A model generated the notes under the pieces. The model did no database searches, was not told where the DNA came from, and saw only the letters and a list, made by a program, of their open reading frames with translations. From the NCBI GenBank assembly GCA_905221615.1, contig CAJNDT010004024.1, positions 1 through 64,000 of the forward strand: a DNA stretch of 64,000 bases. The letters run 5' to 3'. The first letter of the stretch is position 1, and each line of letters begins with the position of its first letter. This DNA comes from Symbiodinium sp. CCMP2592 (Eukaryota > Sar > Dinophyceae > Suessiales > Symbiodiniaceae). Positions 1-64,000 of this stretch are shown here, piece by piece. The position numbers and the translations under genes were made by a program.

Positions 1-5
1 TGCAC

Positions 6-19
6 CTCCTACCAAGGAG
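6..19. repeat. Short hairpin repeat, left copy
   Basis: CTCCT-ACCA-AGGAG forms a 5-bp stem. A 17-nt version (3-19) recurs with one mismatch at 4913-4929, on the other side of the polyprotein frame. It could be a terminal repeat of the element or coincidence. Confidence 0.25.
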
Positions 20-46
20 AGATTTGTAGGAGTACGCAGGACAGCC

Positions 47-265
47 ATGAGTCTTAACCAAAGGATACGGCTGATGACACGACCAGATAATCCTCTCTGC
101 GATCTTTGCAACCTGCCTACAGGCTATTTTTGCTATTCCTGTGGTACGATTGTATGTGCAGACTGTCGACTTACCCCACAGGGTAAACAACAGATGTGCG
201 AGTGCATCTTGCCAATCGATTGCCTCGAGACCTCTAAAGTGTCAGCAGGAATGATCTCAGAATAG
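47..265 (+). CDS. Cysteine-rich N-terminal segment of the polyprotein frame
   Basis: A 72-codon segment ending at TAG 263-265. It contains CDLCNLPTGYFCYSCG followed by CADC and CEC, a spacing like that of B-box or other treble-clef zinc-binding modules. The ATG at 47 need not be the true start, because the same frame is open upstream to the window edge and continues sensibly after the TAG. I therefore see it as part of the larger broken gene rather than a separate small protein. The zinc-binding role is inferred from cysteine spacing only. Confidence 0.4.
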   Translation: MSLNQRIRLMTRPDNPLCDLCNLPTGYFCYSCGTIVCADCRLTPQGKQQMCECILPIDCLETSKVSAGMISE

Positions 266-310
266 CGTCAGGTTTTATACGAGGCCATCCTCACACATGA
301 GGACGTAGAT

Positions 311-775
311 TTGGCAGTCCAGAAAATCAACATGTATTGCGACCACGCAAGGAATTCGTTCATGAGAGCCCATCCAGGCGTTGCTCCATGTAGCTTTGAT
401 GATATTAGGAATAATCCTCCTAATACTTACACCAGCTCCACAGAGGCTCCAACCCTGGAGGAATACAAGAGCATCAACAAGGGTCACATCAATATCAAGG
501 ACTCCAGAACAAGCCACCCGGCGTCTTTTCTCTGTCTTACTGGCTACGAAGACAAACTGGTGCTCGACGCACATTACGAGATAGTTCGTAATAGGATGGC
601 CGGTGTTAACGAAAAGAGAGAATACATAGAGGGCTCAAACCCAGACAGCGTATCACTAATCCTAGTGGTATGCAACTGGGGAAATATGGATCGAGCGCCG
701 GTGCCAGCAGGGAATCCCAAAAAGAAACTCAAACCTGAGAAGGGATTCGATTACCACCCTCTTATTGACATGTGA
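311..775 (+). CDS. Segment between the two in-frame stops, start of the EEP fold
   Basis: The frame runs from just after TAG (266) to TGA at 773-775. Position 311 is a TTG and the first ATG is at 332; neither is a convincing start, as the reading is continuous with the upstream segment. Its last third holds SLILVVCNWGNMDR, which resembles the first strand and catalytic Asn of EEP nucleases. The rest of that fold lies beyond the TGA, so this segment alone would make only part of the domain. Confidence 0.4.
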   Translation: MAVQKINMYCDHARNSFMRAHPGVAPCSFDDIRNNPPNTYTSSTEAPTLEEYKSINKGHINIKDSRTSHPASFLCLTGYEDKLVLDAHYEIVRNRMAGVNEKREYIEGSNPDSVSLILVVCNWGNMDRAPVPAGNPKKKLKPEKGFDYHPLIDM

Positions 776-847
776 TTCAACAATTCAGCACATATTACCC
801 TCGTACTCGAGGCAGGAGCACTTGCGTCAAAGTATTCGATCGCAACC

Positions 848-3800
848 ATGCGACAACATGAATACAGAGGGATGTTAATCCATTCTCCTCCCAAAGAGCC
901 TGAGGCACCCTCAATGTATATTGGAGTCAAGGGTGACCCAACAACAGACATCTCTCTCGTCCACCACTTTTACCGTCACCGAACAAGGAAGCCTAAGGCT
1001 GGTGGTCCCAAGAAGCGACTGTGGGCATGCCACGGTGCGGTATGCCGCCTCACCTTTGGGTACCACAGTACCATCACGGAGGCAAAAGAATGGGTCCACC
1101 CATATTCCGGCCAGAGGATGACGAGAGATGAGTTCATGAAGATTATCGGATATGACCCTCTCAAGGGTAAAAATCCTGACAAGGATGGACCCACTGATGG
1201 CTCTTACCTCTCACCAGAGGCGTGTCTGACACTGTCGGACCTCGACCCTTCGCCGGTTCTCTGTGAATGGAACGCCCATGTCGAGGGTGATGAGCCACCA
1301 GAGGAAGACTTTGAGTCATACGCAGAGATCTTCTCACAAGAAGCATCAAACGATCTTGACGAGATGTGGTGTACAAAAGGGCCTTACAAGGTCATCACCA
1401 TCGCGATCGTCCATTTCACCTCATACATGACTCATAAGGAAGAACAGAGGCGCGAACTGGTGAACGCGTTCCTCAACGAGGTTCTCCCTTTCAAACCGGA
1501 TGTAATTGCGGGGGATCTCAATAATATTTCGTCGAGGCTCACCTTAAAAGGTGGAGACGTTCACCCGCGAAACGGTTTGTTTTCTCTATACCTGGAGAAG
1601 AAACTTGCAGCATTCAACAGAATAGCAGGAAGGCACTCACAAGTGCGACCCCTCTGCTTGAACAACTCTGACCAGCACAGACTGGCACGTGCAGATCGTC
1701 TACCGCCGGACCCGGCGAAGAAAGTTGCTGACCTCGACTGTATCAACAGTTATATCCTTGACTGGAGTAAAACGCCGCACACGGCGTCACCTAGTCCAAG
1801 AGATGCTACACCTGCCGCCGAAAGAACATACTGGGAACGAGTCTCAGATATGTGGCAGGACATGAACAGAAACAGGGATATCGATATCCGTCTGTTTGTC
1901 TCAGTCAAGCAGTACTATTCAACTTTTTCTAACCTTGACCTGTGGTTGAGTCCCTCTGACAAAGATTGGCACAGCCCTTTGGGCTTCACGATACAACCAA
2001 TCCTTACAAAAGGGAAACACAACCGGTCAGATGCCCAGGTTCAGAAGATCGCTGACAAGCGACAGGCTTACAAGCAGCGTAATGCTGAATACTGGGATTA
2101 CAAAGACTCATTTATGTATTCATCTGGCAACAGCTGGTACGACAGACAGCAACCACAAGGTAGCTATCACAGATATGGAAGATTCTGGGAAAGGCCACAG
2201 CCTGAACGTCCCAGCGAGCCTGAAGGCTCTCCTCCAAGAAGGAGCCAGGCATCATCGTCCTCTTCACAACAAGATCTACCAAGATCGAGATCCAGACCTC
2301 AGAGAGCCAGTCTTGTTGACAAGCTCAACATGTCTTTAGAGGAACTGGACACACTTGAGGAACAACAAGAGGAAGAACATTTGATCCGTGAGATGGAGAG
2401 TGTTATTGAAGAGCACGAACGAGAAACATCAAACCTGATGTCGGCTCAAAGAGATGAAGACGAACAGGAGGAAGAATCTTCCAGTCGCAGAAGAAGAAGG
2501 AAGTCATCGCGACCGCCGTCTGCTCCGAGCAGCAAGGCACTCCGAACAGCTGCCACAGCAGCAGGGTTGTCGAACTGGTTCGGACACCCTAATCAAGGCG
2601 GTGCAAAGGGAGAGTCTATCAAGACTGATGAACCTTCACTTCCAAACTCACTAACCAGTGAGCAAGACTTCTCCGTCTTCAGCATCGCGTGGAATGTGTT
2701 TCTGCTGCTAATGGGCCTACACTGGATGTGGAAGCAGCTCACCAGGGCTCCCATCAGATGTATGGACCGCCAACAATCAAATGCAAAAGCAGCAGCGAAA
2801 CGACCACCACCATTTCTCGAACCCGAGAATGAACCACAGACGCGTGAACCTTTAGGACCCAACAGGGTCAATTCTGGAGAAACAACGGATTTGCGACCTG
2901 TGTGGCACACTTCCCGAAGCGAAGTCTACCATCTTTCAGACAGCTGTTACCAGCTCAAGCAAGCAAAAGATGTTTCAAGGAAGGTGCTGTGTAAAACCTG
3001 CCTCCAGGCAGTACAAGTTGCGGAGATTCGCAGGAACGATCCTTTTCAAAGAGGTGATACACGATCACGTGGCACCGAAAGGGACATTGAACGGTTTCAA
3101 ACCTATGACGATGCAAGTACTACTCCTCATATGAGGCAATTATTCAGTGATGCATTGCATTCACAAATGGCCGAAGAAGCCATGCAGATTACCTATACAT
3201 CAATCCCTAAGGGATCCTCGGCAAGAGCCAGAGGTACATCTGCACTCGCAAGTGCCTCATCGTCGTCAGTGCCCAAGGCAATGCCACCAGTGCCTAACAA
3301 GGCAAACATGTCACCTCCACCTAAGACTCCTCCGCCAAAGGCGAAAGGAACAGTACCTTCAGATCCTCCGAGACCAAAAGGTCCTACCAGAAGAGGAGGT
3401 CAAAATCGGCGCATTCAACGAAAAGCAGCTAGAGAAGCCCATAACAGTGGACTCTGCAACCATGCAGACGCTGCACTTGGCGAAGCCAATCAAGGCCAGG
3501 CCATTAACACTATGTGCCGAAACATGGCAGTAAGACACGTCAGCTCTATCGATGCAACGGTAGAAGCAGCCGAGCAGTTTACACAACGCGTGCAACAGCA
3601 CGTAGAAACATATGATGAAGAGGAACCGTGGAGCACGGAGTTTCTACCAGTCGTGGAAGTCCTATTCAGGAACTTGAGCAGCGACGAAACAACTGTCATA
3701 CATGACAATCATACGGTAACTATGCCTATTGAGAAATATCTCGACCTCCTCAGAATCGCACAATCATTGCGAAACTCTATCCAGAGAGACAAGGAGGAAA

Positions 3801-4393
3801 GAAAGGATCATCTTGACACCATCCAAGATACTCTATCCAGAGTGGAAATCCTTCTAACAGCACTGAAGGACTCAAAAACAGTCTTCAATCAATTGGTCCA
3901 TTCCTCACTAGAGATAGAGCGAAGACATAAAAACCTCAAAAATGTCCTTGAGACACTTTTTGACGACCAAAGCTCTGAGGAAGACCAGTCAGAATCTGAC
4001 CATGAAGAAGTCCTAACTCCTTCTGCAGCACAGTACTGGAACAGCCTTCATGCCCACGCCTTATCTCCCTCAGGAGATGAAAGTGAAAGATCATGGGCGT
4101 CCTCAGACGGACAGCTTGAAAGAAGAAGGGCCGAACGGGCAAAGGCTAAGCAGCCACAACCGGCTAAAGCCGAGGCAACTCCAATCAGCTCACAAGCTGC
4201 ACCAAAGGCCGAGCCAAAGGCGACTACATCCAACCATGGATATGACACTGCAGACGCCGCCTTCACCAGGGCTGAGAACAGATTACTCGGAATCTTTTCA
4301 AGTTCCGAAGAAGATCACTCAGACCCGGATGAACCACATCCGAACGTCTATGCTCGAGCCTATGATCCAAACCTGGATCCAAATCTGAGATAA
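848..4393 (+). CDS. EEP-fold nuclease-like / coiled-coil polyprotein, main segment
   Basis: An 1181-codon ORF from ATG 848, but the frame is open back to 776, so the ATG may not be used. In order: the EEP-like region (E in LVLEA just upstream of 848; IAIVHFTS near 1400; AGDLNN near 1510; DKDWHSPL near 1965, at the place of the SDH motif); a Tyr/Gln/Pro-rich linker and an Arg/Ser/Glu-rich acidic stretch (2000-2560); a hydrophobic segment near 2671-2742 that could span a membrane; a Cys/His patch VYHLSDSC...CKTC near 2920-3010; proline/alanine-rich sequence; a long predicted coiled coil (3727-3970); and an acidic Ser/Glu tail. No RT, integrase or RNase H is present. Base composition is lower in GC than the retro-unit array. 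Likely a dinoflagellate retroelement protein; function unproven. Confidence 0.5.
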   Translation: MRQHEYRGMLIHSPPKEPEAPSMYIGVKGDPTTDISLVHHFYRHRTRKPKAGGPKKRLWACHGAVCRLTFGYHSTITEAKEWVHPYSGQRMTRDEFMKIIGYDPLKGKNPDKDGPTDGSYLSPEACLTLSDLDPSPVLCEWNAHVEGDEPPEEDFESYAEIFSQEASNDLDEMWCTKGPYKVITIAIVHFTSYMTHKEEQRRELVNAFLNEVLPFKPDVIAGDLNNISSRLTLKGGDVHPRNGLFSLYLEKKLAAFNRIAGRHSQVRPLCLNNSDQHRLARADRLPPDPAKKVADLDCINSYILDWSKTPHTASPSPRDATPAAERTYWERVSDMWQDMNRNRDIDIRLFVSVKQYYSTFSNLDLWLSPSDKDWHSPLGFTIQPILTKGKHNRSDAQVQKIADKRQAYKQRNAEYWDYKDSFMYSSGNSWYDRQQPQGSYHRYGRFWERPQPERPSEPEGSPPRRSQASSSSSQQDLPRSRSRPQRASLVDKLNMSLEELDTLEEQQEEEHLIREMESVIEEHERETSNLMSAQRDEDEQEEESSSRRRRRKSSRPPSAPSSKALRTAATAAGLSNWFGHPNQGGAKGESIKTDEPSLPNSLTSEQDFSVFSIAWNVFLLLMGLHWMWKQLTRAPIRCMDRQQSNAKAAAKRPPPFLEPENEPQTREPLGPNRVNSGETTDLRPVWHTSRSEVYHLSDSCYQLKQAKDVSRKVLCKTCLQAVQVAEIRRNDPFQRGDTRSRGTERDIERFQTYDDASTTPHMRQLFSDALHSQMAEEAMQITYTSIPKGSSARARGTSALASASSSSVPKAMPPVPNKANMSPPPKTPPPKAKGTVPSDPPRPKGPTRRGGQNRRIQRKAAREAHNSGLCNHADAALGEANQGQAINTMCRNMAVRHVSSIDATVEAAEQFTQRVQQHVETYDEEEPWSTEFLPVVEVLFRNLSSDETTVIHDNHTVTMPIEKYLDLLRIAQSLRNSIQRDKEERKDHLDTIQDTLSRVEILLTALKDSKTVFNQLVHSSLEIERRHKNLKNVLETLFDDQSSEEDQSESDHEEVLTPSAAQYWNSLHAHALSPSGDESERSWASSDGQLERRRAERAKAKQPQPAKAEATPISSQAAPKAEPKATTSNHGYDTADAAFTRAENRLLGIFSSSEEDHSDPDEPHPNVYARAYDPNLDPNLR

Positions 4394-4990
4394 GGAAAAT
4401 CTCAGAGTTTCACAACAGTGACTCACAAGGCTCTAACAAGAGCACAGTGAAGGGCTGCATAATTCGATAGAAGAACATTACCAGACCTGATCCTGTACAG
4501 ACGATCTCTCTGACCAATGTGCATGAAAGAGTTCAAAAGGAGTGATTTCAAGAGTGACTTCAACAGTGTACTTCAGTGCTATACCTAGCATAAACAATAT
4601 GCTGTTTTTATCATGAGTCCAAACTCCGCAACTGTGACAGTGGGCATAATAGTATATGTGTGAATGTGCGGCCATGCTTCCGGTAAAAGAAAATTAGTGT
4701 CTGTTTGTTTGCGTAAACCTCTAAAGGGGTAGCTCTAACAGGTACCTACAGCAATGGCTGCATGCTCATACATATACATTCCGCTGCCCATTGGCTCACA
4801 GTGGTTTTACCATATTGAGACAAGACAAGCTCTCCTTGCGTAGCAAGACAAAACAACTACTGTCCGTGTGCAGGGCGCTGCCCTTTGATCCTTAGGGAAT
4901 AAACTGGTCATACACCTCCTAACAAGGAGCATTTCCTTGTGGGTGTATCGGCTCACCCCTGAAGCCCCCCTCCCTACTGAAGCCCCCCTT
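4394..4990. other. Non-coding stretch after the polyprotein stop
   Basis: About 600 bp of mixed composition with no ORF that looks protein-like on either strand. It follows the polyprotein stop and could be its 3' untranslated region. It contains the second copy of the CTCCT-AACA-AGGAG hairpin. Confidence 0.4.
4916..4929. repeat. Short hairpin repeat, right copy
   Basis: CTCCT-AACA-AGGAG, matching the hairpin at 6-19. The surrounding CACCTCCTAMCAAGGAG is 16 of 17 identical between the two sites, about 4.9 kb apart. Confidence 0.25.
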
Positions 4991-5115
4991 AAGTTCAAGC
5001 CCCCCTTTAAGCCCCCCTTTTGCCCTCCTTTAAGCCCCTTCAGCCCCCCTGAAGCTCCCCTTTAAGCCCCCCTTTAAGCCTCCCTGAAGCCCCTCTTAAG
5101 CTTCCCTTCAAGCCC
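4960..5115. repeat. C-rich direct repeat (AAGCCCCCCTT-type)
   Basis: Degenerate tandem copies of an 11-14 bp unit such as TGAAGCCCCCCTTTAAG, visible about ten times. The minus strand is G-rich with runs of 5-6 G, so it could form G-quadruplexes. ORFs read through it (QGG/KGG repeats) are artefacts of the repeat. Confidence 0.7.
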
Positions 5116-6780
5116 TCCACGCTGACTCCTGGCACTACAGTCGGAGGGATGTCGACAGAATGTGCCATTGCCCTGCCTCCCCCTTCTTCTGCCGGCACGG
5201 CGAAAAAATGGACAACGTCGCTCGTGTTTCTGACCATGTCGCACGAACCGACGAACAACGGAGCGGAGAAGAGATGAAGGGGGAAAAGGGAGCTTGAAGG
5301 GAGACAAGCAGAAGGGCAGCCATGGAATTAAGGCGGTTGTAGCGCCTTTGTGCCTTCCACTTCTCTGTGTTTCCACCACGCTGGAGAAGCACCGAATCCA
5401 CGAAAACGGCCGTGAGCGTTTCCTCTCCAACTGCAGTCTTCTGACGGAGCTACACGCTCCAGAGACAGCTCTCAGAGTCCGCTGGACCGGAGCGGGCAGT
5501 GGCAGGCTGACCGGAGCTCGTCTTCAGAGCTTGGAAGGCACACCTGCCGAACAATCCAGTCACGGACGGTCTCCGCACACTGCGGCAGGCGGCAGGGAGC
5601 TAGCTGTGACTGGTGCGCATGGCAGAAAGAGAGCTGAGCTTTTCCGAGCTCCTTCACTGTGACTCGATGCGGGAAAAGCGCTTGCATGACCCGTCCGACT
5701 TCACTATCCACCAGTTCTCTGCTGCGATAGAAGAGGAGAGAGTGGAACATCCACTCCAATTCCTGCTCCACCGCAGGGGCAAATAAGGCGCATTGCAGTG
5801 ACGTTAACTCGATTTGGAAGCTATGCTGCTCGCAGGAGCAAGTGTGAGAGCTGTAACACTGAGATCCAAAGAAATCCTCCGGCACACTGACCAACCAGTG
5901 CAGTTCCCAGCCAGAGTGCGGAACAGATGGCTGCACGGGCCTCGAACAGTTGCCAGGAACACAAAAAATCCTCTACTAGCATGGACGATGCGCAGTAGAA
6001 GCCACATCACGGAGCTACTGAGCCTCCACAGTTTGTGGAGAAGTGCCTATTAGACCTGTGTAGCTGCCAGCCAAAAACCCGCGAAGAATAGAACGTGCTG
6101 GCGAAACACTCACAAAGGCGATGCAGATGGCAGCTAGACATCGTCTAACTATCGAGTGCAGCCTCCTCGGGTCCAACCTAGGTTGATTTGCTCCGGTCGC
6201 TGTCTCTCTCGGATGCCAATTGGAAGTTTCCAGGCGCCCAGATCGGCCCACGTGGTGACTATGTCGGCCTGTGCGCCGAAAAGGAGTGCCGGTCAACAGT
6301 TCCGCGGTGGCACTCATAAGAGCGCTGATGTTGCAAGTTTCGACAGCAGAGAGAGACAAATTCCGGTTCAATCCGCCAAAATTTGCGTTGACAGGCCAAA
6401 AAATGCCAACCAAGTTGGAGCTTAGAACCCGCTGTGCCCTCACGTTTGCAAGCGTTTAGGAAAAAAAACAAACCCGCCTGGGCGTCAGTGAATGGCTCTG
6501 TGACAAAGCAAAGATAACCTCCACATTCTTTTGACTGATCGATGGCTGCATAAGCAACCGTGCGCCGTCGGAGCGAAAGACCATAAGGTGTCATCAGGCG
6601 CCGGCATAATCAGAATCGAAGAGGCCTGCACATGCTACGAGTTCAGGCATAGGAAACAGCGCAGCGGGCGCGGCATCATGGTCCGACAAAATCATGTGTT
6701 TGCCTGGGAGTGATCGCATTACCGTGCATGGACCTTATCCCACCAACAACGGCCTTATCCAACCCGGACCTACATAGGTT
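5116..6780. other. Unassigned region, no gene recognised
   Basis: About 1.7 kb of moderately GC-rich sequence. Short ORFs occur on both strands but none shows a domain, a repeated motif or a matching copy elsewhere in the window. It may be an old decayed insertion. Confidence 0.35.
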
Positions 6781-7232
6781 TTTCCGAACCCAGGGTTTTG
6801 GAACTTCGAACTAAAAGTTCGGAGCCTGGAACCCAGGGTTCGAACATCGAAGTTCCCTCCGAACCCTGGGTTCGAACTTTGAATTGAACTCCAAGTTGAA
6901 CTTAACTCCGAACTTCTTGAACTGGAGTTGAACCTGGAGTTGAACTCTAAAGGCGAAGAGTTGAACCCAGGGTTTGAACATAGAGTCCGGGAACCCAGAG
7001 ATCGAATATAGAGTTTCCGAACCCAGGGTTTGAACTCTTGCGGCCCGAAAGTTTCAACCCAGGGTTCGAACACAGAGTTCCCGAACCCAGAGTCGAACGT
7101 TGAGTTTCTGAACCCAGGGTTCGAACTCTGGCGGCGTCCCCTAAAGAGTTTAAACCCAGGTTTCGAACATAGAGTTTCCGAACCCGGAGTTCGAACATGG
7201 AGTTTCCGAACCCAGAGCTCTTGTATCATTGC

Positions 7233-7287
7233 TTCTTCGCAAAACCCACATTAAGCGATTTCGTGTGGCTTCTTCTTCTTTTGTTTT
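7233..7287. repeat. T-rich 55-bp repeat, copy 1 of 3
   Basis: Starts TTCTTCGCAAAACCCACA, then AGCGATTTCGTGTGGC and a TTCTTCTTTTG tail. It recurs at 7344-7400 and 7580-7629 inside the minisatellite region. Confidence 0.65.
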
Positions 7288-7343
7288 TTGTGCTTGCGTT
7301 TGAGTTTGTGGTTTCTGTCATCGTAGTGTGCTCTCAGTTAATT

Positions 7344-7400
7344 TTCTTCGCAAAACCCCCCACAAAGCGATTCTGTGTGGCTTCTTCTCCTTTTGTTTGG
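7344..7400. repeat. T-rich 55-bp repeat, copy 2 of 3
   Basis: Same order of TTCTTCGCAAAA, AGCGATTCTGTGTGGC and TTCTTCTCCTTTTG as copy 1, with small differences. Confidence 0.65.
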
Positions 7401-7579
7401 TGATTGTTGGTGTTCGAACCCCGTTCGAACTCTGGGGGGGGTCTAGAACCCGGGGTTGGGCGGTTCATTTGTTCGCGGCTTTAGCATTCTCGTAGGAGAC
7501 TTCATGCCCCTTCTGAAGCCCCCTTGAGAAGAAAGACTCCTCATTGACAATCTTTTTCTTTGTTTTGTCTTTCTTTGAT

Positions 7580-7629
7580 TTCTTCGCAAAATTTTAGCGG
7601 TTTCGTGTGGCTTTTGCTTCTTTTGTGGC
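7580..7629. repeat. T-rich 55-bp repeat, copy 3 of 3
   Basis: Shorter copy: TTCTTCGCAAAATTTTAGCGG followed by TTTCGTGTGGC and TTTTGCTTCTTTTG. Confidence 0.6.
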
Positions 7630-8097
7630 AGGGACTGGTCATTGGCAGCCTTTTTCTTTGTTTTCGGCAAGCTTCTAAAAACAGCGGGGGGGTTGGGGGG
7701 GGCGCAGCCCCCCCCAAACGTGGAGTTCCGGAACCCAGGGTTCGAACGCCCCGGCGGGGAGGACGACTTCCAGAACCCGAGGTTCCAACATAGAGTTCCG
7801 AACCCAGGGTTCGAACTCCTGGGGGGACCGGGGGGTGTTCCGAACCCAGGGTTCGGACTCTCTGGGAAAGGGGGAGGAGTTCCCGAACCCGGGGTTCGAA
7901 CATGGAGTTCTCCAAACCCTGGGTTCGAACATAGAGTTCCCGAACCCAGGGTTCGAACATAGAGTTCCCGAACCCCGGGTTCGAACATAGAGTTCCCGAA
8001 CCCAGGGTTTGAACATAGAGTTCAAACTCCAGGTTCAACCTGGGTTCGAGAAGTTCGAACCCAGGGTTCAACCCTGAGTTCCGGAGTTATATGTTGT

Positions 8098-8110
8098 CCC
8101 CCCCCCCCCC
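8098..8110. repeat. Poly(C) run at the minisatellite edge
   Basis: Thirteen consecutive C, followed by GGGCCCCCCGGG. This is a likely length-variable or assembly-sensitive site. Confidence 0.7.
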
Positions 8111-8135
8111 GGGCCCCCCGGGAGTTTGAACCCTG

Positions 8136-9025
8136 GGTTCCGGAACACTCCAAAAACCTATGCTCACCCGGACTCTCGCCTGAGTGGGAAGAAAATGCAC
8201 GCATGCCTTTCCCCGTGGCGACAACAGTATCGGTTAATGTGCGGGAGAGTAAAGTGAGTGGTCATACTCTTCCAAGGCCTCGGTGTCAGTGAGAAGCCAG
8301 AGAGAATGGCAGCAAACAACCTCTGGTCAGTGCAGAGCCACACAGCATAGCGCGCCAGTTTGCCCAGATTAACCGGCACGGTCGGCGTATGGCTACGGAA
8401 GGCAGCCGGGATTTGTGCAAAAGACTGCAAGTCCGCAGTGATCGGGCAGACTTCAGAGTTGCGCTCCTCGAGAGGCGCGCGCTTTGCGGTGTTTGTATGT
8501 GCACTCATACATCCGACAAGGAGGCCAACGAGACGGCGGCCAACAGCCTGGCTTGGGAGCACACTACCACTGGCAACTCAGAGTGAACAACACAGCCCTC
8601 CGAGAGCTCTGCAAGATAGCCGACAAGTGAAAAGTCGTGTATTGCGGATTACCATGGCAGTGCCAAGAAGCCGGCGCGTCCAGGCATGCCGCTTCCTCGT
8701 CGAAGCTCCTCAGTACCTGAACAAGCAAGTAATCCTCGTACATTTGGAGATGGACATGCCCCAAACAGGCAATCGCATGCTGTAGGTAGGCGACAGGAAG
8801 TGACGTTGTGAAAAACAGAGCGCGCAGCACTCGGTCTTTTTCTTGAGCCAAAGCGGAGTCGCGTCGGGCTCTGACTGACAGTGAAACACCTTGCAGCTGT
8901 CTGTCTCCAAGCAAAACACTTCAAGCACTAACGAAACGAGACGAAACGAACGTGCAGTCACTTCCTAACTCAAAAGCACTCCTCACAGCTTCAAGCATGC
9001 CGAAAACATCAGGACATCCAAGGTC
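8136..9025. other. Unassigned region left of the retro-unit chain
   Basis: About 0.9 kb with no recognisable gene. On the minus strand this is the sequence that family A copy 1 runs into. It contains CTTGAGCCAAAGCGG at 8842-8856, 13 of 15 identical to the reverse complement of the SL 3' end, which might mark an old unit boundary. Confidence 0.3.
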
Positions 9026-9038
9026 AAATGGGATTTTC
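9026..9038 (-). repeat. Unit junction 1 (AAATGGGATTTTC)
   Basis: 3' end of family A copy 1, preceded on the + strand by C, as at the three other truncated junctions. A hairpin GCTTC-GCA-GAAGC follows at 9047-9059. Confidence 0.8.
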
Positions 9039-9276
9039 TCGCACACGCTTCGCAGAAGCAGCCCGTAGGCTTGTCCGACATGCACAAATTAACTCCAAGT
9101 ATTTTGGAGTCATCCGCATTTGCGGGCATCGCCAAAGTGGCGGCAGTGGCTACTCCTACCCTGAGCTACAGGCTGCCTGACCTACCTGAGCTACTGGCAG
9201 GAGTGGGTAGCCACTTCCTGGGAGTGGGGAGCCACATCCCAGTGAAACAGGACGAAAGTCCTACAGGGAGGATACC

Positions 9277-11184
9277 TCACCCGGAGGGGAGGAAACCTTC
9301 ACCCTGCAGAGCCTCCTGTCTCTGCACAGGAGAGGGGGGGCTAGGAGGCCAAAAAACCCTCTCCTGATGCCCGGGGGTCATGAAATGGGCTTGCATATGT
9401 TCGATTGTAGGGCACCCGACCCTACAAGCGTAACAAAAAAGCCCATCCGGGCTGTTGACTGCTCGGTGGGGTCCATACGAGGGTGGTGCCACCACATCCT
9501 CTGCAAGAGGGGAAGGCTCTTGAGGGGGGGGGCACCCCGTCCCTCCTGTAGACCCCGCAGCCTCGCTGAGGGAGGGCTCGCTTGCCTCGGGGACCTCTGG
9601 CTGCAGGGCCGAAGGCCCAGTAGCCATGAGGGTCCTTTCACCCTCGCATGGGCAACCGAAGGTCCAGGATCGCCTCGTCTGGCCAGACCTGGAGGCAGTC
9701 CAAGCCCCCCAGCTTGAGCCTGTTGCGACACAGGCTGAGCACCTCAGAGGCAAGAGCTGAGGGCTTCACGGCCAGGGCGATCCATCGCGCCTCCGGCGGT
9801 TGGCGACACTCTATGTCGAGGCGCATGAACTGAGTCGCCGGCCGCCGGGGCCCCGCCTGGACATCGCCCCTGTTTCTCTTGCGCGGGGCTGCTCCTCCCT
9901 CGGGAGGGAGGGGAGGGGGAGACGCGAGGTCTCCCTGCTCCCTCTGGGTCCCCTCCCCTGGGCCGTAGGAGACCGGGGGGCCAGCGGGCGGGGTTTCACG
10001 CCCCGGGGGGTGAGGTGGTGTAGCGGGTCCTGCGGAGGACGTGTCGCGGCTGGAGGCCGGACCACCTGTTCCTTCCTCGACCCTGGAAGGGGAGGTTGAG
10101 CCTGTTGAGACCGGAGCCCCGGATACGGGGTCATCCTTGGTGGTGGTCTCGTCTTTGGCGGGCACCTCCTCCATGGGTGCAGCTGTAGGCACCTCGGTGG
10201 CCTCCTGCCTTCACGGCACTGGGACCCGGCGCAGCAGAGGGTGGGTCAGGCTCCATCTCCTCTCCAGAGCTGCTGGGTGGGTCGTTGGCCGACCTGGCCC
10301 TGGCCGACGACTTTACCGCCGTCGTTTTCTGAACGATGCGGCGGGACCAGGGCAGCATCTCTTCCTGGTCTGGCTCCTGAGGCTCCGTCGGTGCCGTCGG
10401 GGGGCTGCTCTCGGAGCTCTCCGTGGAGCTTGTTGAGGCTTTCACAGCCTTTGCCGCCCCTTTGCTGTTGCCGCCAGTCCGCCTGGAAGGCGGAGGGGTG
10501 CGGACTCTAGGCGGCTTGCCGTCCAGCGAGGCCTTGGGAGGGTTGGACCCATCCCTTTCGGCCTTTAGGGCCTCCCTCTGGCTGCGAGGGGGACGCTTTC
10601 GGTTCCGCACAAAGCTGGAAACCGAAACCCGCCTCGCATCGGGGTTTTTCTTGGCACGCTCGTCTGCCCTGCCCTGCCCTGCCCGCCCTGCCCTGCCCTG
10701 CCCTGCCCTGCCCTGCCCTGCCCTGCCCTGCCCTGCCCTGCCCGGCCCTGCCCTGCCCTGCCCTGCCCTGCCCTGCCCTGCCCTGCCCCACGTGCTTCCG
10801 GTAGGCCTGGACGAGGGCCTTGTCCTCCCTATGGACGGAGGGCTGTTTGCCTCGCCCTTTTGAAGGGGTGGAACGACCACGCCCTTCAGAGGAGGCGGGT
10901 GGGATGTCCCTGGACCCGCTGGCACCGGTGTCGCCAGCCTGGTCGGTCCAGTCCCACTCGTCCCACCAACCTTGCCAGTCCTGCCAGCCGGTGGTGGGAC
11001 CATCAGAGCCGCCGGTATCACCACAAGCTCCCGAGTTGGAGCTGTGACCGGCGGTCTGATCTGCTGGGGGCTCGGCTAAGGGCTCCCAGAAATCAGCCCC
11101 AAACGGTTCTGGTCCGTTCCAAACCATTCGCCAGACCCATCTCCAGGAGTGGTAGCACCACCTCCTTTCCCATTCCCAGCCCAT
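9277..11184 (-). pseudogene. Family A ORF3, copy 1 (frameshifted)
   Basis: Begins near 11184 with MGWEWERRWCYHSWRW, a Trp-rich start shared by all copies, then a basic region (RKHVDERAKKNPDARR in intact copies), a Ser/Pro/Glu-rich linker, MRLDIECRQPPEARWIALAV, and a C-terminal C-x2-C-x12-H-x5-H finger (CYACRVG...HMQAH...GH) near 9390. In this copy a 124-bp CCCTG array (10665-10788) interrupts the basic region and shifts the frame; smaller indels follow. No homologous enzyme family is recognised. A nucleic-acid-binding role is inferred from the basic region and finger. Confidence 0.6.
10665..10788. repeat. (CCCTG)n microsatellite inside ORF3 of copy 1
   Basis: About 25 repeats of the pentamer. 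The other three family A copies read GCTCGTC-CACRTG at this point without it, so it is a copy-specific expansion. The length of 124 is not a multiple of three; in translation it gives runs of GRAGQ. Confidence 0.95.
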
Positions 11185-11382
11185 CTCGAAAAGTGAGAGG
11201 GCTAAGGCCGGGGAAGCGAGAGGTGCTCGTGGGCCATGGCTGCAGCTACTGCGCTTTAAAGGCTTGGGGAAAAACTGCGTCAGAGGTAGGTGTTTGCGTC
11301 CCAGGTGACTAGGGGGAAAAGGGCCCTAAAGGAAAAGTGCCTACAAAAGGCTACGGCTTCCCTAAGGCTTCCCGCCTTGGGC

Positions 11383-11406
11383 CCAGAACTGCCGGAGCTT
11401 AGGTTG
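11383..11406 (-). other. PIP-box-like C-terminus of ORF2, copy 1
   Basis: Encodes QPKLRQFW, fitting the PCNA-interacting consensus Q-x-x-L/I/M-x-x-aromatic-aromatic, close to the end of ORF2. The frame leading to it is broken in this copy. Confidence 0.45.
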
Positions 11407-11466
11407 AGTCACAGGCTTGGGCTTCGGCTTGGCTTCGGGGTGGGTGCAGCAGACCCTTCCCCAACA

Positions 11467-12621
11467 TCACCAACAGACACAGGAGCCTCGGGGGCCTTGG
11501 GTTGACCTGAGAAAAAAGGGGCTAGGGGCCCTGCAACCAGACGCTCGTGCGGGATTCCGCTCTCTCTCCACAGGTTTTTCCTTTTCCCGGTCGTGGTGCC
11601 CAGAGGTCTCTATGTGGGCCTCCCTCGCGGTGTGGGAACCACTACCGCTGACCCTAAGGGCCCTCAAGCTGGCCTGAAGGGATGACTCGGGTTCCCTCAG
11701 CGCAGGGGAGGGAACCTCGGACCCTCTGCCCGGCGGTGGTCTCGCAGGGAGGCTCGAGGCCCGTTTGGCCTTTGTGCTAGGTGCCACCTGAGTGGTAGCA
11801 GGCGGGCCGTGGTCAGCAGCTTTCGGAGCAGGCTGGGTGTTCCTGCTTTTTTTGCTATTGCCTTTGGAGGAAGACTGTTCCCGGGTGCGAAAAGGCTGAG
11901 GGGAGGGGTCCTCAACCCTCTCAGCACCACTAGGGCCAGCAACCGAGCCTGGATTGTGAGGGCGACCCCCCTGGGAAGAACCGGATCCCTCATTCTCTGC
12001 ACGTCCTAGCACCTTCTGGAGAGTGTCCTGGGTGGACGTCTCCTTAAGGTATTTGGCCGCCCATTGGGTGCCACGTTTTTTGTGGGCGCGGGAGGCCCCC
12101 TCACACTGCGATTTGGCCACAGCCGTGGGGTTAAGCTGCCCTGGCTTGTGGACCGCATAGCATTTAGTGCAAAGGAGGACCGCCCCCATGCAGTAGAAAG
12201 AGTGGGACGCGTGCAGGCCAAAGTTGCTGAGATCGGGCAGCGGCCGGTGAGCGCACGGCTGGGCCTCCAGACGCCGGAAGGCCTCGGAAGAGTGGGTTTG
12301 CTGGATAAAGAGGGAACAAACCTTACAAACCAGGGAGTGGTTGTTGGGGTTCGTATGGCTCCACTCGAATTGGTGCCCATGGTGGCCTTCCCCTGCCATT
12401 AGGGCCTCCAGGCGTTGTTTTTTGTTAATGCCCCCATCCGCGCCAGGTCGATGCTGCCTCTGAGGGGGTTTGGCCTGTTTCGCCTTGAGCCTGGCATCAG
12501 GGCGGGGAGACCCCTTGCCCTTTACCGGGCTGTCACCGACGGCCTCCCATGGGGGCCTGTCGGTACTCAGGAACTTCGGCTTTGCGTTGGAGGTGTTGCG
12601 CCACCTCTCGCGCCAAATCAT
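11467..12621 (-). pseudogene. Family A ORF2 C-terminal zinc-ribbon region, copy 1
   Basis: A 384-codon frame continuing ORF2 after RNase H. It carries a Cys/His module (SLVCKVCSLF, then PCAHR, HASHSFYCMG and LLCTKCYA) near 12140-12340 that may bind two zinc ions, then a basic, Ser/Pro-rich tail. The same module ends family B ORF2. The tail is frame-shifted here relative to copy 3, so the normal terminus is lost. Confidence 0.6.
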
Positions 12622-13614
12622 CTGCAGGGGATGGATCCCACTGTGGTAAGTGGGCGATGGCGGCTAGCACAGCTTCGCCGCATGCGGCGTCAGCCTGGGC
12701 ATTAATAGTCCGGCGCCAGCTCTGGTCGGGGCCGAATTCAGCCGCGTGTTCGGCCTCCGTGGTGTGGGACCTGGTCCACGTGACTTGCGCCAGAGACGCA
12801 TTATCAAGGGCCTGGGCCCATACCCATGGCTTGACAGCGCGTGACTGCTGCTTGGCCACCGCACTACAGTCGGAGGTGCAATCTGCCCGCTCCTCCAAGT
12901 GCGAGGTGAGCCTTGCGACCGCGAAGCATTCCCCTTCGCACACAGAACTCCCAGGAGGCCAGTGAGTTGGCCAACCTGGAGAGGGGCACCCTCCGTCCAG
13001 GTGAACGCGCAGATGGCCCAGGCCACTATCCTGCCCCTGGCGTCGGCCGCGTAGGGCCCGCCAGAGGCGTCCGTCGAATAGAAAAGCCCCTTTGACCACT
13101 TGGCCTCTTTGCAGACACCAACGGCCCGCTCCGACTGTGGGCCCCAGCAGTACCCCTGAAGCTGGGTGGCCTGAGCTGGCATCAGGCCCCGTTCCCATAA
13201 GCAGTCGAAGGGGAACTGGGCAGTGAGGCGTTCCCAGTGTTTGGGAGGGGGGGGTGCCTTGCCTCGCCACCATCTGCAGTCGGTGGCGACGTGGTGCTGG
13301 GTGAAGGGCACCTTGCACAGGGGGCATTGCTGGCCAGCCTGGACATGCCGGTTTTTCAGAGCTCCCTGCCAGGCCATTCTCAGGGCGGCAGACTTAATCC
13401 GCGGGGCCTTTTTCACAAGGGTTGTGGGGACCGTCGTATCCACACCTGAGGCCAGACTGCTGCAACCCGTTAGGGTGCTGATGGCCTTCCACCGGGCCTT
13501 GTGGCAGGCGCTGGTCAGGCAATAGAGGATGGCGGACCAGTGCCTCCGTAGGAGGGGGTTGAGGGCCACCATCCCTAGGTCCTCAGGGACCCCAGCCAAG
13601 GTAGCTGGACACAC
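12533..13614 (-). pseudogene. Family A RNase H and zinc knuckle, copy 1
   Basis: From 13614: connection region, then the knuckle CPLC-x7-H-x4-C near 13290-13340, then RNase H with D in STDASGG (about 13060-13085), E in CEGECFAV, D in TSDCSAV and the late D in NAQADAACG (about 12690). A small deletion after QLTGLL (near 12955) shifts the frame, so the first D and the remaining E, D, D are in different frames. RNase H would remove the RNA template during reverse transcription. Confidence 0.7.
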
Positions 13615-14909
13615 GTGCGGTCCAGCTGCTTACGGTCAGGGAGGCGGACCATCACCCGACAGAGGGCCTTAAAGTGCTGTGTGACCACTGCCACCCGGGG
13701 GTCCTTTACCAGCCAGGCGCCAAGTTCCAGCGCGATTTCGACGCTGCCCGTTCCGACCTTGCCAGTGATGGCGGCAGCTTGGAGACGCACCGATTTCATA
13801 GTTTTGGGGCTCACCCCTTGGGCCTGGTGTCCCCAGATCCCCGATGCCAGCACGGACATGGAAAACACCCGGCTGCTGGCCTTGATGTTGCGGACCTTAA
13901 GGCTGCGTAGCTTGCCCAGTCTGGCATTGGCTTTAGTCCGCCGCGCCGTGGAGAGGCGGGTGCACCGTCTCCTGCCAGCTGACAGCGTCATGCCCAGGTC
14001 TTTGGCAACACTCTGAATGGGGGGGTCACCCTCACCCAACTTTCGCCGCAAGGCGCGCTCGGCTAGGGGACTGCTCGCCAGGAAATAGGTCTTGCCGATA
14101 GATACCTGGTACCCCGCGGCGGAAAGCGAGGCATGAAGCCGTCTGAAGACCCTAATGACTGAGTTCGCTGCTTGGTCCGGGCTGTGATGTTCAGTATCTA
14201 CCGTGATGTCGTCTATCCACGTATCTACGTGGTTGACATGCGGTCCAGAGCAACACTGCCGAATCGGCTCGCCCACAGCGAGTTTACTCAGGGGAGGGGC
14301 TAATGGGCAGCCCGCTATAATTCCGCGGCGAGCGAAAGCAACGGGCGACGCGACTTCGTCGGAAAGGATCACTCTGCCGCCGCGATACGATTCCATAGCA
14401 AGGAAAAGCAAAAGGTCCGGGAATCCGGCCGTGAGCGCGGCGTCGCAGAGAGTGGAGTGAACCACAGTCTCATAAAAGGTACTCAAGTCGACAAACAACG
14501 AGCACCGATGCAGACCGTCGACGCGCGCGGCTTCGTAGCAGACGCCTCTCCGGAGTGAGGCATCGTAGGTGGAGCGCTCCGGCAAAGCGCAGTCCCACCA
14601 AAGCTCAGCGCGATAGTCGCGAAGCCACGCTTCAACTAGGTGCCATCTTGCCTTCATCCCAAGCTTCAGGAGCGAAGACATCAAACCAATCGGTCTTTCG
14701 ATTTTCTCGTTTTTAGCGAGCATCGTGAAGATGGTGAATGTCATCTGCTGTGGCACCTCTCCCGTGGTTTCGATTTCCCTCCAAAACGAGGCCAGGGAGG
14801 AAACCTCACCCGGTGTCAGGGCTTTGAGCAGCTCTAGGGACCAGCCGTCCGCACCCGCCGCTTTTAAGGGCAGGCGACGAATGAGCCGCTGGAACTCCTC
14901 CCCAGTGAC
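13575..14909 (-). pseudogene. Family A reverse transcriptase, copy 1 (5'-truncated)
   Basis: RT fingers and palm: TGEEFQRLIRRLPLKAAGADG (about 14850-14905), motif A FVDLSTFYE (about 14470-14495), motif B AGCPLAPPLSKL, motif C TWIDDITVD (about 14200-14222). The endonuclease half is missing. The frame continues past 14909 into the tail of copy 2 as far as an ATG at 14969, so an artificial start (MHVGQAYGLLLRSV) is fused on. The 3' side is broken by a deletion near 13612. Confidence 0.8.
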
Positions 14910-14922
14910 AAATGGGATTTTC
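14910..14922 (-). repeat. Unit junction 2 (AAATGGGATTTTC)
   Basis: 3' end of copy 2 joined directly to the truncated 5' end of copy 1; no SL relic. Confidence 0.8.
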
Positions 14923-15225
14923 TCGCACACGCTTCGCAGAAGCAGCCCGTAGGCTTGTCCGACATGCACAAATTAACTCCAAGTATTTTGGAGTCATCCG
15001 CATTTGCGGGCATCGCCAAAGTGGCGGCAGTGGCTACTCCTACCCTGAGCTACAGGCTGCCTGACCTACCTGAGCTACTGGCAGGAGTGGGTAGCCACTT
15101 CCTGGGAGTGGGGAGCCACATCCCAGTGAAACAGGACGAAAGTCCTACAGGGAGGATACCTCACCCGGAGGGGAGGAAACCTTCACCCTGCAGAGCCTCC
15201 TGTCTCTGCACAGGAGAGGGGGGGG

Positions 15226-16978
15226 CTAGGAGGCCAAAAACCTCCTGACCCTCTCCTGATGCCCGGGGGTCATGAAATGGGCTTGCATATGTTCGATTGT
15301 AGGGCACCCGACCCTACAAGCGTAACAAAAAAGCCCATCCGGGCTGTTGACTGCTCGGTGGGGTCCATACGAGGGTGGTGCCACCACATCCTCTGCAAGA
15401 GCCGAATCCTCGGGGAAGGCTCTTGAGGGGGGGGGCACCCCGTCCCTCCTGTAGACCCCGCAGCCTCGCTGAGGGAGGGCTCGCTGGCCTCGGGGACCTC
15501 TGGCTGCAGGGCCGAAGGCCCAGTAGCCATGAGGGTCCTTTCACCCTCGCGGAGTTGGTCGCCCACGGGCAACCGAAGGTCCAGGATCGCCTCGTCTGGC
15601 CAGACCTGGAGGCAGTCCAAGCCCCCCAGCTTGAGCCTGTTGCGACACAGGCTGAGCACCTCAGAGGCAAGAGCTGAGGGCTTCACGGCCAGGGCGATCC
15701 ATCGCGCCTCCGGCGGTTGGCGACACTCTATGTCGAGGCGCATGAACTGAGTCGCCGCCGGGGCCCCGCCTGGGAGGGAGGAGGAGGAAGGGGAGGAGGC
15801 TCCTCAACCCTCGATGCACTGGCAGGTGGTGGGTTGCTAGGGGGAGCTTGGGGAGACGCGAGGTCTCCCGCTCCCTCTGAGTCCCGTAGGAGACCGGCGG
15901 GCCAGCGGGCGGGGTTTCACGCCCCGGGGGGTGAGGTGGCGCCTCCTGAGGAGCAGGATCCCGCTCGTTGGCTGCGGTAGCGGGTCCTGCGGAGGACGTG
16001 TCGCGGCTGGAGGCCGGACCACCGTTCCTTCCTCGACCCTGGAAGGGGAGGTTTGAGCCGGTTGAGCCTGTTGAGTTGGTGGTGGTCTCGTCTTTGGCGG
16101 GCACCTCCTCCATGGGTGCAGCTGTAGGCACCTCGGTGGCCTCCTGGTCGGAGGGTGCCTTCACGGCACTGGGACCCGGCGCAGCAGAGGGTGGGTCAGG
16201 CTCCATCTCCTCTCCAGAGCTGCTGGGTGGGTCGTTGGCCGACGACTTTACCGCTTTGTGAACGATGCGGCGGGACCAGGGCAGCATCTCTTCCTGGTCT
16301 TCTGGCTCCTGAGGCTCCGTCGGTGCCGTCGGGGGGCTGCTCTCGGAGCTCTCCGTGGAGCTTGTTGAGGCTTTCACAGCCTTTGCCGCCCCTTTGCTGT
16401 TGCCGCCAGTCCGCCTGGAAGGCGGAGGGGTGCGGGCTCTAGGCGGCTTGCCGTCCAGCGAGGCCTTGGGAGGGTTGGACCCATCCCTTTCGGCCTTTAG
16501 GGCCTCCCTCTGGCTGCGAGGGGGACGCTTTCGGTTCCGCACAAAGCTGGAAACCGAAACCCGCCTCGCATCGGGGTTTTTCTTGGCACGCTCGTCCACG
16601 TGCTTCCGGTAGGCCTGGACGAGGGCCTTGTCCTCCCTATGGACGGAGGGCTGTTTGCCTCGCCCTTTTGAAGGGGTGGACAGAGGAGGCGGGTGGGATG
16701 TCCCTGGACCCGCTGGCACCGGTGTCGCCAGCCTGGTCGGTCCAGTCCCACTCGTCCCACCAACCTTGCCAGTCCTGCCAGCCGGTGGTGGGACCATCAG
16801 AGCCGCCGGTATCACCACAAGCTCCCGAGTTGGAGCTGTGACCGGCGGTCTGATCTGCTGGGGGCTCGGCTAAGGGCTCCCAGAAATCAGCCCCAAACGG
16901 TTCTGGTCCGTTCCAAACCATTCGCCAGACCCATCTCCAGGAGTGGTAGCACCACCTCCTTTCCCATTCCCAGCCCAT
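15226..16978 (-). pseudogene. Family A ORF3, copy 2 (frameshifted)
   Basis: Same order as in the other copies: Trp-rich start at 16978, basic region, Ser/Pro-rich linker, MRLDIECRQPPEARWIALAV near 15700-15743, and a C2H2 finger (CYACRVG...HMQAH...GH) near 15265-15340. A roughly 16-bp deletion near 16680 relative to copy 1, and others around 15850-16060, break the frame. The zinc-finger residues themselves are intact. Confidence 0.6.
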
Positions 16979-17176
16979 CTCGAAAAGTGAGAGGGCTAAG
17001 GCCGGGGAAGCGAGAGGTGCTCGTGGGCCATGGCTGCAGCTACTGCGCTTTAAAGGCTTGGGGAAAAACTGCGTCAGAGGTAGGTGTTTGCGTCCCAGGT
17101 GACTAGGGGGAAAAGGGCCCTAAAGGAAAAGTGCCTACAAAAGGCTACGGCTTCCCTAAGGCTTCCCACCTTGGGC

Positions 17177-17200
17177 CCAGAACTGCCGGAGCTTAGGTTG
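17177..17200 (-). other. PIP-box-like C-terminus of ORF2, copy 2
   Basis: QPKLRQFW conserved at the same place as in copies 1, 3 and 4. Confidence 0.4.
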
Positions 17201-17261
17201 AGTCACAGGCTTGGGCTTCGGCTTGGGCTTCGGGGTGGGTGCAGCAGACCCTTCCCCAACA

Positions 17262-18194
17262 TCACCAACAGACACAGGAGCCTCGGGGGCCTTGGGTTGA
17301 CCTGAGAAAAAAGGGGCTAGGGGCCCTGCAACCAGACGCTCGTGCGGGATTCCGCTCTCTCTCCACAGGTTTTTCCTTTTCCCGGTCGTGGTGCCCAGAG
17401 GTCTCTATGTGGGCCTCCCTCGCGGTGTGGGAACCACTACCGCTGACCCTAAGGGCCCTCAAGCTGGCCTGAAGGGATGACTCGGGCTCCCTCAGCGCAG
17501 GGGAGGGAACCTCGGACCCTCTGCCCGGCGGTGGTCTCGCAGGGAGGCTCGAGGCCCGTTTGGCCTTTGTGCTAGGTGCCACCTGAGTGGTAGCAGGCGG
17601 GCCGTGGTCAGCAGCTTTCGGAGCAGGCTGGGTGTTCCTGCCTTTTTTGCTATTGCCTTTGGAGGAAGACTGTTCCCGGGTGCGAAAACGCTGAGGGGAG
17701 GGGTCCTCAACCCTCTCAGCACCACTAGGGCCAGCAACCGAGCCTGGATTGTGAGGGCGACCCCCCTGGGAAGAACCGGATCCCTCATTCTCTGCACGTC
17801 CTAGCACCTTCTGGAGAGTGTCCTGGGTGGACGTCTCCTTAAGGTATTTGGCCGCCCATTGGGTGCCACGTTTTTTGTGGGCGCGGGAGGCCCCCTCACA
17901 CTGCGATTTGGCCACAGCCGTGGGGTTAAGCTGCCCTGGCTTGTGGACCGCATAGCATTTAGTGCAAAGGAGGACCGCCCCCATGCAGTAGAAAGAGTGG
18001 GACGCGTGCAGGCCAAAGTTGCTGAGATCGGGCAGCGGCCGGTGAGCGCACGGCTGGGCCTCCAGACGCCGGAAGGCCTCGGAAGAGTGGGTTTGCTGGA
18101 TAAAGAGGGAACAAACCTTACAAACCAGGGAGTGGTTGTTGGGGTTCGTATGGCTCCACTCGAATTGGTGCCCATGGTGGCCTTCCCCTGCCAT
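17262..18194 (-). pseudogene. Family A ORF2 C-terminal zinc-ribbon region, copy 2
   Basis: A 310-codon frame almost identical to the copy 1 equivalent: Cys/His module near 17930-18130 and a Ser/Pro-rich basic tail. It ends with the same shifted terminus as copy 1 (PRGSCVCW), an indel shared by copies 1 and 2 that suggests a common source copy. Confidence 0.6.
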
Positions 18195-18315
18195 TAGGGC
18201 TTCCAGGCGTTGTTTTTTGTTAATGCCAGGTCGATGCTGCCTCTGAGGGGGTTTGGCCTGTTTCGCCTTGAGCCTGGCATCAGGGCGGGGAGACCCCTTG
18301 CCCTTTACCGGGCTG

Positions 18316-19460
18316 TCACCGACGGCCTCCCATGGGGGCCTGTCGGTACTCAGGAACTTCGGCTTTGCGTTGGAGATCTGCAGGGGATGGATCCCACTGT
18401 GGTAAGTGGGCGATGGCGGCTAGCACAGCTTCGCCGCATGCGGCGTCAGCCTGGGCATTAATAGTCCGGCGCCAGCGCTGGTCGGGGCCGAATTCAGCCG
18501 CGTGTTCGGCCTCCGTGGTGTGGGACCTGGTCCACGTGACTTGCGCCAGAGACGCATTATCAAGGGCCTGGGCCCATACCCATGGCTTGACAGCGCGTGA
18601 CTGCTGCTTGGCCACCGCACTACAGTCGGAGGTGCAATCTGCCCGCTCCTCCAAGTGCGAGGTGAGCCTTGTGACCGCGAAGCATTCCCCTTCGCACACA
18701 GAACTCCCCGGGGGAGGAGGCCAGTGAGTTGGCCAACCTGGAGAGGGGCACCCTCCGTCCAGGTGAACGCGCAGATGGCCCAGGCCACTATCCTGCCCCT
18801 GGCGTCGGCCGCGTAGGGCCCGCCAGAGGCGTCCGTCGAATAGAAAAGCCTCTTTGGCCTCTTTGCAGACACCAACGGCCCGCTCCGACTGTGGGCCCCA
18901 GCAGTACCCCTGAAGCTGGGTGGCCTGAGCTGGCATCAGGCCCCGTTCCCATAAGCAGTCGAAGGGGAACTGGGCAGTGAGGCGTTCCCAGTGTTTGGGA
19001 GGGGGGGGTGCCTTGCCTCGCCACCATCTGCAGTCGGTGGCGACGTGGTGCTGGGTGAGGGGCACCTTGCACAGGGGGCATTGCTGGCCAGCCTGGACAT
19101 GCCGGTTTTTCAGAGCTCCCTGCCAGGCCATTCTCAGGGCGGCAGACTTAATCCGCGGGGCCTTTTTCACAAGGGTGTGGGGACCGTCGTATCCACACCT
19201 GAGGCCAGACTGCTGCAACCCGTTTGGGTGCTGATGGCCTTCCACCGGGCCTTGTGGCAGGCGCTGGTCAGGCAAGAGAGGATGGCGGACCAGTGCCTCC
19301 GTAGGAGGGGGTTGAGGGCCACCATCCCTAGGTCCTCAGGGACCCCAGCCAAGGTAGCTGGACACAGGTCGGCGGGGAATAACCAACGGTCCGGGGTGGG
19401 AGCCACAAGCCCGAGATCCAGCAGATAGGCTATCATGGCCCCCAGCGGTCCACAGACCAC
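18316..19460 (-). pseudogene. Family A connection, zinc knuckle and RNase H, copy 2
   Basis: Contains CPLCKVPLTQHHVATDC (about 19045-19095), STDASGG (about 18825-18845), CEGECFAV, TSDCSAV and NAQADAACG. One frameshift lies near 19185 (a lost base in AAGGGTGTGGGG compared with copy 3) and a short deletion in GKEAKW near 18860. All four RNase H acidic residues can be seen, but not in one undamaged protein with RT. Confidence 0.65.
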
Positions 19461-19840
19461 TCGCCATCTGTCTTTCCTTTGGAGCTGGGTAGTGAGCTGC
19501 GCCCACGTGCGGGGTCAGGGAGGCGGACCATCACCCGACAGAGGGCCTTAAAGTGCTGTGTGACCACTGCCACCCGGGGGTCCTTTACCAGCCAGGCGCC
19601 AAGTTCCAGCGCGATTTCGACGCTGCCCGTTCCGACCTTGCCAGTGATGGCGGCAGCTTGGAGACGCACCGATTTCATAGTTTTGGGGCGCACCCCTTGG
19701 GCCTGGTGTCCCCAGATCCCCGATGCCAGCACGGACATGGAAAACACCCGGCTGCTGGCCTTGATGTTGCGGACCTTAAGGCTGCGTAGCTTGCCCAGTC
19801 TGGCATTGGCTTTAGTCCGCCGCGCCGTGGAGAGGCGGGT
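19433..19840 (-). pseudogene. Family A RT thumb remnant, copy 2
   Basis: Only the end of RT remains (TRLSTARRTKANARLGKL, then MSVLASGIWGHQAQG). The frame opens with MRRSERKSH read from the 3' tail of the neighbouring truncated family B copy, so any apparent start is an artefact of the junction. Confidence 0.7.
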
Positions 19841-19841
19841 C

Positions 19842-19854
19842 AAATGGGATTTTC
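19842..19854 (-). repeat. Unit junction 3 (AAATGGGATTTTC)
   Basis: 3' end of the truncated family B copy joined to the truncated RT of family A copy 2. Confidence 0.8.
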
Positions 19855-20668
19855 TCTCCGAGCGTCGCAATGTCCACGCGGCTCCTAGGCCTAACAGTAC
19901 AAGAAAGCAACTAGCAGAGCTAAGGATCTGACAGCCTAGCTACGGAAGCAAAACTCTACTGCCCACAGGCCATAGAGTCTTGCTGTTGCACGCGTGAGCT
20001 AGCTGGACCACGAAGCAGGCGGGTGGGAGCCGACAAATTCAACGGGCATGCACGGCAAGCCACCTTGCAATTTCAATCCTTACAAGGACGTCTGCACCAG
20101 TGTGACAAGTGACTGGTGTGCCTGAGGTCAAGGAGCCCTGCATACGAGCAGAGCTGTGCAGCTTGAGGACCTGGTGTTGCCAGCAAGGCAACTTCTGTAA
20201 GAGAGTTCGCCGAAAACCAGCAGCAGCAGCCTTTGTACACTCTCTACACCTAACAAACTACCGCCGACTGTACACAGCGCCAACAAGTGATCGCATGAAC
20301 ACGCCAAGTGCCCACGCCATCACTTGTGAGTTTCCAGCGTAGTTTTCGACAAGTTTCGAACCAGAAAACCAGAACCATGCCCAGCACAGGTAGCAGCTGA
20401 AGGCATTCAGGGTGGCCTTAGGTAAAAGTGCACATATTCATCAAACCACCGGGTGATACCCAACTGCTGCTCACCATGGGAGCGCATGCAAGGACAGTGC
20501 CAGCACAGGCAGCAGCTGCAGTAGCCAAGGCCACATACACGTGACCACGTAACAAGAGTTACACTTACACCTAATTCTATTGCAAACCAAGCGTTTAGCA
20601 GGCTCAAGTGGAAGGCAGCGCTAATGCAGCCAGCAAGGCGCAAAAGCAGCACATCTCAACCACGGTGC

Positions 20669-21088
20669 TCACGTAAAGGACAACTTGGCTTGTTTTGGCG
20701 TAGGTTTGGATTTGCCTGAGCTTTTGGGCTTCGCCACCATGGAAGGTTGCCCAAAAGCCAAGAGGGACTGCTTGGGCCCCGCCTCTGGTGCTGTAGACTC
20801 GTCACGTTTGGTGCCGAAAGGGACTGCTGCTTTAGTTTTGGGAACAGCAGGACCTGATTGGCCCAAAGTGGTGTTACCCGAGCCTTGTGCCACCTTGCCC
20901 AGTTGGCTGACAGCTGCACGGCCGTCACAAGGTTTTTGCAGCTGCTTAGCTCCAACACCTGAGTGTGGCCGCTGCAGCCTGCCACATTTAGAACATGACC
21001 ATTGCACACCCATGTTGACCATGGTATGTGATTCGTGAATGCCCCACTCTTTCAAGATCTCACCCCCACCAATGCAATGATGGGACAT
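20669..21088 (-). pseudogene. Family B ORF2 C-terminal fragment
   Basis: 139 codons homologous to the last part of the intact family B ORF2: EWGIHESHTMVNMGVQWSC aligns with EWSIHPSHSMLNLGVYWMC, followed by KCGRLQRP. It retains half of the zinc ribbon and two PIP-like strings near its end, KQSLLAFG and KQAKLSFT. No start is expected; it is a 5'-truncated fragment. Confidence 0.65.
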
Positions 21089-21099
21089 GAGGCGATTGC

Positions 21100-21112
21100 A
21101 AATGGGATTTTC
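21100..21112 (-). repeat. Unit junction 4 (AAATGGGATTTTC)
   Basis: 3' end of copy 3 joined to the truncated family B copy; no SL relic. The GCTTC-GCA-GAAGC hairpin follows. Confidence 0.8.
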
Positions 21113-21333
21113 CTCTCACGCTTCGCAGAAGCAGCCCGTAGGCTTGTCCGACATGCACAAATTAACTCCAAGTATTTTGGAGTCATCCGCGTTTGCGGGC
21201 ATCGCCAAAGTGGCGGCAGTGGCTACTCCTACCCTGAGCTACAGGTTGCCTGACCTACCTGAGCTACTGGCAGGAGTGGGTAGCCACTTCCTGGGAGGGG
21301 GGAGCCACATCCCAGTGAAACAGGACGAAAGTC

Positions 21334-21847
21334 CTACAGGGAGGGAGCCTCACCCGGAGGGGAGGAACCCTTCACCCTGCAGAGCCTCCTGCCTCTGCAA
21401 AGGAGAGGGGAGGCTAGGAGGCCAAAAACCTCCTGACCCGCTCCGGCTTGCATATGTTCGATTGTAGGGCACCCGACCCTACAAGCGTAACAAAAGAGCC
21501 CATCCGGGCTGTTGACTGCACGGTGGGGTCCATACGAGGGTGGTGCCTCCACATCCTCTACAAGAGCTGAATCCGAAGAAGGCTCTTGAGGGGGGGCACC
21601 CCGTCCCTCCTGTAGACCCCGCAGCCTCGCTGAGGGAGGGCTCGCTGGCCTCGGGGACCTCTGGCTGCAGGGCCGAAGGCCCAGTAGCCATGAGGGTCCT
21701 TTCACCCTCGCGGAGTTGGTCGCCCATGGGCAACCGCAGGTCCAGGATCGCCTCGTCTGGCCAGACCTGGAGACAGTCCAAGCCCCCCAGCTTGAGCCTG
21801 TTGCGGCACAGGCTGAGCACCTCAGAGGCAAGGGCTGAGGGCTTCAC
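21334..21847 (-). pseudogene. Family A ORF3 C-terminal part, copy 3
   Basis: Continues ORF3 (KPSALASEVLSLCRNRLKLG) after a one-base loss near 21889. In this copy a 23-nt deletion near 21444 removes both histidines of the terminal C2H2 finger: the protein reads CYACRVGCPTIEHMQA and then leaves the motif. Confidence 0.6.
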
Positions 21848-23154
21848 TGCCAGGGCGATCCATCTCGCCTCCGGCGGTTGGCGACACTCATGTCGAGGCG
21901 CATGAACTGGGTCGCCGCCGGGGCACCGCCTGGGACATCGCCCCTGTTTCTCTTGCGAGGGGCTGCTCCTCCCTGGAGAGGAGGCTCCTCAACCCTCGGT
22001 GCACTGGCAGGTGCCGGGTGGCTGGGAGGGGCTTTAGGGGCTCCCTCCTCCCTCTGGGTCCCCTCCCCTAAGCCGTAGGAGACCGGGGGGCCGGCAGGCG
22101 GGGTCTCACGCCCCGGGGGCTTAGGTGGCGCCTCCTGAGGAGCAGGATCCTGCTCACTGGCTGTGCCAGCAGGACGTGTCGCGGCTGGACCACCTGTTCC
22201 TTCCTCGACCCTAGGAGGGGAGGTTGAGCCTGTTGAGACCGGAGCCCCGGAAATGGGGTCATCCTTGGTGGTGGTCTCGTCTTTGGCAGGCACCTCCTCC
22301 ATGATGGCCTCCTGCTCGGAGGGTGCCTTCACGGCACTGGGACCCGGCGCAGCAGAGGGTGGGTCAGGCTCCATCTCCTCTCCAGAGCTGCTGGGTGGGT
22401 CGTTGGCCGACCTGGCCCTGGCCGACGACTTTACCGCCGTCGTTTTCTGAACGATACGGCGGGACCAGGGCAGCATCTCTTCCTGGTCTTCGGGCTCTTG
22501 AGGCTCCGTCGGTGCCGTCGGGGGGCTGCTCTCGGAGCTTTCCGTGGAGCTTGTAGAGGCTTTCACAGCCTTTGCCGCCCCTTTGCTGTTGCCGCCAGTC
22601 CGCCTGGAAGGCGGAGGGGTGCGGACTCTGGGCGGCTTGCCGTCCACCGAGGCCTTGGGAGGGTCGGACCCTTCCCTTTCGGCCTTTAGGGCCTCCCTCT
22701 GGCTGCGAGGGGGACGTTTCCGGTTCCGCACAAAGCTGGAAACCGAAACCCGCCTCGCATCGGGATTTTTCTTGGCACGCTCGTCCACATGCTTCCGGTA
22801 GGCCTGGACGAGGGCCTTGTCCTCCCTGTGGACGGAGGGCTGTTTGCCTCGCCCTTTGGAAGGGGTGGAGCGACCACACCCTTCAGAGGAGGCGGGTGGG
22901 ACGTCCCTGGACCCGCTGGTCCAGTCCCACTCTTCCCACCAACCTTGCCAGTCCTGCCACCCGGTGGTGCGACCATCAGAGCCGCCGGTATCACCACAAG
23001 CTCCCGAGGAGCTGTGACCGGCGGTCTGATCTGCTGAGGGCTCGGCTGGGGGCTCCCAGAAGTCAGCCCCAAACGGTTCTGGTCCGTTCCAAACCATTCG
23101 CCAGACCCATCTCCAGGAGTGGTAGCACCACCTCCTTTCCCATTCCCAGCCCAT
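21844..23154 (-). CDS. Family A ORF3 main part, copy 3
   Basis: 436 codons from the ATG at 23154, the longest unbroken version of ORF3 in the window. Trp-rich N-terminus (MGWEWERRWCYHSWRW, DFWEPP, WQDWQGWWEEWDW), basic segment RKHVDERAKKNPDARR, Ser/Thr/Pro/Glu-rich disordered linker, then KRNRGDV and the start of MRLD. It ends early in a shifted frame (SVANRRRRDGSPWQ); the normal continuation lies in the preceding feature. It sits about 180 nt downstream of the ORF2 stop. A third ORF after ORF2 is not the usual LINE layout. Function unknown. Confidence 0.6.
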   Translation of the reverse strand: MGWEWERRWCYHSWRWVWRMVWNGPEPFGADFWEPPAEPSADQTAGHSSSGACGDTGGSDGRTTGWQDWQGWWEEWDWTSGSRDVPPASSEGCGRSTPSKGRGKQPSVHREDKALVQAYRKHVDERAKKNPDARRVSVSSFVRNRKRPPRSQREALKAEREGSDPPKASVDGKPPRVRTPPPSRRTGGNSKGAAKAVKASTSSTESSESSPPTAPTEPQEPEDQEEMLPWSRRIVQKTTAVKSSARARSANDPPSSSGEEMEPDPPSAAPGPSAVKAPSEQEAIMEEVPAKDETTTKDDPISGAPVSTGSTSPPRVEEGTGGPAATRPAGTASEQDPAPQEAPPKPPGRETPPAGPPVSYGLGEGTQREEGAPKAPPSHPAPASAPRVEEPPLQGGAAPRKRNRGDVPGGAPAATQFMRLDMSVANRRRRDGSPWQ

Positions 23155-23329
23155 CTCGACAAGGGAGAGGGCTAAGGCCGGGGAAGCGAGAGGTGCGCGT
23201 GGGCCATGGCTGCAGCTACTGCGCTTAAGAGGCTTGGGGAGAACTGCGACTGAGGAAGGTGTTAGCGTCCCAGGTGACTAGGGGGAAAGGGCCCAAAAAG
23301 GAAAAGTGCCTAAAAAGGCTACGGCTTCC

Positions 23330-25465
23330 CTAAGGCTTCCCACCTTGGGCCCAGAACTGCCGGAGCTTAGGTTGATTCACAGGCTTGGGCTTCGGCTTGG
23401 GCTTCGGGGTGGGTGCAGCAGTCCGTTCCCCAACATCACCACCAGACACAGAAGCCTCGGGGGCCTTGGGTTGACCTGAGAAAAAAGGGGCTAGGGCGGA
23501 GGACTTGGAGCCTGCGGGTCTAGGGGCCCTGCTACTAGACGCGCGTGCGGGATTCCGCTCTTTCTCCACCGGTTTTTCCTTTTCCTTTTCCTTTTCCCGG
23601 TCGTGGTGCCTAGAGGTCACTATATGGACCTCTCGCGCGGTGTGGGAACCACTACCGCTGATCCTGGAGGCCCTCAAGTTGGCCTGGAGGGATGGCTCGG
23701 GCTCCCTCAGCGCAGGGGAGGGAACCTCGGACCCTGTGCCCGGAGGCAGTCTCACGGGGAGGCTCGAGGCCCGTTTGGCCTTTGTGCTGGGTGCCACCTG
23801 GGTGGTAACCGGCGGGCCTTGGTCAGCGGCTTTCGGAGCAGGCTGGTTGTTCCTGCCTTTTTTGCTTTTGCCTTTGGAGGAAGACTGTTCCAGGGTGCGA
23901 AGAGGCTGAGGGGAGGGGTCCTCAACCCTGTCAGCACCACTAGGGCCAACAAACGGGCCTGGATTGTGAAGGCGACTCCCCTGGGAAAAACCGGGTCCCT
24001 CATTCCCTGCACGGCCTAGCACCTTCTGGAGAGTGTCCTGGGTGGACGTCTCCTTGAGGTATTTGGCCGCCCATTGGGTGCCACGTTTTTTGTGGGCGCG
24101 GGAGGCCCCCTCGCACTGCGATTTGGCCACAGCCGTGGGGTTAAGCTGCCCTGGCTTGTGGACCGCATAGCATTTGGTGCAAAGGAGGACCGCCCCCATG
24201 CAGTAGAAGGAGTGGGACGCGTGCAGGCCAAAGTTGCTGAGATCGGGCAGCGGCCGGTGAGCGCACGGCTGTGCCTCCAGACGACGGAAGGCCTCGGAAG
24301 AGTGGGTTTGCTGGATAAAGAGGGAACAAACCTTACAAACCAAGGAGTGGTTGTTGGGGTTCGTATGGCTCCACTCGAATTGGTGCCCATGGTGGCCTTC
24401 CCCTGCCATTAGGGCTTCCAGGCGTTGTTTTTTATTAATACCCCCATCCGCGCCAGGACGATGCTGCCTCTGAGGGGGTTTGGCCTGTTTCGCCTTAAGC
24501 CTGGCATCAGGGCGGGGAGACCCCTTGCCCTTTACCGGGCCGTCACCGACGGCCTCCCAAGGGGGCCTGTCGGTACTCAGAAGTAGCACTTCGGCTTTGC
24601 GTTGGAGGTGTTGCGCCACCTCTCGCGCCAAATCATCTGCAGGGGATGGATCCCACTGTGGTAAGTGGGCGATGGCGGCAAGCACAGCTTCGCCACATGC
24701 AGCGTCAGCCTGGGCATTAATAGTCCGGCGCCAGCTCTGGTCGGGGCCGAATTCAGCCGCGTGTTCGGCCTCCGTGGTGTGGGACCTGGTCCACGTGACT
24801 TGCGCCAGAGACGCATTTTCAAGCGCCTGGGCCCATACCCATGGCCTGACAGCGCGGGACTGCTGCTTGACCACCGCACTGCAGTCGGAGGTGCAATCTG
24901 CCCGCTCTAACAAGTGCGAGGTGAGCCTTGCGACCGCGAAGCATTCCCCTTCGCACACAGAACTCCCCGGGGGGAGGAGGCCAGTGAGTTGGCCGACCTG
25001 GAGAGGGGCACCCTCCGTCCAGGTGAACGCGCAGATGGCCCAGGCCACTATCCTGCCCCTGGCGTCGGCCGCGTAGGGCCCACCAGAGGCGTCCGTCGAG
25101 TAGAAAAGCCCCTTTGGCCACTTGGCCTCTTTGCAGACACCAACGGCCCGTTCCGACTGTGGGCCCCAGCAGTACCCCTGCAGCTGGGTGGCCTGAGCTG
25201 GCATCAGGCCCCGTTCCCATAAGCAGTCGTAGGGGAACTGGGCAGTGAGGCGTTCCCAGTGTTTGGGAGGGGGGGGTGCCTTGCCGCGCCACCATCTGCA
25301 GTCGGTGGCGACGTGGTGCTGGGTGAGGGGCACCTTGCACAGGGGGCATAGCTGGCCAGCCTGGACATGCCTGTTTTTCAAAGCTCCCTGCCAGGCCATT
25401 CTCAGGGCGGCAGACTTAATCCGCGGGGCCTTTTTCACAAGGGCTGTGGGGACCGTCGTATCCAC
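23330..25465 (-). CDS. Family A ORF2 C-terminal half: zinc knuckle, RNase H, zinc ribbon, copy 3
   Basis: 711 codons. In order: connection; CCHC knuckle CPLC-x7-H-x4-C (about 25290-25350); RNase H with D in STDASGG (about 25090), E in CEGECFAV (about 24940), D in TSDCSAV (about 24885), D in NAQADAACG (about 24705); a Cys/His ribbon (CKVCSLF ... LLCTKCYA, about 24130-24340); a Lys/Ser/Pro-rich tail with PKPKPKPKP; and QPKLRQFW near the end. All four RNase H acidic residues are in frame. A frameshift near 25535 separates it from RT in this copy; the domain order and the intact family B protein indicate one ancestral ORF2. Confidence 0.8.
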   Translation of the reverse strand: MDTTVPTALVKKAPRIKSAALRMAWQGALKNRHVQAGQLCPLCKVPLTQHHVATDCRWWRGKAPPPPKHWERLTAQFPYDCLWERGLMPAQATQLQGYCWGPQSERAVGVCKEAKWPKGLFYSTDASGGPYAADARGRIVAWAICAFTWTEGAPLQVGQLTGLLPPGSSVCEGECFAVARLTSHLLERADCTSDCSAVVKQQSRAVRPWVWAQALENASLAQVTWTRSHTTEAEHAAEFGPDQSWRRTINAQADAACGEAVLAAIAHLPQWDPSPADDLAREVAQHLQRKAEVLLLSTDRPPWEAVGDGPVKGKGSPRPDARLKAKQAKPPQRQHRPGADGGINKKQRLEALMAGEGHHGHQFEWSHTNPNNHSLVCKVCSLFIQQTHSSEAFRRLEAQPCAHRPLPDLSNFGLHASHSFYCMGAVLLCTKCYAVHKPGQLNPTAVAKSQCEGASRAHKKRGTQWAAKYLKETSTQDTLQKVLGRAGNEGPGFSQGSRLHNPGPFVGPSGADRVEDPSPQPLRTLEQSSSKGKSKKGRNNQPAPKAADQGPPVTTQVAPSTKAKRASSLPVRLPPGTGSEVPSPALREPEPSLQANLRASRISGSGSHTAREVHIVTSRHHDREKEKEKEKPVEKERNPARASSSRAPRPAGSKSSALAPFFSGQPKAPEASVSGGDVGERTAAPTPKPKPKPKPVNQPKLRQFWAQGGKP
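23351..23374 (-). other. PIP-box-like C-terminus of ORF2, copy 3
   Basis: QPKLRQFW, thirteen residues from the ORF2 stop in the undisturbed frame. Confidence 0.45.
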
Positions 25466-28400
25466 ACCTGAGGCCAGACTGCTGCACCCCGTTTGGGTGC
25501 TGATGGCCTTCCTCCGGGCCTTGTGGCAGGCGCTGAGAGGATGGCGGACCAGTGCCTCCGTAGGAGGGGGTTGAGGGCCACCAGCCCTAGGTCCTCAGGG
25601 ACCCCTGCCAAGGTAGCTGGACACAGGTCGGCGGGGAATAACCAACGATCCGGGGTGGGAGCCACAAGCCCGAGATCCAGCAGATAGGCTATCATGGCCC
25701 CCAGCGGTCCACAGACCACTCGCCATCTGTCTTTCCTCTGGAGCTGGGTAGTGAGCTGCGCCCACGTGCGGTCCAGCTGCTCGCGGTCAGGGAGGCGGAC
25801 CATCACCCGACAAAGGGCCTTGAAATGCTGGGTGACAACTGCCACCCTGGGGTCCTTTACCAGCCAGGCGCCCAGTTCCAGCGCGATTTCGACACTGCCC
25901 GTTCCAACCTTGCCAGTGATGGCGGCAGCTTGGAAACGCACCGATTTCATAGTTTTGGGGCTCACCCCTTGGGCCTGGTGTCCCCAGATCCCCGATGCCA
26001 GCACGGACATGGAAAACACCCGGCTGCTGGCCTTGATGTTGCGGACCTTAAGGCTGCGCAGCTTGCCCAGTCTGGCGTTGGCTTTAGTCCGCCGCGCCGT
26101 GGAGAGGCGAGTGCACCGTCTCCTGCCAGCGGACAGCGTCATGCCCAGGTCTTTGGCAACACTCTGAATGGGGGGGTCACCCTCACCCAGCTTTCGCCGC
26201 AGGGCGCGCTCGGCAAGGGGACTGCTCGCCAGGAAATAGGTCTTGCCGATAGATACCTGGTACCCAGCGGCAGAAAGCGAGGCATGAAGCCGTCTGAAGA
26301 CCCTAATGACTGAGTTCGCTGCTTGGTCCGGGCTGTGATGTTCAGTATCTACCGTGATGTCGTCTATCCACGTATCTACGTGGTTGACATGCGGTCCAGA
26401 GCAGCACTGCCGGATCGGCTCGCCCACAGCGAGTTTACTCAGGGTAGGGGCTAATGGGCAGCCCGCTATAATTCCGCGACGAGCGAAAGCAACGGGCGAC
26501 GCGACTTCGTCGGAAAGGATCACTCTGCCGCCGCGATACGATTCCATAGCAAGGAAAAGTAAAAGGTCCGGGAATCCGGCATTGAGCGCGGCGTCGCAGA
26601 GAGTGGAGTGAACCACAGTCTCATAAAAGGTACTCAAGTCGACAAACAAAGAGCACCGATGCAGACCGTCGACGCGCGCGGCTTCGTAGCAGACGCCTCT
26701 CCGGAGGGAGGCATCGTGGGTGGAGCGCTCCGGCAAAGCGCAGTCCCACCAAAGCTCAGCGCGATAGTCGCGAAGCCACGCTTCAACTAGGTGCCATCTT
26801 GCCTTCATCCCAAGCTTCAGGAGCGAAGACATCAAACCAATCGGTCTTTCGATTTTCTCGTTTTTAGCGAGCATCGTGAAGATGGTGAATGTCATCTGCT
26901 GTGGCACCTCTCCCGTGGTTTCGATTTCCCTCCAAAACGAGGCCAGGGAGGAAACCTCACCCGGAGTCAGGGCTTTGAGCAACTCCAGGGACCAGCCATC
27001 CGCACCCGCCGCTTTCAAAGGCAGGCGACGAATGAGCCGCTGGAACTCCTCCCCAGTGACGGCCGGGAGTCTCTGGGCTTGCGCAATGGCCCGTTCTTTA
27101 AGGCGCTGGATGGGAGGAGGAGGCTGGCCCTTCGACTCCCAGAGGCGAGCCCACTGCTGCAGTCGGAGGTAGGGCCGGGCTTCCGCCGGTTCGTCCATGA
27201 ATGGGCGGGCAACCTCAGCCTCCTGCTTTTTGACCGTACGGAAAAGCGGTCGGAGGCCTTTCACAGAGGCGCCGGTAAGCCACTCCTGGTAGTCCCGTGT
27301 CTCGCGGTACCTGGACTCTTCAATGGCGGCCTGGCACATGCTCCTGACAAACGCGCGGATCCCAGCCCGGGAGGCCCCATTGGATTCCCCGTTGCAGAGC
27401 ACCTCTTCCGGGCTGAGGCCAGAGAGGCCGGCACTCTCAAGTTTGGCCGGCAACCCCTCCATGCAAGACGATGGGAAACACCGCCGTAGGGCCTCGAAAC
27501 GGGCCTTGCTGGTGCCTGGGTTGTCCCAGGCAAGTTGCAGTTTTTGCCACCAGGCCGCCTCCTTGCCGTGCCACGGGTAGCCCTCCTTCGGTTGCATGAG
27601 GGGTTTGTACACGAAGGGCCGGGTGCACCCTCGCCCGCCAGGTTTGGTGAAGTGTTCCACCGCGAACCGGTGGATCACCTCCGACCCGAAAGCACCAAGC
27701 ATAGGGCTGCCGCCGGGGGTGAACTGAGAAAAGGTCGAATCCTGAGTGAGGCTGTCTGTTCGACTAGTGGCCCCCGTTTGGGGCTTGGTGCTGTCAGTTT
27801 TGAGCACCCCAGGAAACGCGGGGAGTTGCCTCAAGGCGACCTGGCCCCCGGGGGTGTTGAAACAGCACTCCAGGGCAGCGTGAGGCCGGAAGGGCACTTG
27901 CCAACTGGCAGCACAGGTAAGCAGGGAAGCGACACTGGTGGAGACCAGGGCGAAATCAAGACAGTTACCTGTGGTGATCGTCGCCTCCGGTGGGGCGACG
28001 ATCCGCCCACGAAAGGCCTCTGGCAGGGTGGTCTCAGCCAGCTCCTGCGATGGGAAGTTCCAGTCCCCAACCACAATCCAGTTGGAATTTTGGCGCAGGA
28101 GGGGCTTCAGTCGGGAGAGGACTTCCGGGTTGGGCGCCCCAGTGATGCCAACACCTGATTTTAGGTACAGGTTGACCAAGAGGATAGAATGGCGAACCCT
28201 GGGGAGTTCGACCAACAAGAAGCCGATCCCTTCGTCAGAGAGGTACCCTCCTCTGAAACGTCCCTGTTGATGGATGGGCACAAGTGTGGCCAGTCCCCCT
28301 TTGGTGGGTCTGGGGCCCTCAACCGGGGGGAGGAAAGTATGGTACCCTCTGGCTAAAGCCTCTATGCGCAGTTTTTTGGCACCTTCATCTCCCAAGTGCA

Positions 28401-28563
28401 GCTCCTGGATGAGAAGGGGCCCTTTTTGCGGCTGGTGCCATTTGAGAATATCCGGAGTCCACGTTGTGATGTTGGCACTGACAAACACAACGGACTCCTG
28501 ACATCCCTGGTGCCCCTGAGCCGCGAGGTCAGGAAAGCCGCGGCGGTGATGGGGTCCAGCCAC
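25435..28563 (-). CDS. Family A ORF2: AP-endonuclease-like and reverse transcriptase, copy 3
   Basis: 1042 codons. Endonuclease: SANITTW (about 28475), LIQELHL, VNLYLKSG, GDWNF (about 28060), LDFALVS, and PHAAL where LINE nucleases have SDH. RT: motif A FVDLSTFYE (about 26620-26648), motif B AGCPLAPTLSKL, motif C TWIDDITVD (about 26355-26373), then SIGKTYFLA and the thumb. The true ORF2 begins further upstream; a 4-nt deletion near 28527 gives this copy a displaced first ATG, and another indel near 25535 sends the end out of frame. The enzyme would nick DNA and copy the element RNA there (target-primed reverse transcription). Confidence 0.85.
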   Translation of the reverse strand: MAGPHHRRGFPDLAAQGHQGCQESVVFVSANITTWTPDILKWHQPQKGPLLIQELHLGDEGAKKLRIEALARGYHTFLPPVEGPRPTKGGLATLVPIHQQGRFRGGYLSDEGIGFLLVELPRVRHSILLVNLYLKSGVGITGAPNPEVLSRLKPLLRQNSNWIVVGDWNFPSQELAETTLPEAFRGRIVAPPEATITTGNCLDFALVSTSVASLLTCAASWQVPFRPHAALECCFNTPGGQVALRQLPAFPGVLKTDSTKPQTGATSRTDSLTQDSTFSQFTPGGSPMLGAFGSEVIHRFAVEHFTKPGGRGCTRPFVYKPLMQPKEGYPWHGKEAAWWQKLQLAWDNPGTSKARFEALRRCFPSSCMEGLPAKLESAGLSGLSPEEVLCNGESNGASRAGIRAFVRSMCQAAIEESRYRETRDYQEWLTGASVKGLRPLFRTVKKQEAEVARPFMDEPAEARPYLRLQQWARLWESKGQPPPPIQRLKERAIAQAQRLPAVTGEEFQRLIRRLPLKAAGADGWSLELLKALTPGEVSSLASFWREIETTGEVPQQMTFTIFTMLAKNEKIERPIGLMSSLLKLGMKARWHLVEAWLRDYRAELWWDCALPERSTHDASLRRGVCYEAARVDGLHRCSLFVDLSTFYETVVHSTLCDAALNAGFPDLLLFLAMESYRGGRVILSDEVASPVAFARRGIIAGCPLAPTLSKLAVGEPIRQCCSGPHVNHVDTWIDDITVDTEHHSPDQAANSVIRVFRRLHASLSAAGYQVSIGKTYFLASSPLAERALRRKLGEGDPPIQSVAKDLGMTLSAGRRRCTRLSTARRTKANARLGKLRSLKVRNIKASSRVFSMSVLASGIWGHQAQGVSPKTMKSVRFQAAAITGKVGTGSVEIALELGAWLVKDPRVAVVTQHFKALCRVMVRLPDREQLDRTWAQLTTQLQRKDRWRVVCGPLGAMIAYLLDLGLVAPTPDRWLFPADLCPATLAGVPEDLGLVALNPLLRRHWSAILSAPATRPGGRPSAPKRGAAVWPQVWIRRSPQPL

Positions 28564-29027
28564 GAGTGGCCTTGCATGGCCTCGAGAATCTCATAAGAGA
28601 CCCGGTAACCCAAGCTGGCCTCATCGGCTCCTTCCAGGGCCTCAGCGAGGGCTAGAGCCTGGGGTTCGGACTTGCTCCAGTCATTGTGCGTCCGAAGCCC
28701 TGCAGCAAGGGCCTGAACTGGATTTGCCTTAGGCTCGAGATCAGGGAGGGGCTTGCCCGCTTTCCCCCGGGTGCTAGGCCTTCGCTTCCTGAGTCTCGGA
28801 GGAAACCGGCCGGGGGGGGTAAGGGGCCGCCGCCCTGCGTCACCAGGGGGGGAAGGAGGCGAGGTGGAGCCCTGTTCCTTCGGTCTGGCGCTGGTAAGGC
28901 TCAGGACCAGGAGGCCAGGAGTGCCAGAAAAGAGAATTGGCTTGTTGCTGCCTCCTAGCCCGGTGGGCCGCACGATGTTTTCGGGTGGACTCCCAGAGGA
29001 AGTCCTGTTGCACTTTACGCCGCCCAC
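28362..29027 (-). pseudogene. Family A ORF2 N-terminal linker, copy 3
   Basis: Covers the stretch between the N-terminal zinc module and the endonuclease: ALAEALEGADEASLGYRVSY and LEAMQGHSWLDPITAAAF are conserved in copy 4, where they lead straight into the endonuclease in frame. Here the frame is lost at the 4-nt deletion near 28527. Confidence 0.55.
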
Positions 29028-29670
29028 GTGGGCCGTGGGCAGTGCTGCGAACCCCGCGAGACGGGCTGATGCCTAGGGCCTTGGCCAAGCACAGCACAGG
29101 CCTGGCGGGGGATGTGGGTGGGGTGAACCCCGAACCCGTAGGTACCCCTTTGCCCCTTGGCAGCACCTCCAAGGCACCACTTGAGGCAGGGGGCTCCTGC
29201 TCAGGGTCCAGGGCCCATCCGGTTGGAAAAAATTTTGGCCCAGAGAGCCTGGGGAAATCCTGGGCGCTCTGGTTGTCAGAACACGTTGGCGTGAGGACAC
29301 CCTGCGACGCCAGGGTTGAAGAAAAGGGGGTGGTAAACTCACTACCCCTAATCGAAAGGCCGTGCCCAGGCCTCAAGGAAAGAGGCTGGTAGGGCGCCTT
29401 GAAACCTCGGGCCGGCGCTGACTCCCATCGCAACGCCGCCGGGGTTTTATGAAAGACTTTGCATCGCGCGCAAAACAGGTGAGTGCTGCCTAAATCGTGC
29501 AGATCACACTTGCAAAACTTGCAAAAAACTCCACTCTTGTGTGACACCTGGCCAAGGTAGGGTGGCGAACCACTCCCCCTCGGTAAAAGAGCAAGTTGGT
29601 TACTGGAAAAGGCCTGCAAAACCTCCATTGACGGGCGGAGAAGGGCCTGATTGGGCGGCTGCCCTTGCAA
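28840..29670 (-). CDS. Family A ORF2 N-terminus with CxxC-CxxC module, copy 3
   Basis: 276 codons from an ATG at 29670 that overlaps the ORF1 end by about 70 nt in another frame. It contains CKFCKCDLHD-x6-FCARCKVFH (about 29450-29535), a likely zinc-binding module, then a Pro/Ser-rich region and a basic stretch near HRAARHRAR-type residues (HRAAHRARRQQQ). Whether it is the true N-terminus of ORF2 or a separate small ORF is uncertain because the frame to the endonuclease is broken here. Confidence 0.5.
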   Translation of the reverse strand: MQGQPPNQALLRPSMEVLQAFSSNQLALLPRGSGSPPYLGQVSHKSGVFCKFCKCDLHDLGSTHLFCARCKVFHKTPAALRWESAPARGFKAPYQPLSLRPGHGLSIRGSEFTTPFSSTLASQGVLTPTCSDNQSAQDFPRLSGPKFFPTGWALDPEQEPPASSGALEVLPRGKGVPTGSGFTPPTSPARPVLCLAKALGISPSRGVRSTAHGPRGRRKVQQDFLWESTRKHRAAHRARRQQQANSLFWHSWPPGPEPYQRQTEGTGLHLASFPPW

Positions 29671-30772
29671 AATCTGCCTGGGGGCCCGTGGCCCAGAAAG
29701 GGCCAGGGGGAAGGCAGGGTTCCCCTGGCCTAGGCGCCCCTATTCGGGGTTGTCGCTGCCTGCAGCCCTCTGGCTTCGTCCCTTCCAAAGGTGTGGGGCG
29801 CTTCCCATGCGGATCGGTGCGGGCAGGCCCGTACATGGGGGGCATCTCCCGAGGGAAGTACTCATCATGCCCTCTGAAACTCACGATGAAGGGGTCCGGG
29901 GGGAGGTCCTCCTTCCCGACCAAGGCAGCCTTCATCTTGGCACGGGTGGCTTCGTTGAGCTCGTGGCCGGCCTCCGAAAGGACCGCCTCCAGGGCGCTGA
30001 AGGCGGTGCTGGTGGAGTCCGCCGTCATCTCTTTGAAAGCCTTGGCCGTCTCCTGGATCTCGACGTCCTTGGCCTTGATGTCCTTGTCGACCTGGTCCAC
30101 GTCCCCAATGAGCTTTTCCAGCTCCTGCTTGAGCTTGTCCGCTCGTGCCTGGAGCTTGGCCTTCTTCTCCACCAGATTCTTCATCTGGTTGGTGGCCTTC
30201 TTGAAGTCGCTGACACACCTGGTCAGCTTTTCTTGGGGCGTGGGTTCTGGCCGGTCGAGGTCCTCATCTGGTGGAGGGGGGATCCCCGCGGCCTCCAAAA
30301 GGGTCTGGACGTGGAGCCCTGCCCCCGCGTAGACCACGGCCCTGGCAGCGTTGTACTCCTTCTCGGTCATCCTACCCTTAAGGAGGGACTGGAGGTCCAG
30401 TCCTGGCGGGGGTGGCGGTGGCCCTTTCGGCCGAGGTGGGCTGTACCCGACCTCCTGAAAGGCTTTCTGGGCAGCCTCTGGTAGGTCTTTCCAAAGACCC
30501 GCGAGTACCGCGCCGACTTTGCCACCTGGAGGGTTCTTAGAACCCTTTCCCTCTCCTTTTCCTTTGCCTTTGGTGCGACCGTCCTCCCAGACAGCTCGGG
30601 GGCTCTGGGAGTTCTCGGTACGGGCTTCCTTGTTTGCTTGCTGCTTTGCCAGCTGCTTCTGCCAGTTTCTGCCGCAGTACGCACAGTGGGTATTTTCCCC
30701 TGACTCAACCTGGCGTTTCCAGGCCCAGTGGTACCCACAGGCGCACGGGATCCACTTGGGAGTGCGCGGCAT
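29600..30772 (-). CDS. Family A ORF1: zinc ribbon and coiled coil, copy 3
   Basis: 390 codons from the ATG at 30772, about 270 nt inside the SL stack. N-terminal zinc ribbon CAC-G...CAYCG (residues about 10-33), a Gly/Lys linker, a helical repeat-like segment LWKDLPEAAQKAFQEVGY, Pro-rich sequence, and a long coiled coil (about residues 165-260, QMKNLVEKKAKLQARADKL...). Family B ORF1 has the same plan. By analogy with LINE ORF1 proteins it probably binds and packages the element RNA; the coiled coil would drive oligomerisation. Confidence 0.75.
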   Translation of the reverse strand: MPRTPKWIPCACGYHWAWKRQVESGENTHCAYCGRNWQKQLAKQQANKEARTENSQSPRAVWEDGRTKGKGKGEGKGSKNPPGGKVGAVLAGLWKDLPEAAQKAFQEVGYSPPRPKGPPPPPPGLDLQSLLKGRMTEKEYNAARAVVYAGAGLHVQTLLEAAGIPPPPDEDLDRPEPTPQEKLTRCVSDFKKATNQMKNLVEKKAKLQARADKLKQELEKLIGDVDQVDKDIKAKDVEIQETAKAFKEMTADSTSTAFSALEAVLSEAGHELNEATRAKMKAALVGKEDLPPDPFIVSFRGHDEYFPREMPPMYGPARTDPHGKRPTPLEGTKPEGCRQRQPRIGAPRPGEPCLPPGPFWATGPQADFARAAAQSGPSPPVNGGFAGLFQ

Positions 30773-31042
30773 GGCTGCGAGCTGGTGTGGAAACCACTAC
30801 CAGAAGTAGTGGCTGCAGAACGCAAGCAAGGAGTGGTGCCCACTTCCAAGCTCTAGAAGTGCACTCGGCAAGAGGAGGATCGACCTCACTCAGATCGTGC
30901 AGTGAAACAGCCTACCGGGCCGCCCACCAAACCCTTGCCTGCTGTCAGGCCTACGACCTTTACCAGGTTGGGTTTGGGGACTCTTTGAAGCCTCTAGACA
31001 AAGTGGGTCCCAAGGCTAAAAGGCCACGGCGGCACTGCAAAG

Positions 31043-31083
31043 TCTGAGCCGAAACTTGAGCCAAATGGCTTGAGCCAAAATGG
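31043..31083 (-). repeat. Triple spliced-leader relic at the 5' end of family A copy 3
   Basis: Three abutting segments on the + strand: TCTGAGCCGAAA (31043-31054, decayed), CTTGAGCCAAATGG (31055-31068, one A missing) and CTTGAGCCAAAATGG (31069-31083, perfect 15-nt match to the reverse complement of the SL 3' end). The outermost, newest segment is the cleanest. Confidence 0.85.
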
Positions 31084-31090
31084 GATTTTC
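31078..31090 (-). repeat. Unit junction 5 (AAATGGGATTTTC)
   Basis: 3' end of family A copy 4 joined to the SL stack of copy 3. The hairpin GCTTC-GCA-GAAGC follows at about 31100. Confidence 0.85.
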
Positions 31091-31392
31091 TCACGCACGC
31101 TTCGCAGAAGCAGCCCGTAGGCTTGTCCGACATGCACAATTTAACTCCAAGTATTTTGGAGCCATCCGCGTTTGCGGGCATCGCCAAAGTGGCGGCAGTG
31201 GCTACTCCTACCCTGAGCTACAGGTTGCCTGACCTACCTGAGCTACTGGCAGGAGTGGGTAGCCACTTCCTGGGAGTGGGGAGCCACATCCCAGTGAAAC
31301 AGGACGAGAGTCCAACAGGGAGGGAGCCTCACCCGGAGGGGAGGAACCCTTCACCCTGCAGAGCCTCCTGCCTCTGCAAAGGAGAGGGGAGG

Positions 31393-33211
31393 CTAGGAGG
31401 CCAAAAACCTCCTGACCCGCTCCTGATGCCCGGGGGTCATGAAATGGGCTTGCATATGTTCGATTGTAGGGCACCCGACCCTACAAGCGTAACAAAAGAG
31501 CCCATCCGGGCTGTGGACTGCACGGTGGGGTCCATACGAGGGTGGTGCCTCCACATCCTCTGCAGGAGCTGAATCCGAAGAAGGCTCCTGAGGGGGGCAC
31601 CCGTCCCTCCTGTAGACCCCGCAGCCTCGCTGAGGGAGGGCTCGCTGGCCTCGGGGACCTCCGGCTGCAGGGCCGAGGGCCCAGTGGCCATGAGGCCTCG
31701 CGGAGTTGGTCGCCCATGGGCAACCGCAGGTCCAGGACCGCCTCGTCTGGCCAGACCTGGAGGCAGTCCAAGCCCCCCAGCTTGAGCCTGTTGCGGCACA
31801 GGCTGAGCACCTCAGAGGCAAGGGCTGAGGGCTTCACTGCCAGGGCGATCCATCTCGCCTCCGGCGGTTGGCGACACTCTATGTCGAGGCGCATAAACTG
31901 GGTCGCCGCCGGGGCACCGCCTGGGACATCGCCCCTGTTTCTCTTGCGAGGGGCTGCTCCTCCCTCGGGAGGATGGGGAGGAGGAGGGAGGGGAGGAGGC
32001 TCCTCAACCCTCGGTGCACTGACAGACACCGGGTGGCTGGGAGGGGCTTTAGGGGCTCCCTCCTCCCTCTGAGTCCCCTCCCCTGGGCCGTAGGAGACCG
32101 GGGGGCCAGTTGGCGAGGTCTCACGCCCCGGGGGCTTAGGTGGCGCCTCCTGAGGAGCAGGATCCTGCTCACTGGCTGTGCCAGCAGGTCCGGCTGCTGG
32201 CCGGACCACCTATTCCTTCCTCGACCCTAGAAGGGGAGGTTGAGCCTGTTGAGACCGGAGCCCCGGAAATGGGGTCTTCCTTGGTGGTGGTCTCTTCTTT
32301 GGCAGGCCCCTCCTCCATAGGTGAGGCTTTGGGCACCTCGGTAGCCTCCTGCTCGGAGGGTGCCTTCACGGCACTGGGACCCGGCGCACCAGAGGGTGGG
32401 TCAGGCTCCATCTCCTCTCCAGAGCTGCTGGGCGGGTCGTTGGTCGACCTGGCCCGGGCCGACGACTTTACCGCCGTCGTTTTCTGAACGATACGGCGGG
32501 ACCAGGGCAGCATCTCTTCCTGGTCTTCGGGCTCCTGAGGCTCCGTCGGTGCCGTCGGGGGGCTGCTCTCGGAGCTTTCCGTGGAGCTTGTAGAGGCTTT
32601 GACTGCCTTTTCCGCCCCTTTGCTGTTGCCGCCAGGCCGCCTGGAAGGCGGAGGGGTGCGGACTCTGGGCGGCTTGCCGTCCACCGAGGCCTTGGGAGGG
32701 TCGGACCCTTCCCTTTCGGCCTTTAGGGCCTCCCTCTGGCTGCGAGGGGGACGTTTCCGGTTCCGCACAAAGCTGGAAACCGAGACCCGCCTCGCATCGG
32801 GGTTTTTCTTGGCACGCTCGTCCACATGCTTCCGGTAGGCATGGACGAGGGCCTTGTCCTCCCTGTGGACGGAGGGCTGTTTGCCTCGCCCTTTTGAAGG
32901 GGTGGAGCGACCACGCCCTTCAGAGGAGGCGGGTGGGACGTCCCTGGACCCGCTGGCACCGGTGTCGCCTGGTCGGTCCAGTCCCACTCTTCCCACCAAC
33001 CTTGCCAGTCCTGCCACCCGGTGGTGGGACCATCAGAGCCGCCGGTATCACCACAAGCTCCCGAGGAGCTGTGACCGGCGGCCTGATCTGCTGAGGGCTC
33101 GGCTGGGGGCTCCCAGAAGTCAGCCCCAAACGGTTCTGGTCCGTTCCAAACCATTCGCCAGACCCATCTCCAGGAGTGGTAGCACCACCTCCTTTCCCAT
33201 TCCCAGCCCAT
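31393..33211 (-). pseudogene. Family A ORF3, copy 4 (frameshifted)
   Basis: Starts at 33211 with the Trp-rich sequence, shifts frame near 32970 (GTGTCGCC-TGGTCG, a loss of about five bases relative to copy 1), continues through the basic and Ser/Pro-rich region (32169-33017) and MRLDIECRQPPEARWIALAV (about 31895), and ends with a complete C2H2 finger CYACRVG...HMQAH...GH near 31420-31490. The finger residues are intact in this copy. Confidence 0.6.
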
Positions 33212-33406
33212 CTCGCCAAGGGAGAGGGCTAAGGCTGGGGAAGCGAGAGGTGCGCGTGGGCCATGGCTGCAGCTACTGCGCTTAAGAGGCTTGGGGAAAA
33301 CTGCGACTGAGGAAGGTGTAAGCGTCCCAGGTGACTAGGGGGAAAGGGCCCTAAAAGGAAAAAGCCTACAAAGGCTACGACTTCCCTAAGGCTTCCCACC
33401 TTGGGC

Positions 33407-33430
33407 CCAGAACTGCCGGAGCTTAGGTTG
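33407..33430 (-). other. PIP-box-like C-terminus of ORF2, copy 4
   Basis: QPKLRQFW in the same position as in copy 3. Confidence 0.4.
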
Positions 33431-33546
33431 ATTCACAGGCTTGGGCTTCGGCTTGGGCTTCGGGGTGGGTGCAGCAGTCCCTTCCCCAACAACACCAGCA
33501 GACACAGAAGCCTCGGGGGCCTTGGGTTGACCTGAGAAAAAAGGAG

Positions 33547-34464
33547 TTAGGGCGGAGGATTTGGAGCCTGAGGGTCTAGGGGCCCTACTACTAGACGCGC
33601 GTGCGGGATTCCGCTCTTTCTCCGCCGGTTTTTCCTTTTCCTTTTCCTTTTCCCGGTCGTGGTGCCTAGAGTCTCTAAATGGACCTCTCGCGCGGTGTGG
33701 GAACCACTACCGCTGATCCCAGAGGCCCTCACGTTGGCCTGGAGGGATGGCTCGGGCTCCCTCAGCGCAGGGGAGGGAACCTCAGACCCTCTGCCCGGAG
33801 GCGGTCTCGCGGGAAGGCTCAAGGCCCGTTTGGCCTTTGTGCTGGGTGCCACCTGGGTGGTAACCGGCGGGCCTTGGTCCGCGGCTTTCAGAGCAGGCTG
33901 GTTGTTCCTGCCTTTTTTGCTTTTGCCTTTGGAGGAGGACTGTTCCAGGGTGCGAAGAGGCTGAGGGGAGGGGTCCTCAACCCTGTCAGCACCACTAGGG
34001 CCAGCAAATGGGCCTGGATTGTGAAGGCGACTCCCCTGGGAAAAACCGGGTCCCTCATTCCCTGCACGGTCTAGCACCTTCCGGAGAGTGTCCTGGGTGG
34101 ATGTCTCCTTGAGGTATTTGGCCGCCCATTGGGTGCCACGTTTTTTGTGGGCGCGGGAGGCCCCCTCGCACTGCGATTTGGCCACAGCCGTGGGGTTAAG
34201 CTGCCCCGGCTTGTGGACCGCATAGCATTTGGTGCAGAGGAGGACCGCCCCCATGCAGTAAAAGGAGTGGGACGCGTGCAGGCCAAAGTTGCTGAGATCG
34301 GGCAACGGCCGGTGAGCGCACGGCTGTGCCTCCAGACGCCGGAAGGCCTCAGAAGAGTGGATTTGCTGGATAAAGAGGGAACAAACCTTACAAACCAAGG
34401 AGTGGTTGTTGGGGTTCGTGTGGCTCCACTCGAATTGATGCCCATGGTGGCCTTCCCCTGCCAT
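33547..34464 (-). pseudogene. Family A ORF2 C-terminal zinc-ribbon region, copy 4
   Basis: 305 codons: the Cys/His module (CKVCSLFIQQ ... PCAHR ... LLCTKCYA) and the basic tail. An extra base near 34494 separates it from the RNase H frame, and the tail goes out of frame before the PIP-like end. Confidence 0.6.
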
Positions 34465-34773
34465 AAGGGCTTCCAGGCGTTGTTTTTTATTATAATGCCC
34501 CCATCCGCGCCAGGACGATGCTGCCTCTGAGGGGGTTTGGCCTGTTTCGCCTTAAGCCTGGCATCAGGGCGGGGAGACCCCTTGCCCTTTACCGGGCCGT
34601 CACCGGCAGCCTCCCAAGGGGGCCTGTCGGTACTCAGAAGTAGCACTTCGGCTTTGCGTTGGAGGTGTTGCGCCACCTCTCGCGCCAAATCATCTGCAGG
34701 GGAAGGATCCCACTGTGGTAAGTGGGCGATGGCGGCAAGCACAGCTGCGCCACATGCGGCGTCAGCCTGGGCA

Positions 34774-34861
34774 GACACTGTACTGTCACTTGACTTGATG
34801 CTGCTTTTCGGACCGCCACCCACCGGAAAGAGCGAGAAGACGAAAACAAGCAGAAACGTCA
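34774..34861. other. 88-nt foreign patch in the RNase H region of copy 4
   Basis: Copies 1-3 read CCTGGGCA-TTAATA-GTCCGGCG here. Copy 4 has 88 unrelated bases in place of TTAATA. No target-site duplication is visible. It breaks the frame between TSDCSAV and NAQADAACG (the protein leaves the family sequence after SWRRT). Confidence 0.8.
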
Positions 34862-35991
34862 GTCCGGCGCCAGCTCTGGTCGGGGCCGAATTCGGCCGCG
34901 TGTTCGGCCTCCGTGGTGTGGGACCTTGTCCACGCGACTTGCGCCAGAGACGCATTTTCAAGCGCCTGGGCCCAAACCCATGGCCTGACAGCGCGGGACT
35001 GCTGCTTGACCACCGCACTGCAGTCGGAGGTGCAATCTGCCCGCTCTAACAAGTGCGAGGTGAGCCTTGCGACCGCGAAGCATTCCCCTTCGCACACAGA
35101 ACTCCCCGGGGGGAGGAGGCCAGTGAGTTGGCCGACCTGGAGAGGGGCACCCTCCGTCCAGGTGAACGCGCAGATGGCCCAGGCCACTATCCTGCCCCTG
35201 GCGTCGGCCGCGTAGGGCCCACCAGAGGCGTCCGTCGAGTAGAAAAGCCCCTTTGGCCACTTGACCTCTTTGCAGACACCTACGGCCCGTTCCGATTGCG
35301 GGCCCCAGCAGTACCCCTGCAGCTGGGTGGCCTGAGCTGGCATCAGGCCCCGCTCCCATAAGCAGTCGTAGGGGAACTGGGCTGTAAGGCGTTCCCAGTG
35401 TTTGGGAGGGGGGGGTGCCTTGCCGCGCCACCATCTGCAGTCGGTGGCGACGTGGTGCTGGGTGAGGGGCACCTTGCACAGGGGGCATAGCTGGCCGGCC
35501 TGGACATGCCGGTTTTTCAAAGCTCCCTGCCAGGCCATTCTCAGGGCGGCAGACTTAATCCGCGGGGCCTTTTTCACAAGGGCTGTGGGGACCGTCGTAT
35601 CCACACCTGAGGCCAGACTGCTGCACCCCGTTTGGGTGCTGATGGCCTTCCTCCGGGCCTTGTGGCAGGCGCTGAGGCAAGAAAGGATGGCGGTCCAGTG
35701 CCTCCGTAGGAGGGGGTTGAGGGCCACCAGCCCTAGATCCTCAGGGACCCCTGCCAAGGTAGCTGGACACAGGTCGGCAGGGAATAACCAGCGATCCGGG
35801 GTGGGAGCCACAAGCCCGAGATCCAGCAGATAGGCTATCATGGCCCCTAGCGGTCCACAGACCACTCGCCATCTGTCTTTCCGCTGGAGCTGGGTAGTGA
35901 GCTGCGCCCACGTGCGGTCCAGCTGCTCGCGGTCGGGGAGGCGGACCATCACCCGACAAAGGGCCTTGAAGTGCTGGGTGACAACTGCCAC
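34786..35991 (-). pseudogene. Family A connection, zinc knuckle and RNase H N-terminal part, copy 4
   Basis: 401 codons. They start from an internal ATG (AVVTQHFKALCRVM) that in the ancestral protein is a residue in the middle of ORF2, just after RT. Contains CPLC-x7-H-x4-C (about 35430-35480), STDASGG, CEGECFAV and TSDCSAV, and then runs into the 88-nt patch, losing the fourth RNase H acidic residue from this frame. Confidence 0.65.
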
Positions 35992-38900
35992 CCTGGGGTC
36001 CTTTACCAGCCAGGCGCCCAGTTCCAGCGCGATTTCGACGCTGCCCGTTCCAACCTTGCCAGTGATAACGCACCGATTTCATAGTTTTGGGGCTCACCCC
36101 TTGGGCCTGGTGTCCCCAGATCCCCGATGCCAGCACGGACATGGAAAACACCCGGCTGCTGGCCTTGATGTTGCGGACCTTAAGGCTGCGTAGCTTGCCC
36201 AGTCTGGCGTTGGCTTTAGTCCGCCGCGCCGTGGAGAGGCGAGTGCACCGTCTCCTGCCAGCGGACAGCGTCATGCCCAGGTCTTTGGCAACACTCTGAA
36301 TGGGGGGGTCACCCTCACCCAACTTTCGCCGCAGGGCGCGCTCGGCGAGGGGACTGCTCGCCAGAAAATAGGTCTTGCCGATAGATACCTGGTACCCAGC
36401 GGCAGAAAGCGAGGCATGAAGCCGTCTGAAGACCCTGATGACTGAGTTCGCTGCTTGGTCCGGGCTGTGATGTTCAGTATCTACCGTGATGTCGTCTATC
36501 CACGTATCTACGTGGTTGACATGCGGTCCAGAACAGCACTGCCGGATCGGCTCGCCCACAGCGAGTTTACTCAGGGTGGGGGCTAATGGGCAGCCCGCTA
36601 TAATTCCGCGACGAGCGAAAGCAACGGGCGACGCGACTTCGTCGGAAAGGATCACTCTGCCGCCGCGATACGATTCCATAGCAAGGAAAAGTAAAAGGTC
36701 CGGGAATCCGGCATTGAGCGCGGCGTCGCAGAGAGTGGAGTGAACCACAGTCTCATAAAAGGTACTCAAGTCGACAAACAAAGAGCACCGATGCAGACCG
36801 TCGACGCGCGCGGCTTCGTAGCAGACGCCTCTCCGGAGGGAGGCATCGTAGGTGGAGCGCTCCGGCAAAGCGCAGTCCCACCAAAGCTCAGCGCGATAGT
36901 CGCGAAGCCACGCTTCAACTAGGTGCCATCTTGCCTTCATCCCAAGCTTCAGGAGCGAAGACATCAAACCAATCGGTCTTTCGATTTTCTCGTTTTTAGC
37001 GAGCATCGTAAAGATGGTGAATGTCATCTGCTGTGGCACCTCTCCCGTGGTTTCGATTTCCCTCCAAAAAGAGGCCAGGGAGGAAACCTCACCCGGAGTC
37101 AGGGCTTTGAGCAGCTCCAGGGACCAGCCATCCGCACCCGCCGCTTTCAAAGGCAGGCGCCGAATGAGTCGCTGGAACTCCTCCCCAGTGACGGCCGGGA
37201 GTCTCTGGGCTTGCGCAATGGCCCGTTCTTTAAGGCCCTGGATGGGAGGAGGAGGCTGGCCCTTCGACTCCCAGAGGCGAGCCCACTGCTGCAGTCGGAG
37301 GTAGGGCCGGGCTTCCGCCGGTTCGTCCATGAATGGGCGGGCAACCTCAGCCTCCTGCTTTTTGACCGTACGGAAAAGCGGTCGGAGGCCTTTCACAGAG
37401 GCGCCGGTTAGCCACTCCTGGTAGTCCCGTGTCTCGCGGGACCTGGACTCTTCAATGGCGGCCTGGCACATACTCCTGACAAAAGCGCGGATCCCAGCTC
37501 GGGAGGCCCCATTGGATTCCCCGTTGCAGAGCACCTCTTCCGGGCTGAGGCCAGAGAGGCCGGCACTCTCAAGTTTGGCCGGCAACCCCTCCATGCAAGA
37601 CGATGGGAAACACCGCCGTAGGGCCTCGAAGCGGGCCCTGCTGGTGCCTGGGTTGTCCCAGGCAAGTTGCAGTTTTTGCCACCAGGCCGCCTCCTTGCCG
37701 TACCACGGGTAGCCCTCCTTCGGTTGCATGAGGGGTTTGTACACGAAGGGCCGGGTGCACCCACGCCCACCAGGTTTGGTGAAGTGTTCCACCGCGAACC
37801 GGTGGGTGAGTTCGGCAAATTGGCGATTGGCCGAAGTGCCATGGATCACCTCCGACCCGAAAGCACCAAGCATAGGGCTGCCGCCGGGGGTGAACTGAGA
37901 AAAGGTCGAATCCTGAGCGAGGCTGTCAGTTCGACTAGTGGCCCCCGTTTGGGGCTTGGTGCTATCTGTTTTGAGCACCCCAGGGAACGCGGGGAGTTGC
38001 CTCAAGGCGACCTGGCCCCCGGGGGTGTTGAAACAACACTCCAGGGCAGCGTGAGGCCGGAAGGGCACTTGCCAACTGGCAGCACAGGTAAGCAGGGAAG
38101 CGACACTGGTGGAGACCAGGGCGAAATCAAGACAGTTACCTGTGGTGATCGTCGCCTCCGGTGGGGCGACGATCCGCCCACGAAAGGCCTCTGGCAGGGT
38201 GGTCTCAGCCAGCTCCTGCGATGGGAAATTCCAGTCCCCAACCACAATCCAGTTGGAATTTTGGCGCAGGAGGGGCTTCAGACGGGCGAGGACTTCAGGG
38301 TTGGGCGCCCCAGTGATGCCAACACCTGATTTAAGGTACAGGTTGACCAAGAGGATAGAATGGCGAACCCTGGGGAGTTCGACCAACAAGAAGCCGATCC
38401 CTTCGTCAGAGAGGTACCCTCCTCTGAAGCGTCCCTGTTGGTGGATGGGCACAAGTGTGGCCAGTCCTCCTTTGGTGGGTCTGGGGCCCTCAACCGGGGG
38501 GAGGAAAGTATGGTACCCTCTGGCTAAAGCCTCTATGCGTAGTTTACTGGCACCTTCATCTCCCAAGTGCAACTCCTGGATGAGAAGGGGCCCTTTTTGC
38601 GGCTGGTGCCATTTGAGAATATCCGGAGTCCACGTTGTGATGTTGGCACTGACAAACACAACAGACTCCTGACATCCCTGGTGCTCCTGAGCCGCGAGGT
38701 CGTCCAGGAAAGCCGCGGCGGTGACGGGGTCCAGCCACGAGTGGCCTTGCATGGCCTCGAGAATCTCATAAGAGACCCGGTAACCCAGGCTGGCCTCATC
38801 GACTCCTTCCAGGGCCTCAGCGAGGGCTAGAGCCTGGGGTTCGGACTTGCTCCAGTCATTGTGCGTCCGAAGCTCATCTGCGAGCCCTGCAGCAAGGGCC

Positions 38901-39034
38901 TGAACTGGATTTGCCTTAGTCTCGAGGTCAGGGAGGGGCTTGCCCGCTTTCCCCCGGGTGCTAGGCCTTCGCTTCCTAAGTCTCAGAGGAGACCGACCGA
39001 CCGGGGGGGGTAAGGGGCCGCCGCCTTGCGTCAC
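35741..39034 (-). CDS. Family A ORF2: AP-endonuclease-like and reverse transcriptase, copy 4
   Basis: 1097 codons. Unlike copy 3, the linker (LEAMQGHSWLDPVTAAAF) leads in frame into the endonuclease: SANITTW (about 38640), LIQELHL, GDWNF (about 38230), LDFALVS, PHAAL. RT motif A FVDLSTFYE (about 36755-36780), B AGCPLAPTLSKL, C TWIDDITVD (about 36487-36505). After MKSVR near 36066 a 13-14 nt loss shifts the frame, so the last roughly 100 residues are not family sequence; the proper continuation is the preceding feature. All catalytic RT aspartates are present. Confidence 0.85.
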   Translation of the reverse strand: MTQGGGPLPPPVGRSPLRLRKRRPSTRGKAGKPLPDLETKANPVQALAAGLADELRTHNDWSKSEPQALALAEALEGVDEASLGYRVSYEILEAMQGHSWLDPVTAAAFLDDLAAQEHQGCQESVVFVSANITTWTPDILKWHQPQKGPLLIQELHLGDEGASKLRIEALARGYHTFLPPVEGPRPTKGGLATLVPIHQQGRFRGGYLSDEGIGFLLVELPRVRHSILLVNLYLKSGVGITGAPNPEVLARLKPLLRQNSNWIVVGDWNFPSQELAETTLPEAFRGRIVAPPEATITTGNCLDFALVSTSVASLLTCAASWQVPFRPHAALECCFNTPGGQVALRQLPAFPGVLKTDSTKPQTGATSRTDSLAQDSTFSQFTPGGSPMLGAFGSEVIHGTSANRQFAELTHRFAVEHFTKPGGRGCTRPFVYKPLMQPKEGYPWYGKEAAWWQKLQLAWDNPGTSRARFEALRRCFPSSCMEGLPAKLESAGLSGLSPEEVLCNGESNGASRAGIRAFVRSMCQAAIEESRSRETRDYQEWLTGASVKGLRPLFRTVKKQEAEVARPFMDEPAEARPYLRLQQWARLWESKGQPPPPIQGLKERAIAQAQRLPAVTGEEFQRLIRRLPLKAAGADGWSLELLKALTPGEVSSLASFWREIETTGEVPQQMTFTIFTMLAKNEKIERPIGLMSSLLKLGMKARWHLVEAWLRDYRAELWWDCALPERSTYDASLRRGVCYEAARVDGLHRCSLFVDLSTFYETVVHSTLCDAALNAGFPDLLLFLAMESYRGGRVILSDEVASPVAFARRGIIAGCPLAPTLSKLAVGEPIRQCCSGPHVNHVDTWIDDITVDTEHHSPDQAANSVIRVFRRLHASLSAAGYQVSIGKTYFLASSPLAERALRRKLGEGDPPIQSVAKDLGMTLSAGRRRCTRLSTARRTKANARLGKLRSLKVRNIKASSRVFSMSVLASGIWGHQAQGVSPKTMKSVRYHWQGWNGQRRNRAGTGRLAGKGPQGGSCHPALQGPLSGDGPPPRPRAAGPHVGAAHYPAPAERQMASGLWTARGHDSLSAGSRACGSHPGSLVIPCRPVSSYLGRGP

Positions 39035-39287
39035 CAGGGGGGGAAGGAGGCGGCGTGGAGCCCTGTTCCTTCAATCTGGCGCTGGACGGCTCAGGACCAG
39101 GAGGCCAGGAGTGCCAGAAAAGAGAATTGGCCTGTTGCTGCCTCCTAGCCCGGTGGGCCGCCCGATGTTTTCGGGTGGACTCCCAGAGGAAGTCCTGTTG
39201 CCCTTTACGCCGCCCACGTGGGCCGTGGGCCGTGCTGCGAACCCCGCGAGACGGGCTGATGCCTAGGGCCTTGGCCAAGCACAGCAC
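38976..39287 (-). pseudogene. Family A ORF2 N-terminal basic segment, copy 4
   Basis: 103 codons matching the basic stretch of copy 3 (LCLAKALGISPSRGVRSTAHG, HRAAHRARRQQQANSLFWHS). It links the N-terminal zinc module to the endonuclease region, but small indels keep it in its own frame. Confidence 0.45.
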
Positions 39288-39799
39288 CGGCCTGGCCTTG
39301 GCAGCACCTCCAAGGCACCACTTGGGGCAGGGGGCTCCTGTTCAGGGTCCAGGGCCCATCCGGTGGCCCCGAGAGCCTGGGGGCAATCCTGGGCGCTCTG
39401 GTTGTCCGAACACGTTGGCGTGAGGACACCCTGCGACGCCAGGGTTGAAGAAAAGGGGGTGGAAAACTCACTACCCCTAATCGAAAGGCCGTGCCCAGGC
39501 CGCAGGGAAAGAGGCTGGTAGGGCGCCTTGAAACCTCGGGCCGGCGCTGGCTCCCAACGCAACGCCGCCGGGGTTTTATGAAAAACTTTGCATCGCGCGC
39601 AGAACAGGTGAGTGCTGCCTAAATCGTGCAGATCACACTTGCAAAACTTGCAAAGAACTCCACTCTTGTGTGAAACCTGGCCAAGGTAGGGTGGCGAACC
39701 ACTCCCCCTCGGTAAAAGAGCAAGTTGGTTACTGGAAAAGGCCTGCAAAACCTCCATTGACGGGCGGAGAAGGGCCTGATTGGGCGGCTGCCCTTGCAA
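39263..39799 (-). CDS. Family A ORF2 N-terminus with CxxC-CxxC module, copy 4
   Basis: 178 codons with the same start (MQGQPPNQALLRPSMEV) and zinc module CKFCKCDLHD ... FCARC as copy 3. A deletion near 39300-39370 relative to copy 3 shortens it before the basic region. Confidence 0.5.
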   Translation of the reverse strand: MQGQPPNQALLRPSMEVLQAFSSNQLALLPRGSGSPPYLGQVSHKSGVLCKFCKCDLHDLGSTHLFCARCKVFHKTPAALRWEPAPARGFKAPYQPLSLRPGHGLSIRGSEFSTPFSSTLASQGVLTPTCSDNQSAQDCPQALGATGWALDPEQEPPAPSGALEVLPRPGRCCAWPRP

Positions 39800-40872
39800 A
39801 ATCTGCCTGGGGGCCCGTGGCCCAGAAAGGGCCAGGGGGAAGGCAGGGTTCCCCTGGCCGCAGCTCCCTCTGGCTTCGTCCCTTCCAGAGGCGTGGGGCG
39901 CTTCCCATGCGGATCGGTGCGGGCAGGCCCGTACATGGGGGGCATCTCCCGAGGGAAGTACTCGTCATGCCCTCTGAAACTCACGATGAAGGGGTCCGGG
40001 GGGCGGTCCTCCTTCCCGACCAAGGCTGCCTTCATCTTAGCGCGGGTGGCTTCATTGAGCTCGTGGCCTGCCTCCGAAAGGACCGCCTCCAGGGCGCTGA
40101 AGGCGGTGCTAGTGGAGTCCGCCGTCATCTCTTTGAAAGCCTTGGCCGTCTCCTGGATCTCGACGTCCTTGGCCTTGATGTCCTTGTCGACCTGGTCCAC
40201 GTCCCCAATGAGCTTTTCCAGCTCCTGCTTGAGCTTGTCCGCTCGTGCCTGGAGCTTGGCCTTCTTCTCCACCAGATTCTTCATCTGGTTGGTGGCCTTC
40301 TTAAAGTCGCTGACACACCTGGTCAGCTTCTCTTGGGGCGTGGGTTCTGGCTGGTCGAAGTCCTCATCCGGTGGAGGGGGGATTCCCGCGGCCTCCAAAA
40401 GGGTCTGGACGTGGAGTCCTGCCCCCGCGTAGACCACGGCCCTGGCAGCGTTGTACTCCTTCTCGGTCATCCTACCCTTAAGGAGGGACTGGAGGTCCAG
40501 TCCTGGTGGTGGTGGCGGCGGCCCTTTCGGCCGAGGTGGGCTGTACCCTACCTCCTGAAAGGCTTTCTGGGCAGCCTCTGGTAGGTCTTTCCAAAGACCC
40601 GCAAGCACCGCGCCGACTTTGCCACCTGGAGGGTTCTTAGAACCCTTTCCCTCTCCTTTTCCCTTGCCTTTGGTGCGACCGTCCTCCCAGACAGCTCGGG
40701 GGCTCTGGGGGTTCTCGGCCCGGGCTTCCTTGTTTGCTTGCTGCTTGGCCAGCTGCTTCTGCCAGTTTCTGCCACAGTACGCACAGTGGGTGTTTTCCCC
40801 TGACTCGACCTGGCGTTTCCAGGCCCAGTGGTACCCACAGGCGCACGGGATCCACTTGGGAGTGCGCGGCAT
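39619..40872 (-). CDS. Family A ORF1: zinc ribbon and coiled coil, copy 4
   Basis: 417 codons from the ATG at 40872, nearly identical to copy 3 ORF1 through the zinc ribbon (CAC...CAYCG), the LWKDLPEAAQKAFQEVGY segment and the coiled coil. A deletion near 39860 changes the frame, so the last 80 residues differ and read through the overlapping ORF2 start region in another frame. The 5' UTR to the SL relic is about 265 nt. Confidence 0.7.
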   Translation of the reverse strand: MPRTPKWIPCACGYHWAWKRQVESGENTHCAYCGRNWQKQLAKQQANKEARAENPQSPRAVWEDGRTKGKGKGEGKGSKNPPGGKVGAVLAGLWKDLPEAAQKAFQEVGYSPPRPKGPPPPPPGLDLQSLLKGRMTEKEYNAARAVVYAGAGLHVQTLLEAAGIPPPPDEDFDQPEPTPQEKLTRCVSDFKKATNQMKNLVEKKAKLQARADKLKQELEKLIGDVDQVDKDIKAKDVEIQETAKAFKEMTADSTSTAFSALEAVLSEAGHELNEATRAKMKAALVGKEDRPPDPFIVSFRGHDEYFPREMPPMYGPARTDPHGKRPTPLEGTKPEGAAARGTLPSPWPFLGHGPPGRFCKGSRPIRPFSARQWRFCRPFPVTNLLFYRGGVVRHPTLARFHTRVEFFASFASVICTI

Positions 40873-41136
40873 GGCTGCGAGCTGGTGTGGAAACCACTAC
40901 CAGAAGTAGTGGCTGCAGGAAACAAGCAAGGAGTGGTGCCCACTTCCAAGCTCTAGAAGTGCACTCGGCAAGAGGAGGATCGACCTCACTCAGAACGTGC
41001 AGTGAACAGCCTACCGGGCCGCCCACCAAACCCTTGCCTGCTGTCAGGCCTACGACCTTTACCAGGTTGGGTTTGGGGCCTCTTTGGAACCTCTAGAAAA
41101 GTAGGCCCCAAGGCTGGCCACGACGGCACTGCAAAG

Positions 41137-41164
41137 TCTGAGCCGAAAACTTGAGCCAAAATGG
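41137..41164 (-). repeat. Spliced-leader relics at the 5' end of family A copy 4
   Basis: Perfect CTTGAGCCAAAATGG at 41150-41164. Immediately inside it lies TCTGAGCCGAAAA (41137-41149), the same decayed segment as in copy 3. Copy 4 lacks the middle relic of copy 3. Confidence 0.8.
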
Positions 41165-41171
41165 GATTTTC
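41159..41171 (-). repeat. Unit junction 6 (AAATGGGATTTTC)
   Basis: 3' end of unit D joined to the SL of family A copy 4. Hairpin GGCC-AGA-GGCC follows at 41193-41203. Confidence 0.8.
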
Positions 41172-41458
41172 ATTCCAGTGGCGCTTGTCCACGGCCAGAG
41201 GCCTGTCCGAAAAGCTGCACCGAATTAAGTGGTATGCACAACCTAGTCCTGCACAGACCCTGGGCGAAGTCAAAAAGACCTCAGCCCCAAGAAAGCACTC
41301 TGTCAGAGCCCTACTGTACTGGCAAGGAGAGTGACAAGACTCCTCAAGCCCTTTTTGGGAAAGACAAACCCTGACAGGTGCTCAAGCCGAACAGTGAGAG
41401 GTGAAAGCTGTACAACCTAACTGACACTACCCTCAGTCTGGCACTCAGCTTGCAGTGA

Positions 41459-41477
41459 CCTCAGCCCTGAGGCGAGG
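41459..41477. repeat. CCTCAGCC-GGCGAGG hairpin, copy 1 of 4 in unit D
   Basis: CCTCAGCCCTGAGGCGAGG: stems CCTC/GAGG and GCC/GGC with a bulged A. The other copies are at 41936-41954, 42312-42330 and 42900-42918, each 19 nt with a varied loop. Confidence 0.55.
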
Positions 41478-41935
41478 TCACTCAGTGAAGCTAGGCGAGG
41501 CAACATGCCGTAAAGTGCCTAGCCTCAAGCCCTCACAGCCCAGGGGTTCCTCAACCTCACCTTGCAAGAGCAGCGCCCCTCAATTCGGTACCTTTAGCGC
41601 GGGGCCCACGCACTCCCCTCAACAAGGCGCAGGGAGCGACGCTTTCCCTTCAACTCAACTTCGTGCTGGCGCAGGGAACAACGCCCTGCTATGCTCTCTG
41701 CGAGTGGAGACTTTGAAGCCCGAAGACTGCTCCCAGTAAACCTGCTGACTGCTCACTAGGGAAAGGGCAAAACTTTGAGGCCCGCACATCAGGGGACCTT
41801 CCCTACCTGAGGGAAAGGAACCAGGCTGTTCCCTGGGAAGCCTCTGACTGCTTCAAGGGAAGGGGCCAAAAGGCAATCTGGACTGCAGATCACAGACTAC
41901 ACAAATGCAAAAACCAAAGCCTATCACCCTTACAT

Positions 41936-41954
41936 CCTCAGCCCAAAGGCGAGG
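41936..41954. repeat. CCTCAGCC-GGCGAGG hairpin, copy 2 of 4 in unit D
   Basis: CCTCAGCCCAAAGGCGAGG; same stems, loop CAAA. Confidence 0.5.
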
Positions 41955-42311
41955 AGTGCAAGAGCGACTGCGGAAAGGCACCTCGCTGCCTCAACTTGCC
42001 CAGTGAGGAGGTACGAGACACGATCCCTGTCAGCTGCCAGGTGAAACCCATGGCGTGCCTATAAGAACACCCAGAAAACTAATTACTGGGCGAAGGCGGG
42101 CAAACCAAGGCAAGGGGAGGGAGCCTACTCAGCCTGTGCTGCCATCCACTGTCAGCAAGCAGACAGCAGGGCGGAGAAACTATCCCTAAAACCAGCCCTA
42201 AACCCAAGGCCAGCAGAAGAGCAGTCACAGAGTCAGGGAAGACTGCTCACTGCTGCTAGCGCGCGAGCCTGCTGGGAGGCCACATACATCCCAACAGAGG
42301 GCCCAAACCTA

Positions 42312-42330
42312 CCTCAGCCTGCAGGCGAGG
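42312..42330. repeat. CCTCAGCC-GGCGAGG hairpin, copy 3 of 4 in unit D
   Basis: CCTCAGCCTGCAGGCGAGG; same stems, loop TGCA. Confidence 0.5.
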
Positions 42331-42899
42331 CAAACAACTAAGGGCATCCTAAACCCCTAAAGGCGAAAGTCCTCTGCACACGGGCAGCTGGCCGAGAACT
42401 AACTAGGCTATGCAGGATCACACGCCGGCGCGTGTCCTCACCAAGTGCAGTCAGCAAGCAGGAAGCTGCACACCTAGTGCCTAAAACAACTCACCACCAG
42501 CCAAAAGTAGGCGAAACCACGCCGGGAGCGAGCAGGAAGCCACACAGAGTCCCTGCGCCCAGCAGCGACAGCTGCCTACAACAGACGGGGACGTGCTGCA
42601 GGGCATAATAAGAGCATGCCTCAAAAGAATCGAGGCGCGGGTTTAGGATGCAGCAAAACCCCTCATGGCACCTGCAAAGGCATGAAAGGGAACAAGGGCT
42701 AGCACAACCCTACAAAGAACCCCAGGCAATTGCAGTTGCTGATGCTCAGCAAAAGCCCACGAGTGGTCCAGACTGAACCTTCTGCATGACACCACACATG
42801 GGAAGGCCAGCCTGTCATGAGTGCGCGTGCCACGTCCAGGCCGGGAAAGCAACCCACTGACCAGCGAGGCATAAAACAAAGCCGCTTCGAGCACACAGT

Positions 42900-42918
42900 C
42901 CTCAGCCCTAAGGCGAGG
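42900..42918. repeat. CCTCAGCC-GGCGAGG hairpin, copy 4 of 4 in unit D
   Basis: CCTCAGCCCTAAGGCGAGG; same stems, loop CTAA. Confidence 0.5.
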
Positions 42919-43135
42919 ACTAGGGCCTGCTAACTGGAAAAGAAGCGGCAAAACGGGCATCGTCCAAAGGGCAAAGAGGAACAGGTTTCCTACAAAGGTG
43001 CTTGAAAGACCGGCAGCCACAGTGAAGACCAACGCCCCTAGAGGCAAGTACTGCTCAGCCTGTTCGCCTACAGGAGAACTCCCTTCCGCGAGGAGGGCCG
43101 GCCAAAACTTGTCGCAAGAAATTGCACAAAAAAAA

Positions 43136-43148
43136 AAATGGGATTTTC
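43136..43148 (-). repeat. Unit junction 7 (AAATGGGATTTTC), with A-run
   Basis: 3' end of full-length family B joined to unit D. On the + strand the junction is preceded by a run of 11 A (43128-43138); no SL relic is readable. Confidence 0.75.
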
Positions 43149-43749
43149 TTCCCGAGCGTCGAGCAATCACGCGGCTCCTAGGCCAACTATACAGCTACAA
43201 GCAGCTACCGATCTAAGACAGCCTAGCTACGGAAGCAAAACCTCACATCCCGAAGGGTATGAGGTCTTGCTGTTGCACGCAAGCCAGCCAGACTGGACCG
43301 AGCAGCAGGTGGGAGCCGACAAATTCAACGGGCATGCACGGCAGGCCACCTCAAGTTTGAAGGCCACAAGCCTCAAAGTGCGTCGCCAAGAAAACCTTGT
43401 TTCGAAGACCAGTGGCAGCAGCCTTTGTACACTACGTACACCTAGCAAAACTACCGCCGGTCGACCTAACTACAGAAACTAAAGCCGCCTGTACACAGCG
43501 CAGCAGGCATGGTATGAGCACGTCAAGTGCCCACACCACCAACCTGCTTCAGCAGCCACCAGAAGAAGTAAGTCTTCCTGCGTTTAAGTGTCCACTCCCA
43601 GCGCCGTCTGACACACCAAGCTGGCAGAGAAAGAGAAACCACGCATTAAGCACAGGCCTCCAAGCCCAAGCGAGGATGGAGACTAATAATTCACCGCCCG
43701 TGGCCACAAACCGTTTCAGCCTCTGTAGGCTTGAAGTTTGACACACAAG

Positions 43750-45000
43750 ACCCAGTCCATGTAGCAAGTGGCATATTCATGCTGCAGTTGCGGCCGCAAC
43801 AGTCAAGCGCACTCCAGGCTGAAGAAAAGTTGGGTGCAGCGACGGCGCACAGCAAACATGTGCAACCCTTGTGTTGTGTTGGCTTGTCCTGACTTTGAGG
43901 TTGCAGCCCAAGCACACACCTATACACTAGCATACAGCAAGAGGCCCAGTCCATTGTTACAAGTGGCATATTCATCAAACTGAAGTTTTCGGGTACAGCA
44001 CAAGCGCACACCGGTGGCAAGTTTTAGGGTGCAGCACAGGCGCACACCATGCAGAAAATTCCAAAACCCCAGTTGTTTTTGTCCTTGTCGACAAGAAGGT
44101 ACTCAGGACGGCCTGGGTCGTTGCCCCGGCCCCAAGGGTCAGCAGCCTCATGGCCGTGCAGCTTGCGTGGACGGCCCTGGGTCGTTGCCCCGGCCCCGAC
44201 GGGCCCTGCCCTTGTCGACAAGAAGGTACTCAGGACGGCCTGGGTCGTTGCCCCGGCCCCAAGGGTCAGCAGCCTCATGGCCGTGCAGCTTGCGTGGACG
44301 GCCTGGGTCGTTGCCCCGGCCCCGACGAGCCCTGCCCTTGTCGACAACAAGGTACTCAGGACGGCCTGGGTCGTTGCCCCGGCCCCAAGGGTCAGCAGCC
44401 TCATGGCCGTGCAGCTTGCGTGGACGGCCTGGGTCGTTGCCCCGGCCCCGACGGGCCCTGCCCTTGTCGACAAGAAGGTACTCAGGACGGCCTGGGTCGT
44501 TGCCCCGGCCCCAAGGCCGTGCAGCTTGCGTGGACGGCCTGGGTCGTTGCCCCGGCCCCGACAGGCCCTGCCCTTGTCGACAAGAACCCTTTGCACAAAG
44601 GGTGCAGCCTACAGGCGCACACCTGGGCACTAGTAACCAGCCAACTAAGTCAGTTGTGCAAGTGGCATATTCCTCATTTTGAAATTTGCGGGTGCAGCAT
44701 ACAAGCGCACACCGGTTGCAATGTGCAGCAACCGCACATCATGCAGATATTTTAGTTTTGGTAGTGGCTTACAGGCCTGACCTAAGGTTGCATCCAAAAG
44801 GCGCCCACCTATGCACACGCATATACATGAATGCGCCATTTAGGTTGGACTGCTGTGGTAAACGTGGGTAGGGCTAAACTCCACTACCAGACCCAGGGCT
44901 CGCTCCACTAAAACCCGAAGCAGAAGGTATATTCATCAACCCAGCACCTGAAAATGCAGATTGCACATACAAGTGCACACTTGCCGGACCGCAAGGAGGG
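43750..45000. repeat. Scattered GTGCAGC...GCGCACACC modules in the family B 3' region
   Basis: Variants of GTGCAGCACAAGCGCACACC occur near 43840, 43910, 44000, 44032, 44605, 44693, 44788 and 44955. Several follow AAGTGGCATATTCAT (43762, 43963, 44658). On the minus strand each module starts GGTGTGCGC and ends GCTGCAC. They look like a degenerate dispersed repeat, partly overlain by the 127-bp tandem array. Confidence 0.5.
44087..44580. repeat. 126-127 bp tandem repeat, four units
   Basis: Units begin GTCGACAA at 44087, 44214, 44340 and 44466, with the next start at 44576; the last unit is shortened to 110 bp by a 16-bp deletion. Each unit contains two copies of CCTGGGTCGTTGCCCCGGCC. The array is open in all frames and makes spurious repetitive ORFs. 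It is absent from the truncated family B copy at 19842-21099. Confidence 0.9.
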
Positions 45001-45096
45001 TGACATCAGCGACCCTCGAGACCATCAACAAGCTGACCAGACTCACCAGCCTCCTTTCGATTTAAGGAGGGATCAAAACCAGATTTGCAGGAGAAA

Positions 45097-45133
45097 GCAA
45101 ACCCCCATTCTCGAGCCGAGAATGGGGGTTTGC
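45097..45133. repeat. Perfect 17-bp hairpin element, copy 1
   Basis: GCAAACCCCCATTCTCG, loop AGC, then the exact reverse complement. It lies 140 nt past the ORF2 stop (minus strand). The following about 65 bp (TTTTGGC ... CCGAGTGCCGCC ... GGGCGCACATCGGG) also recur next to the second copy at 50187. Confidence 0.9.
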
Positions 45134-45271
45134 CTAAACCAGGTTTTTGGCGTTTTTCCCGAGTGCCGCCAACAGGGCGCACATCGGGAACAGCAGGGAG
45201 TAGCTCGTTCAAAGTCCAGGGAAAGAAAACTAGGGATCGGGCCTAGGCCAATTCAACCACAATCCAAAACC

Positions 45272-48200
45272 TTATTTCCTGTGGCCAAAAACCAGCATGG
45301 ATTGCTTCAGCGCGGGCACGGACTCCTTGGTTGGCCTAACCTCCCTGGTCCCGTCGAGCTCCGCTGGGTGCTGGGATTCCTCGCTGGTCGGTTTTTGTTT
45401 AACCTTGGTTCCAAACGGGATTCTAGCCTGTGTTTTTTGAAGGGCAGCAACAGGTTTTGGAGTCAAGGTTTTTTGCTGGACGTGTCCCTGCTTAGCATGA
45501 TGGCCGGATTTTTTCGGCGGTCCTTTACACGACCCTACAAGTGCTTTCACAGCTTCTTCTGAAACAGGTCGTTGGAGTTTCTCACACTTCGTGCACATCC
45601 AATACACCCCCAAGTTAAGCATACTATGACTGGGATGAATGGACCACTCAGCGGGAAGTGAACTCGCCTGGTCCTTGCAGGGGTGTTGCATCAGCTTGTC
45701 AAAGCGTGTCTGTAACAAAATCTGCTGCACATACAAGCCGCAAATCTCGCACCTCATGGTAAGGTTGGTAGAGCCCTCGGATCCCAAAACCCAGCGATGT
45801 CCAAGAGTGTCAACAGTGCCCTCGATGCATGCAAGCATTCGCTGGCGCTTATTGAGGGTGGTAGGTTTGGGCTTAACAAAGACAGGATTAGGGATCACTA
45901 GCGGCTGCTCGTGCTCAGCTGTTGCTTGCTTGGGCCTTTCTAGGATCCATGGCAACATGCCGGATTTTCGGTGCTGCAAAATGAATGAAATTTTCTTTGC
46001 CAAATGCAAAGAAATCTCTTTGCAAATTGCATCAACCTGTTTGAGCCAAGGCGCATGCTCCCACGAGTAGGCCTCGGCCGACACTTGGCGGCAGATGCCA
46101 TCAACGTCATCGTTGATAATCCGTCTCCACTCCTGTATGTTATGCTGCTTGAAGTAAAGCTGGTCTTTATGCGAGGGGACCCAGGTAACTTGTGCGCGGC
46201 CCTTTTGGTGCCACACGTTAGCCCACGGAATTAAGCTATCCTGCGGTGGTGAGGATTTTTTCAAGATTTGCGTGACACTCTGACAGTCGATCGTCACGTC
46301 AAAATCACCAGACACCCATTGGAAAAGCTCCATAAGAGCCCTTTGTTCCGCAGCAGGCACCGTGAGGTCTTTATCAAGACACGAGATGCTAGCAACTCTT
46401 TGAGGGCCGTCTGGAGTTAAAGCGTATGCAGCAATGGCCCACGACACACACCTTAATCGGTCGTCAGAGCTGCCCGGACCCCCGGAAGCATCGGTAGCAA
46501 ACACAAAATTGGAAGCATCAAGCACACAGCCTTCCTTCCACAACCCATCGACGCGGAGGCCCCTCTCGATACCTTGGTGGAGCTGCATTCTCGTCTTACT
46601 CCATGGCACAAGACCCCGGAGCCACAAGCTTTCCCAAGGAAAATCTTTGCGCGCCTGTGTGAAATGGGGAGGCTCCGGGAATTTGGTAGTCAGGGCTGGG
46701 CATTCCCACAACACATGCTGAAGATTCAAACGGCACTTGCACTGCTTACAATAGCCAGGTTTGGACTCGCTCAAAAGCGCCCCCTGCCAAAGAGCTTTGA
46801 GACTCACAAGGGTGTTTTTGTTGAAAAATTTTGTTTTCAAAAGCTTCTTAGGCATAGTCAGGTCAACACCCTGGGCTAGCAAGTGGCACCCTTCCAAATC
46901 CGAAATGCGTTGCCTGACCTGTAACTGGTGCAAACCGGAAATCCACTGCAGCACCTGACGGCAAGTGTCCGGTGCCTGCCAATCAACCTGAAGGGAGCCG
47001 CTGTTGTGACGCCAACGACAAGGCTCGGCCGCATCAACACCCAGCTCACTGAGATAGGCCTGTGTGGCGGCGAGAGGACCAGCTACTCGCAACCAAGGGT
47101 ACTTGCCCCCATGAAGCCTTTGCCACTGCGACCGCCATGCACTGTGGAATTTGTCATGTTCCTGAAGGGCCCACTTGTGGAAAACCCTAGCCACTGCTTT
47201 AAAATGGTGCCTTAAAATCGTAGCAAAGGGATCCTCACAAATGTGTCCCATGACCGTGAAAACCAAGGCAAGTGATCCCAGCTTTTGACGCCCGAGATGC
47301 TTAGCCGTAATGGTGCGGTACCACCTACGGCGTTTCGGCGAAACTCCTAATGCTTGGTGCCCGAACAGACCAGCCATCCATAGGGAAGCGCGCACAATTC
47401 GGATTCTGTGCTGCTGGTTCGGCACCCGCAACTTACACAATTGGGCGTGCCTGGCCTTGGCTTTTTGACGCCTCTGCTCTGCAAGCCCCAAAATGCGTCT
47501 TCGGACCCCGCCGGAGGTGACACCCAAGTCTCGGGCAAAAGACTTAACGACAGGGTCCATGGGGCACCTAAGCTTATTGAGGGCTGTGGCTGCCTGTGCA
47601 GTGGTCGCCACAAAGCAAGTTTTGTCCATGGAGAGGCTGGCACCCCTGTCGATCAGAGAGCGACGGAGGGTTCTGAACAGTTTAAGGCTTGTGCGGGCAG
47701 CCGCTTCCGCGGAAGAATCCACTGCATCAAGACTCAGATCATCAACCCAAACGTCCAAGTTCGTGGCTCCAGTCTTAGAAGTGATGCAAGCTGCAACCGG
47801 GTGGATGATGAGCTTTGCAATAGAAGGTGCAGCTGGGCAACCAGCAAGCACTCCTTGCGATGGCCAAATTGGTGGTGCAATGGTACCCTCGGATTGCAAA
47901 AACCTAGGCGCCGAATACACTAACCAGGCCTGGTGAAGGATTAGAGGCGGGTAGCCAAGGTCCAAGCCGGTCCTCAACATATCACTGAACCTACATCGAT
48001 CGTAGAAGTTTTCCAGATCAAGAAATAAAGTGATCATATGTGACTTGGCGTGACGAGTGGCCTCGCCACGCATCAAGCGTCCTAATGCCACATCCAACAC
48101 TTGGGATCCTGGCAGGGCCTTGTCCCAAGCCGCTTTAGAGGAATACGTCACTTGCCATTCCGAAATTAAATTCCACCGCAGCCGGATGTACGAACGGTAA

Positions 48201-51200
48201 AGGAAATGGAGGAGAGCAATAGGACGCTCTTTCTTGTCACTCTTAGGCAGCAAGGAAACGAGTGCTACGACAACTTGTGCAGGCCACTCCGCTCGCAACT
48301 CACAAGAACGCAAAAAGTCCAACACCGCTTGAATGGCCTCTCCTGACATGTTGCGCAGCATGTCTGCCGTCCAACCGTCGACGCCTGGGGCTTTCTTGGC
48401 TGCTTTACGGAAGTACGCGGTGGCCCGCTGCACAGAGATAGGAGGTAAACTTTGAGCCTGGGCGATGGCTCGCTGTTTAACTTCCTCAGCCAAATGCACA
48501 TCAACTTCCCCAGCATCGGCATCATGCCAGACTGCATGCCACTGGCGCCAACGCAAGTAGATGCGCTCCTGCAGTGGTGATTTCAGAAAGGGCCTCAACG
48601 TTTTGCTTTCATGCTGCTTGACACTTTGAAAAAGCGGTCTCATGCCACATTTGCTGGACTGGTCAAGCCATTGTTTGTAAGATTTAGATTGCGCCTGCAT
48701 CCAAAGTTGAGTATTCTGCTGCAGCTGCTGACGGACAATTGGCACAAGTGAAGAAAGCAGATCATCCGATAAATGGGCAAGTAAGTCTGCAACCTGTTCC
48801 GAGCAGGCTTTGGCGGAATCCGGGTCGCCGTGCCAATATTGGATGATGCAGGACACAACCTGGGACCCCAAGGGACACTTCTGAGGGGTTTTTTGACACG
48901 CTTCCAGCCACGAAAGCAAACGGCCCCAAAATGCGCACTTTTGACCTCCCCAACCTGCCCTTAGCCTGCCTTGCACTTGCATGGGTGCGCGGATCACGGG
49001 AATGTGCACACCTCGGCCTTGGGTATTGCCGTAAACAGATTGTTCCACTGCAGAGGACAGGTCCGCAAATTGCTGGGCAAATGCACGATCCTTAATCTCA
49101 AGGCCAAGCACATAAAGATTGTGCTCACTTTGCCGCGGCTCAAACTTCTGCGCCTGCACCTCCTGGGGTTTAAAAGGCTTTACTTGCGGAACGCTGAGCA
49201 GGACGTCGGACACCTGCCATTCCCACTCCAAAGCAGCATGTGGCTTGAAGGGAGTGAGCCACTGAGAGCTCACCCTCACAACATGTGACAGTGACCTGGA
49301 AACCAAGCCAAAATCAATGCGGCCTCCGCTAGCAATTGTGGGGCCGTCGGGGGCTAACCAGGCTCCTTTCGCTTCTAAGGCAACGTTGGTTGCAGACAAA
49401 GTTTCGAAATCATCATTAAAATCTCCTGCCGCAATGTATGAACCCCTAACCGAGGCAAGGAAAGGAATCAAATGCGACATCACAGCAGAATTGGCAGGGC
49501 TCTGAAAGCCTTCACCGGACTTCAAGTAGATGTTCACCAGGTAGAGGTCGGTGCCTCGTACCCGCATGGCAACAGAGTGGAAGCCCGCACCTTGGTGTGC
49601 AAAGTGGGCCGCCTGCCTGACGTCAAGATGTTTCCGGACACAAATGGCAAGCCCTCCGGAGTAGCCTCCCTTTCCGGTGGCAATAGCAGGTAGCTGGAAG
49701 GCCTGGAACCCATGTATGCCGACAGCATTGGCGAGCTGTTCTTGCTTGTCCTCTGATAAATGAGTCTCTTGCAGCAAGAAGACATCTACATGCTGGTCAG
49801 CAATCCATTTGGCAATGTCCTTGCGCCAAACAGTGATGTTGGCACTCGTGACACGAAAGGTTCTAGGCTTAGAGGGCTTATGAAGGTTGGCAATGACATC
49901 TTCCGAGGCAGAAACAGCCAGCATAGGCTCGTCGCCATGGCAGGCCTGCATGGCAAGGTCTGCTGCGAACCATGGGAAACTGCCCTCCTGGATAAACCCT
50001 TGTTCCTCAAGTTCAGAAACAATCTCAACCACTTTATCTTCCTGCACTGGCTGCAATGCCCTCTGCAGACGCTGCCACAGCTCCAGATGACGATCAGCCT
50101 TGCAGGTCACCCCCCGCTCGCTCCCATCAAGAGGGGCCGGGACAAGCTCTTTTGCATCATCCCGAAAGGGGGGTAAAGCGGCAGAAGCAACCCCCCATTT
50201 TCGAGTCGAAAGTGGGGGGTTGCCAAATCCTGATTTTGGCTCATTTTCCCGCCAGAGCGAAGCCCGCCGCAGTGTGGGTGTGGCCGATGCAGAAACCAAC
50301 CGAGTGCCGCCAGCGGGGCGCACATCGGGCAAACCTGGGATGCGGCGCGCATCAGAACTGAGGTCTTGCTGGCGACACCAGCGATTATACCTGCGCCTAG
50401 ACCTTCGGGACTTTGGGGCCTGCGATTCAATATCACCCCTAGCGTTCAGCACAACCTGAGCACATGGAGCAGCCGCAGGGGAAAAGGCCTCAGCCCCATC
50501 ACTTGGATCGGCATCAACATAGTCACCCAAAATTTCAGGATCGATCCCTCTGAAAAATTTTGGACCCGAAATGTAAACCTGCTGAGGCTGGCTCTTTGCA
50601 ATGCCACGGTTGGCATCAAACTTGAGAAGGCAATCAGGGCAAAACTGAGTGACATCGCGAAGCACAGTGCTGAGTTCCACACTGGGCTTCATGCAAAGAG
50701 CCTCCTGACATGCCACAATGAAGGCAATGGTGTCTGAGTGTGGATGCAAGGCCAACGGTACGCCGACCTCACAAGCAACGCAGCAGTGCGGCCTTGGGCA
50801 AAACATTGGGTTAGGGCCCTCAGAAAGAGGGAGAGCACACGGGTCAGGGCTGGGAATAAATTCAAGACAGCCATCATTGCTTGGCATCACACTCGGTCCC
50901 CCAGGACCCCGGGCCAGCGGCCCCCCCACCTCCTGATGAAGACTCCCCCTCCTGGTAAAGACCTCCGCCGCCATGGGGGTCCTGGGGGCTCCCTGTAGAC
51001 CCAGGGGCTGTATTGGAGAAAATTGATCAAGTTGGGCATCAGCTGATAAAGACTCCGGTGCACTCCCAGCCAAAAAGAAATTGGGGTTAGGGCCCTCAGG
51101 AGGAGGGGAAGCACACGGGTTCGGGCAAGGAAATGAAACCTCACTCATGGTTGTCTCCTCCACGAGGCCACGGGTGCTCAAACCGAGGTGTGAGTCCTCA

Positions 51201-52129
51201 AAGGAAGGGAAGGCGCACTGCACAATGAGGTTCAGGCCCGCAGGTGGAGGGGAATCACACAGGCCTGAGCCTTCTTGCACCGAGTCCTCAGGACCCTCAC
51301 GCCCAGGTTTAGCCCCAAGGATCTTGCCTGAAAACAGAGATGGGCCGGGCAAGGAACTTGAAGAAAAATTGGGGTTAGGGCCCGCACAAAACGGGGAAGC
51401 ACACGGGTTAGGGACCTGAAATGTCTCTAGCCCCCTTAAGCTCCCACCCTCGGGCGTCAAAATGACAGGGATCACACGCTTGCGCTGGCCGGAGGTCTCA
51501 AAAGCGGTGGAGCTGAAAATCTTGCACACAGATTGACCTGAAAGCACATAAGGATCTGCCAACACCACCTGAGAAACTGGAACACACGGCCGCCAAGTGA
51601 AAACGCACTGGCTGCACACTGCCTGCAGGGAAGGTTGAGGCCGAGGGGAAACAGGTAAAGGCGCAAGGCAGCTTGAGCACTCCACGGCACTGGACTCAGA
51701 ACCCAAACCCTCACACGAAGACTCGAAATCCCCAACACAACCTCCTAAAACCCACCCTTGCAGTGCTGAGGGTTCGGCATGCAGACGGCCCGCACGGCTT
51801 GAAACCAACGCGGCCTTTGCACAAGGCTGGCACATGTCATACCCTAGGCCGCCTTCCAACGAACTCACAGTTCGTGAGACAACAAGCGGCGCAGCACAGA
51901 GCAAACAAGGACTGCAAAAATATTGGCTGTAAACTGGCACCTCCGAAAAACGCTGACATAAAGATCGGCTCAAAAACAGATTGCAGAAATCTCCAAGGCC
52001 TGGTCCAGGACCGGGTTCATCCGCACTGGAGTGTGGCCCTAAAGGTGGGAAAGGTCGGGATTTTAGGGCCGGCAGCAGCCCCGAATCAGGAAAGTGTACA
52101 TGTTTTGCACGGCTTCGGCCTTCAATCAA
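45272..52129 (-). CDS. Family B ORF2: endonuclease, RT, RNase H, zinc ribbon (intact)
   Basis: 2285 codons without a break. N-terminal 600 residues: several CxxC pairs (CSPCLLC, CQPC, CSSC, CSQC) and three imperfect repeats of the type NPCASP-x4-GPNPNF. Endonuclease (residues about 760-985): SANITVW, LLQETHL, VNIYLKSG, GDFND (about 902), IDFGLVS, PHAAL. RT: motif A LFLDLENFYD (about 1372), B AGCPAAPSIAKL (about 1432), C VWVDDLSLD (about 1461). Knuckle CKQC-x7-H-x4-C (about 1803). RNase H: D in ATDASGG (about 1878), E in AAEQRAL, D in TIDCQSV, D in NDDVDGIC (about 2008). Zinc ribbon RCEICG ... MCTKCEKLQ (from about 2127). C-terminal KQSMLVFG. All RT and RNase H acidic residues are present. Confidence 0.93.
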   Translation of the reverse strand: MIEGRSRAKHVHFPDSGLLPALKSRPFPPLGPHSSADEPGPGPGLGDFCNLFLSRSLCQRFSEVPVYSQYFCSPCLLCAAPLVVSRTVSSLEGGLGYDMCQPCAKAALVSSRAGRLHAEPSALQGWVLGGCVGDFESSCEGLGSESSAVECSSCLAPLPVSPRPQPSLQAVCSQCVFTWRPCVPVSQVVLADPYVLSGQSVCKIFSSTAFETSGQRKRVIPVILTPEGGSLRGLETFQVPNPCASPFCAGPNPNFSSSSLPGPSLFSGKILGAKPGREGPEDSVQEGSGLCDSPPPAGLNLIVQCAFPSFEDSHLGLSTRGLVEETTMSEVSFPCPNPCASPPPEGPNPNFFLAGSAPESLSADAQLDQFSPIQPLGLQGAPRTPMAAEVFTRRGSLHQEVGGPLARGPGGPSVMPSNDGCLEFIPSPDPCALPLSEGPNPMFCPRPHCCVACEVGVPLALHPHSDTIAFIVACQEALCMKPSVELSTVLRDVTQFCPDCLLKFDANRGIAKSQPQQVYISGPKFFRGIDPEILGDYVDADPSDGAEAFSPAAAPCAQVVLNARGDIESQAPKSRRSRRRYNRWCRQQDLSSDARRIPGLPDVRPAGGTRLVSASATPTLRRASLWRENEPKSGFGNPPLSTRKWGVASAALPPFRDDAKELVPAPLDGSERGVTCKADRHLELWQRLQRALQPVQEDKVVEIVSELEEQGFIQEGSFPWFAADLAMQACHGDEPMLAVSASEDVIANLHKPSKPRTFRVTSANITVWRKDIAKWIADQHVDVFLLQETHLSEDKQEQLANAVGIHGFQAFQLPAIATGKGGYSGGLAICVRKHLDVRQAAHFAHQGAGFHSVAMRVRGTDLYLVNIYLKSGEGFQSPANSAVMSHLIPFLASVRGSYIAAGDFNDDFETLSATNVALEAKGAWLAPDGPTIASGGRIDFGLVSRSLSHVVRVSSQWLTPFKPHAALEWEWQVSDVLLSVPQVKPFKPQEVQAQKFEPRQSEHNLYVLGLEIKDRAFAQQFADLSSAVEQSVYGNTQGRGVHIPVIRAPMQVQGRLRAGWGGQKCAFWGRLLSWLEACQKTPQKCPLGSQVVSCIIQYWHGDPDSAKACSEQVADLLAHLSDDLLSSLVPIVRQQLQQNTQLWMQAQSKSYKQWLDQSSKCGMRPLFQSVKQHESKTLRPFLKSPLQERIYLRWRQWHAVWHDADAGEVDVHLAEEVKQRAIAQAQSLPPISVQRATAYFRKAAKKAPGVDGWTADMLRNMSGEAIQAVLDFLRSCELRAEWPAQVVVALVSLLPKSDKKERPIALLHFLYRSYIRLRWNLISEWQVTYSSKAAWDKALPGSQVLDVALGRLMRGEATRHAKSHMITLFLDLENFYDRCRFSDMLRTGLDLGYPPLILHQAWLVYSAPRFLQSEGTIAPPIWPSQGVLAGCPAAPSIAKLIIHPVAACITSKTGATNLDVWVDDLSLDAVDSSAEAAARTSLKLFRTLRRSLIDRGASLSMDKTCFVATTAQAATALNKLRCPMDPVVKSFARDLGVTSGGVRRRILGLAEQRRQKAKARHAQLCKLRVPNQQHRIRIVRASLWMAGLFGHQALGVSPKRRRWYRTITAKHLGRQKLGSLALVFTVMGHICEDPFATILRHHFKAVARVFHKWALQEHDKFHSAWRSQWQRLHGGKYPWLRVAGPLAATQAYLSELGVDAAEPCRWRHNSGSLQVDWQAPDTCRQVLQWISGLHQLQVRQRISDLEGCHLLAQGVDLTMPKKLLKTKFFNKNTLVSLKALWQGALLSESKPGYCKQCKCRLNLQHVLWECPALTTKFPEPPHFTQARKDFPWESLWLRGLVPWSKTRMQLHQGIERGLRVDGLWKEGCVLDASNFVFATDASGGPGSSDDRLRCVSWAIAAYALTPDGPQRVASISCLDKDLTVPAAEQRALMELFQWVSGDFDVTIDCQSVTQILKKSSPPQDSLIPWANVWHQKGRAQVTWVPSHKDQLYFKQHNIQEWRRIINDDVDGICRQVSAEAYSWEHAPWLKQVDAICKEISLHLAKKISFILQHRKSGMLPWILERPKQATAEHEQPLVIPNPVFVKPKPTTLNKRQRMLACIEGTVDTLGHRWVLGSEGSTNLTMRCEICGLYVQQILLQTRFDKLMQHPCKDQASSLPAEWSIHPSHSMLNLGVYWMCTKCEKLQRPVSEEAVKALVGSCKGPPKKSGHHAKQGHVQQKTLTPKPVAALQKTQARIPFGTKVKQKPTSEESQHPAELDGTREVRPTKESVPALKQSMLVFGHRK
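50187..50223. repeat. 17-bp hairpin element, copy 2, inside ORF2
   Basis: GCAACCCCCCATTTTCG, loop AGT, then the reverse complement with one mismatch. It lies in frame in the N-terminal part of family B ORF2 (residue about 640) and encodes GNPPLSTRKWGVA. Its neighbour sequence up to about 50330 (GAGTGCCGCCAGCGGGGCGC, ACATCGGG) matches that next to the 45097 hairpin. Confidence 0.85.
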
Positions 52130-52177
52130 AACACCCCGATCTTGATCAAGGTAACCACCAACCCTAATCCCAGACCC

Positions 52178-53365
52178 CTATCCCTGAGTCCGACCCCTAC
52201 TGCGCGAACGCGGCTTCTCACGTGTCCCATCCTGGACAGGCTGCTGGATCCCCTGCGGCTGGGAATTCGATGCTGGCGGCTCTTCAACACTGTTGCTCAG
52301 CCGGGTGGCTTCTGCCGGGGCCTGCTCTGTATCAATGTCCATGCTGCCCTCTAAGAGAGCCTGCTGCTCACTGCTAAGGGTGATACCACACTGAGTCAAG
52401 GCTAAAAGCACAGTCGCTTTGTCGGGCACGGACGGAGATTCAGCACCTGATTGCACCTTGGCTTCAAGATCCTTTTGAAGCTGCGTCACCTCGGATTGCT
52501 TATCAGACAGCTCAGTTTGGACATTTTTCATCTGATCAAGAAGGTCAGCGTACACAGCTTTTGCCCGGTCAATCTTGATTTGAAGTCCGGCTGATTTCTG
52601 GATGAGCTGGCGCAGCTCACTGGAACTAGACTTAAACTTCTTAGTTGCCGAGAGCATCAGCTCTGTGGCCGTGGGTTCTGGTGCACGGGGCTCCAAACTT
52701 TCAATGGCCTTCTTCAACGAATCTGGCAGCTGATCCATGTGCGCCTTCACAAGTGACTTGAGATCTGCAGGCTCAGCATGATTGGGGTCCTGGAATCCAA
52801 GCTGTTGCAAGAGGGACTTCTGCTCGGGAGAAGCAGAAGCCCACAGGGCTTGCGTAGCAGCCTCACTGTCCTTCATTTCAGGATGCTTGCCTTTGCCTTT
52901 GCCCTTGCCCATGCTGCCCAAGAAACCCGTGAAGGGAAGCCCTGGGGGAGGCTCAGGCTTGGACTCTTCCTTCGGCTTCCAGCCTGCTGCCACAAGCCCT
53001 TGCTGCACCTCCGGGGAAAACTTATCCCACAGTGAAAGCAATGCCTTATGAATCTTGGGACCAGGGCTGCGAGGCTGTGATCTTTGAGGCCTGGCTGCCT
53101 CAACTGCACGATCCTTCCAGACACGCGCTGCAGGACCTCGCTTCACACCTGGCCAGCGTTGGCCGCACGCCTTGCAGCACTCCAGTTTATCAGCGCCGAT
53201 ACGGTCACTCCAAACCCAGGCACCACATTTGGCGCAGACCGTATACGCACGGTTTCCAGTCATGCTGGCTGTCCCAGTGTACTTGCAAGAAAATCCTCGG
53301 CTGTACGTTTTGCAACAAGCAAACGGGCGTTTTTGCAAGGCCCAAAATCCAAGAAAATTCTGCAC
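52178..53365 (-). CDS. Family B ORF1: zinc ribbon and coiled coil
   Basis: 395 codons from the ATG at 53365; the ATG at 53263 (MTGNRAYTVCAKCG) is a better match to family A ORF1, which starts close to its zinc ribbon. Zinc ribbon CAKC...CKACG; two helical segments LWDKFSPEVQQGLVAAGW and LWASASPEQKSLLQQLGF that resemble LWKDLPEAAQKAFQEVGY of family A; coiled coil (about residues 230-310, ELRQLIQKSAGLQIKIDRAK...). A probable RNA-binding, oligomerising partner of ORF2, by analogy with LINE ORF1 proteins. Confidence 0.75.
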   Translation of the reverse strand: MQNFLGFWALQKRPFACCKTYSRGFSCKYTGTASMTGNRAYTVCAKCGAWVWSDRIGADKLECCKACGQRWPGVKRGPAARVWKDRAVEAARPQRSQPRSPGPKIHKALLSLWDKFSPEVQQGLVAAGWKPKEESKPEPPPGLPFTGFLGSMGKGKGKGKHPEMKDSEAATQALWASASPEQKSLLQQLGFQDPNHAEPADLKSLVKAHMDQLPDSLKKAIESLEPRAPEPTATELMLSATKKFKSSSSELRQLIQKSAGLQIKIDRAKAVYADLLDQMKNVQTELSDKQSEVTQLQKDLEAKVQSGAESPSVPDKATVLLALTQCGITLSSEQQALLEGSMDIDTEQAPAEATRLSNSVEEPPASNSQPQGIQQPVQDGTREKPRSRSRGRTQG

Positions 53366-53611
53366 AAGAAAACAAGGATTGGTTCACAAGCTGCAAGAAG
53401 AGTTTGCAAGCAGTTTCAAGTGTTGCGGCTCTATGGCGCTACTCTATTGCACTTCAGGGCTCTCCCTGGAACTGCCGCTACCCCTGCGCGCCCGTGCGGG
53501 TCAGCCCGCCTACGAGGAAACACAGAGATTGGTTTTGAGGTCTCTTGAGGGCCCACCCTTAGATACGGCCTCAGGAGCCCAGCCACGACGGCAACAGCGC
53601 GGCGCTCGCCA

Positions 53612-53641
53612 CTTGAACCACAACAGCTTGAGCCAAAATGG
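53612..53641 (-). repeat. Spliced-leader relics at the 5' end of family B
   Basis: Perfect CTTGAGCCAAAATGG at 53627-53641, directly abutted inside by CTTGAACCACAACAG at 53612-53626 (11 of 15 identical), a decayed older relic. Confidence 0.8.
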
Positions 53642-53648
53642 GATTTTC
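53636..53648 (-). repeat. Unit junction 8 (AAATGGGATTTTC)
   Basis: 3' end of unit C1 joined to the SL of family B. Hairpin GCCC-GTGA-GGGC follows at 53672-53683. Confidence 0.8.
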
Positions 53649-55889
53649 TCGGTCTTGCGCACAGAGTCGCGGCCCGTGAGGGCAAGTCTGAAAGCTGTAC
53701 TCTGACAGCCAAAGAAGCAGCTTCCTTGTGTTAAGGAACGCTCAGGCTAGGTCCTACTCTCTAGGACCCCCGACCTCCCAGTTCTTGCTGGTGAGGTACG
53801 CGGAGGGAACTACTTCAGGTCCTAACACAGGTCCTACCTCCCGGTCCCTGCCAGTGAGGTTGAAGAAGCAGCTCACTCAGCCTGTAGGCCCTTTCCCTCC
53901 CACCACTTGGGAGGTTCTAGGAAGCCAGTCCCTCCCAGGGAGAACCAAGACCAACAAGGGCCGCTTTCTCCAGGGTGGGCCAGACCCCCTAGTTGTGAAG
54001 AGCTTTAGGTGAGCTGGCCGTGCCCCGCTGCTCGGTAGGGAGGAGAACCCCCCAAGGCTTGGAGCAGAGAACCTAAGACTCACGAGCTTGGGTTGGACGC
54101 TGGGCGGCAACTGAGGTGGCCCTTGCGTTCTCGCTCTTACTAACAAGGGCCAGAGCACCCATGCCGCAGCAGCTCTGGGCACTCGGCTACCTCTGCCAAC
54201 CAACTCCACCCCAGTAACGGGCAGTGGAAGCAAACTGCCTTGGCTAAAAGGCTCGAGCAGCAGAGTGACCACTGGCCCCCTGTCTGCCGAGAGAAACCTC
54301 AACTCGGAGGGATCCGCCGCGAGGCTCTGCACGATCCGCGCCTAACTCACAGAGCTGTGCAAGCGGTGTTTGCACTGAAAAGGCGAGGCCCAAACCAAGG
54401 CCAGGCCAAAACTGAGAGGGTCTATGCAGAGACAGTGAGCGCGCACTGCCTCTGCACTGCGGTTGGGTACTGGCCCCCGGCGCGGGCCTGTTCACGCTCA
54501 CAAGGCGACCTTAGCCAACCGTCTACCCTCGGCAGCTGAAACCAAAACCAAGGCGAAAAAGTCAGCCGGCACTAAACCCTCTCAATGAGCGCGAGGGCAA
54601 ACGCACCCCTTACTATGCACAAACGCGCAGGAGTCGACGCTCCCCTCATCAAGCGCGGGGACCACGCCGCACCAGCTGACCCATCACCCTTGCTCGGGTT
54701 GCAGCTCAGGCAGGACCCACGGTCTGGACAGGCCTGGGAACCTGCTGCCAATAAAGAAGCAAGCGCCTAGCCGCACTTGCCATGCCACCCTGAAAAGGAG
54801 TGGACTAAGGAAAATCCCAAATACTTGGCTCAGCTCGACGCCAAGCACAGGGACGCAAGAGCCCGCAGTAACTCCTGCAAATGTGACACCTGCCCGCAGA
54901 CAGGTTCGGCCCAACCAAGCTTGAAGGCGTACTGCAAGGCCCTCAAGCGGATGACCGAGGCTAAGGGAGCTAAAAAGGGAGATCACCTCGAGGCTGGTGA
55001 GATGATCTTCCTGCATGTCCAGAATGCAAGCTCCTGTATTGGCGGCTCACTACAAGGCCCACCGCCGCCCTAAAAACAACCCTAAACCCTACCAAAGCCG
55101 CCAAGGGAAACCACCTGGAGGAGCCTCCACCACCTTGGTGGTCCTCACGCTTGCCGTCACTTACCCACACCACACATGTAGGCAATCCTAACCTTCTCGT
55201 TGCTTGTCGGTAAAGACCTGCCTCCATCTGTTCTCCTGCCCAGGTAGGCATGGTCCCAGGAGTGCACTGCATGCATGGCCGCACGTAGTGAAAGCAAACG
55301 ACTAACACAGCTGACTCTGGTCTCATGCAGTAAGTCCAGGGGCACCGACTGGGTGCTTGCTCAAGTTTGCCTGGGGTGAGCTCGCAGCGTAGAGACTGCC
55401 ACCCGCTCCAGACTGCTCACCAGCTTGGCCCGGCCCTGGGTGCTTAGTGTCCCTGCACCAAGGAAAACCCTCGAAAAGCCGTGGCCTTTGACCGTGAAGA
55501 CAGAAGGGCGAGCACCCCAAACTTGAGCCACAATGTCCCCCCTCGTAGGGTGGGTCCGCGTCTGGCGTTGCTCTACCACCCACCACAGGGGGACGTACCC
55601 CCTTGGCGCGGTGGACAGTTCCCCCGAGGGCCGAGCCCTTTCCGGTGGGAGCTGGCAAGTCCCTTGGGTGGACGTATCCCCTTCGTGAGGTGGATTGGTC
55701 CCCCGAGGGCTGAACCCTTATCGGTGGGAACAGGCAAGTGGGAGTGATGGCCCGAAGAAGCACAGCTACAAAGCCTGGGATTCACCTGTTTGGGGTCTCT
55801 TCAGCACACAGTTAGAGCCCAGGACTGATTGCAGACAACTACTTCTCCGACCACTGCGGTCACTCGAGCCAGACCTTGAGCCAAAATGG
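53642..55889 (-). mobile_element. Noncoding retro-unit C1
   Basis: 2.25 kb bounded by an SL relic (55863-55889) and the junction at 53636-53648, minus orientation inferred from these ends. It is nearly identical to the adjacent unit C2 except in the last 230 nt. No convincing ORF on the minus strand. On the + strand, ORFs at 54585-54770 and 54777-55073 lie in one frame separated by a TAG; I do not call them genes. An internal SL-like sequence lies at 55522-55536. Confidence 0.65.
55863..55889 (-). repeat. Spliced-leader relics at the 5' end of unit C1
   Basis: Perfect CTTGAGCCAAAATGG at 55875-55889, abutted by CTCGAGCCAGAC at 55863-55874 (9 of 12 identical to the same motif). Confidence 0.8.
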
Positions 55890-55896
55890 GATTTTC
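55884..55896 (-). repeat. Unit junction 9 (AAATGGGATTTTC)
   Basis: 3' end of unit C2 joined to the SL of unit C1. Hairpin GCCG-AAA-CGGC follows at 55923-55933. Confidence 0.8.
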
Positions 55897-58140
55897 TCGG
55901 TCGTGGGCACTGAGGCGCGGCCGCCGAAACGGCAAGTTCCGTCTGCTACGGGCTGTGTCTTACAGCAAAAGGAGCTTCCTTGTGTTAAGGAGCCCTCAGG
56001 CTAGTTCCTACCTAGGACCCCCGACCTCCCAGTCCCCGCTGGTGAGGTTCGCGGAGGAGACTACTTCAGGTCCTAAGCTCTAGGTCCTACCTCCCGGTCT
56101 GCGCCGGTGAGGTTGAAGAAGCAGCTCACTCAGCCTGTAGGCCCTTTCCCTCCCAACATTAGGGAGGTTCTAGGAAGCCAGTCCCTCCCAGGAAGAACCA
56201 AGACCAGCAAGGGCCGCTTTCTCCAGGGTGGGCCAGACCCCCTAGTTGTGGAGAGCTCTAGGTGAGCTGGCCGTGCCCCGCTGCTCGGTAGGGAGGAGAA
56301 CCCCCCAAGGCTTGGAGCAGAGAACCTAAGACTCACGAGCTTGGGTTGGACGCTGGGCGGCAACTGAGGTGGCCCTTGCGTTCTCGCTCTTACTAACAAG
56401 GGCCAGAGCACCCATGCCGCAGCAGCTCTGGGCACTCGGCTACCTCTGCCAACCAACTCCACCCCAGTAACGGGCAGTGGAAGCAAACTGCCTTGGCTAA
56501 AAGGCTCGAGCAGCAGAGTGACCACAGGCCCCCTGTCTGCCGAGAGAAACCTCAACTCGGAGGGATCCGCCGCGAGGCTCTGCACGATCCGCGCCAAACA
56601 ACAGAGCTGTGCATGCGGTGTTTGCACTGAAAGGCGAGGCCCAAACACGGCCAGGCCAAAACTGAGAGGGTCTATGCAGAGACAGTGAGCGCGCACTGCC
56701 TTCTGCACTGCGGTTGGGTACTGGCCCCCGGCGCGGGCCTGTTCACGCTCACAAGGCGGCCTTAGCCAACCGTCCACCCTCGGCAGCTGAAACCAAAACC
56801 AAAGCGAAAAAGTCAGCCGGCACTAAACCCTCTCAATGAGCGCGAGGGCAAACGCACCCCTTACTATGCACAAACGCGCAGGAGTCGACGCTCCCCTCAA
56901 CAAGCGCGGGGACGACGCCGCACCAGCTGACCCATCACCCTTGCTCGGGCTGCAGCTCAGGCAGGACCCACGGTCTGGACAGGCCTGGGAACCTGCTGCC
57001 AATAAAGAAGCAAGCGCTTAGCCGCACTTGCCATGCCACCCTGAAAAGGAGTGGACTAAGGAAAATCCCAAGTACTTGGCTCAGCTCGACGCCAAGCACA
57101 GGGACGCAAGAGCCCGCAGTAACTCCTGCAAATGTGACACCTGCCCGCAGACAGGTTCGGCCCAACCAAGCTTGAAGGCGTACTGCAAGGCCCTTAAGCG
57201 GATGACCGAGGCTAAGGGAGCTAAAAAGGAAGATCACCTCGAGGCTGGTGAGATGATCTTCCTGCATGTCCAGAATGCAAGCTCCTGTATTGGCGGCTCA
57301 CTACAAGGCCCACCGCCGCCCTAAAACCAACCCTAAACCCTACCAGAGCCGCCAAGGGAAACCACCTGGAGGAGCCTCCACCACCTTGGTGGTCCTCACG
57401 CTTGCCGTCACTTACCCACACCACACATGTAGGCAATCCTAACCTTCTCGTTGCTTGTCGGTAAAGACCTGCCTCCATCTGTTCTCCTGCCCAGGTAGGC
57501 ATGGTCCCAGGAGTGCACTGCATGCATGGCCGCACGTAGTGAAAGCAAACGACTAACACAGCTGACTCTGGTCTCATGCAGTAAGTCCAGGGGCACCGAC
57601 TGGGTGCTTGCTCAAGTTTGCCTGGGGTGAGCTCGCAGCGTAGAGACTGCCACCCGCTCCAGACTGCTCACCAGCTTGGCCCGGCCCTGGGTGCTTAGTG
57701 TCCCTGCACCAAGGAAAACCCTCCAAAAGCCGTGGCTTTTGACCGTGAAGACAGAAGGGCGAGCACCCCAAACTTGAGCCACAATGTCCCCCCTCGTAGG
57801 GTGGGTCCGCGTCTGGCGTTGCTCAACCACCCACCACAGGGGGACGTACCCCCTTGGCGCGGTGGACAGTTCCCCCGAGGGCCGAGCCCTTTCCGGTGGG
57901 AGCTGGCAAGTCCCTTGGGTGGACGTATCCCCTTCGTGAGGTGGATTGGTCCCCCGAGGGCTGAACCCTTACCGGTGGGAACAGGCAAGTGGGAGTGATG
58001 GCCCGAAGAAGCACAGCTACAAAGCCTGGGATTCACCTGTTTGGGGTCTCTTCAGCACACAGTTAGAGCCCAGGACTGTTTGCAGACAACTACTTCTCCG
58101 ACCACTGCGGTCACTCGAGCCAGACCTTGAGCCAAAATGG
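55890..58140 (-). mobile_element. Noncoding retro-unit C2
   Basis: Tandem neighbour and near copy of C1, with the same boundaries (SL relic 58114-58140, junction 55884-55896) and internal SL-like sequence (57773-57787). From about 56112 to the SL end the two units differ only at scattered bases, whereas the 3' terminal 230 nt differ clearly. Its 5' end abuts the stop codon of the copia-like polyprotein. Confidence 0.65.
58114..58140 (-). repeat. Spliced-leader relics at the 5' end of unit C2
   Basis: Perfect CTTGAGCCAAAATGG at 58126-58140, abutted by the decayed CTCGAGCCAGAC at 58114-58125, identical to that of unit C1. Confidence 0.8.
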
Positions 58141-58147
58141 GATTTTC
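58135..58147 (-). repeat. Unit junction 10 (AAATGGGATTTTC)
   Basis: Joins the copia-like gene to unit C2. The TGA stop of that gene (58146-58148 on the + strand as TCA) overlaps the junction. No hairpin tail is seen on this side. Confidence 0.75.
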
Positions 58148-61100
58148 ACACCCCCTCTTGGACTGATGCGGCACCTAGTGTCTTTTGAGCACACTTTACA
58201 AGCTCTAGACCTAGCTTTTCAGGATAGAACCCTGAATCTTTTAATTCCACCTGTACATGTTCATGCACTTGGTCACATTCCCTTTTAGGAAACACTTTGA
58301 CCCAGCGTTTACTGTTCGTGGCAAAGTACCACCGTTTAAACACACAGTCGTACGCACAGCGGTCTACCACAATACCCTCAGAAAGCCCCAATTCTGAAGC
58401 AACCTGAAGATACCGCGGGTCCTTCCAGAGGTCGTTCTGCAGAGGCCACTCTTGAGTCAACAACAAGCGTTCACTCCGAGCAACCGGTTTCAACAAACCT
58501 TCAAGAAGTTCCCAAGCACGCTGATGCAACTTCTTCTTCTCTTCCCACTTCTCTTGACTGTACTTGCGCCACCCGCGGTAACGCAAACGACACCCAGTGG
58601 TACAGGGAGTGGAGATATGGCAGTAGATCTTCGTCTTCAAGCCACAACTCAACACAGAAAACAACTCCTTCAGAAAACACTGCGTCTGCTCAGAACAAAA
58701 GTCAAGCTTTTCAGTGATGCCCACATAGGCAATCTCAAGCTTCTCACATGCCTTCTGTAAGGCACTTTCTTCCTGGCAGAACAGTTCAACGACCACAAAG
58801 GTGACCTGGTTCTTCGCCACAGCTTCACACAGTGAAACGTACTCCTCAGGAACAAAAGAACGGTTTACCGGCTCTTCTGCAGTCAGGCGTTCCAGCTCAA
58901 ACTCACCCAACTCGTCTTCAAAAGAAACCAAACCGGTTACCTCGTAGAGGTTGTCCAGCTGCTCCTGAAAAACCATACTCTTGGTCAGGCCATCGGAGGC
59001 ATTATATGCTCCGGCCACAAACTCGAGGATCACTCTCCCCGACTGAACCATCTGCTGCAGGAAAGCACACCGCAACTCCAGGTGACGAACCCTTCTCAAG
59101 AGTCCCTCCATTGAAGCAATCGCCTTTGCCGACTCAGAATCGGTACAAATCCGGATCCAAAAGCTTCCGGTATCATCCTCAGGCAATCCCTCCAAAAACG
59201 ACTGTTGAAGCAACCCTGCAAACAAAGCCTCTTTCACAGTCTCTACCAAAGCACTCAATTCAGCCTCGGCACTGCTCAGGGCCACAACCGTCTGTTTACG
59301 GCTAAAACTCTTCAGCAGGTTGCACTGCCAGCAGATAATCGCCCCACTCACAGAGGGCAAATTCCAGCTAGCATCACAGAAACAATCGATCACACGCGTA
59401 CTTTCCGAAGGGCGATAGTTCACCCACTGTGCCGGGATCCGCTGAACCCGATTCCCAAGCGTGAGAATCCAACGCAGCACAGCTCGAATACACGCTTCAC
59501 TCCTGGAGTCTGGGTTGCTCTGGCTCCGGGCCAGAAAACCTACAACAAACTGCAAATCAGCTCTTGTCAAAGCTAGCCACGACAGTTTGCCCAACACGCG
59601 CCGGTAGCGCTGATAGGCCTCATGCGTGATCGGGGTGGATTCCAGACTGGTCCACAAACGCTCAAGCTTGGGGAGTTTCGCTCCCTTCGTGATTTGATAC
59701 TCTTCCGCACAGCTATGGAGCATCCCGGGTTTGAGTCCGAAGTACAAGTCTCCGGTCTTCCTCTGATAAATGTTTCTCCCAAGGAAGGAGATCACCGATT
59801 TCTCTCCCGGTTGAAGCGTTCCCGTGCGCTTCATCTTGAACACTTTACTCAGTTCCTCAAACACTTTCTCAGCTACACTCGCAACCGTGCTGAAAACCAA
59901 GATGTCATCTACATAGGCCAACACCAACACAATGGCATCCTTGCCTTTCTCCTTGATCACCTTGCGATACACAGTGCGGTCAGCAGTAACAAAGAAACCA
60001 AGTTTTCTCAGTGTTTCTCCTAGCTCACGAAACCAAGCCAAAGGCCCAATCCGCAAACCATTCATGGCACGCTTCAGCAGACAATGCACACGTTCACCTG
60101 ACACTGTCCTACAGTTCTCCGGCAGCTTCACCACCTCAGTAGAAAACAGCTTAGCCTGCATAAAGGCCACAGAAATATCTCCCGAAATCACCTTCCCTCC
60201 GAAATGCGCATACATCCCCAACAGACACCTCACAGACTCTAAGGTAGTAGTAGGAGAATAGATGCCATCAGCTAAAGCAGAGGTGGGCCCTTTAAAGTCA
60301 CGCACAACCAAACGGCAGCGCACACGCTTGTGCCCGTCCTTGTAGTGCAACACCCACCTGGTGGAAAGCACTCTCCTCTTAGCTTCCCGCACAAGGCGAA
60401 ACGCCTCCTTCTCAGACACAACCTGGCACACACCAAAGTGGTCCAGTTCCTCCATTTCAAGACGCATCCCTTCCCCAAGTTTCTTCTCCTCAAGAACCTC
60501 CCCAGTATACTCATCAGCAGCCCCAGAAGGAACCTCAACCTTCACCTTGGACCCTCCAAACTTCAAAGTAAACTCCAACTTGGCCGCCCTAGACCCTTTA
60601 GCGTCCTTTGCCGCGAACACAACCTCAGGTCTAGAACACATGGAGTACAAAGCATGGTCCTCCAGCCAGCTGATCGCCACCTCCATGGGATCATCATCGT
60701 CGGCCGGCTGCATGTCCACATCGTACAAAGGTGGGGCCTCGTTCTCTCCTGCAGGGGGCCCTTCAGGGAGTACCTCTTCCTCCTCAACTGGAGAAGGATC
60801 ATAGTCCATAAGCTCATCCTCCAAGAGCTCAGCTGGAGCCTCCGGCTCCGCACTCCCCCTCTCAACTAGATTACCCTTAGGCTCTCCAGGCTGAAAGGCT
60901 TCGGGGGGCTTCAGGTCTAAGGAAACAGGACGCTCTAAAACGTTGTCTTGCCTAGAAGGGGCACCCGAATCAGCGGCTTGTACCACCAACTCCTCAGGAT
61001 ACAGGTAAGGCTGGTCCGGCCGAAAGGCCGACATAACCTCGACCTCATCAGGCCGATCAAGAGGGAGCACACGCACTCCTCCACCATTGGGCTTAGCAGG

Positions 61101-62147
61101 CCCTAGGTACATACACGGGATGAGGCGGCGGCCTCGATTCTCTGGCTTCTGCTTCGCAGGTTTGGCAAAACCCTTGCACCCAAAAGGAAACGTCTTCGTT
61201 ACTGGAAGATGTTGGCGTCTCAGCCTTTCAATTGGCGTGGTTTGCGACTTCGAGGTCGCATGCAGGTTCCTTGTCCTAGCAACATATCTCAAAGCTTCCT
61301 TGTACAACAAACCACCCAGCCGGAGCTTCTTCTCCAGCGTAGTTTCTAGCGTCAACCAATTCACCCAGAAGGCTTCCTTCAAGTGTCGCACACCTACCTC
61401 CACAAGCCCTTTCGACTGCGGCCGTCCTTTCGGCACCGCGTCTATGTGCAACGAGAGGCCTGGGTATGAGCGGTCTTTTCCCACCTTGTTCCAAAGCGAG
61501 ATCAGAGACGCTTCATTATCCATCCTCAGCACAACATGCTGACCTTGAATACCTGCGGCGGCCAGCTCGGCGTTTATACACCGTGCAACATGCCCTGGAT
61601 CACCTCCTGTGGGGTAGGGCACAGCGAAACAATATCCGCTAAGCTCGTGCACCACAATGCACACTCTCAGGTCTTTCGTAAAGAACAAGAAGTCGCTTAA
61701 GAAGCTTGCTTGCGGAATTGAAGGATCTTTGCGCCTTCGCGCTGGAATCACTCCTCGACTGGACACACACAAAGAACACGACGGCAGATAGGGCTGATGG
61801 CCCCGAGCAACGTGCTCCTGACACTCTTTATCCTCCAGTGGAACATGAAGTTCCCCTTCTTCAGAAATATCCCCAGCATCTTCAGCAGCAGGCTCGGCTT
61901 CAACAACCGGTGCTGGAGCTGAGGCTTGGGCGGGTTCCGCCTGCCTTGGTGGATCACCATCCGGAATCAACTCTTCATCGGAAATCGTCACTTCCACCGG
62001 AAGTCCACGCATCATGCACAAACGGTGTGGCGGCTCAGACACTTTCCCTAAGCATCCGAAGACCTCAAATGTGACCATGTTTGCTAAGACCTCAGAATCC
62101 AAGGCCTTTAGTGTAAGTGCTGGAAATACAAGGACTTGGACAATCAT
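58146..62147 (-). CDS. Ty1/copia-type polyprotein: integrase, RT, RNase H, methyltransferase-like C-terminus
   Basis: 1333 codons. An H-x4-H-x6-C-x2-C zinc motif (HVARGHQPYLPSCSLC, residue about 111) precedes the integrase core (FFTKDLR; LRMDNEAS; GLVEVGVRHLKE). RT of the copia class: RWVLHYKDGHKRVR, GDISVAFMQAKL, and YVDDIL (motif C). RNase H: FCDASWN, SSAEAELSAL, CTDSESAKAIA, NASDGLTKS. The last roughly 230 residues resemble a C5-methyltransferase fold: VVVELFCQEESALQKA, HISTPCTTGCRLRY, EWPLQNDLW, VDRCAYDC. Gag and protease are missing, so the copy is 5'-incomplete or the frame starts downstream of them. A purine tract (minus AAGAGGGGG, 58151-58159) sits at the stop, as copia elements have before the 3' LTR; no LTR is recognised. 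Confidence 0.85.
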   Translation of the reverse strand: MIVQVLVFPALTLKALDSEVLANMVTFEVFGCLGKVSEPPHRLCMMRGLPVEVTISDEELIPDGDPPRQAEPAQASAPAPVVEAEPAAEDAGDISEEGELHVPLEDKECQEHVARGHQPYLPSCSLCVSSRGVIPARRRKDPSIPQASFLSDFLFFTKDLRVCIVVHELSGYCFAVPYPTGGDPGHVARCINAELAAAGIQGQHVVLRMDNEASLISLWNKVGKDRSYPGLSLHIDAVPKGRPQSKGLVEVGVRHLKEAFWVNWLTLETTLEKKLRLGGLLYKEALRYVARTRNLHATSKSQTTPIERLRRQHLPVTKTFPFGCKGFAKPAKQKPENRGRRLIPCMYLGPAKPNGGGVRVLPLDRPDEVEVMSAFRPDQPYLYPEELVVQAADSGAPSRQDNVLERPVSLDLKPPEAFQPGEPKGNLVERGSAEPEAPAELLEDELMDYDPSPVEEEEVLPEGPPAGENEAPPLYDVDMQPADDDDPMEVAISWLEDHALYSMCSRPEVVFAAKDAKGSRAAKLEFTLKFGGSKVKVEVPSGAADEYTGEVLEEKKLGEGMRLEMEELDHFGVCQVVSEKEAFRLVREAKRRVLSTRWVLHYKDGHKRVRCRLVVRDFKGPTSALADGIYSPTTTLESVRCLLGMYAHFGGKVISGDISVAFMQAKLFSTEVVKLPENCRTVSGERVHCLLKRAMNGLRIGPLAWFRELGETLRKLGFFVTADRTVYRKVIKEKGKDAIVLVLAYVDDILVFSTVASVAEKVFEELSKVFKMKRTGTLQPGEKSVISFLGRNIYQRKTGDLYFGLKPGMLHSCAEEYQITKGAKLPKLERLWTSLESTPITHEAYQRYRRVLGKLSWLALTRADLQFVVGFLARSQSNPDSRSEACIRAVLRWILTLGNRVQRIPAQWVNYRPSESTRVIDCFCDASWNLPSVSGAIICWQCNLLKSFSRKQTVVALSSAEAELSALVETVKEALFAGLLQQSFLEGLPEDDTGSFWIRICTDSESAKAIASMEGLLRRVRHLELRCAFLQQMVQSGRVILEFVAGAYNASDGLTKSMVFQEQLDNLYEVTGLVSFEDELGEFELERLTAEEPVNRSFVPEEYVSLCEAVAKNQVTFVVVELFCQEESALQKACEKLEIAYVGITEKLDFCSEQTQCFLKELFSVLSCGLKTKIYCHISTPCTTGCRLRYRGWRKYSQEKWEEKKKLHQRAWELLEGLLKPVARSERLLLTQEWPLQNDLWKDPRYLQVASELGLSEGIVVDRCAYDCVFKRWYFATNSKRWVKVFPKRECDQVHEHVQVELKDSGFYPEKLGLELVKCAQKTLGAASVQEGV

Positions 62148-62575
62148 GTAAGTTGAATGAAATGCATGTCAATATATATGATGTATAAAATGTATTCAAT
62201 CCAGGAAATGCATGTCATTCCCTGTATTTCTCAATATTCATATGTTGATATACAGGTCAAACAATCAGTATATATGGTCCAAAAAATGTGTTAATAGGTT
62301 TGTTTGTTCTTTCCGAAATGCTTTAAAAAATATTCATATCCGATGCAGATTCGCTGAAAAGATCAGAAAGATCAGTTAAATAAGTATGTAAAATGAATCA
62401 GTCGTAGAATACGTTTGCAAGTTCTTTCCCAAATGCTTTGAAGATTATTCATATCCGATGCAGATTCGCTGAAAGGATCAGAAAAATCAATCAATAAGTA
62501 TGTAAAAAAATCAGTCCTAGAATAAGTTTCAAGGTTATTTCCCAAATGCTTTGGAAATTATTCATATCCGAAGCA
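62148..62575. repeat. AT-rich flank with about 115-bp triplicate repeat
   Basis: AT-rich sequence. TTCATATCCGATGCAG and its surroundings recur at 62332, 62448 and 62561 (last copy TTCATATCCGAAGCA), giving spacings of 116 and 113 bp. Units share TTCTTTCC-AAATGCTTT, GATTCGCTGAAA and ATCAG. No gene seen. Confidence 0.7.
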
Positions 62576-62598
62576 ATATATATATATATATATATATA
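62576..62598. repeat. (TA)n microsatellite
   Basis: Alternating TA run. Similar runs occur at 62798-62826, 63139-63170, 63432-63451 and around 63555-63575, typical of AT-rich intron or intergenic DNA. Confidence 0.85.
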
Positions 62599-62619
62599 CG
62601 TCCAGCATTCTTTCGAACT

Positions 62620-62780
62620 TCTTTTCCTGGCTTTGCAAACCCGAAGGTAGGCCTTAGGCCGTGGGCACGGGTTTTATTCCCGGTGGGTGCCCCACAAATT
62701 CTGGTGAAGAAGACTTTGGCCAGCTCAAACCTCCACCTCAGGGAGAGTACAGTGTTCAGGTTCAGGGCTCAGGGTTTAGG
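62620..62780 (-). other. GC-rich island, possible exon
   Basis: On the minus strand a frame is open for about 50 codons (VLSLRWRFELAKVFF, GAPTGNKTRAHGLR, GFAKPGKEVRKNAG). The opposite strand is open too, and the sequence next to it is a CCTAAACCCTGA-type repeat, so this may be repeat DNA rather than an exon. Confidence 0.2.
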
Positions 62781-62794
62781 ACTGAAGGGTTCAG

Positions 62795-62831
<37 letters not shown>

Positions 62832-62834
62832 TTA

Positions 62835-62851
62835 GAGAGAGAGAGAGAGAG
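62835..62851. repeat. (GA)n microsatellite
   Basis: Seventeen bases of alternating A and G between a TA run and the putative exon at 62853. Confidence 0.8.
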
Positions 62852-62852
62852 A

Positions 62853-62972
62853 GCTGTAGGGTTGCCGGGCCTGGGTCTGGTTCACGAGTGGCATGTCTTG
62901 GATGAGCCGATCCAGTTGAGACATGCTGGGCTCCTCCATTCTCTTGATGTCGTCATCTTGGATAAGGCTCCG
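62853..62972 (-). CDS. Putative exon of an unidentified minus-strand gene
   Basis: A GC-balanced island of about 120 bp in AT-rich DNA. One minus frame is open throughout and reads RSLIQDDDIKRMEEPSMSQL followed by DRLIQDMPLVNQTQ; the other two minus frames have stops. It is preceded (minus) by a pyrimidine-rich TTTCCCTC and an AG. Protein family not recognised. Exon ends uncertain; dinoflagellate introns can have non-canonical donors. Confidence 0.35.
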
Positions 62973-63177
62973 AGGGAAATATATGTATATATCTATATAT
63001 ACATAAATTAATTCAGCTAAAGGCGAAAGCTCCTGCTATGTATATATATAGATAGGCTTCACAAGAACCATTATTATTATAATTATAATCAGTTCATATG
63101 GCATATGTATTTACATATTTATATATCTGTCTGTTTCTTATATATTTATTATATATATATATATAATATGCAGCCTA

Positions 63178-63335
63178 GCGACAGAGGTATGGGACCAAAT
63201 TCCCGAAGCACAACAGCAGCTCGTCGAGGGCCATGACGATGTCGCATAGCTTGTGCTCCAGTGCATAACCCATAGCGGATTCGATGAAGCGGTCGCATGT
63301 CCTCAGATGCCGAGAAACAAAAATCTTGTCATCTT
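63178..63335 (-). CDS. Putative exon of an unidentified minus-strand gene
   Basis: Island of normal composition between AT-rich stretches. The minus frame reads DKIFVSRHLRTCDRFIESAM, GYALEHKLCDIVMALDEL, LLCFGNLVPYLCR and then TAG. A possible acceptor AG lies at the right end (CTTAAG). If the TAG is used this could be a last exon; otherwise a donor lies before it. Family not recognised. Confidence 0.35.
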
Positions 63336-63345
63336 AAGCTCCACC

Positions 63346-63629
63346 CGCAAGAAATACAAAACGGAGAATATGTCAGAAAGTTGAATAGTTATTGATAAAG
63401 GTTTGATTTCACGTGACAAGGTCACAAACAACATATATATATATATATATATTTATGTATAATATTATGTATAATTAATAATAATAATACTATATATATA
63501 TGTATAAATATAAATATATATATTTATTTATTTATATTTATTTATTTATATATTCTATATATATATATATATATTGATATTAATGTATATAAAAAGAATC
63601 ATATATTATACTCATATATCTATATATAT
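63346..63629. other. AT-rich spacer with TA and TAT microsatellites
   Basis: Over 250 bp dominated by TATATA, TTTA and ATAATA repeats, with no coding signal. Probably intronic between the putative exons on either side. Confidence 0.5.
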
Positions 63630-63939
63630 TATATGAGTGCTTGGCCAGATTCTCTGGGTTCGACATGCCCGTGAGGGCTACCACCGTTGGGCAAGTCACT
63701 CTCGTCAGGAAGCGATTCACCCACTTGCCGTGAGGCGTATAGTTGCCCATGGCAAGCCAATGCAACCGGTCCTTCTCTGCAATTGGCAGTCCGTGTACCA
63801 ACACTGTCATCCTGTCCCAGCCATGCCGTTCCAGGTCGTTGACCGCCTTTGCAGCTCTCGATCCCCAGCCGAGCAGCTCCATCTTCACCATCCATGTTGG
63901 CCCTGCCATGCCGAGAGGTAAGAGTGGGAAAAACCTCAA
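63630..63939 (-). CDS. Putative exon of an unidentified minus-strand gene
   Basis: Longest island at the right end. The minus frame reads MAGPTWMVKMELLGWGSRAA, KAVNDLERHGWDRMTVLVHG, LPIAEKDRLHWLAMGNYTP and further to GMSNPENLAKHS before entering AT-rich sequence. A pyrimidine tract and CATGGCAG, a plausible acceptor, precede GGCC near 63905. Composition and codon pattern look coding. Function not recognised. Confidence 0.4.
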
Positions 63940-64000
63940 GGCACCAAAATTTAATTAACTGCTTGAGCATCATATATTTGCATGTAAGCAGGCATGTGAC

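Follow-up and report, generated by a model that had tools for sequence, protein, structure and literature searches.

The window, that is, the whole stretch of 64,000 nucleotides analysed here, carries on its minus strand a 5'-truncated copia-like pol gene, the two parts of a long terminal repeat (LTR) and, between these parts, nine retro-units in head-to-tail order (Table 1). A 13-mer that reads GAAAATCCCATTT on the minus strand was found in ten exact copies, all in plus-strand orientation; one is included in Table 1 and the other nine start at 14910, 19842, 21100, 31078, 41159, 43136, 53636, 55884 and 58135. Number, positions and single orientation were those of the original prediction; 0.01 copies are expected in the window by chance, and ten were reached in 0 of 100 shuffles. 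Six more places match the 13-mer with two mismatches, none of them at unit ends. Comparison of the window with itself and of the flanks placed a unit boundary at each of the ten exact copies, confirming that the word sits where one unit stops and another begins. The genome-wide search (1.098 Gb) gave 245 + 239 occurrences, against 12 + 20 for the reversed control.

Table 1. Features of the copia-like element and of the chain of retro-units in the window, in minus-strand order.
Feature	Position	Strand	Evidence
Host copia-like pol (RVT_2), 5'-truncated	58149..62046	-	RVT_2 E = 3.9e-22; 99.8% identity to L059 nt 5732-9643
Polypurine tract (PPT) AGAGGGGG, adjoining LTR	58151..58158	-	Exact listed site
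LTR nt 1-16, TGT + GAAAATCCCATTT, upstream target copy	58135..58150	-	Flanks, empty-LTR comparison
Noncoding unit N2b, starts with spliced-leader TGGCTCAAG	55897..58134	-	Flanks; relatives start at both LTR families
Noncoding unit N2a	53649..55883	-	96.5% identical to N2b
LINE B, spliced-leader start	43149..53635	-	Exo_endo_phos 1.8e-10, RVT_1 1.5e-10
Noncoding unit N1, T-run at start in place of leader	41172..43135	-	Flanks, unit comparison
LINE A copy 1, 10.1 kb, spliced-leader start	31091..41158	-	Self-comparison, flanks, domains
LINE A copy 2, 10.0 kb	21113..31077	-	Endonuclease-RT frame 25435-28590
5'-truncated B-like LINE	19855..21099	-	37% over 143 aa to B ORF C-terminus, E = 2.7e-15
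LINE A copy 3, 5'-truncated	14923..19841	-	Self-comparison
LINE A copy 4, 5'-truncated	9039..14909	-	Self-comparison
13-bp target duplication	9026..9038	-	Exact word count
Last 13-mer copy and remaining 3' LTR, ending TTTTTCACA	8807..9038	-	99.6% identity to L059 3' LTR

LINE B has two open frames: that at 45272-52177 codes for endonuclease and reverse transcriptase, and that at 52178-53383 gave no Pfam match. The Exo_endo_phos match of LINE B is above the Pfam cut-off, as in an apurinic-type endonuclease, the type found in the Tx1 and R1 clades. In the LINE A frame the RVT_1 match was at the cut-off (7e-7) and that of Exo_endo_phos below it (0.0031). The LINE B protein matched LINE-1 ORF2 chains (best E 9.4e-7) and, weakly, apurinic endonuclease chains (E 0.39-0.89). 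Reverse transcriptase and LINE endonuclease are thus combined as in target-specific non-LTR retrotransposons; an RNase H was suspected by eye in LINEs A and B, but the segments submitted to Pfam had no such match up to E = 1. The A and B proteins are 32% identical over 964 aa, and the two LINEs are related endonuclease-reverse transcriptase elements. The units had been described as unrelated in sequence, which fails for these homologous LINEs and for the near-identical 2.2-kb noncoding units. Likewise, the unit at 19.9-21.1 kb, taken for noncoding, is a truncated LINE with 78% DNA identity to B at its 3' end. The 5'-truncated copies starting at 14909, 19841 and 21099 adjoin the same word as the full units.

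The word itself was traced to a Ty1/copia-like element, in whose 235-bp LTR it occupies nt 4-16. An empty copy of this element (L059) has RVT_2 pol, two 235-bp LTRs of TG..CA form (TGTGAAAA...TTTTCACA), a PPT and AGTCT on either side as a short target duplication, in accordance with Ty1/copia; its integrase core match reached only E = 0.21. In the window, the stop codon of pol (TGA, 58148-58146) overlaps the LTR start. From these comparisons, the copia-like element is the host of the chain, with its pol, PPT and LTR start at 58135-62046 and the remainder of its 3' LTR downstream of the last unit. The copia-like gene, which had been counted among the units, is the upstream half of that host. 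Empty 3' LTRs at three loci (L017, L052 and L059) read without interruption PPT-TGT-13-mer-GACCTTGG, and the order in the window is PPT-TGT-13-mer, nine units with the 13-mer after each, and then GACCTTGG. Empty and filled target sites therefore coexist at one precise position of a multicopy sequence, and a different multicopy target, considered earlier, was dropped after the LTR pairs and the empty LTRs turned up.

A second LTR, known from short slices around its PPT-LTR junction, carries chains joined by GAAAAGTTTGCTC(C). The targets of both families share GAGGGGGTGT/GAAAA, the PPT/LTR junction; GAGGGGG precedes family 2 as well as family 1, TGTGAAAA is the start of both, and five copies of LTR2 are alike up to TTTTTCACA and then diverge. 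Behind one and the same LINE A end stands GAAAATCCCATTT in the first LTR family and GAAAAGTTTGCTC(C) in the second; among 31 LINE A ends read in 30 loci, a single word type was present in all eight contigs with at least two A ends. At one further locus (C19) the PPT-LTR junction carries the variant GAAAATTCCATTT and, behind it, a LINE A-like start; after 10.1 kb, a spacing equal to the full length of LINE A, this variant recurs behind a LINE A end (both ends were read). Since empty LTRs exist and the altered word of C19 recurs at the LINE A end, the 13-mer is a target-site duplication, made from host sequence at each insertion, and not a shared element end. A third junction word (C565) stands apart from those traced to LTRs, and nothing could be learned by setting C590 against C3821, from which the exact word is absent.

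These data bear on two other readings of the junctions. If every unit encoded the 13-mer as its 3' tail and inserted bluntly behind the previous one, the word would end each unit, as it does in the window; this has next to no probability, because one LINE A 3' end carries different words in the two LTR families and a variant on C19, and because the word belongs to empty LTRs. Template switching between RNAs, or concatemerisation ahead of a single integration, would account for many kinds of units in one orientation within one host LTR; it is very improbable, as the full host word stands between the units, even 5'-truncated ones, where RNA jumping would not supply it, and the junction word tracks the local host. 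The common integration rule expected for all junctions was borne out, and of the two routes offered for it, recurrent insertion into a restored site explains the data better, while template switching or concatemerisation finds no support given the words of the two LTR families, the C19 variant and the empty targets. The imperfect palindrome also pointed out there (AAAT-CCC-ATTT) is present as a near-palindrome, and it has no general role, since the second target, GAAAAGTTTGCTCC, lacks one.

Genome-wide, the common core GAGGGGGTGTGAAAA was found at 127 places, against 0 for the reversed control. No continuation into the LTR was found at 58 of 74 PPT-LTR1 sites and at 24 of 31 exact PPT-LTR2 sites. 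All 11 discontinuous sites that were read (4 LTR1, 7 LTR2) enter non-LTR sequence, most of these being from contigs in which chains or LINE A ends were known beforehand. Among the matches listed (100 of 156 LINE A ends and 100 of 127 PPT sites), 50 of 100 A ends are found within 100 kb downstream of a same-strand PPT site, none only upstream, one only on the opposite strand, and 49 have no listed PPT site nearby.

It is unlikely that the machinery recognises the LTR terminus TGTGAAAA alone, the 3'-LTR bias having another source such as chromatin, transcription or the disappearance of elements with insertions in their 5' LTR. Such recognition would agree with the shared start of both LTR families and with the counts of exact, intact copies of the 5' LTR, present at the expected distance in 9 of 30 cases for non-empty PPT sites and in 7 of 9 for empty ones (C1159 being scored as non-empty, though its site is empty with two changes); against it stands the tally of 50 LINE A ends downstream versus 0 only upstream of a PPT site, among the matches listed. 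At the 21 non-empty sites with no 5' LTR match, this LTR may carry mutations, be truncated (the case in the window), lie outside the matches listed, or have been hit itself. Because several causes are possible, 3'-LTR exclusivity was based on the tally. LTR starts that do not follow a PPT were empty in 15 of 15 distinct contexts (rows with fewer than 12 flank bases left out), a biased sample not used as proof, since the loci with 13-mer plus LTR had been selected for a continuing LTR; the tally is the less biased test of 3'-LTR preference.

The 92 distinct junction contexts read comprised 34 LTR, 31 spliced-leader and 27 other contexts, of which seven were judged not to be at units (L001, L004, L012, L013, L015, L018 and L020). 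The dinoflagellate spliced leader thus marked 31 of the 51 distinct unit starts, L003 and L093-L095 being counted among the 51 as presumed units; the leader makes a dinoflagellate genome likely. Starts of the N2 family were found at both LTR families. LINE A copy 2 begins with two tandem leader copies, the second starting at CCATTT. Truncation of the leader through microhomology between CCATTT and the 13-mer was rejected: it fits family 1, but in family 2, where there is no such homology, most leaders are cut at the same base as well.

The reading that we favour strongly has a lineage of LINEs, specific for the 3' PPT/LTR junction of copia elements, that restores its target on insertion and also mobilises passengers in trans. 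The window holds a Ty1/copia-like LTR retrotransposon with nine successive retro-insertions in its 3' LTR. The LINE A/B machinery (apurinic-type endonuclease and reverse transcriptase) would nick the bottom strand at TTTTC/ACA, three bases inside the LTR and beside the PPT, whose sequence may itself be needed, and reverse transcription would be primed at this nick; a second cut 13 bp off (13-14 bp in LTR family 2) would yield the target duplication. Each insertion thereby restores the target word, and further insertions could form the head-to-tail chain. The simplest account of noncoding and 5'-truncated units at this site is that their RNA is carried by the same machinery. The leader stands at the 5' end of most units, which places trans-splicing of their RNAs before the copying back.

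With respect to chain growth, single target-specific insertions might have been followed by unequal exchange or slippage between chains as the main source of chain length. Tandem steps consisting of a unit end and the word only (74 bp in L089, 49 bp in L021), the same-family neighbours in 3 of 8 pairs of the window chain and the grouping of LINE A copies 3 and 4 are in agreement with this, which we nevertheless consider unlikely, since 5 of 8 neighbour pairs differ in family in that chain, the sole one read whole, and junction spacings vary among clusters of the genome-wide 13-mer listing. Growth only at the PPT side predicts the youngest copy nearest pol and was rejected: the four LINE A copies have 86, 30, 18 and 13 private changes, with the maximum in copy 1, the nearest to pol. 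Successive insertion at the regenerated word is the preferred course.

A shared 3' RNA hairpin as the basis of mobilisation in trans was unsupported: paired stems occurred at 10 of 20 unit ends (6.4 expected from shuffles) and at 8 of 17 control flanks, and in pair counting at unit ends no measure exceeded its shuffles. The helix as drawn paired 76.3% of cells, versus 28.8-57.5% when slid. For a 3' end shared with the partner LINE, as in SINE-type passengers, the profile results were weak and mixed. With a profile of 12 unit ends from outside the window, the top three nhmmer hits were window unit ends (weak E, 0.4-1.8); a simple weight-matrix scan run alongside ranked four places inside LINE A first.

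Among known systems, Tx1L of Xenopus laevis (Tx1 clade) is a LINE with an apurinic-type endonuclease and one insertion site inside Tx1D, a DNA transposon. The LINEs described here resemble it in endonuclease type and in using a single site inside another transposable element, but their host is a copia-like element and at least one other LTR family. They insert at the PPT/LTR junction, a site common to several families and to noncoding units, and build long chains. Nested LINE clusters are known as Zepp in green algae, and the SLACS/CRE LINEs of trypanosomatids are associated with spliced-leader sequence; here, in contrast, the leader travels in the RNA of the unit and is not the insertion target. 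No report of a target-specific LINE at the PPT/LTR junction of LTR retrotransposons was found in the open-licence literature; target-specific LINEs are a known kind, and the copia PPT/LTR junction as their site would be the new aspect.

According to one study, transposons are among the known targets of target-specific non-LTR elements, and Utopia is specific for U2 snRNA genes, where it occurs occasionally in tandem (PMC4640811). On that account Utopia shares target specificity and occasional tandem insertion with the LINEs of the window and differs in its restriction-like endonuclease and snRNA gene targets. The Celine LINE of poplar centromeres, as portrayed in its report, lies mostly within LTR retrotransposons and is sometimes self-nested (PMC11288735). 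It is similar in both respects, but its copies have different target duplications, whereas a single word per host was found throughout the window and in each of the 8 contigs read.

Papers on dinoflagellate mRNA recycling describe cDNA copies that begin with DinoSL and relics cut at an internal AG (PMC3229502, PMC6050394); in the 2018 review, the type of retroelement that reverse-transcribes the mRNAs is given as unknown, with Ty1/copia favoured (PMC6050394). The units share the leader start and relics cut at an internal AG with the retrogenes so described, but here it is LINEs and noncoding passengers that are recycled, and they have a defined target. Copies of both begin with the spliced leader, which makes these LINEs direct candidates for the element that reverse-transcribes dinoflagellate mRNAs. 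One class of retrotransposon would be living on an essential sequence of another, as 58 of 74 and 24 of 31 junctions do not continue into the LTR. Only tentatively, at rather less than even chance, do we join three views: that the LINE is specialised on the PPT/LTR junction, a sequence needed for copia replication and hard for copia to change, and thereby fills the majority of 3' LTRs in two or more LTR families, directly behind the pol stop in family 1; that chains act as polycistronic arrays, their read-through RNA being trans-spliced into leader-capped units that re-enter the same site; and that the same machinery could supply the leader-tagged retrogenes typical of dinoflagellates.

Ten exact copies of the 13-mer AAATGGGATTTTC were confirmed in the window, each at its stated place and all on the plus strand, with a chance expectation of 0.01. 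In the direction in which the units run, the minus strand, the word reads GAAAATCCCATTT. The search of the whole genome (1.098 Gb, 5383 contigs), which the original prediction had called for, returned 484 places for the 13-mer vs 32 for the reversed word, with frequent same-strand clusters. Junction contexts lying away from units were 7 of 92. Five of these (loci L004, L013, L015, L018 and L020) share by eye another repeat, about ...GGTCCCCTATTTTCG, ending in GAAAATCCCATTT; their downstream flanks differ, and no LINE or copia sequence was recognised there. This may be a coincidence or another element end.

Loci around other 13-mer copies showed a recurrent right side, GACCTTGGATGTCC..., and a recurrent left side, CCAAGAGGGGGTGT. 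At locus L017 both sides are joined by one single 13-mer; its left side corresponds to the terminal part of the copia-like pol ORF also present in the window, and the pol stop codon TGA overlaps the 13-mer. Locus L059 carries a complete host element with paired LTRs, in which the pol ORF reaches the 3' LTR and AGTCT flanks both outer sides. This places the 13-mer at nt 4-16 of the LTR. The 3' LTR of the window host is split, and nine units with repeated 13-mers lie between its two parts. Thus, the copia-like gene, proposed to be one more unit of the chain, is instead the host, whose 3' LTR flanks the chain on both sides. The window host is 5'-truncated, its match to L059 starting only at nt 5732 (99.8%), and neither the upstream half nor the 5' LTR of L059 was matched in the next 12 kb past the break. 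A Pfam search with the open frame left of the host LTR gave no match up to E=0.01. Coordinates are detailed in the table.

Features of the window chain, its host element and their surroundings
Feature	Sequence	Position	Description
Host pol ORF	window	58146-62168	copia-like
Host 3' LTR, first 16 nt	window	58150-58135	
Host 3' LTR, remainder	window	9025-8807	
Host break	window	about 62046	seen in window 62046-64000 and locus L009
Start of the 12 kb past the break	window	62306-62575	115-bp tandem repeats, and AT runs
Open frame	window	776-4393 (+)	1205 aa; opposite strand, left of host LTR
Complete host, LTRs	L059	289-523 and 9628-9862	235 bp; ends TGTGAAAA/TTTTCACA
B-like LINE	window	19.9-21.1 kb	5'-truncated
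N1	window		noncoding
N1 start	window	43128-43148	8-10 T right after 13-mer, no spliced leader
Unit similar to N1	L023	near 4978	same start
N2a, N2b	window		copies of one noncoding family
LINE B tandem repeat	window	44083-44516	63/126 bp, downstream of long ORF
LINE A copy 4, CTGCC run	window	10664-10788	about 25 units; none in other three copies

Across the genome, at least 156 LINE A 3' ends were counted with up to 3 mismatches allowed, against 0 for the control. In 31 ends read at 30 loci, the following word was GAAAATCCCATTT or GAAAAGTTTGCTC(C), more rarely GAAAAGTTCGGCTC, GAAAATTCCATTT or GAAAATCCAACAG. GAAAAGTTTGCTCC is the start of a second LTR (family 2), roughly 494 bp long (470 bp in one copy) and common to five loci whose sequences part at or shortly past TTTTTCACA. 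A single word type per contig was found in all 8 contigs in which two or more A ends were read, two of them with A ends on opposite strands, hence in separate chains. On contig C19 the word at the PPT-LTR junction is GAAAATTCCATTT, with a LINE A-like start after it, and this variant returns after a LINE A 3' end 10.1 kb further on, an interval matched to full LINE A by length, with both ends read only. Since the word matches the local LTR family or the C19 variant, it is supplied by the local target, and every insertion therefore duplicates it. The 13-mer as an element tail was ruled out, because the same LINE A end precedes different words depending on the host. On contig C565 (L085, L086), GAAAAGTTCGGCTC stands after LINE A ends and before leader-headed units, which suggests a third LTR family as host. 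On contig C139, which holds a family 1 chain, the LINE A end at L068 runs through GAAAATCC, a shorter or damaged target word, into other sequence.

GAGGGGGTGTGAAAA spans the polypurine tract (PPT)/LTR junction in both LTR families and occurs exactly at 127 places (reversed control, 0). Only 16/74 family 1 PPT-LTR sites and 7/31 exact family 2 sites continue into the LTR; the remainder are interrupted or diverged exactly at the junction. All non-continuing sites read (4 of family 1, 7 of family 2), mostly from contigs already known for chains or LINE A ends and not a random sample, enter non-LTR sequence. LTR starts without a PPT bear the same TGTGAAAA word. Of the 100 LINE A ends listed, 50 lay downstream of a PPT site, at most 100 kb away and in the same orientation; none lay solely upstream of one, a single end had its site solely on the other strand, and for 49 no site was listed; equal hits in 5' LTRs would place A ends upstream of the PPT, and the counts were 50 vs 0. 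Against this, an exact intact 5' LTR at 9.0-9.7 kb accompanied 9/30 PPT sites scored non-empty vs 7/9 empty ones among the places listed (100 of 196), a comparison that old or truncated hosts like that of the window would escape and that is thus not decisive. Some 5' LTRs may also be hit.

From these comparisons we conclude that a target-specific LINE lineage, with passengers, appears to use the 3' PPT/LTR junction in the copia family and in at least one further LTR family; the target is regenerated at each insertion, hence the chains. The general kind, a target-specific LINE, is already known, and PMC4640811 lists transposons among the targets of such non-LTR elements. No report of the PPT/LTR target, the 3'-LTR bias, the occupancy or leader-headed chains was found in the open-licence literature.

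The units had been described as unrelated; the description fails for N2a/N2b and for LINEs A and B, which both encode endonuclease and reverse transcriptase and share 32% identity over 964 aa. N2 starts were found at family 1 (window, L025, L075), a family 1 variant (L060) and family 2 (L074), and A-like starts likewise at both families, which is best explained by shared machinery. A common 3' hairpin of the units was tested and received no support. With a profile from 12 off-window unit ends, the top three nhmmer matches in the window were three unit ends (E 0.4-1.8); in a weight-matrix scan of the same test, four other places ranked above unit ends. The T-run start of N1-type units may come from an inversion at the 5' end or from another kind of RNA end. 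Private changes in the LINE A copies were 86 in the copy nearest pol vs 30, 18 and 13, a poor fit to growth confined to the PPT side, unless the copies differ mainly because their sources did. A requirement for PPT bases would be hard to reconcile with reuse of inner junctions.

Immediately after the 13-mer, five of the ten window junctions carry TGGCTCAAG, the closing bases of the spliced leader of dinoflagellates; the 21-nt form, CCGTAGCCATTTTGGCTCAAG, occurs in L084. The leader points to a dinoflagellate genome. Leader sequence heads 31/51 distinct unit starts; in both target families it is mostly shortened to its final nine or so bases. Besides the five window junctions, the nine-base form was seen in L061, L064, L072, L074, L076, L082, L087, L089, L091 and L097. 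One candidate cause of the cut is, for example, a modified base stopping reverse transcription. In L005 and L085 the leader is followed by CCATTTTGGCTCAAG, the cut lying at the AG within the leader itself; in L087 two leaders enclose TTTGCTC, the stretch that follows GAAAAG in the target word. These relics support repeated cycles. L087, a single case, implies a transcript from upstream of the unit, trans-spliced at an AG inside the target duplication, and thus read-through transcription.
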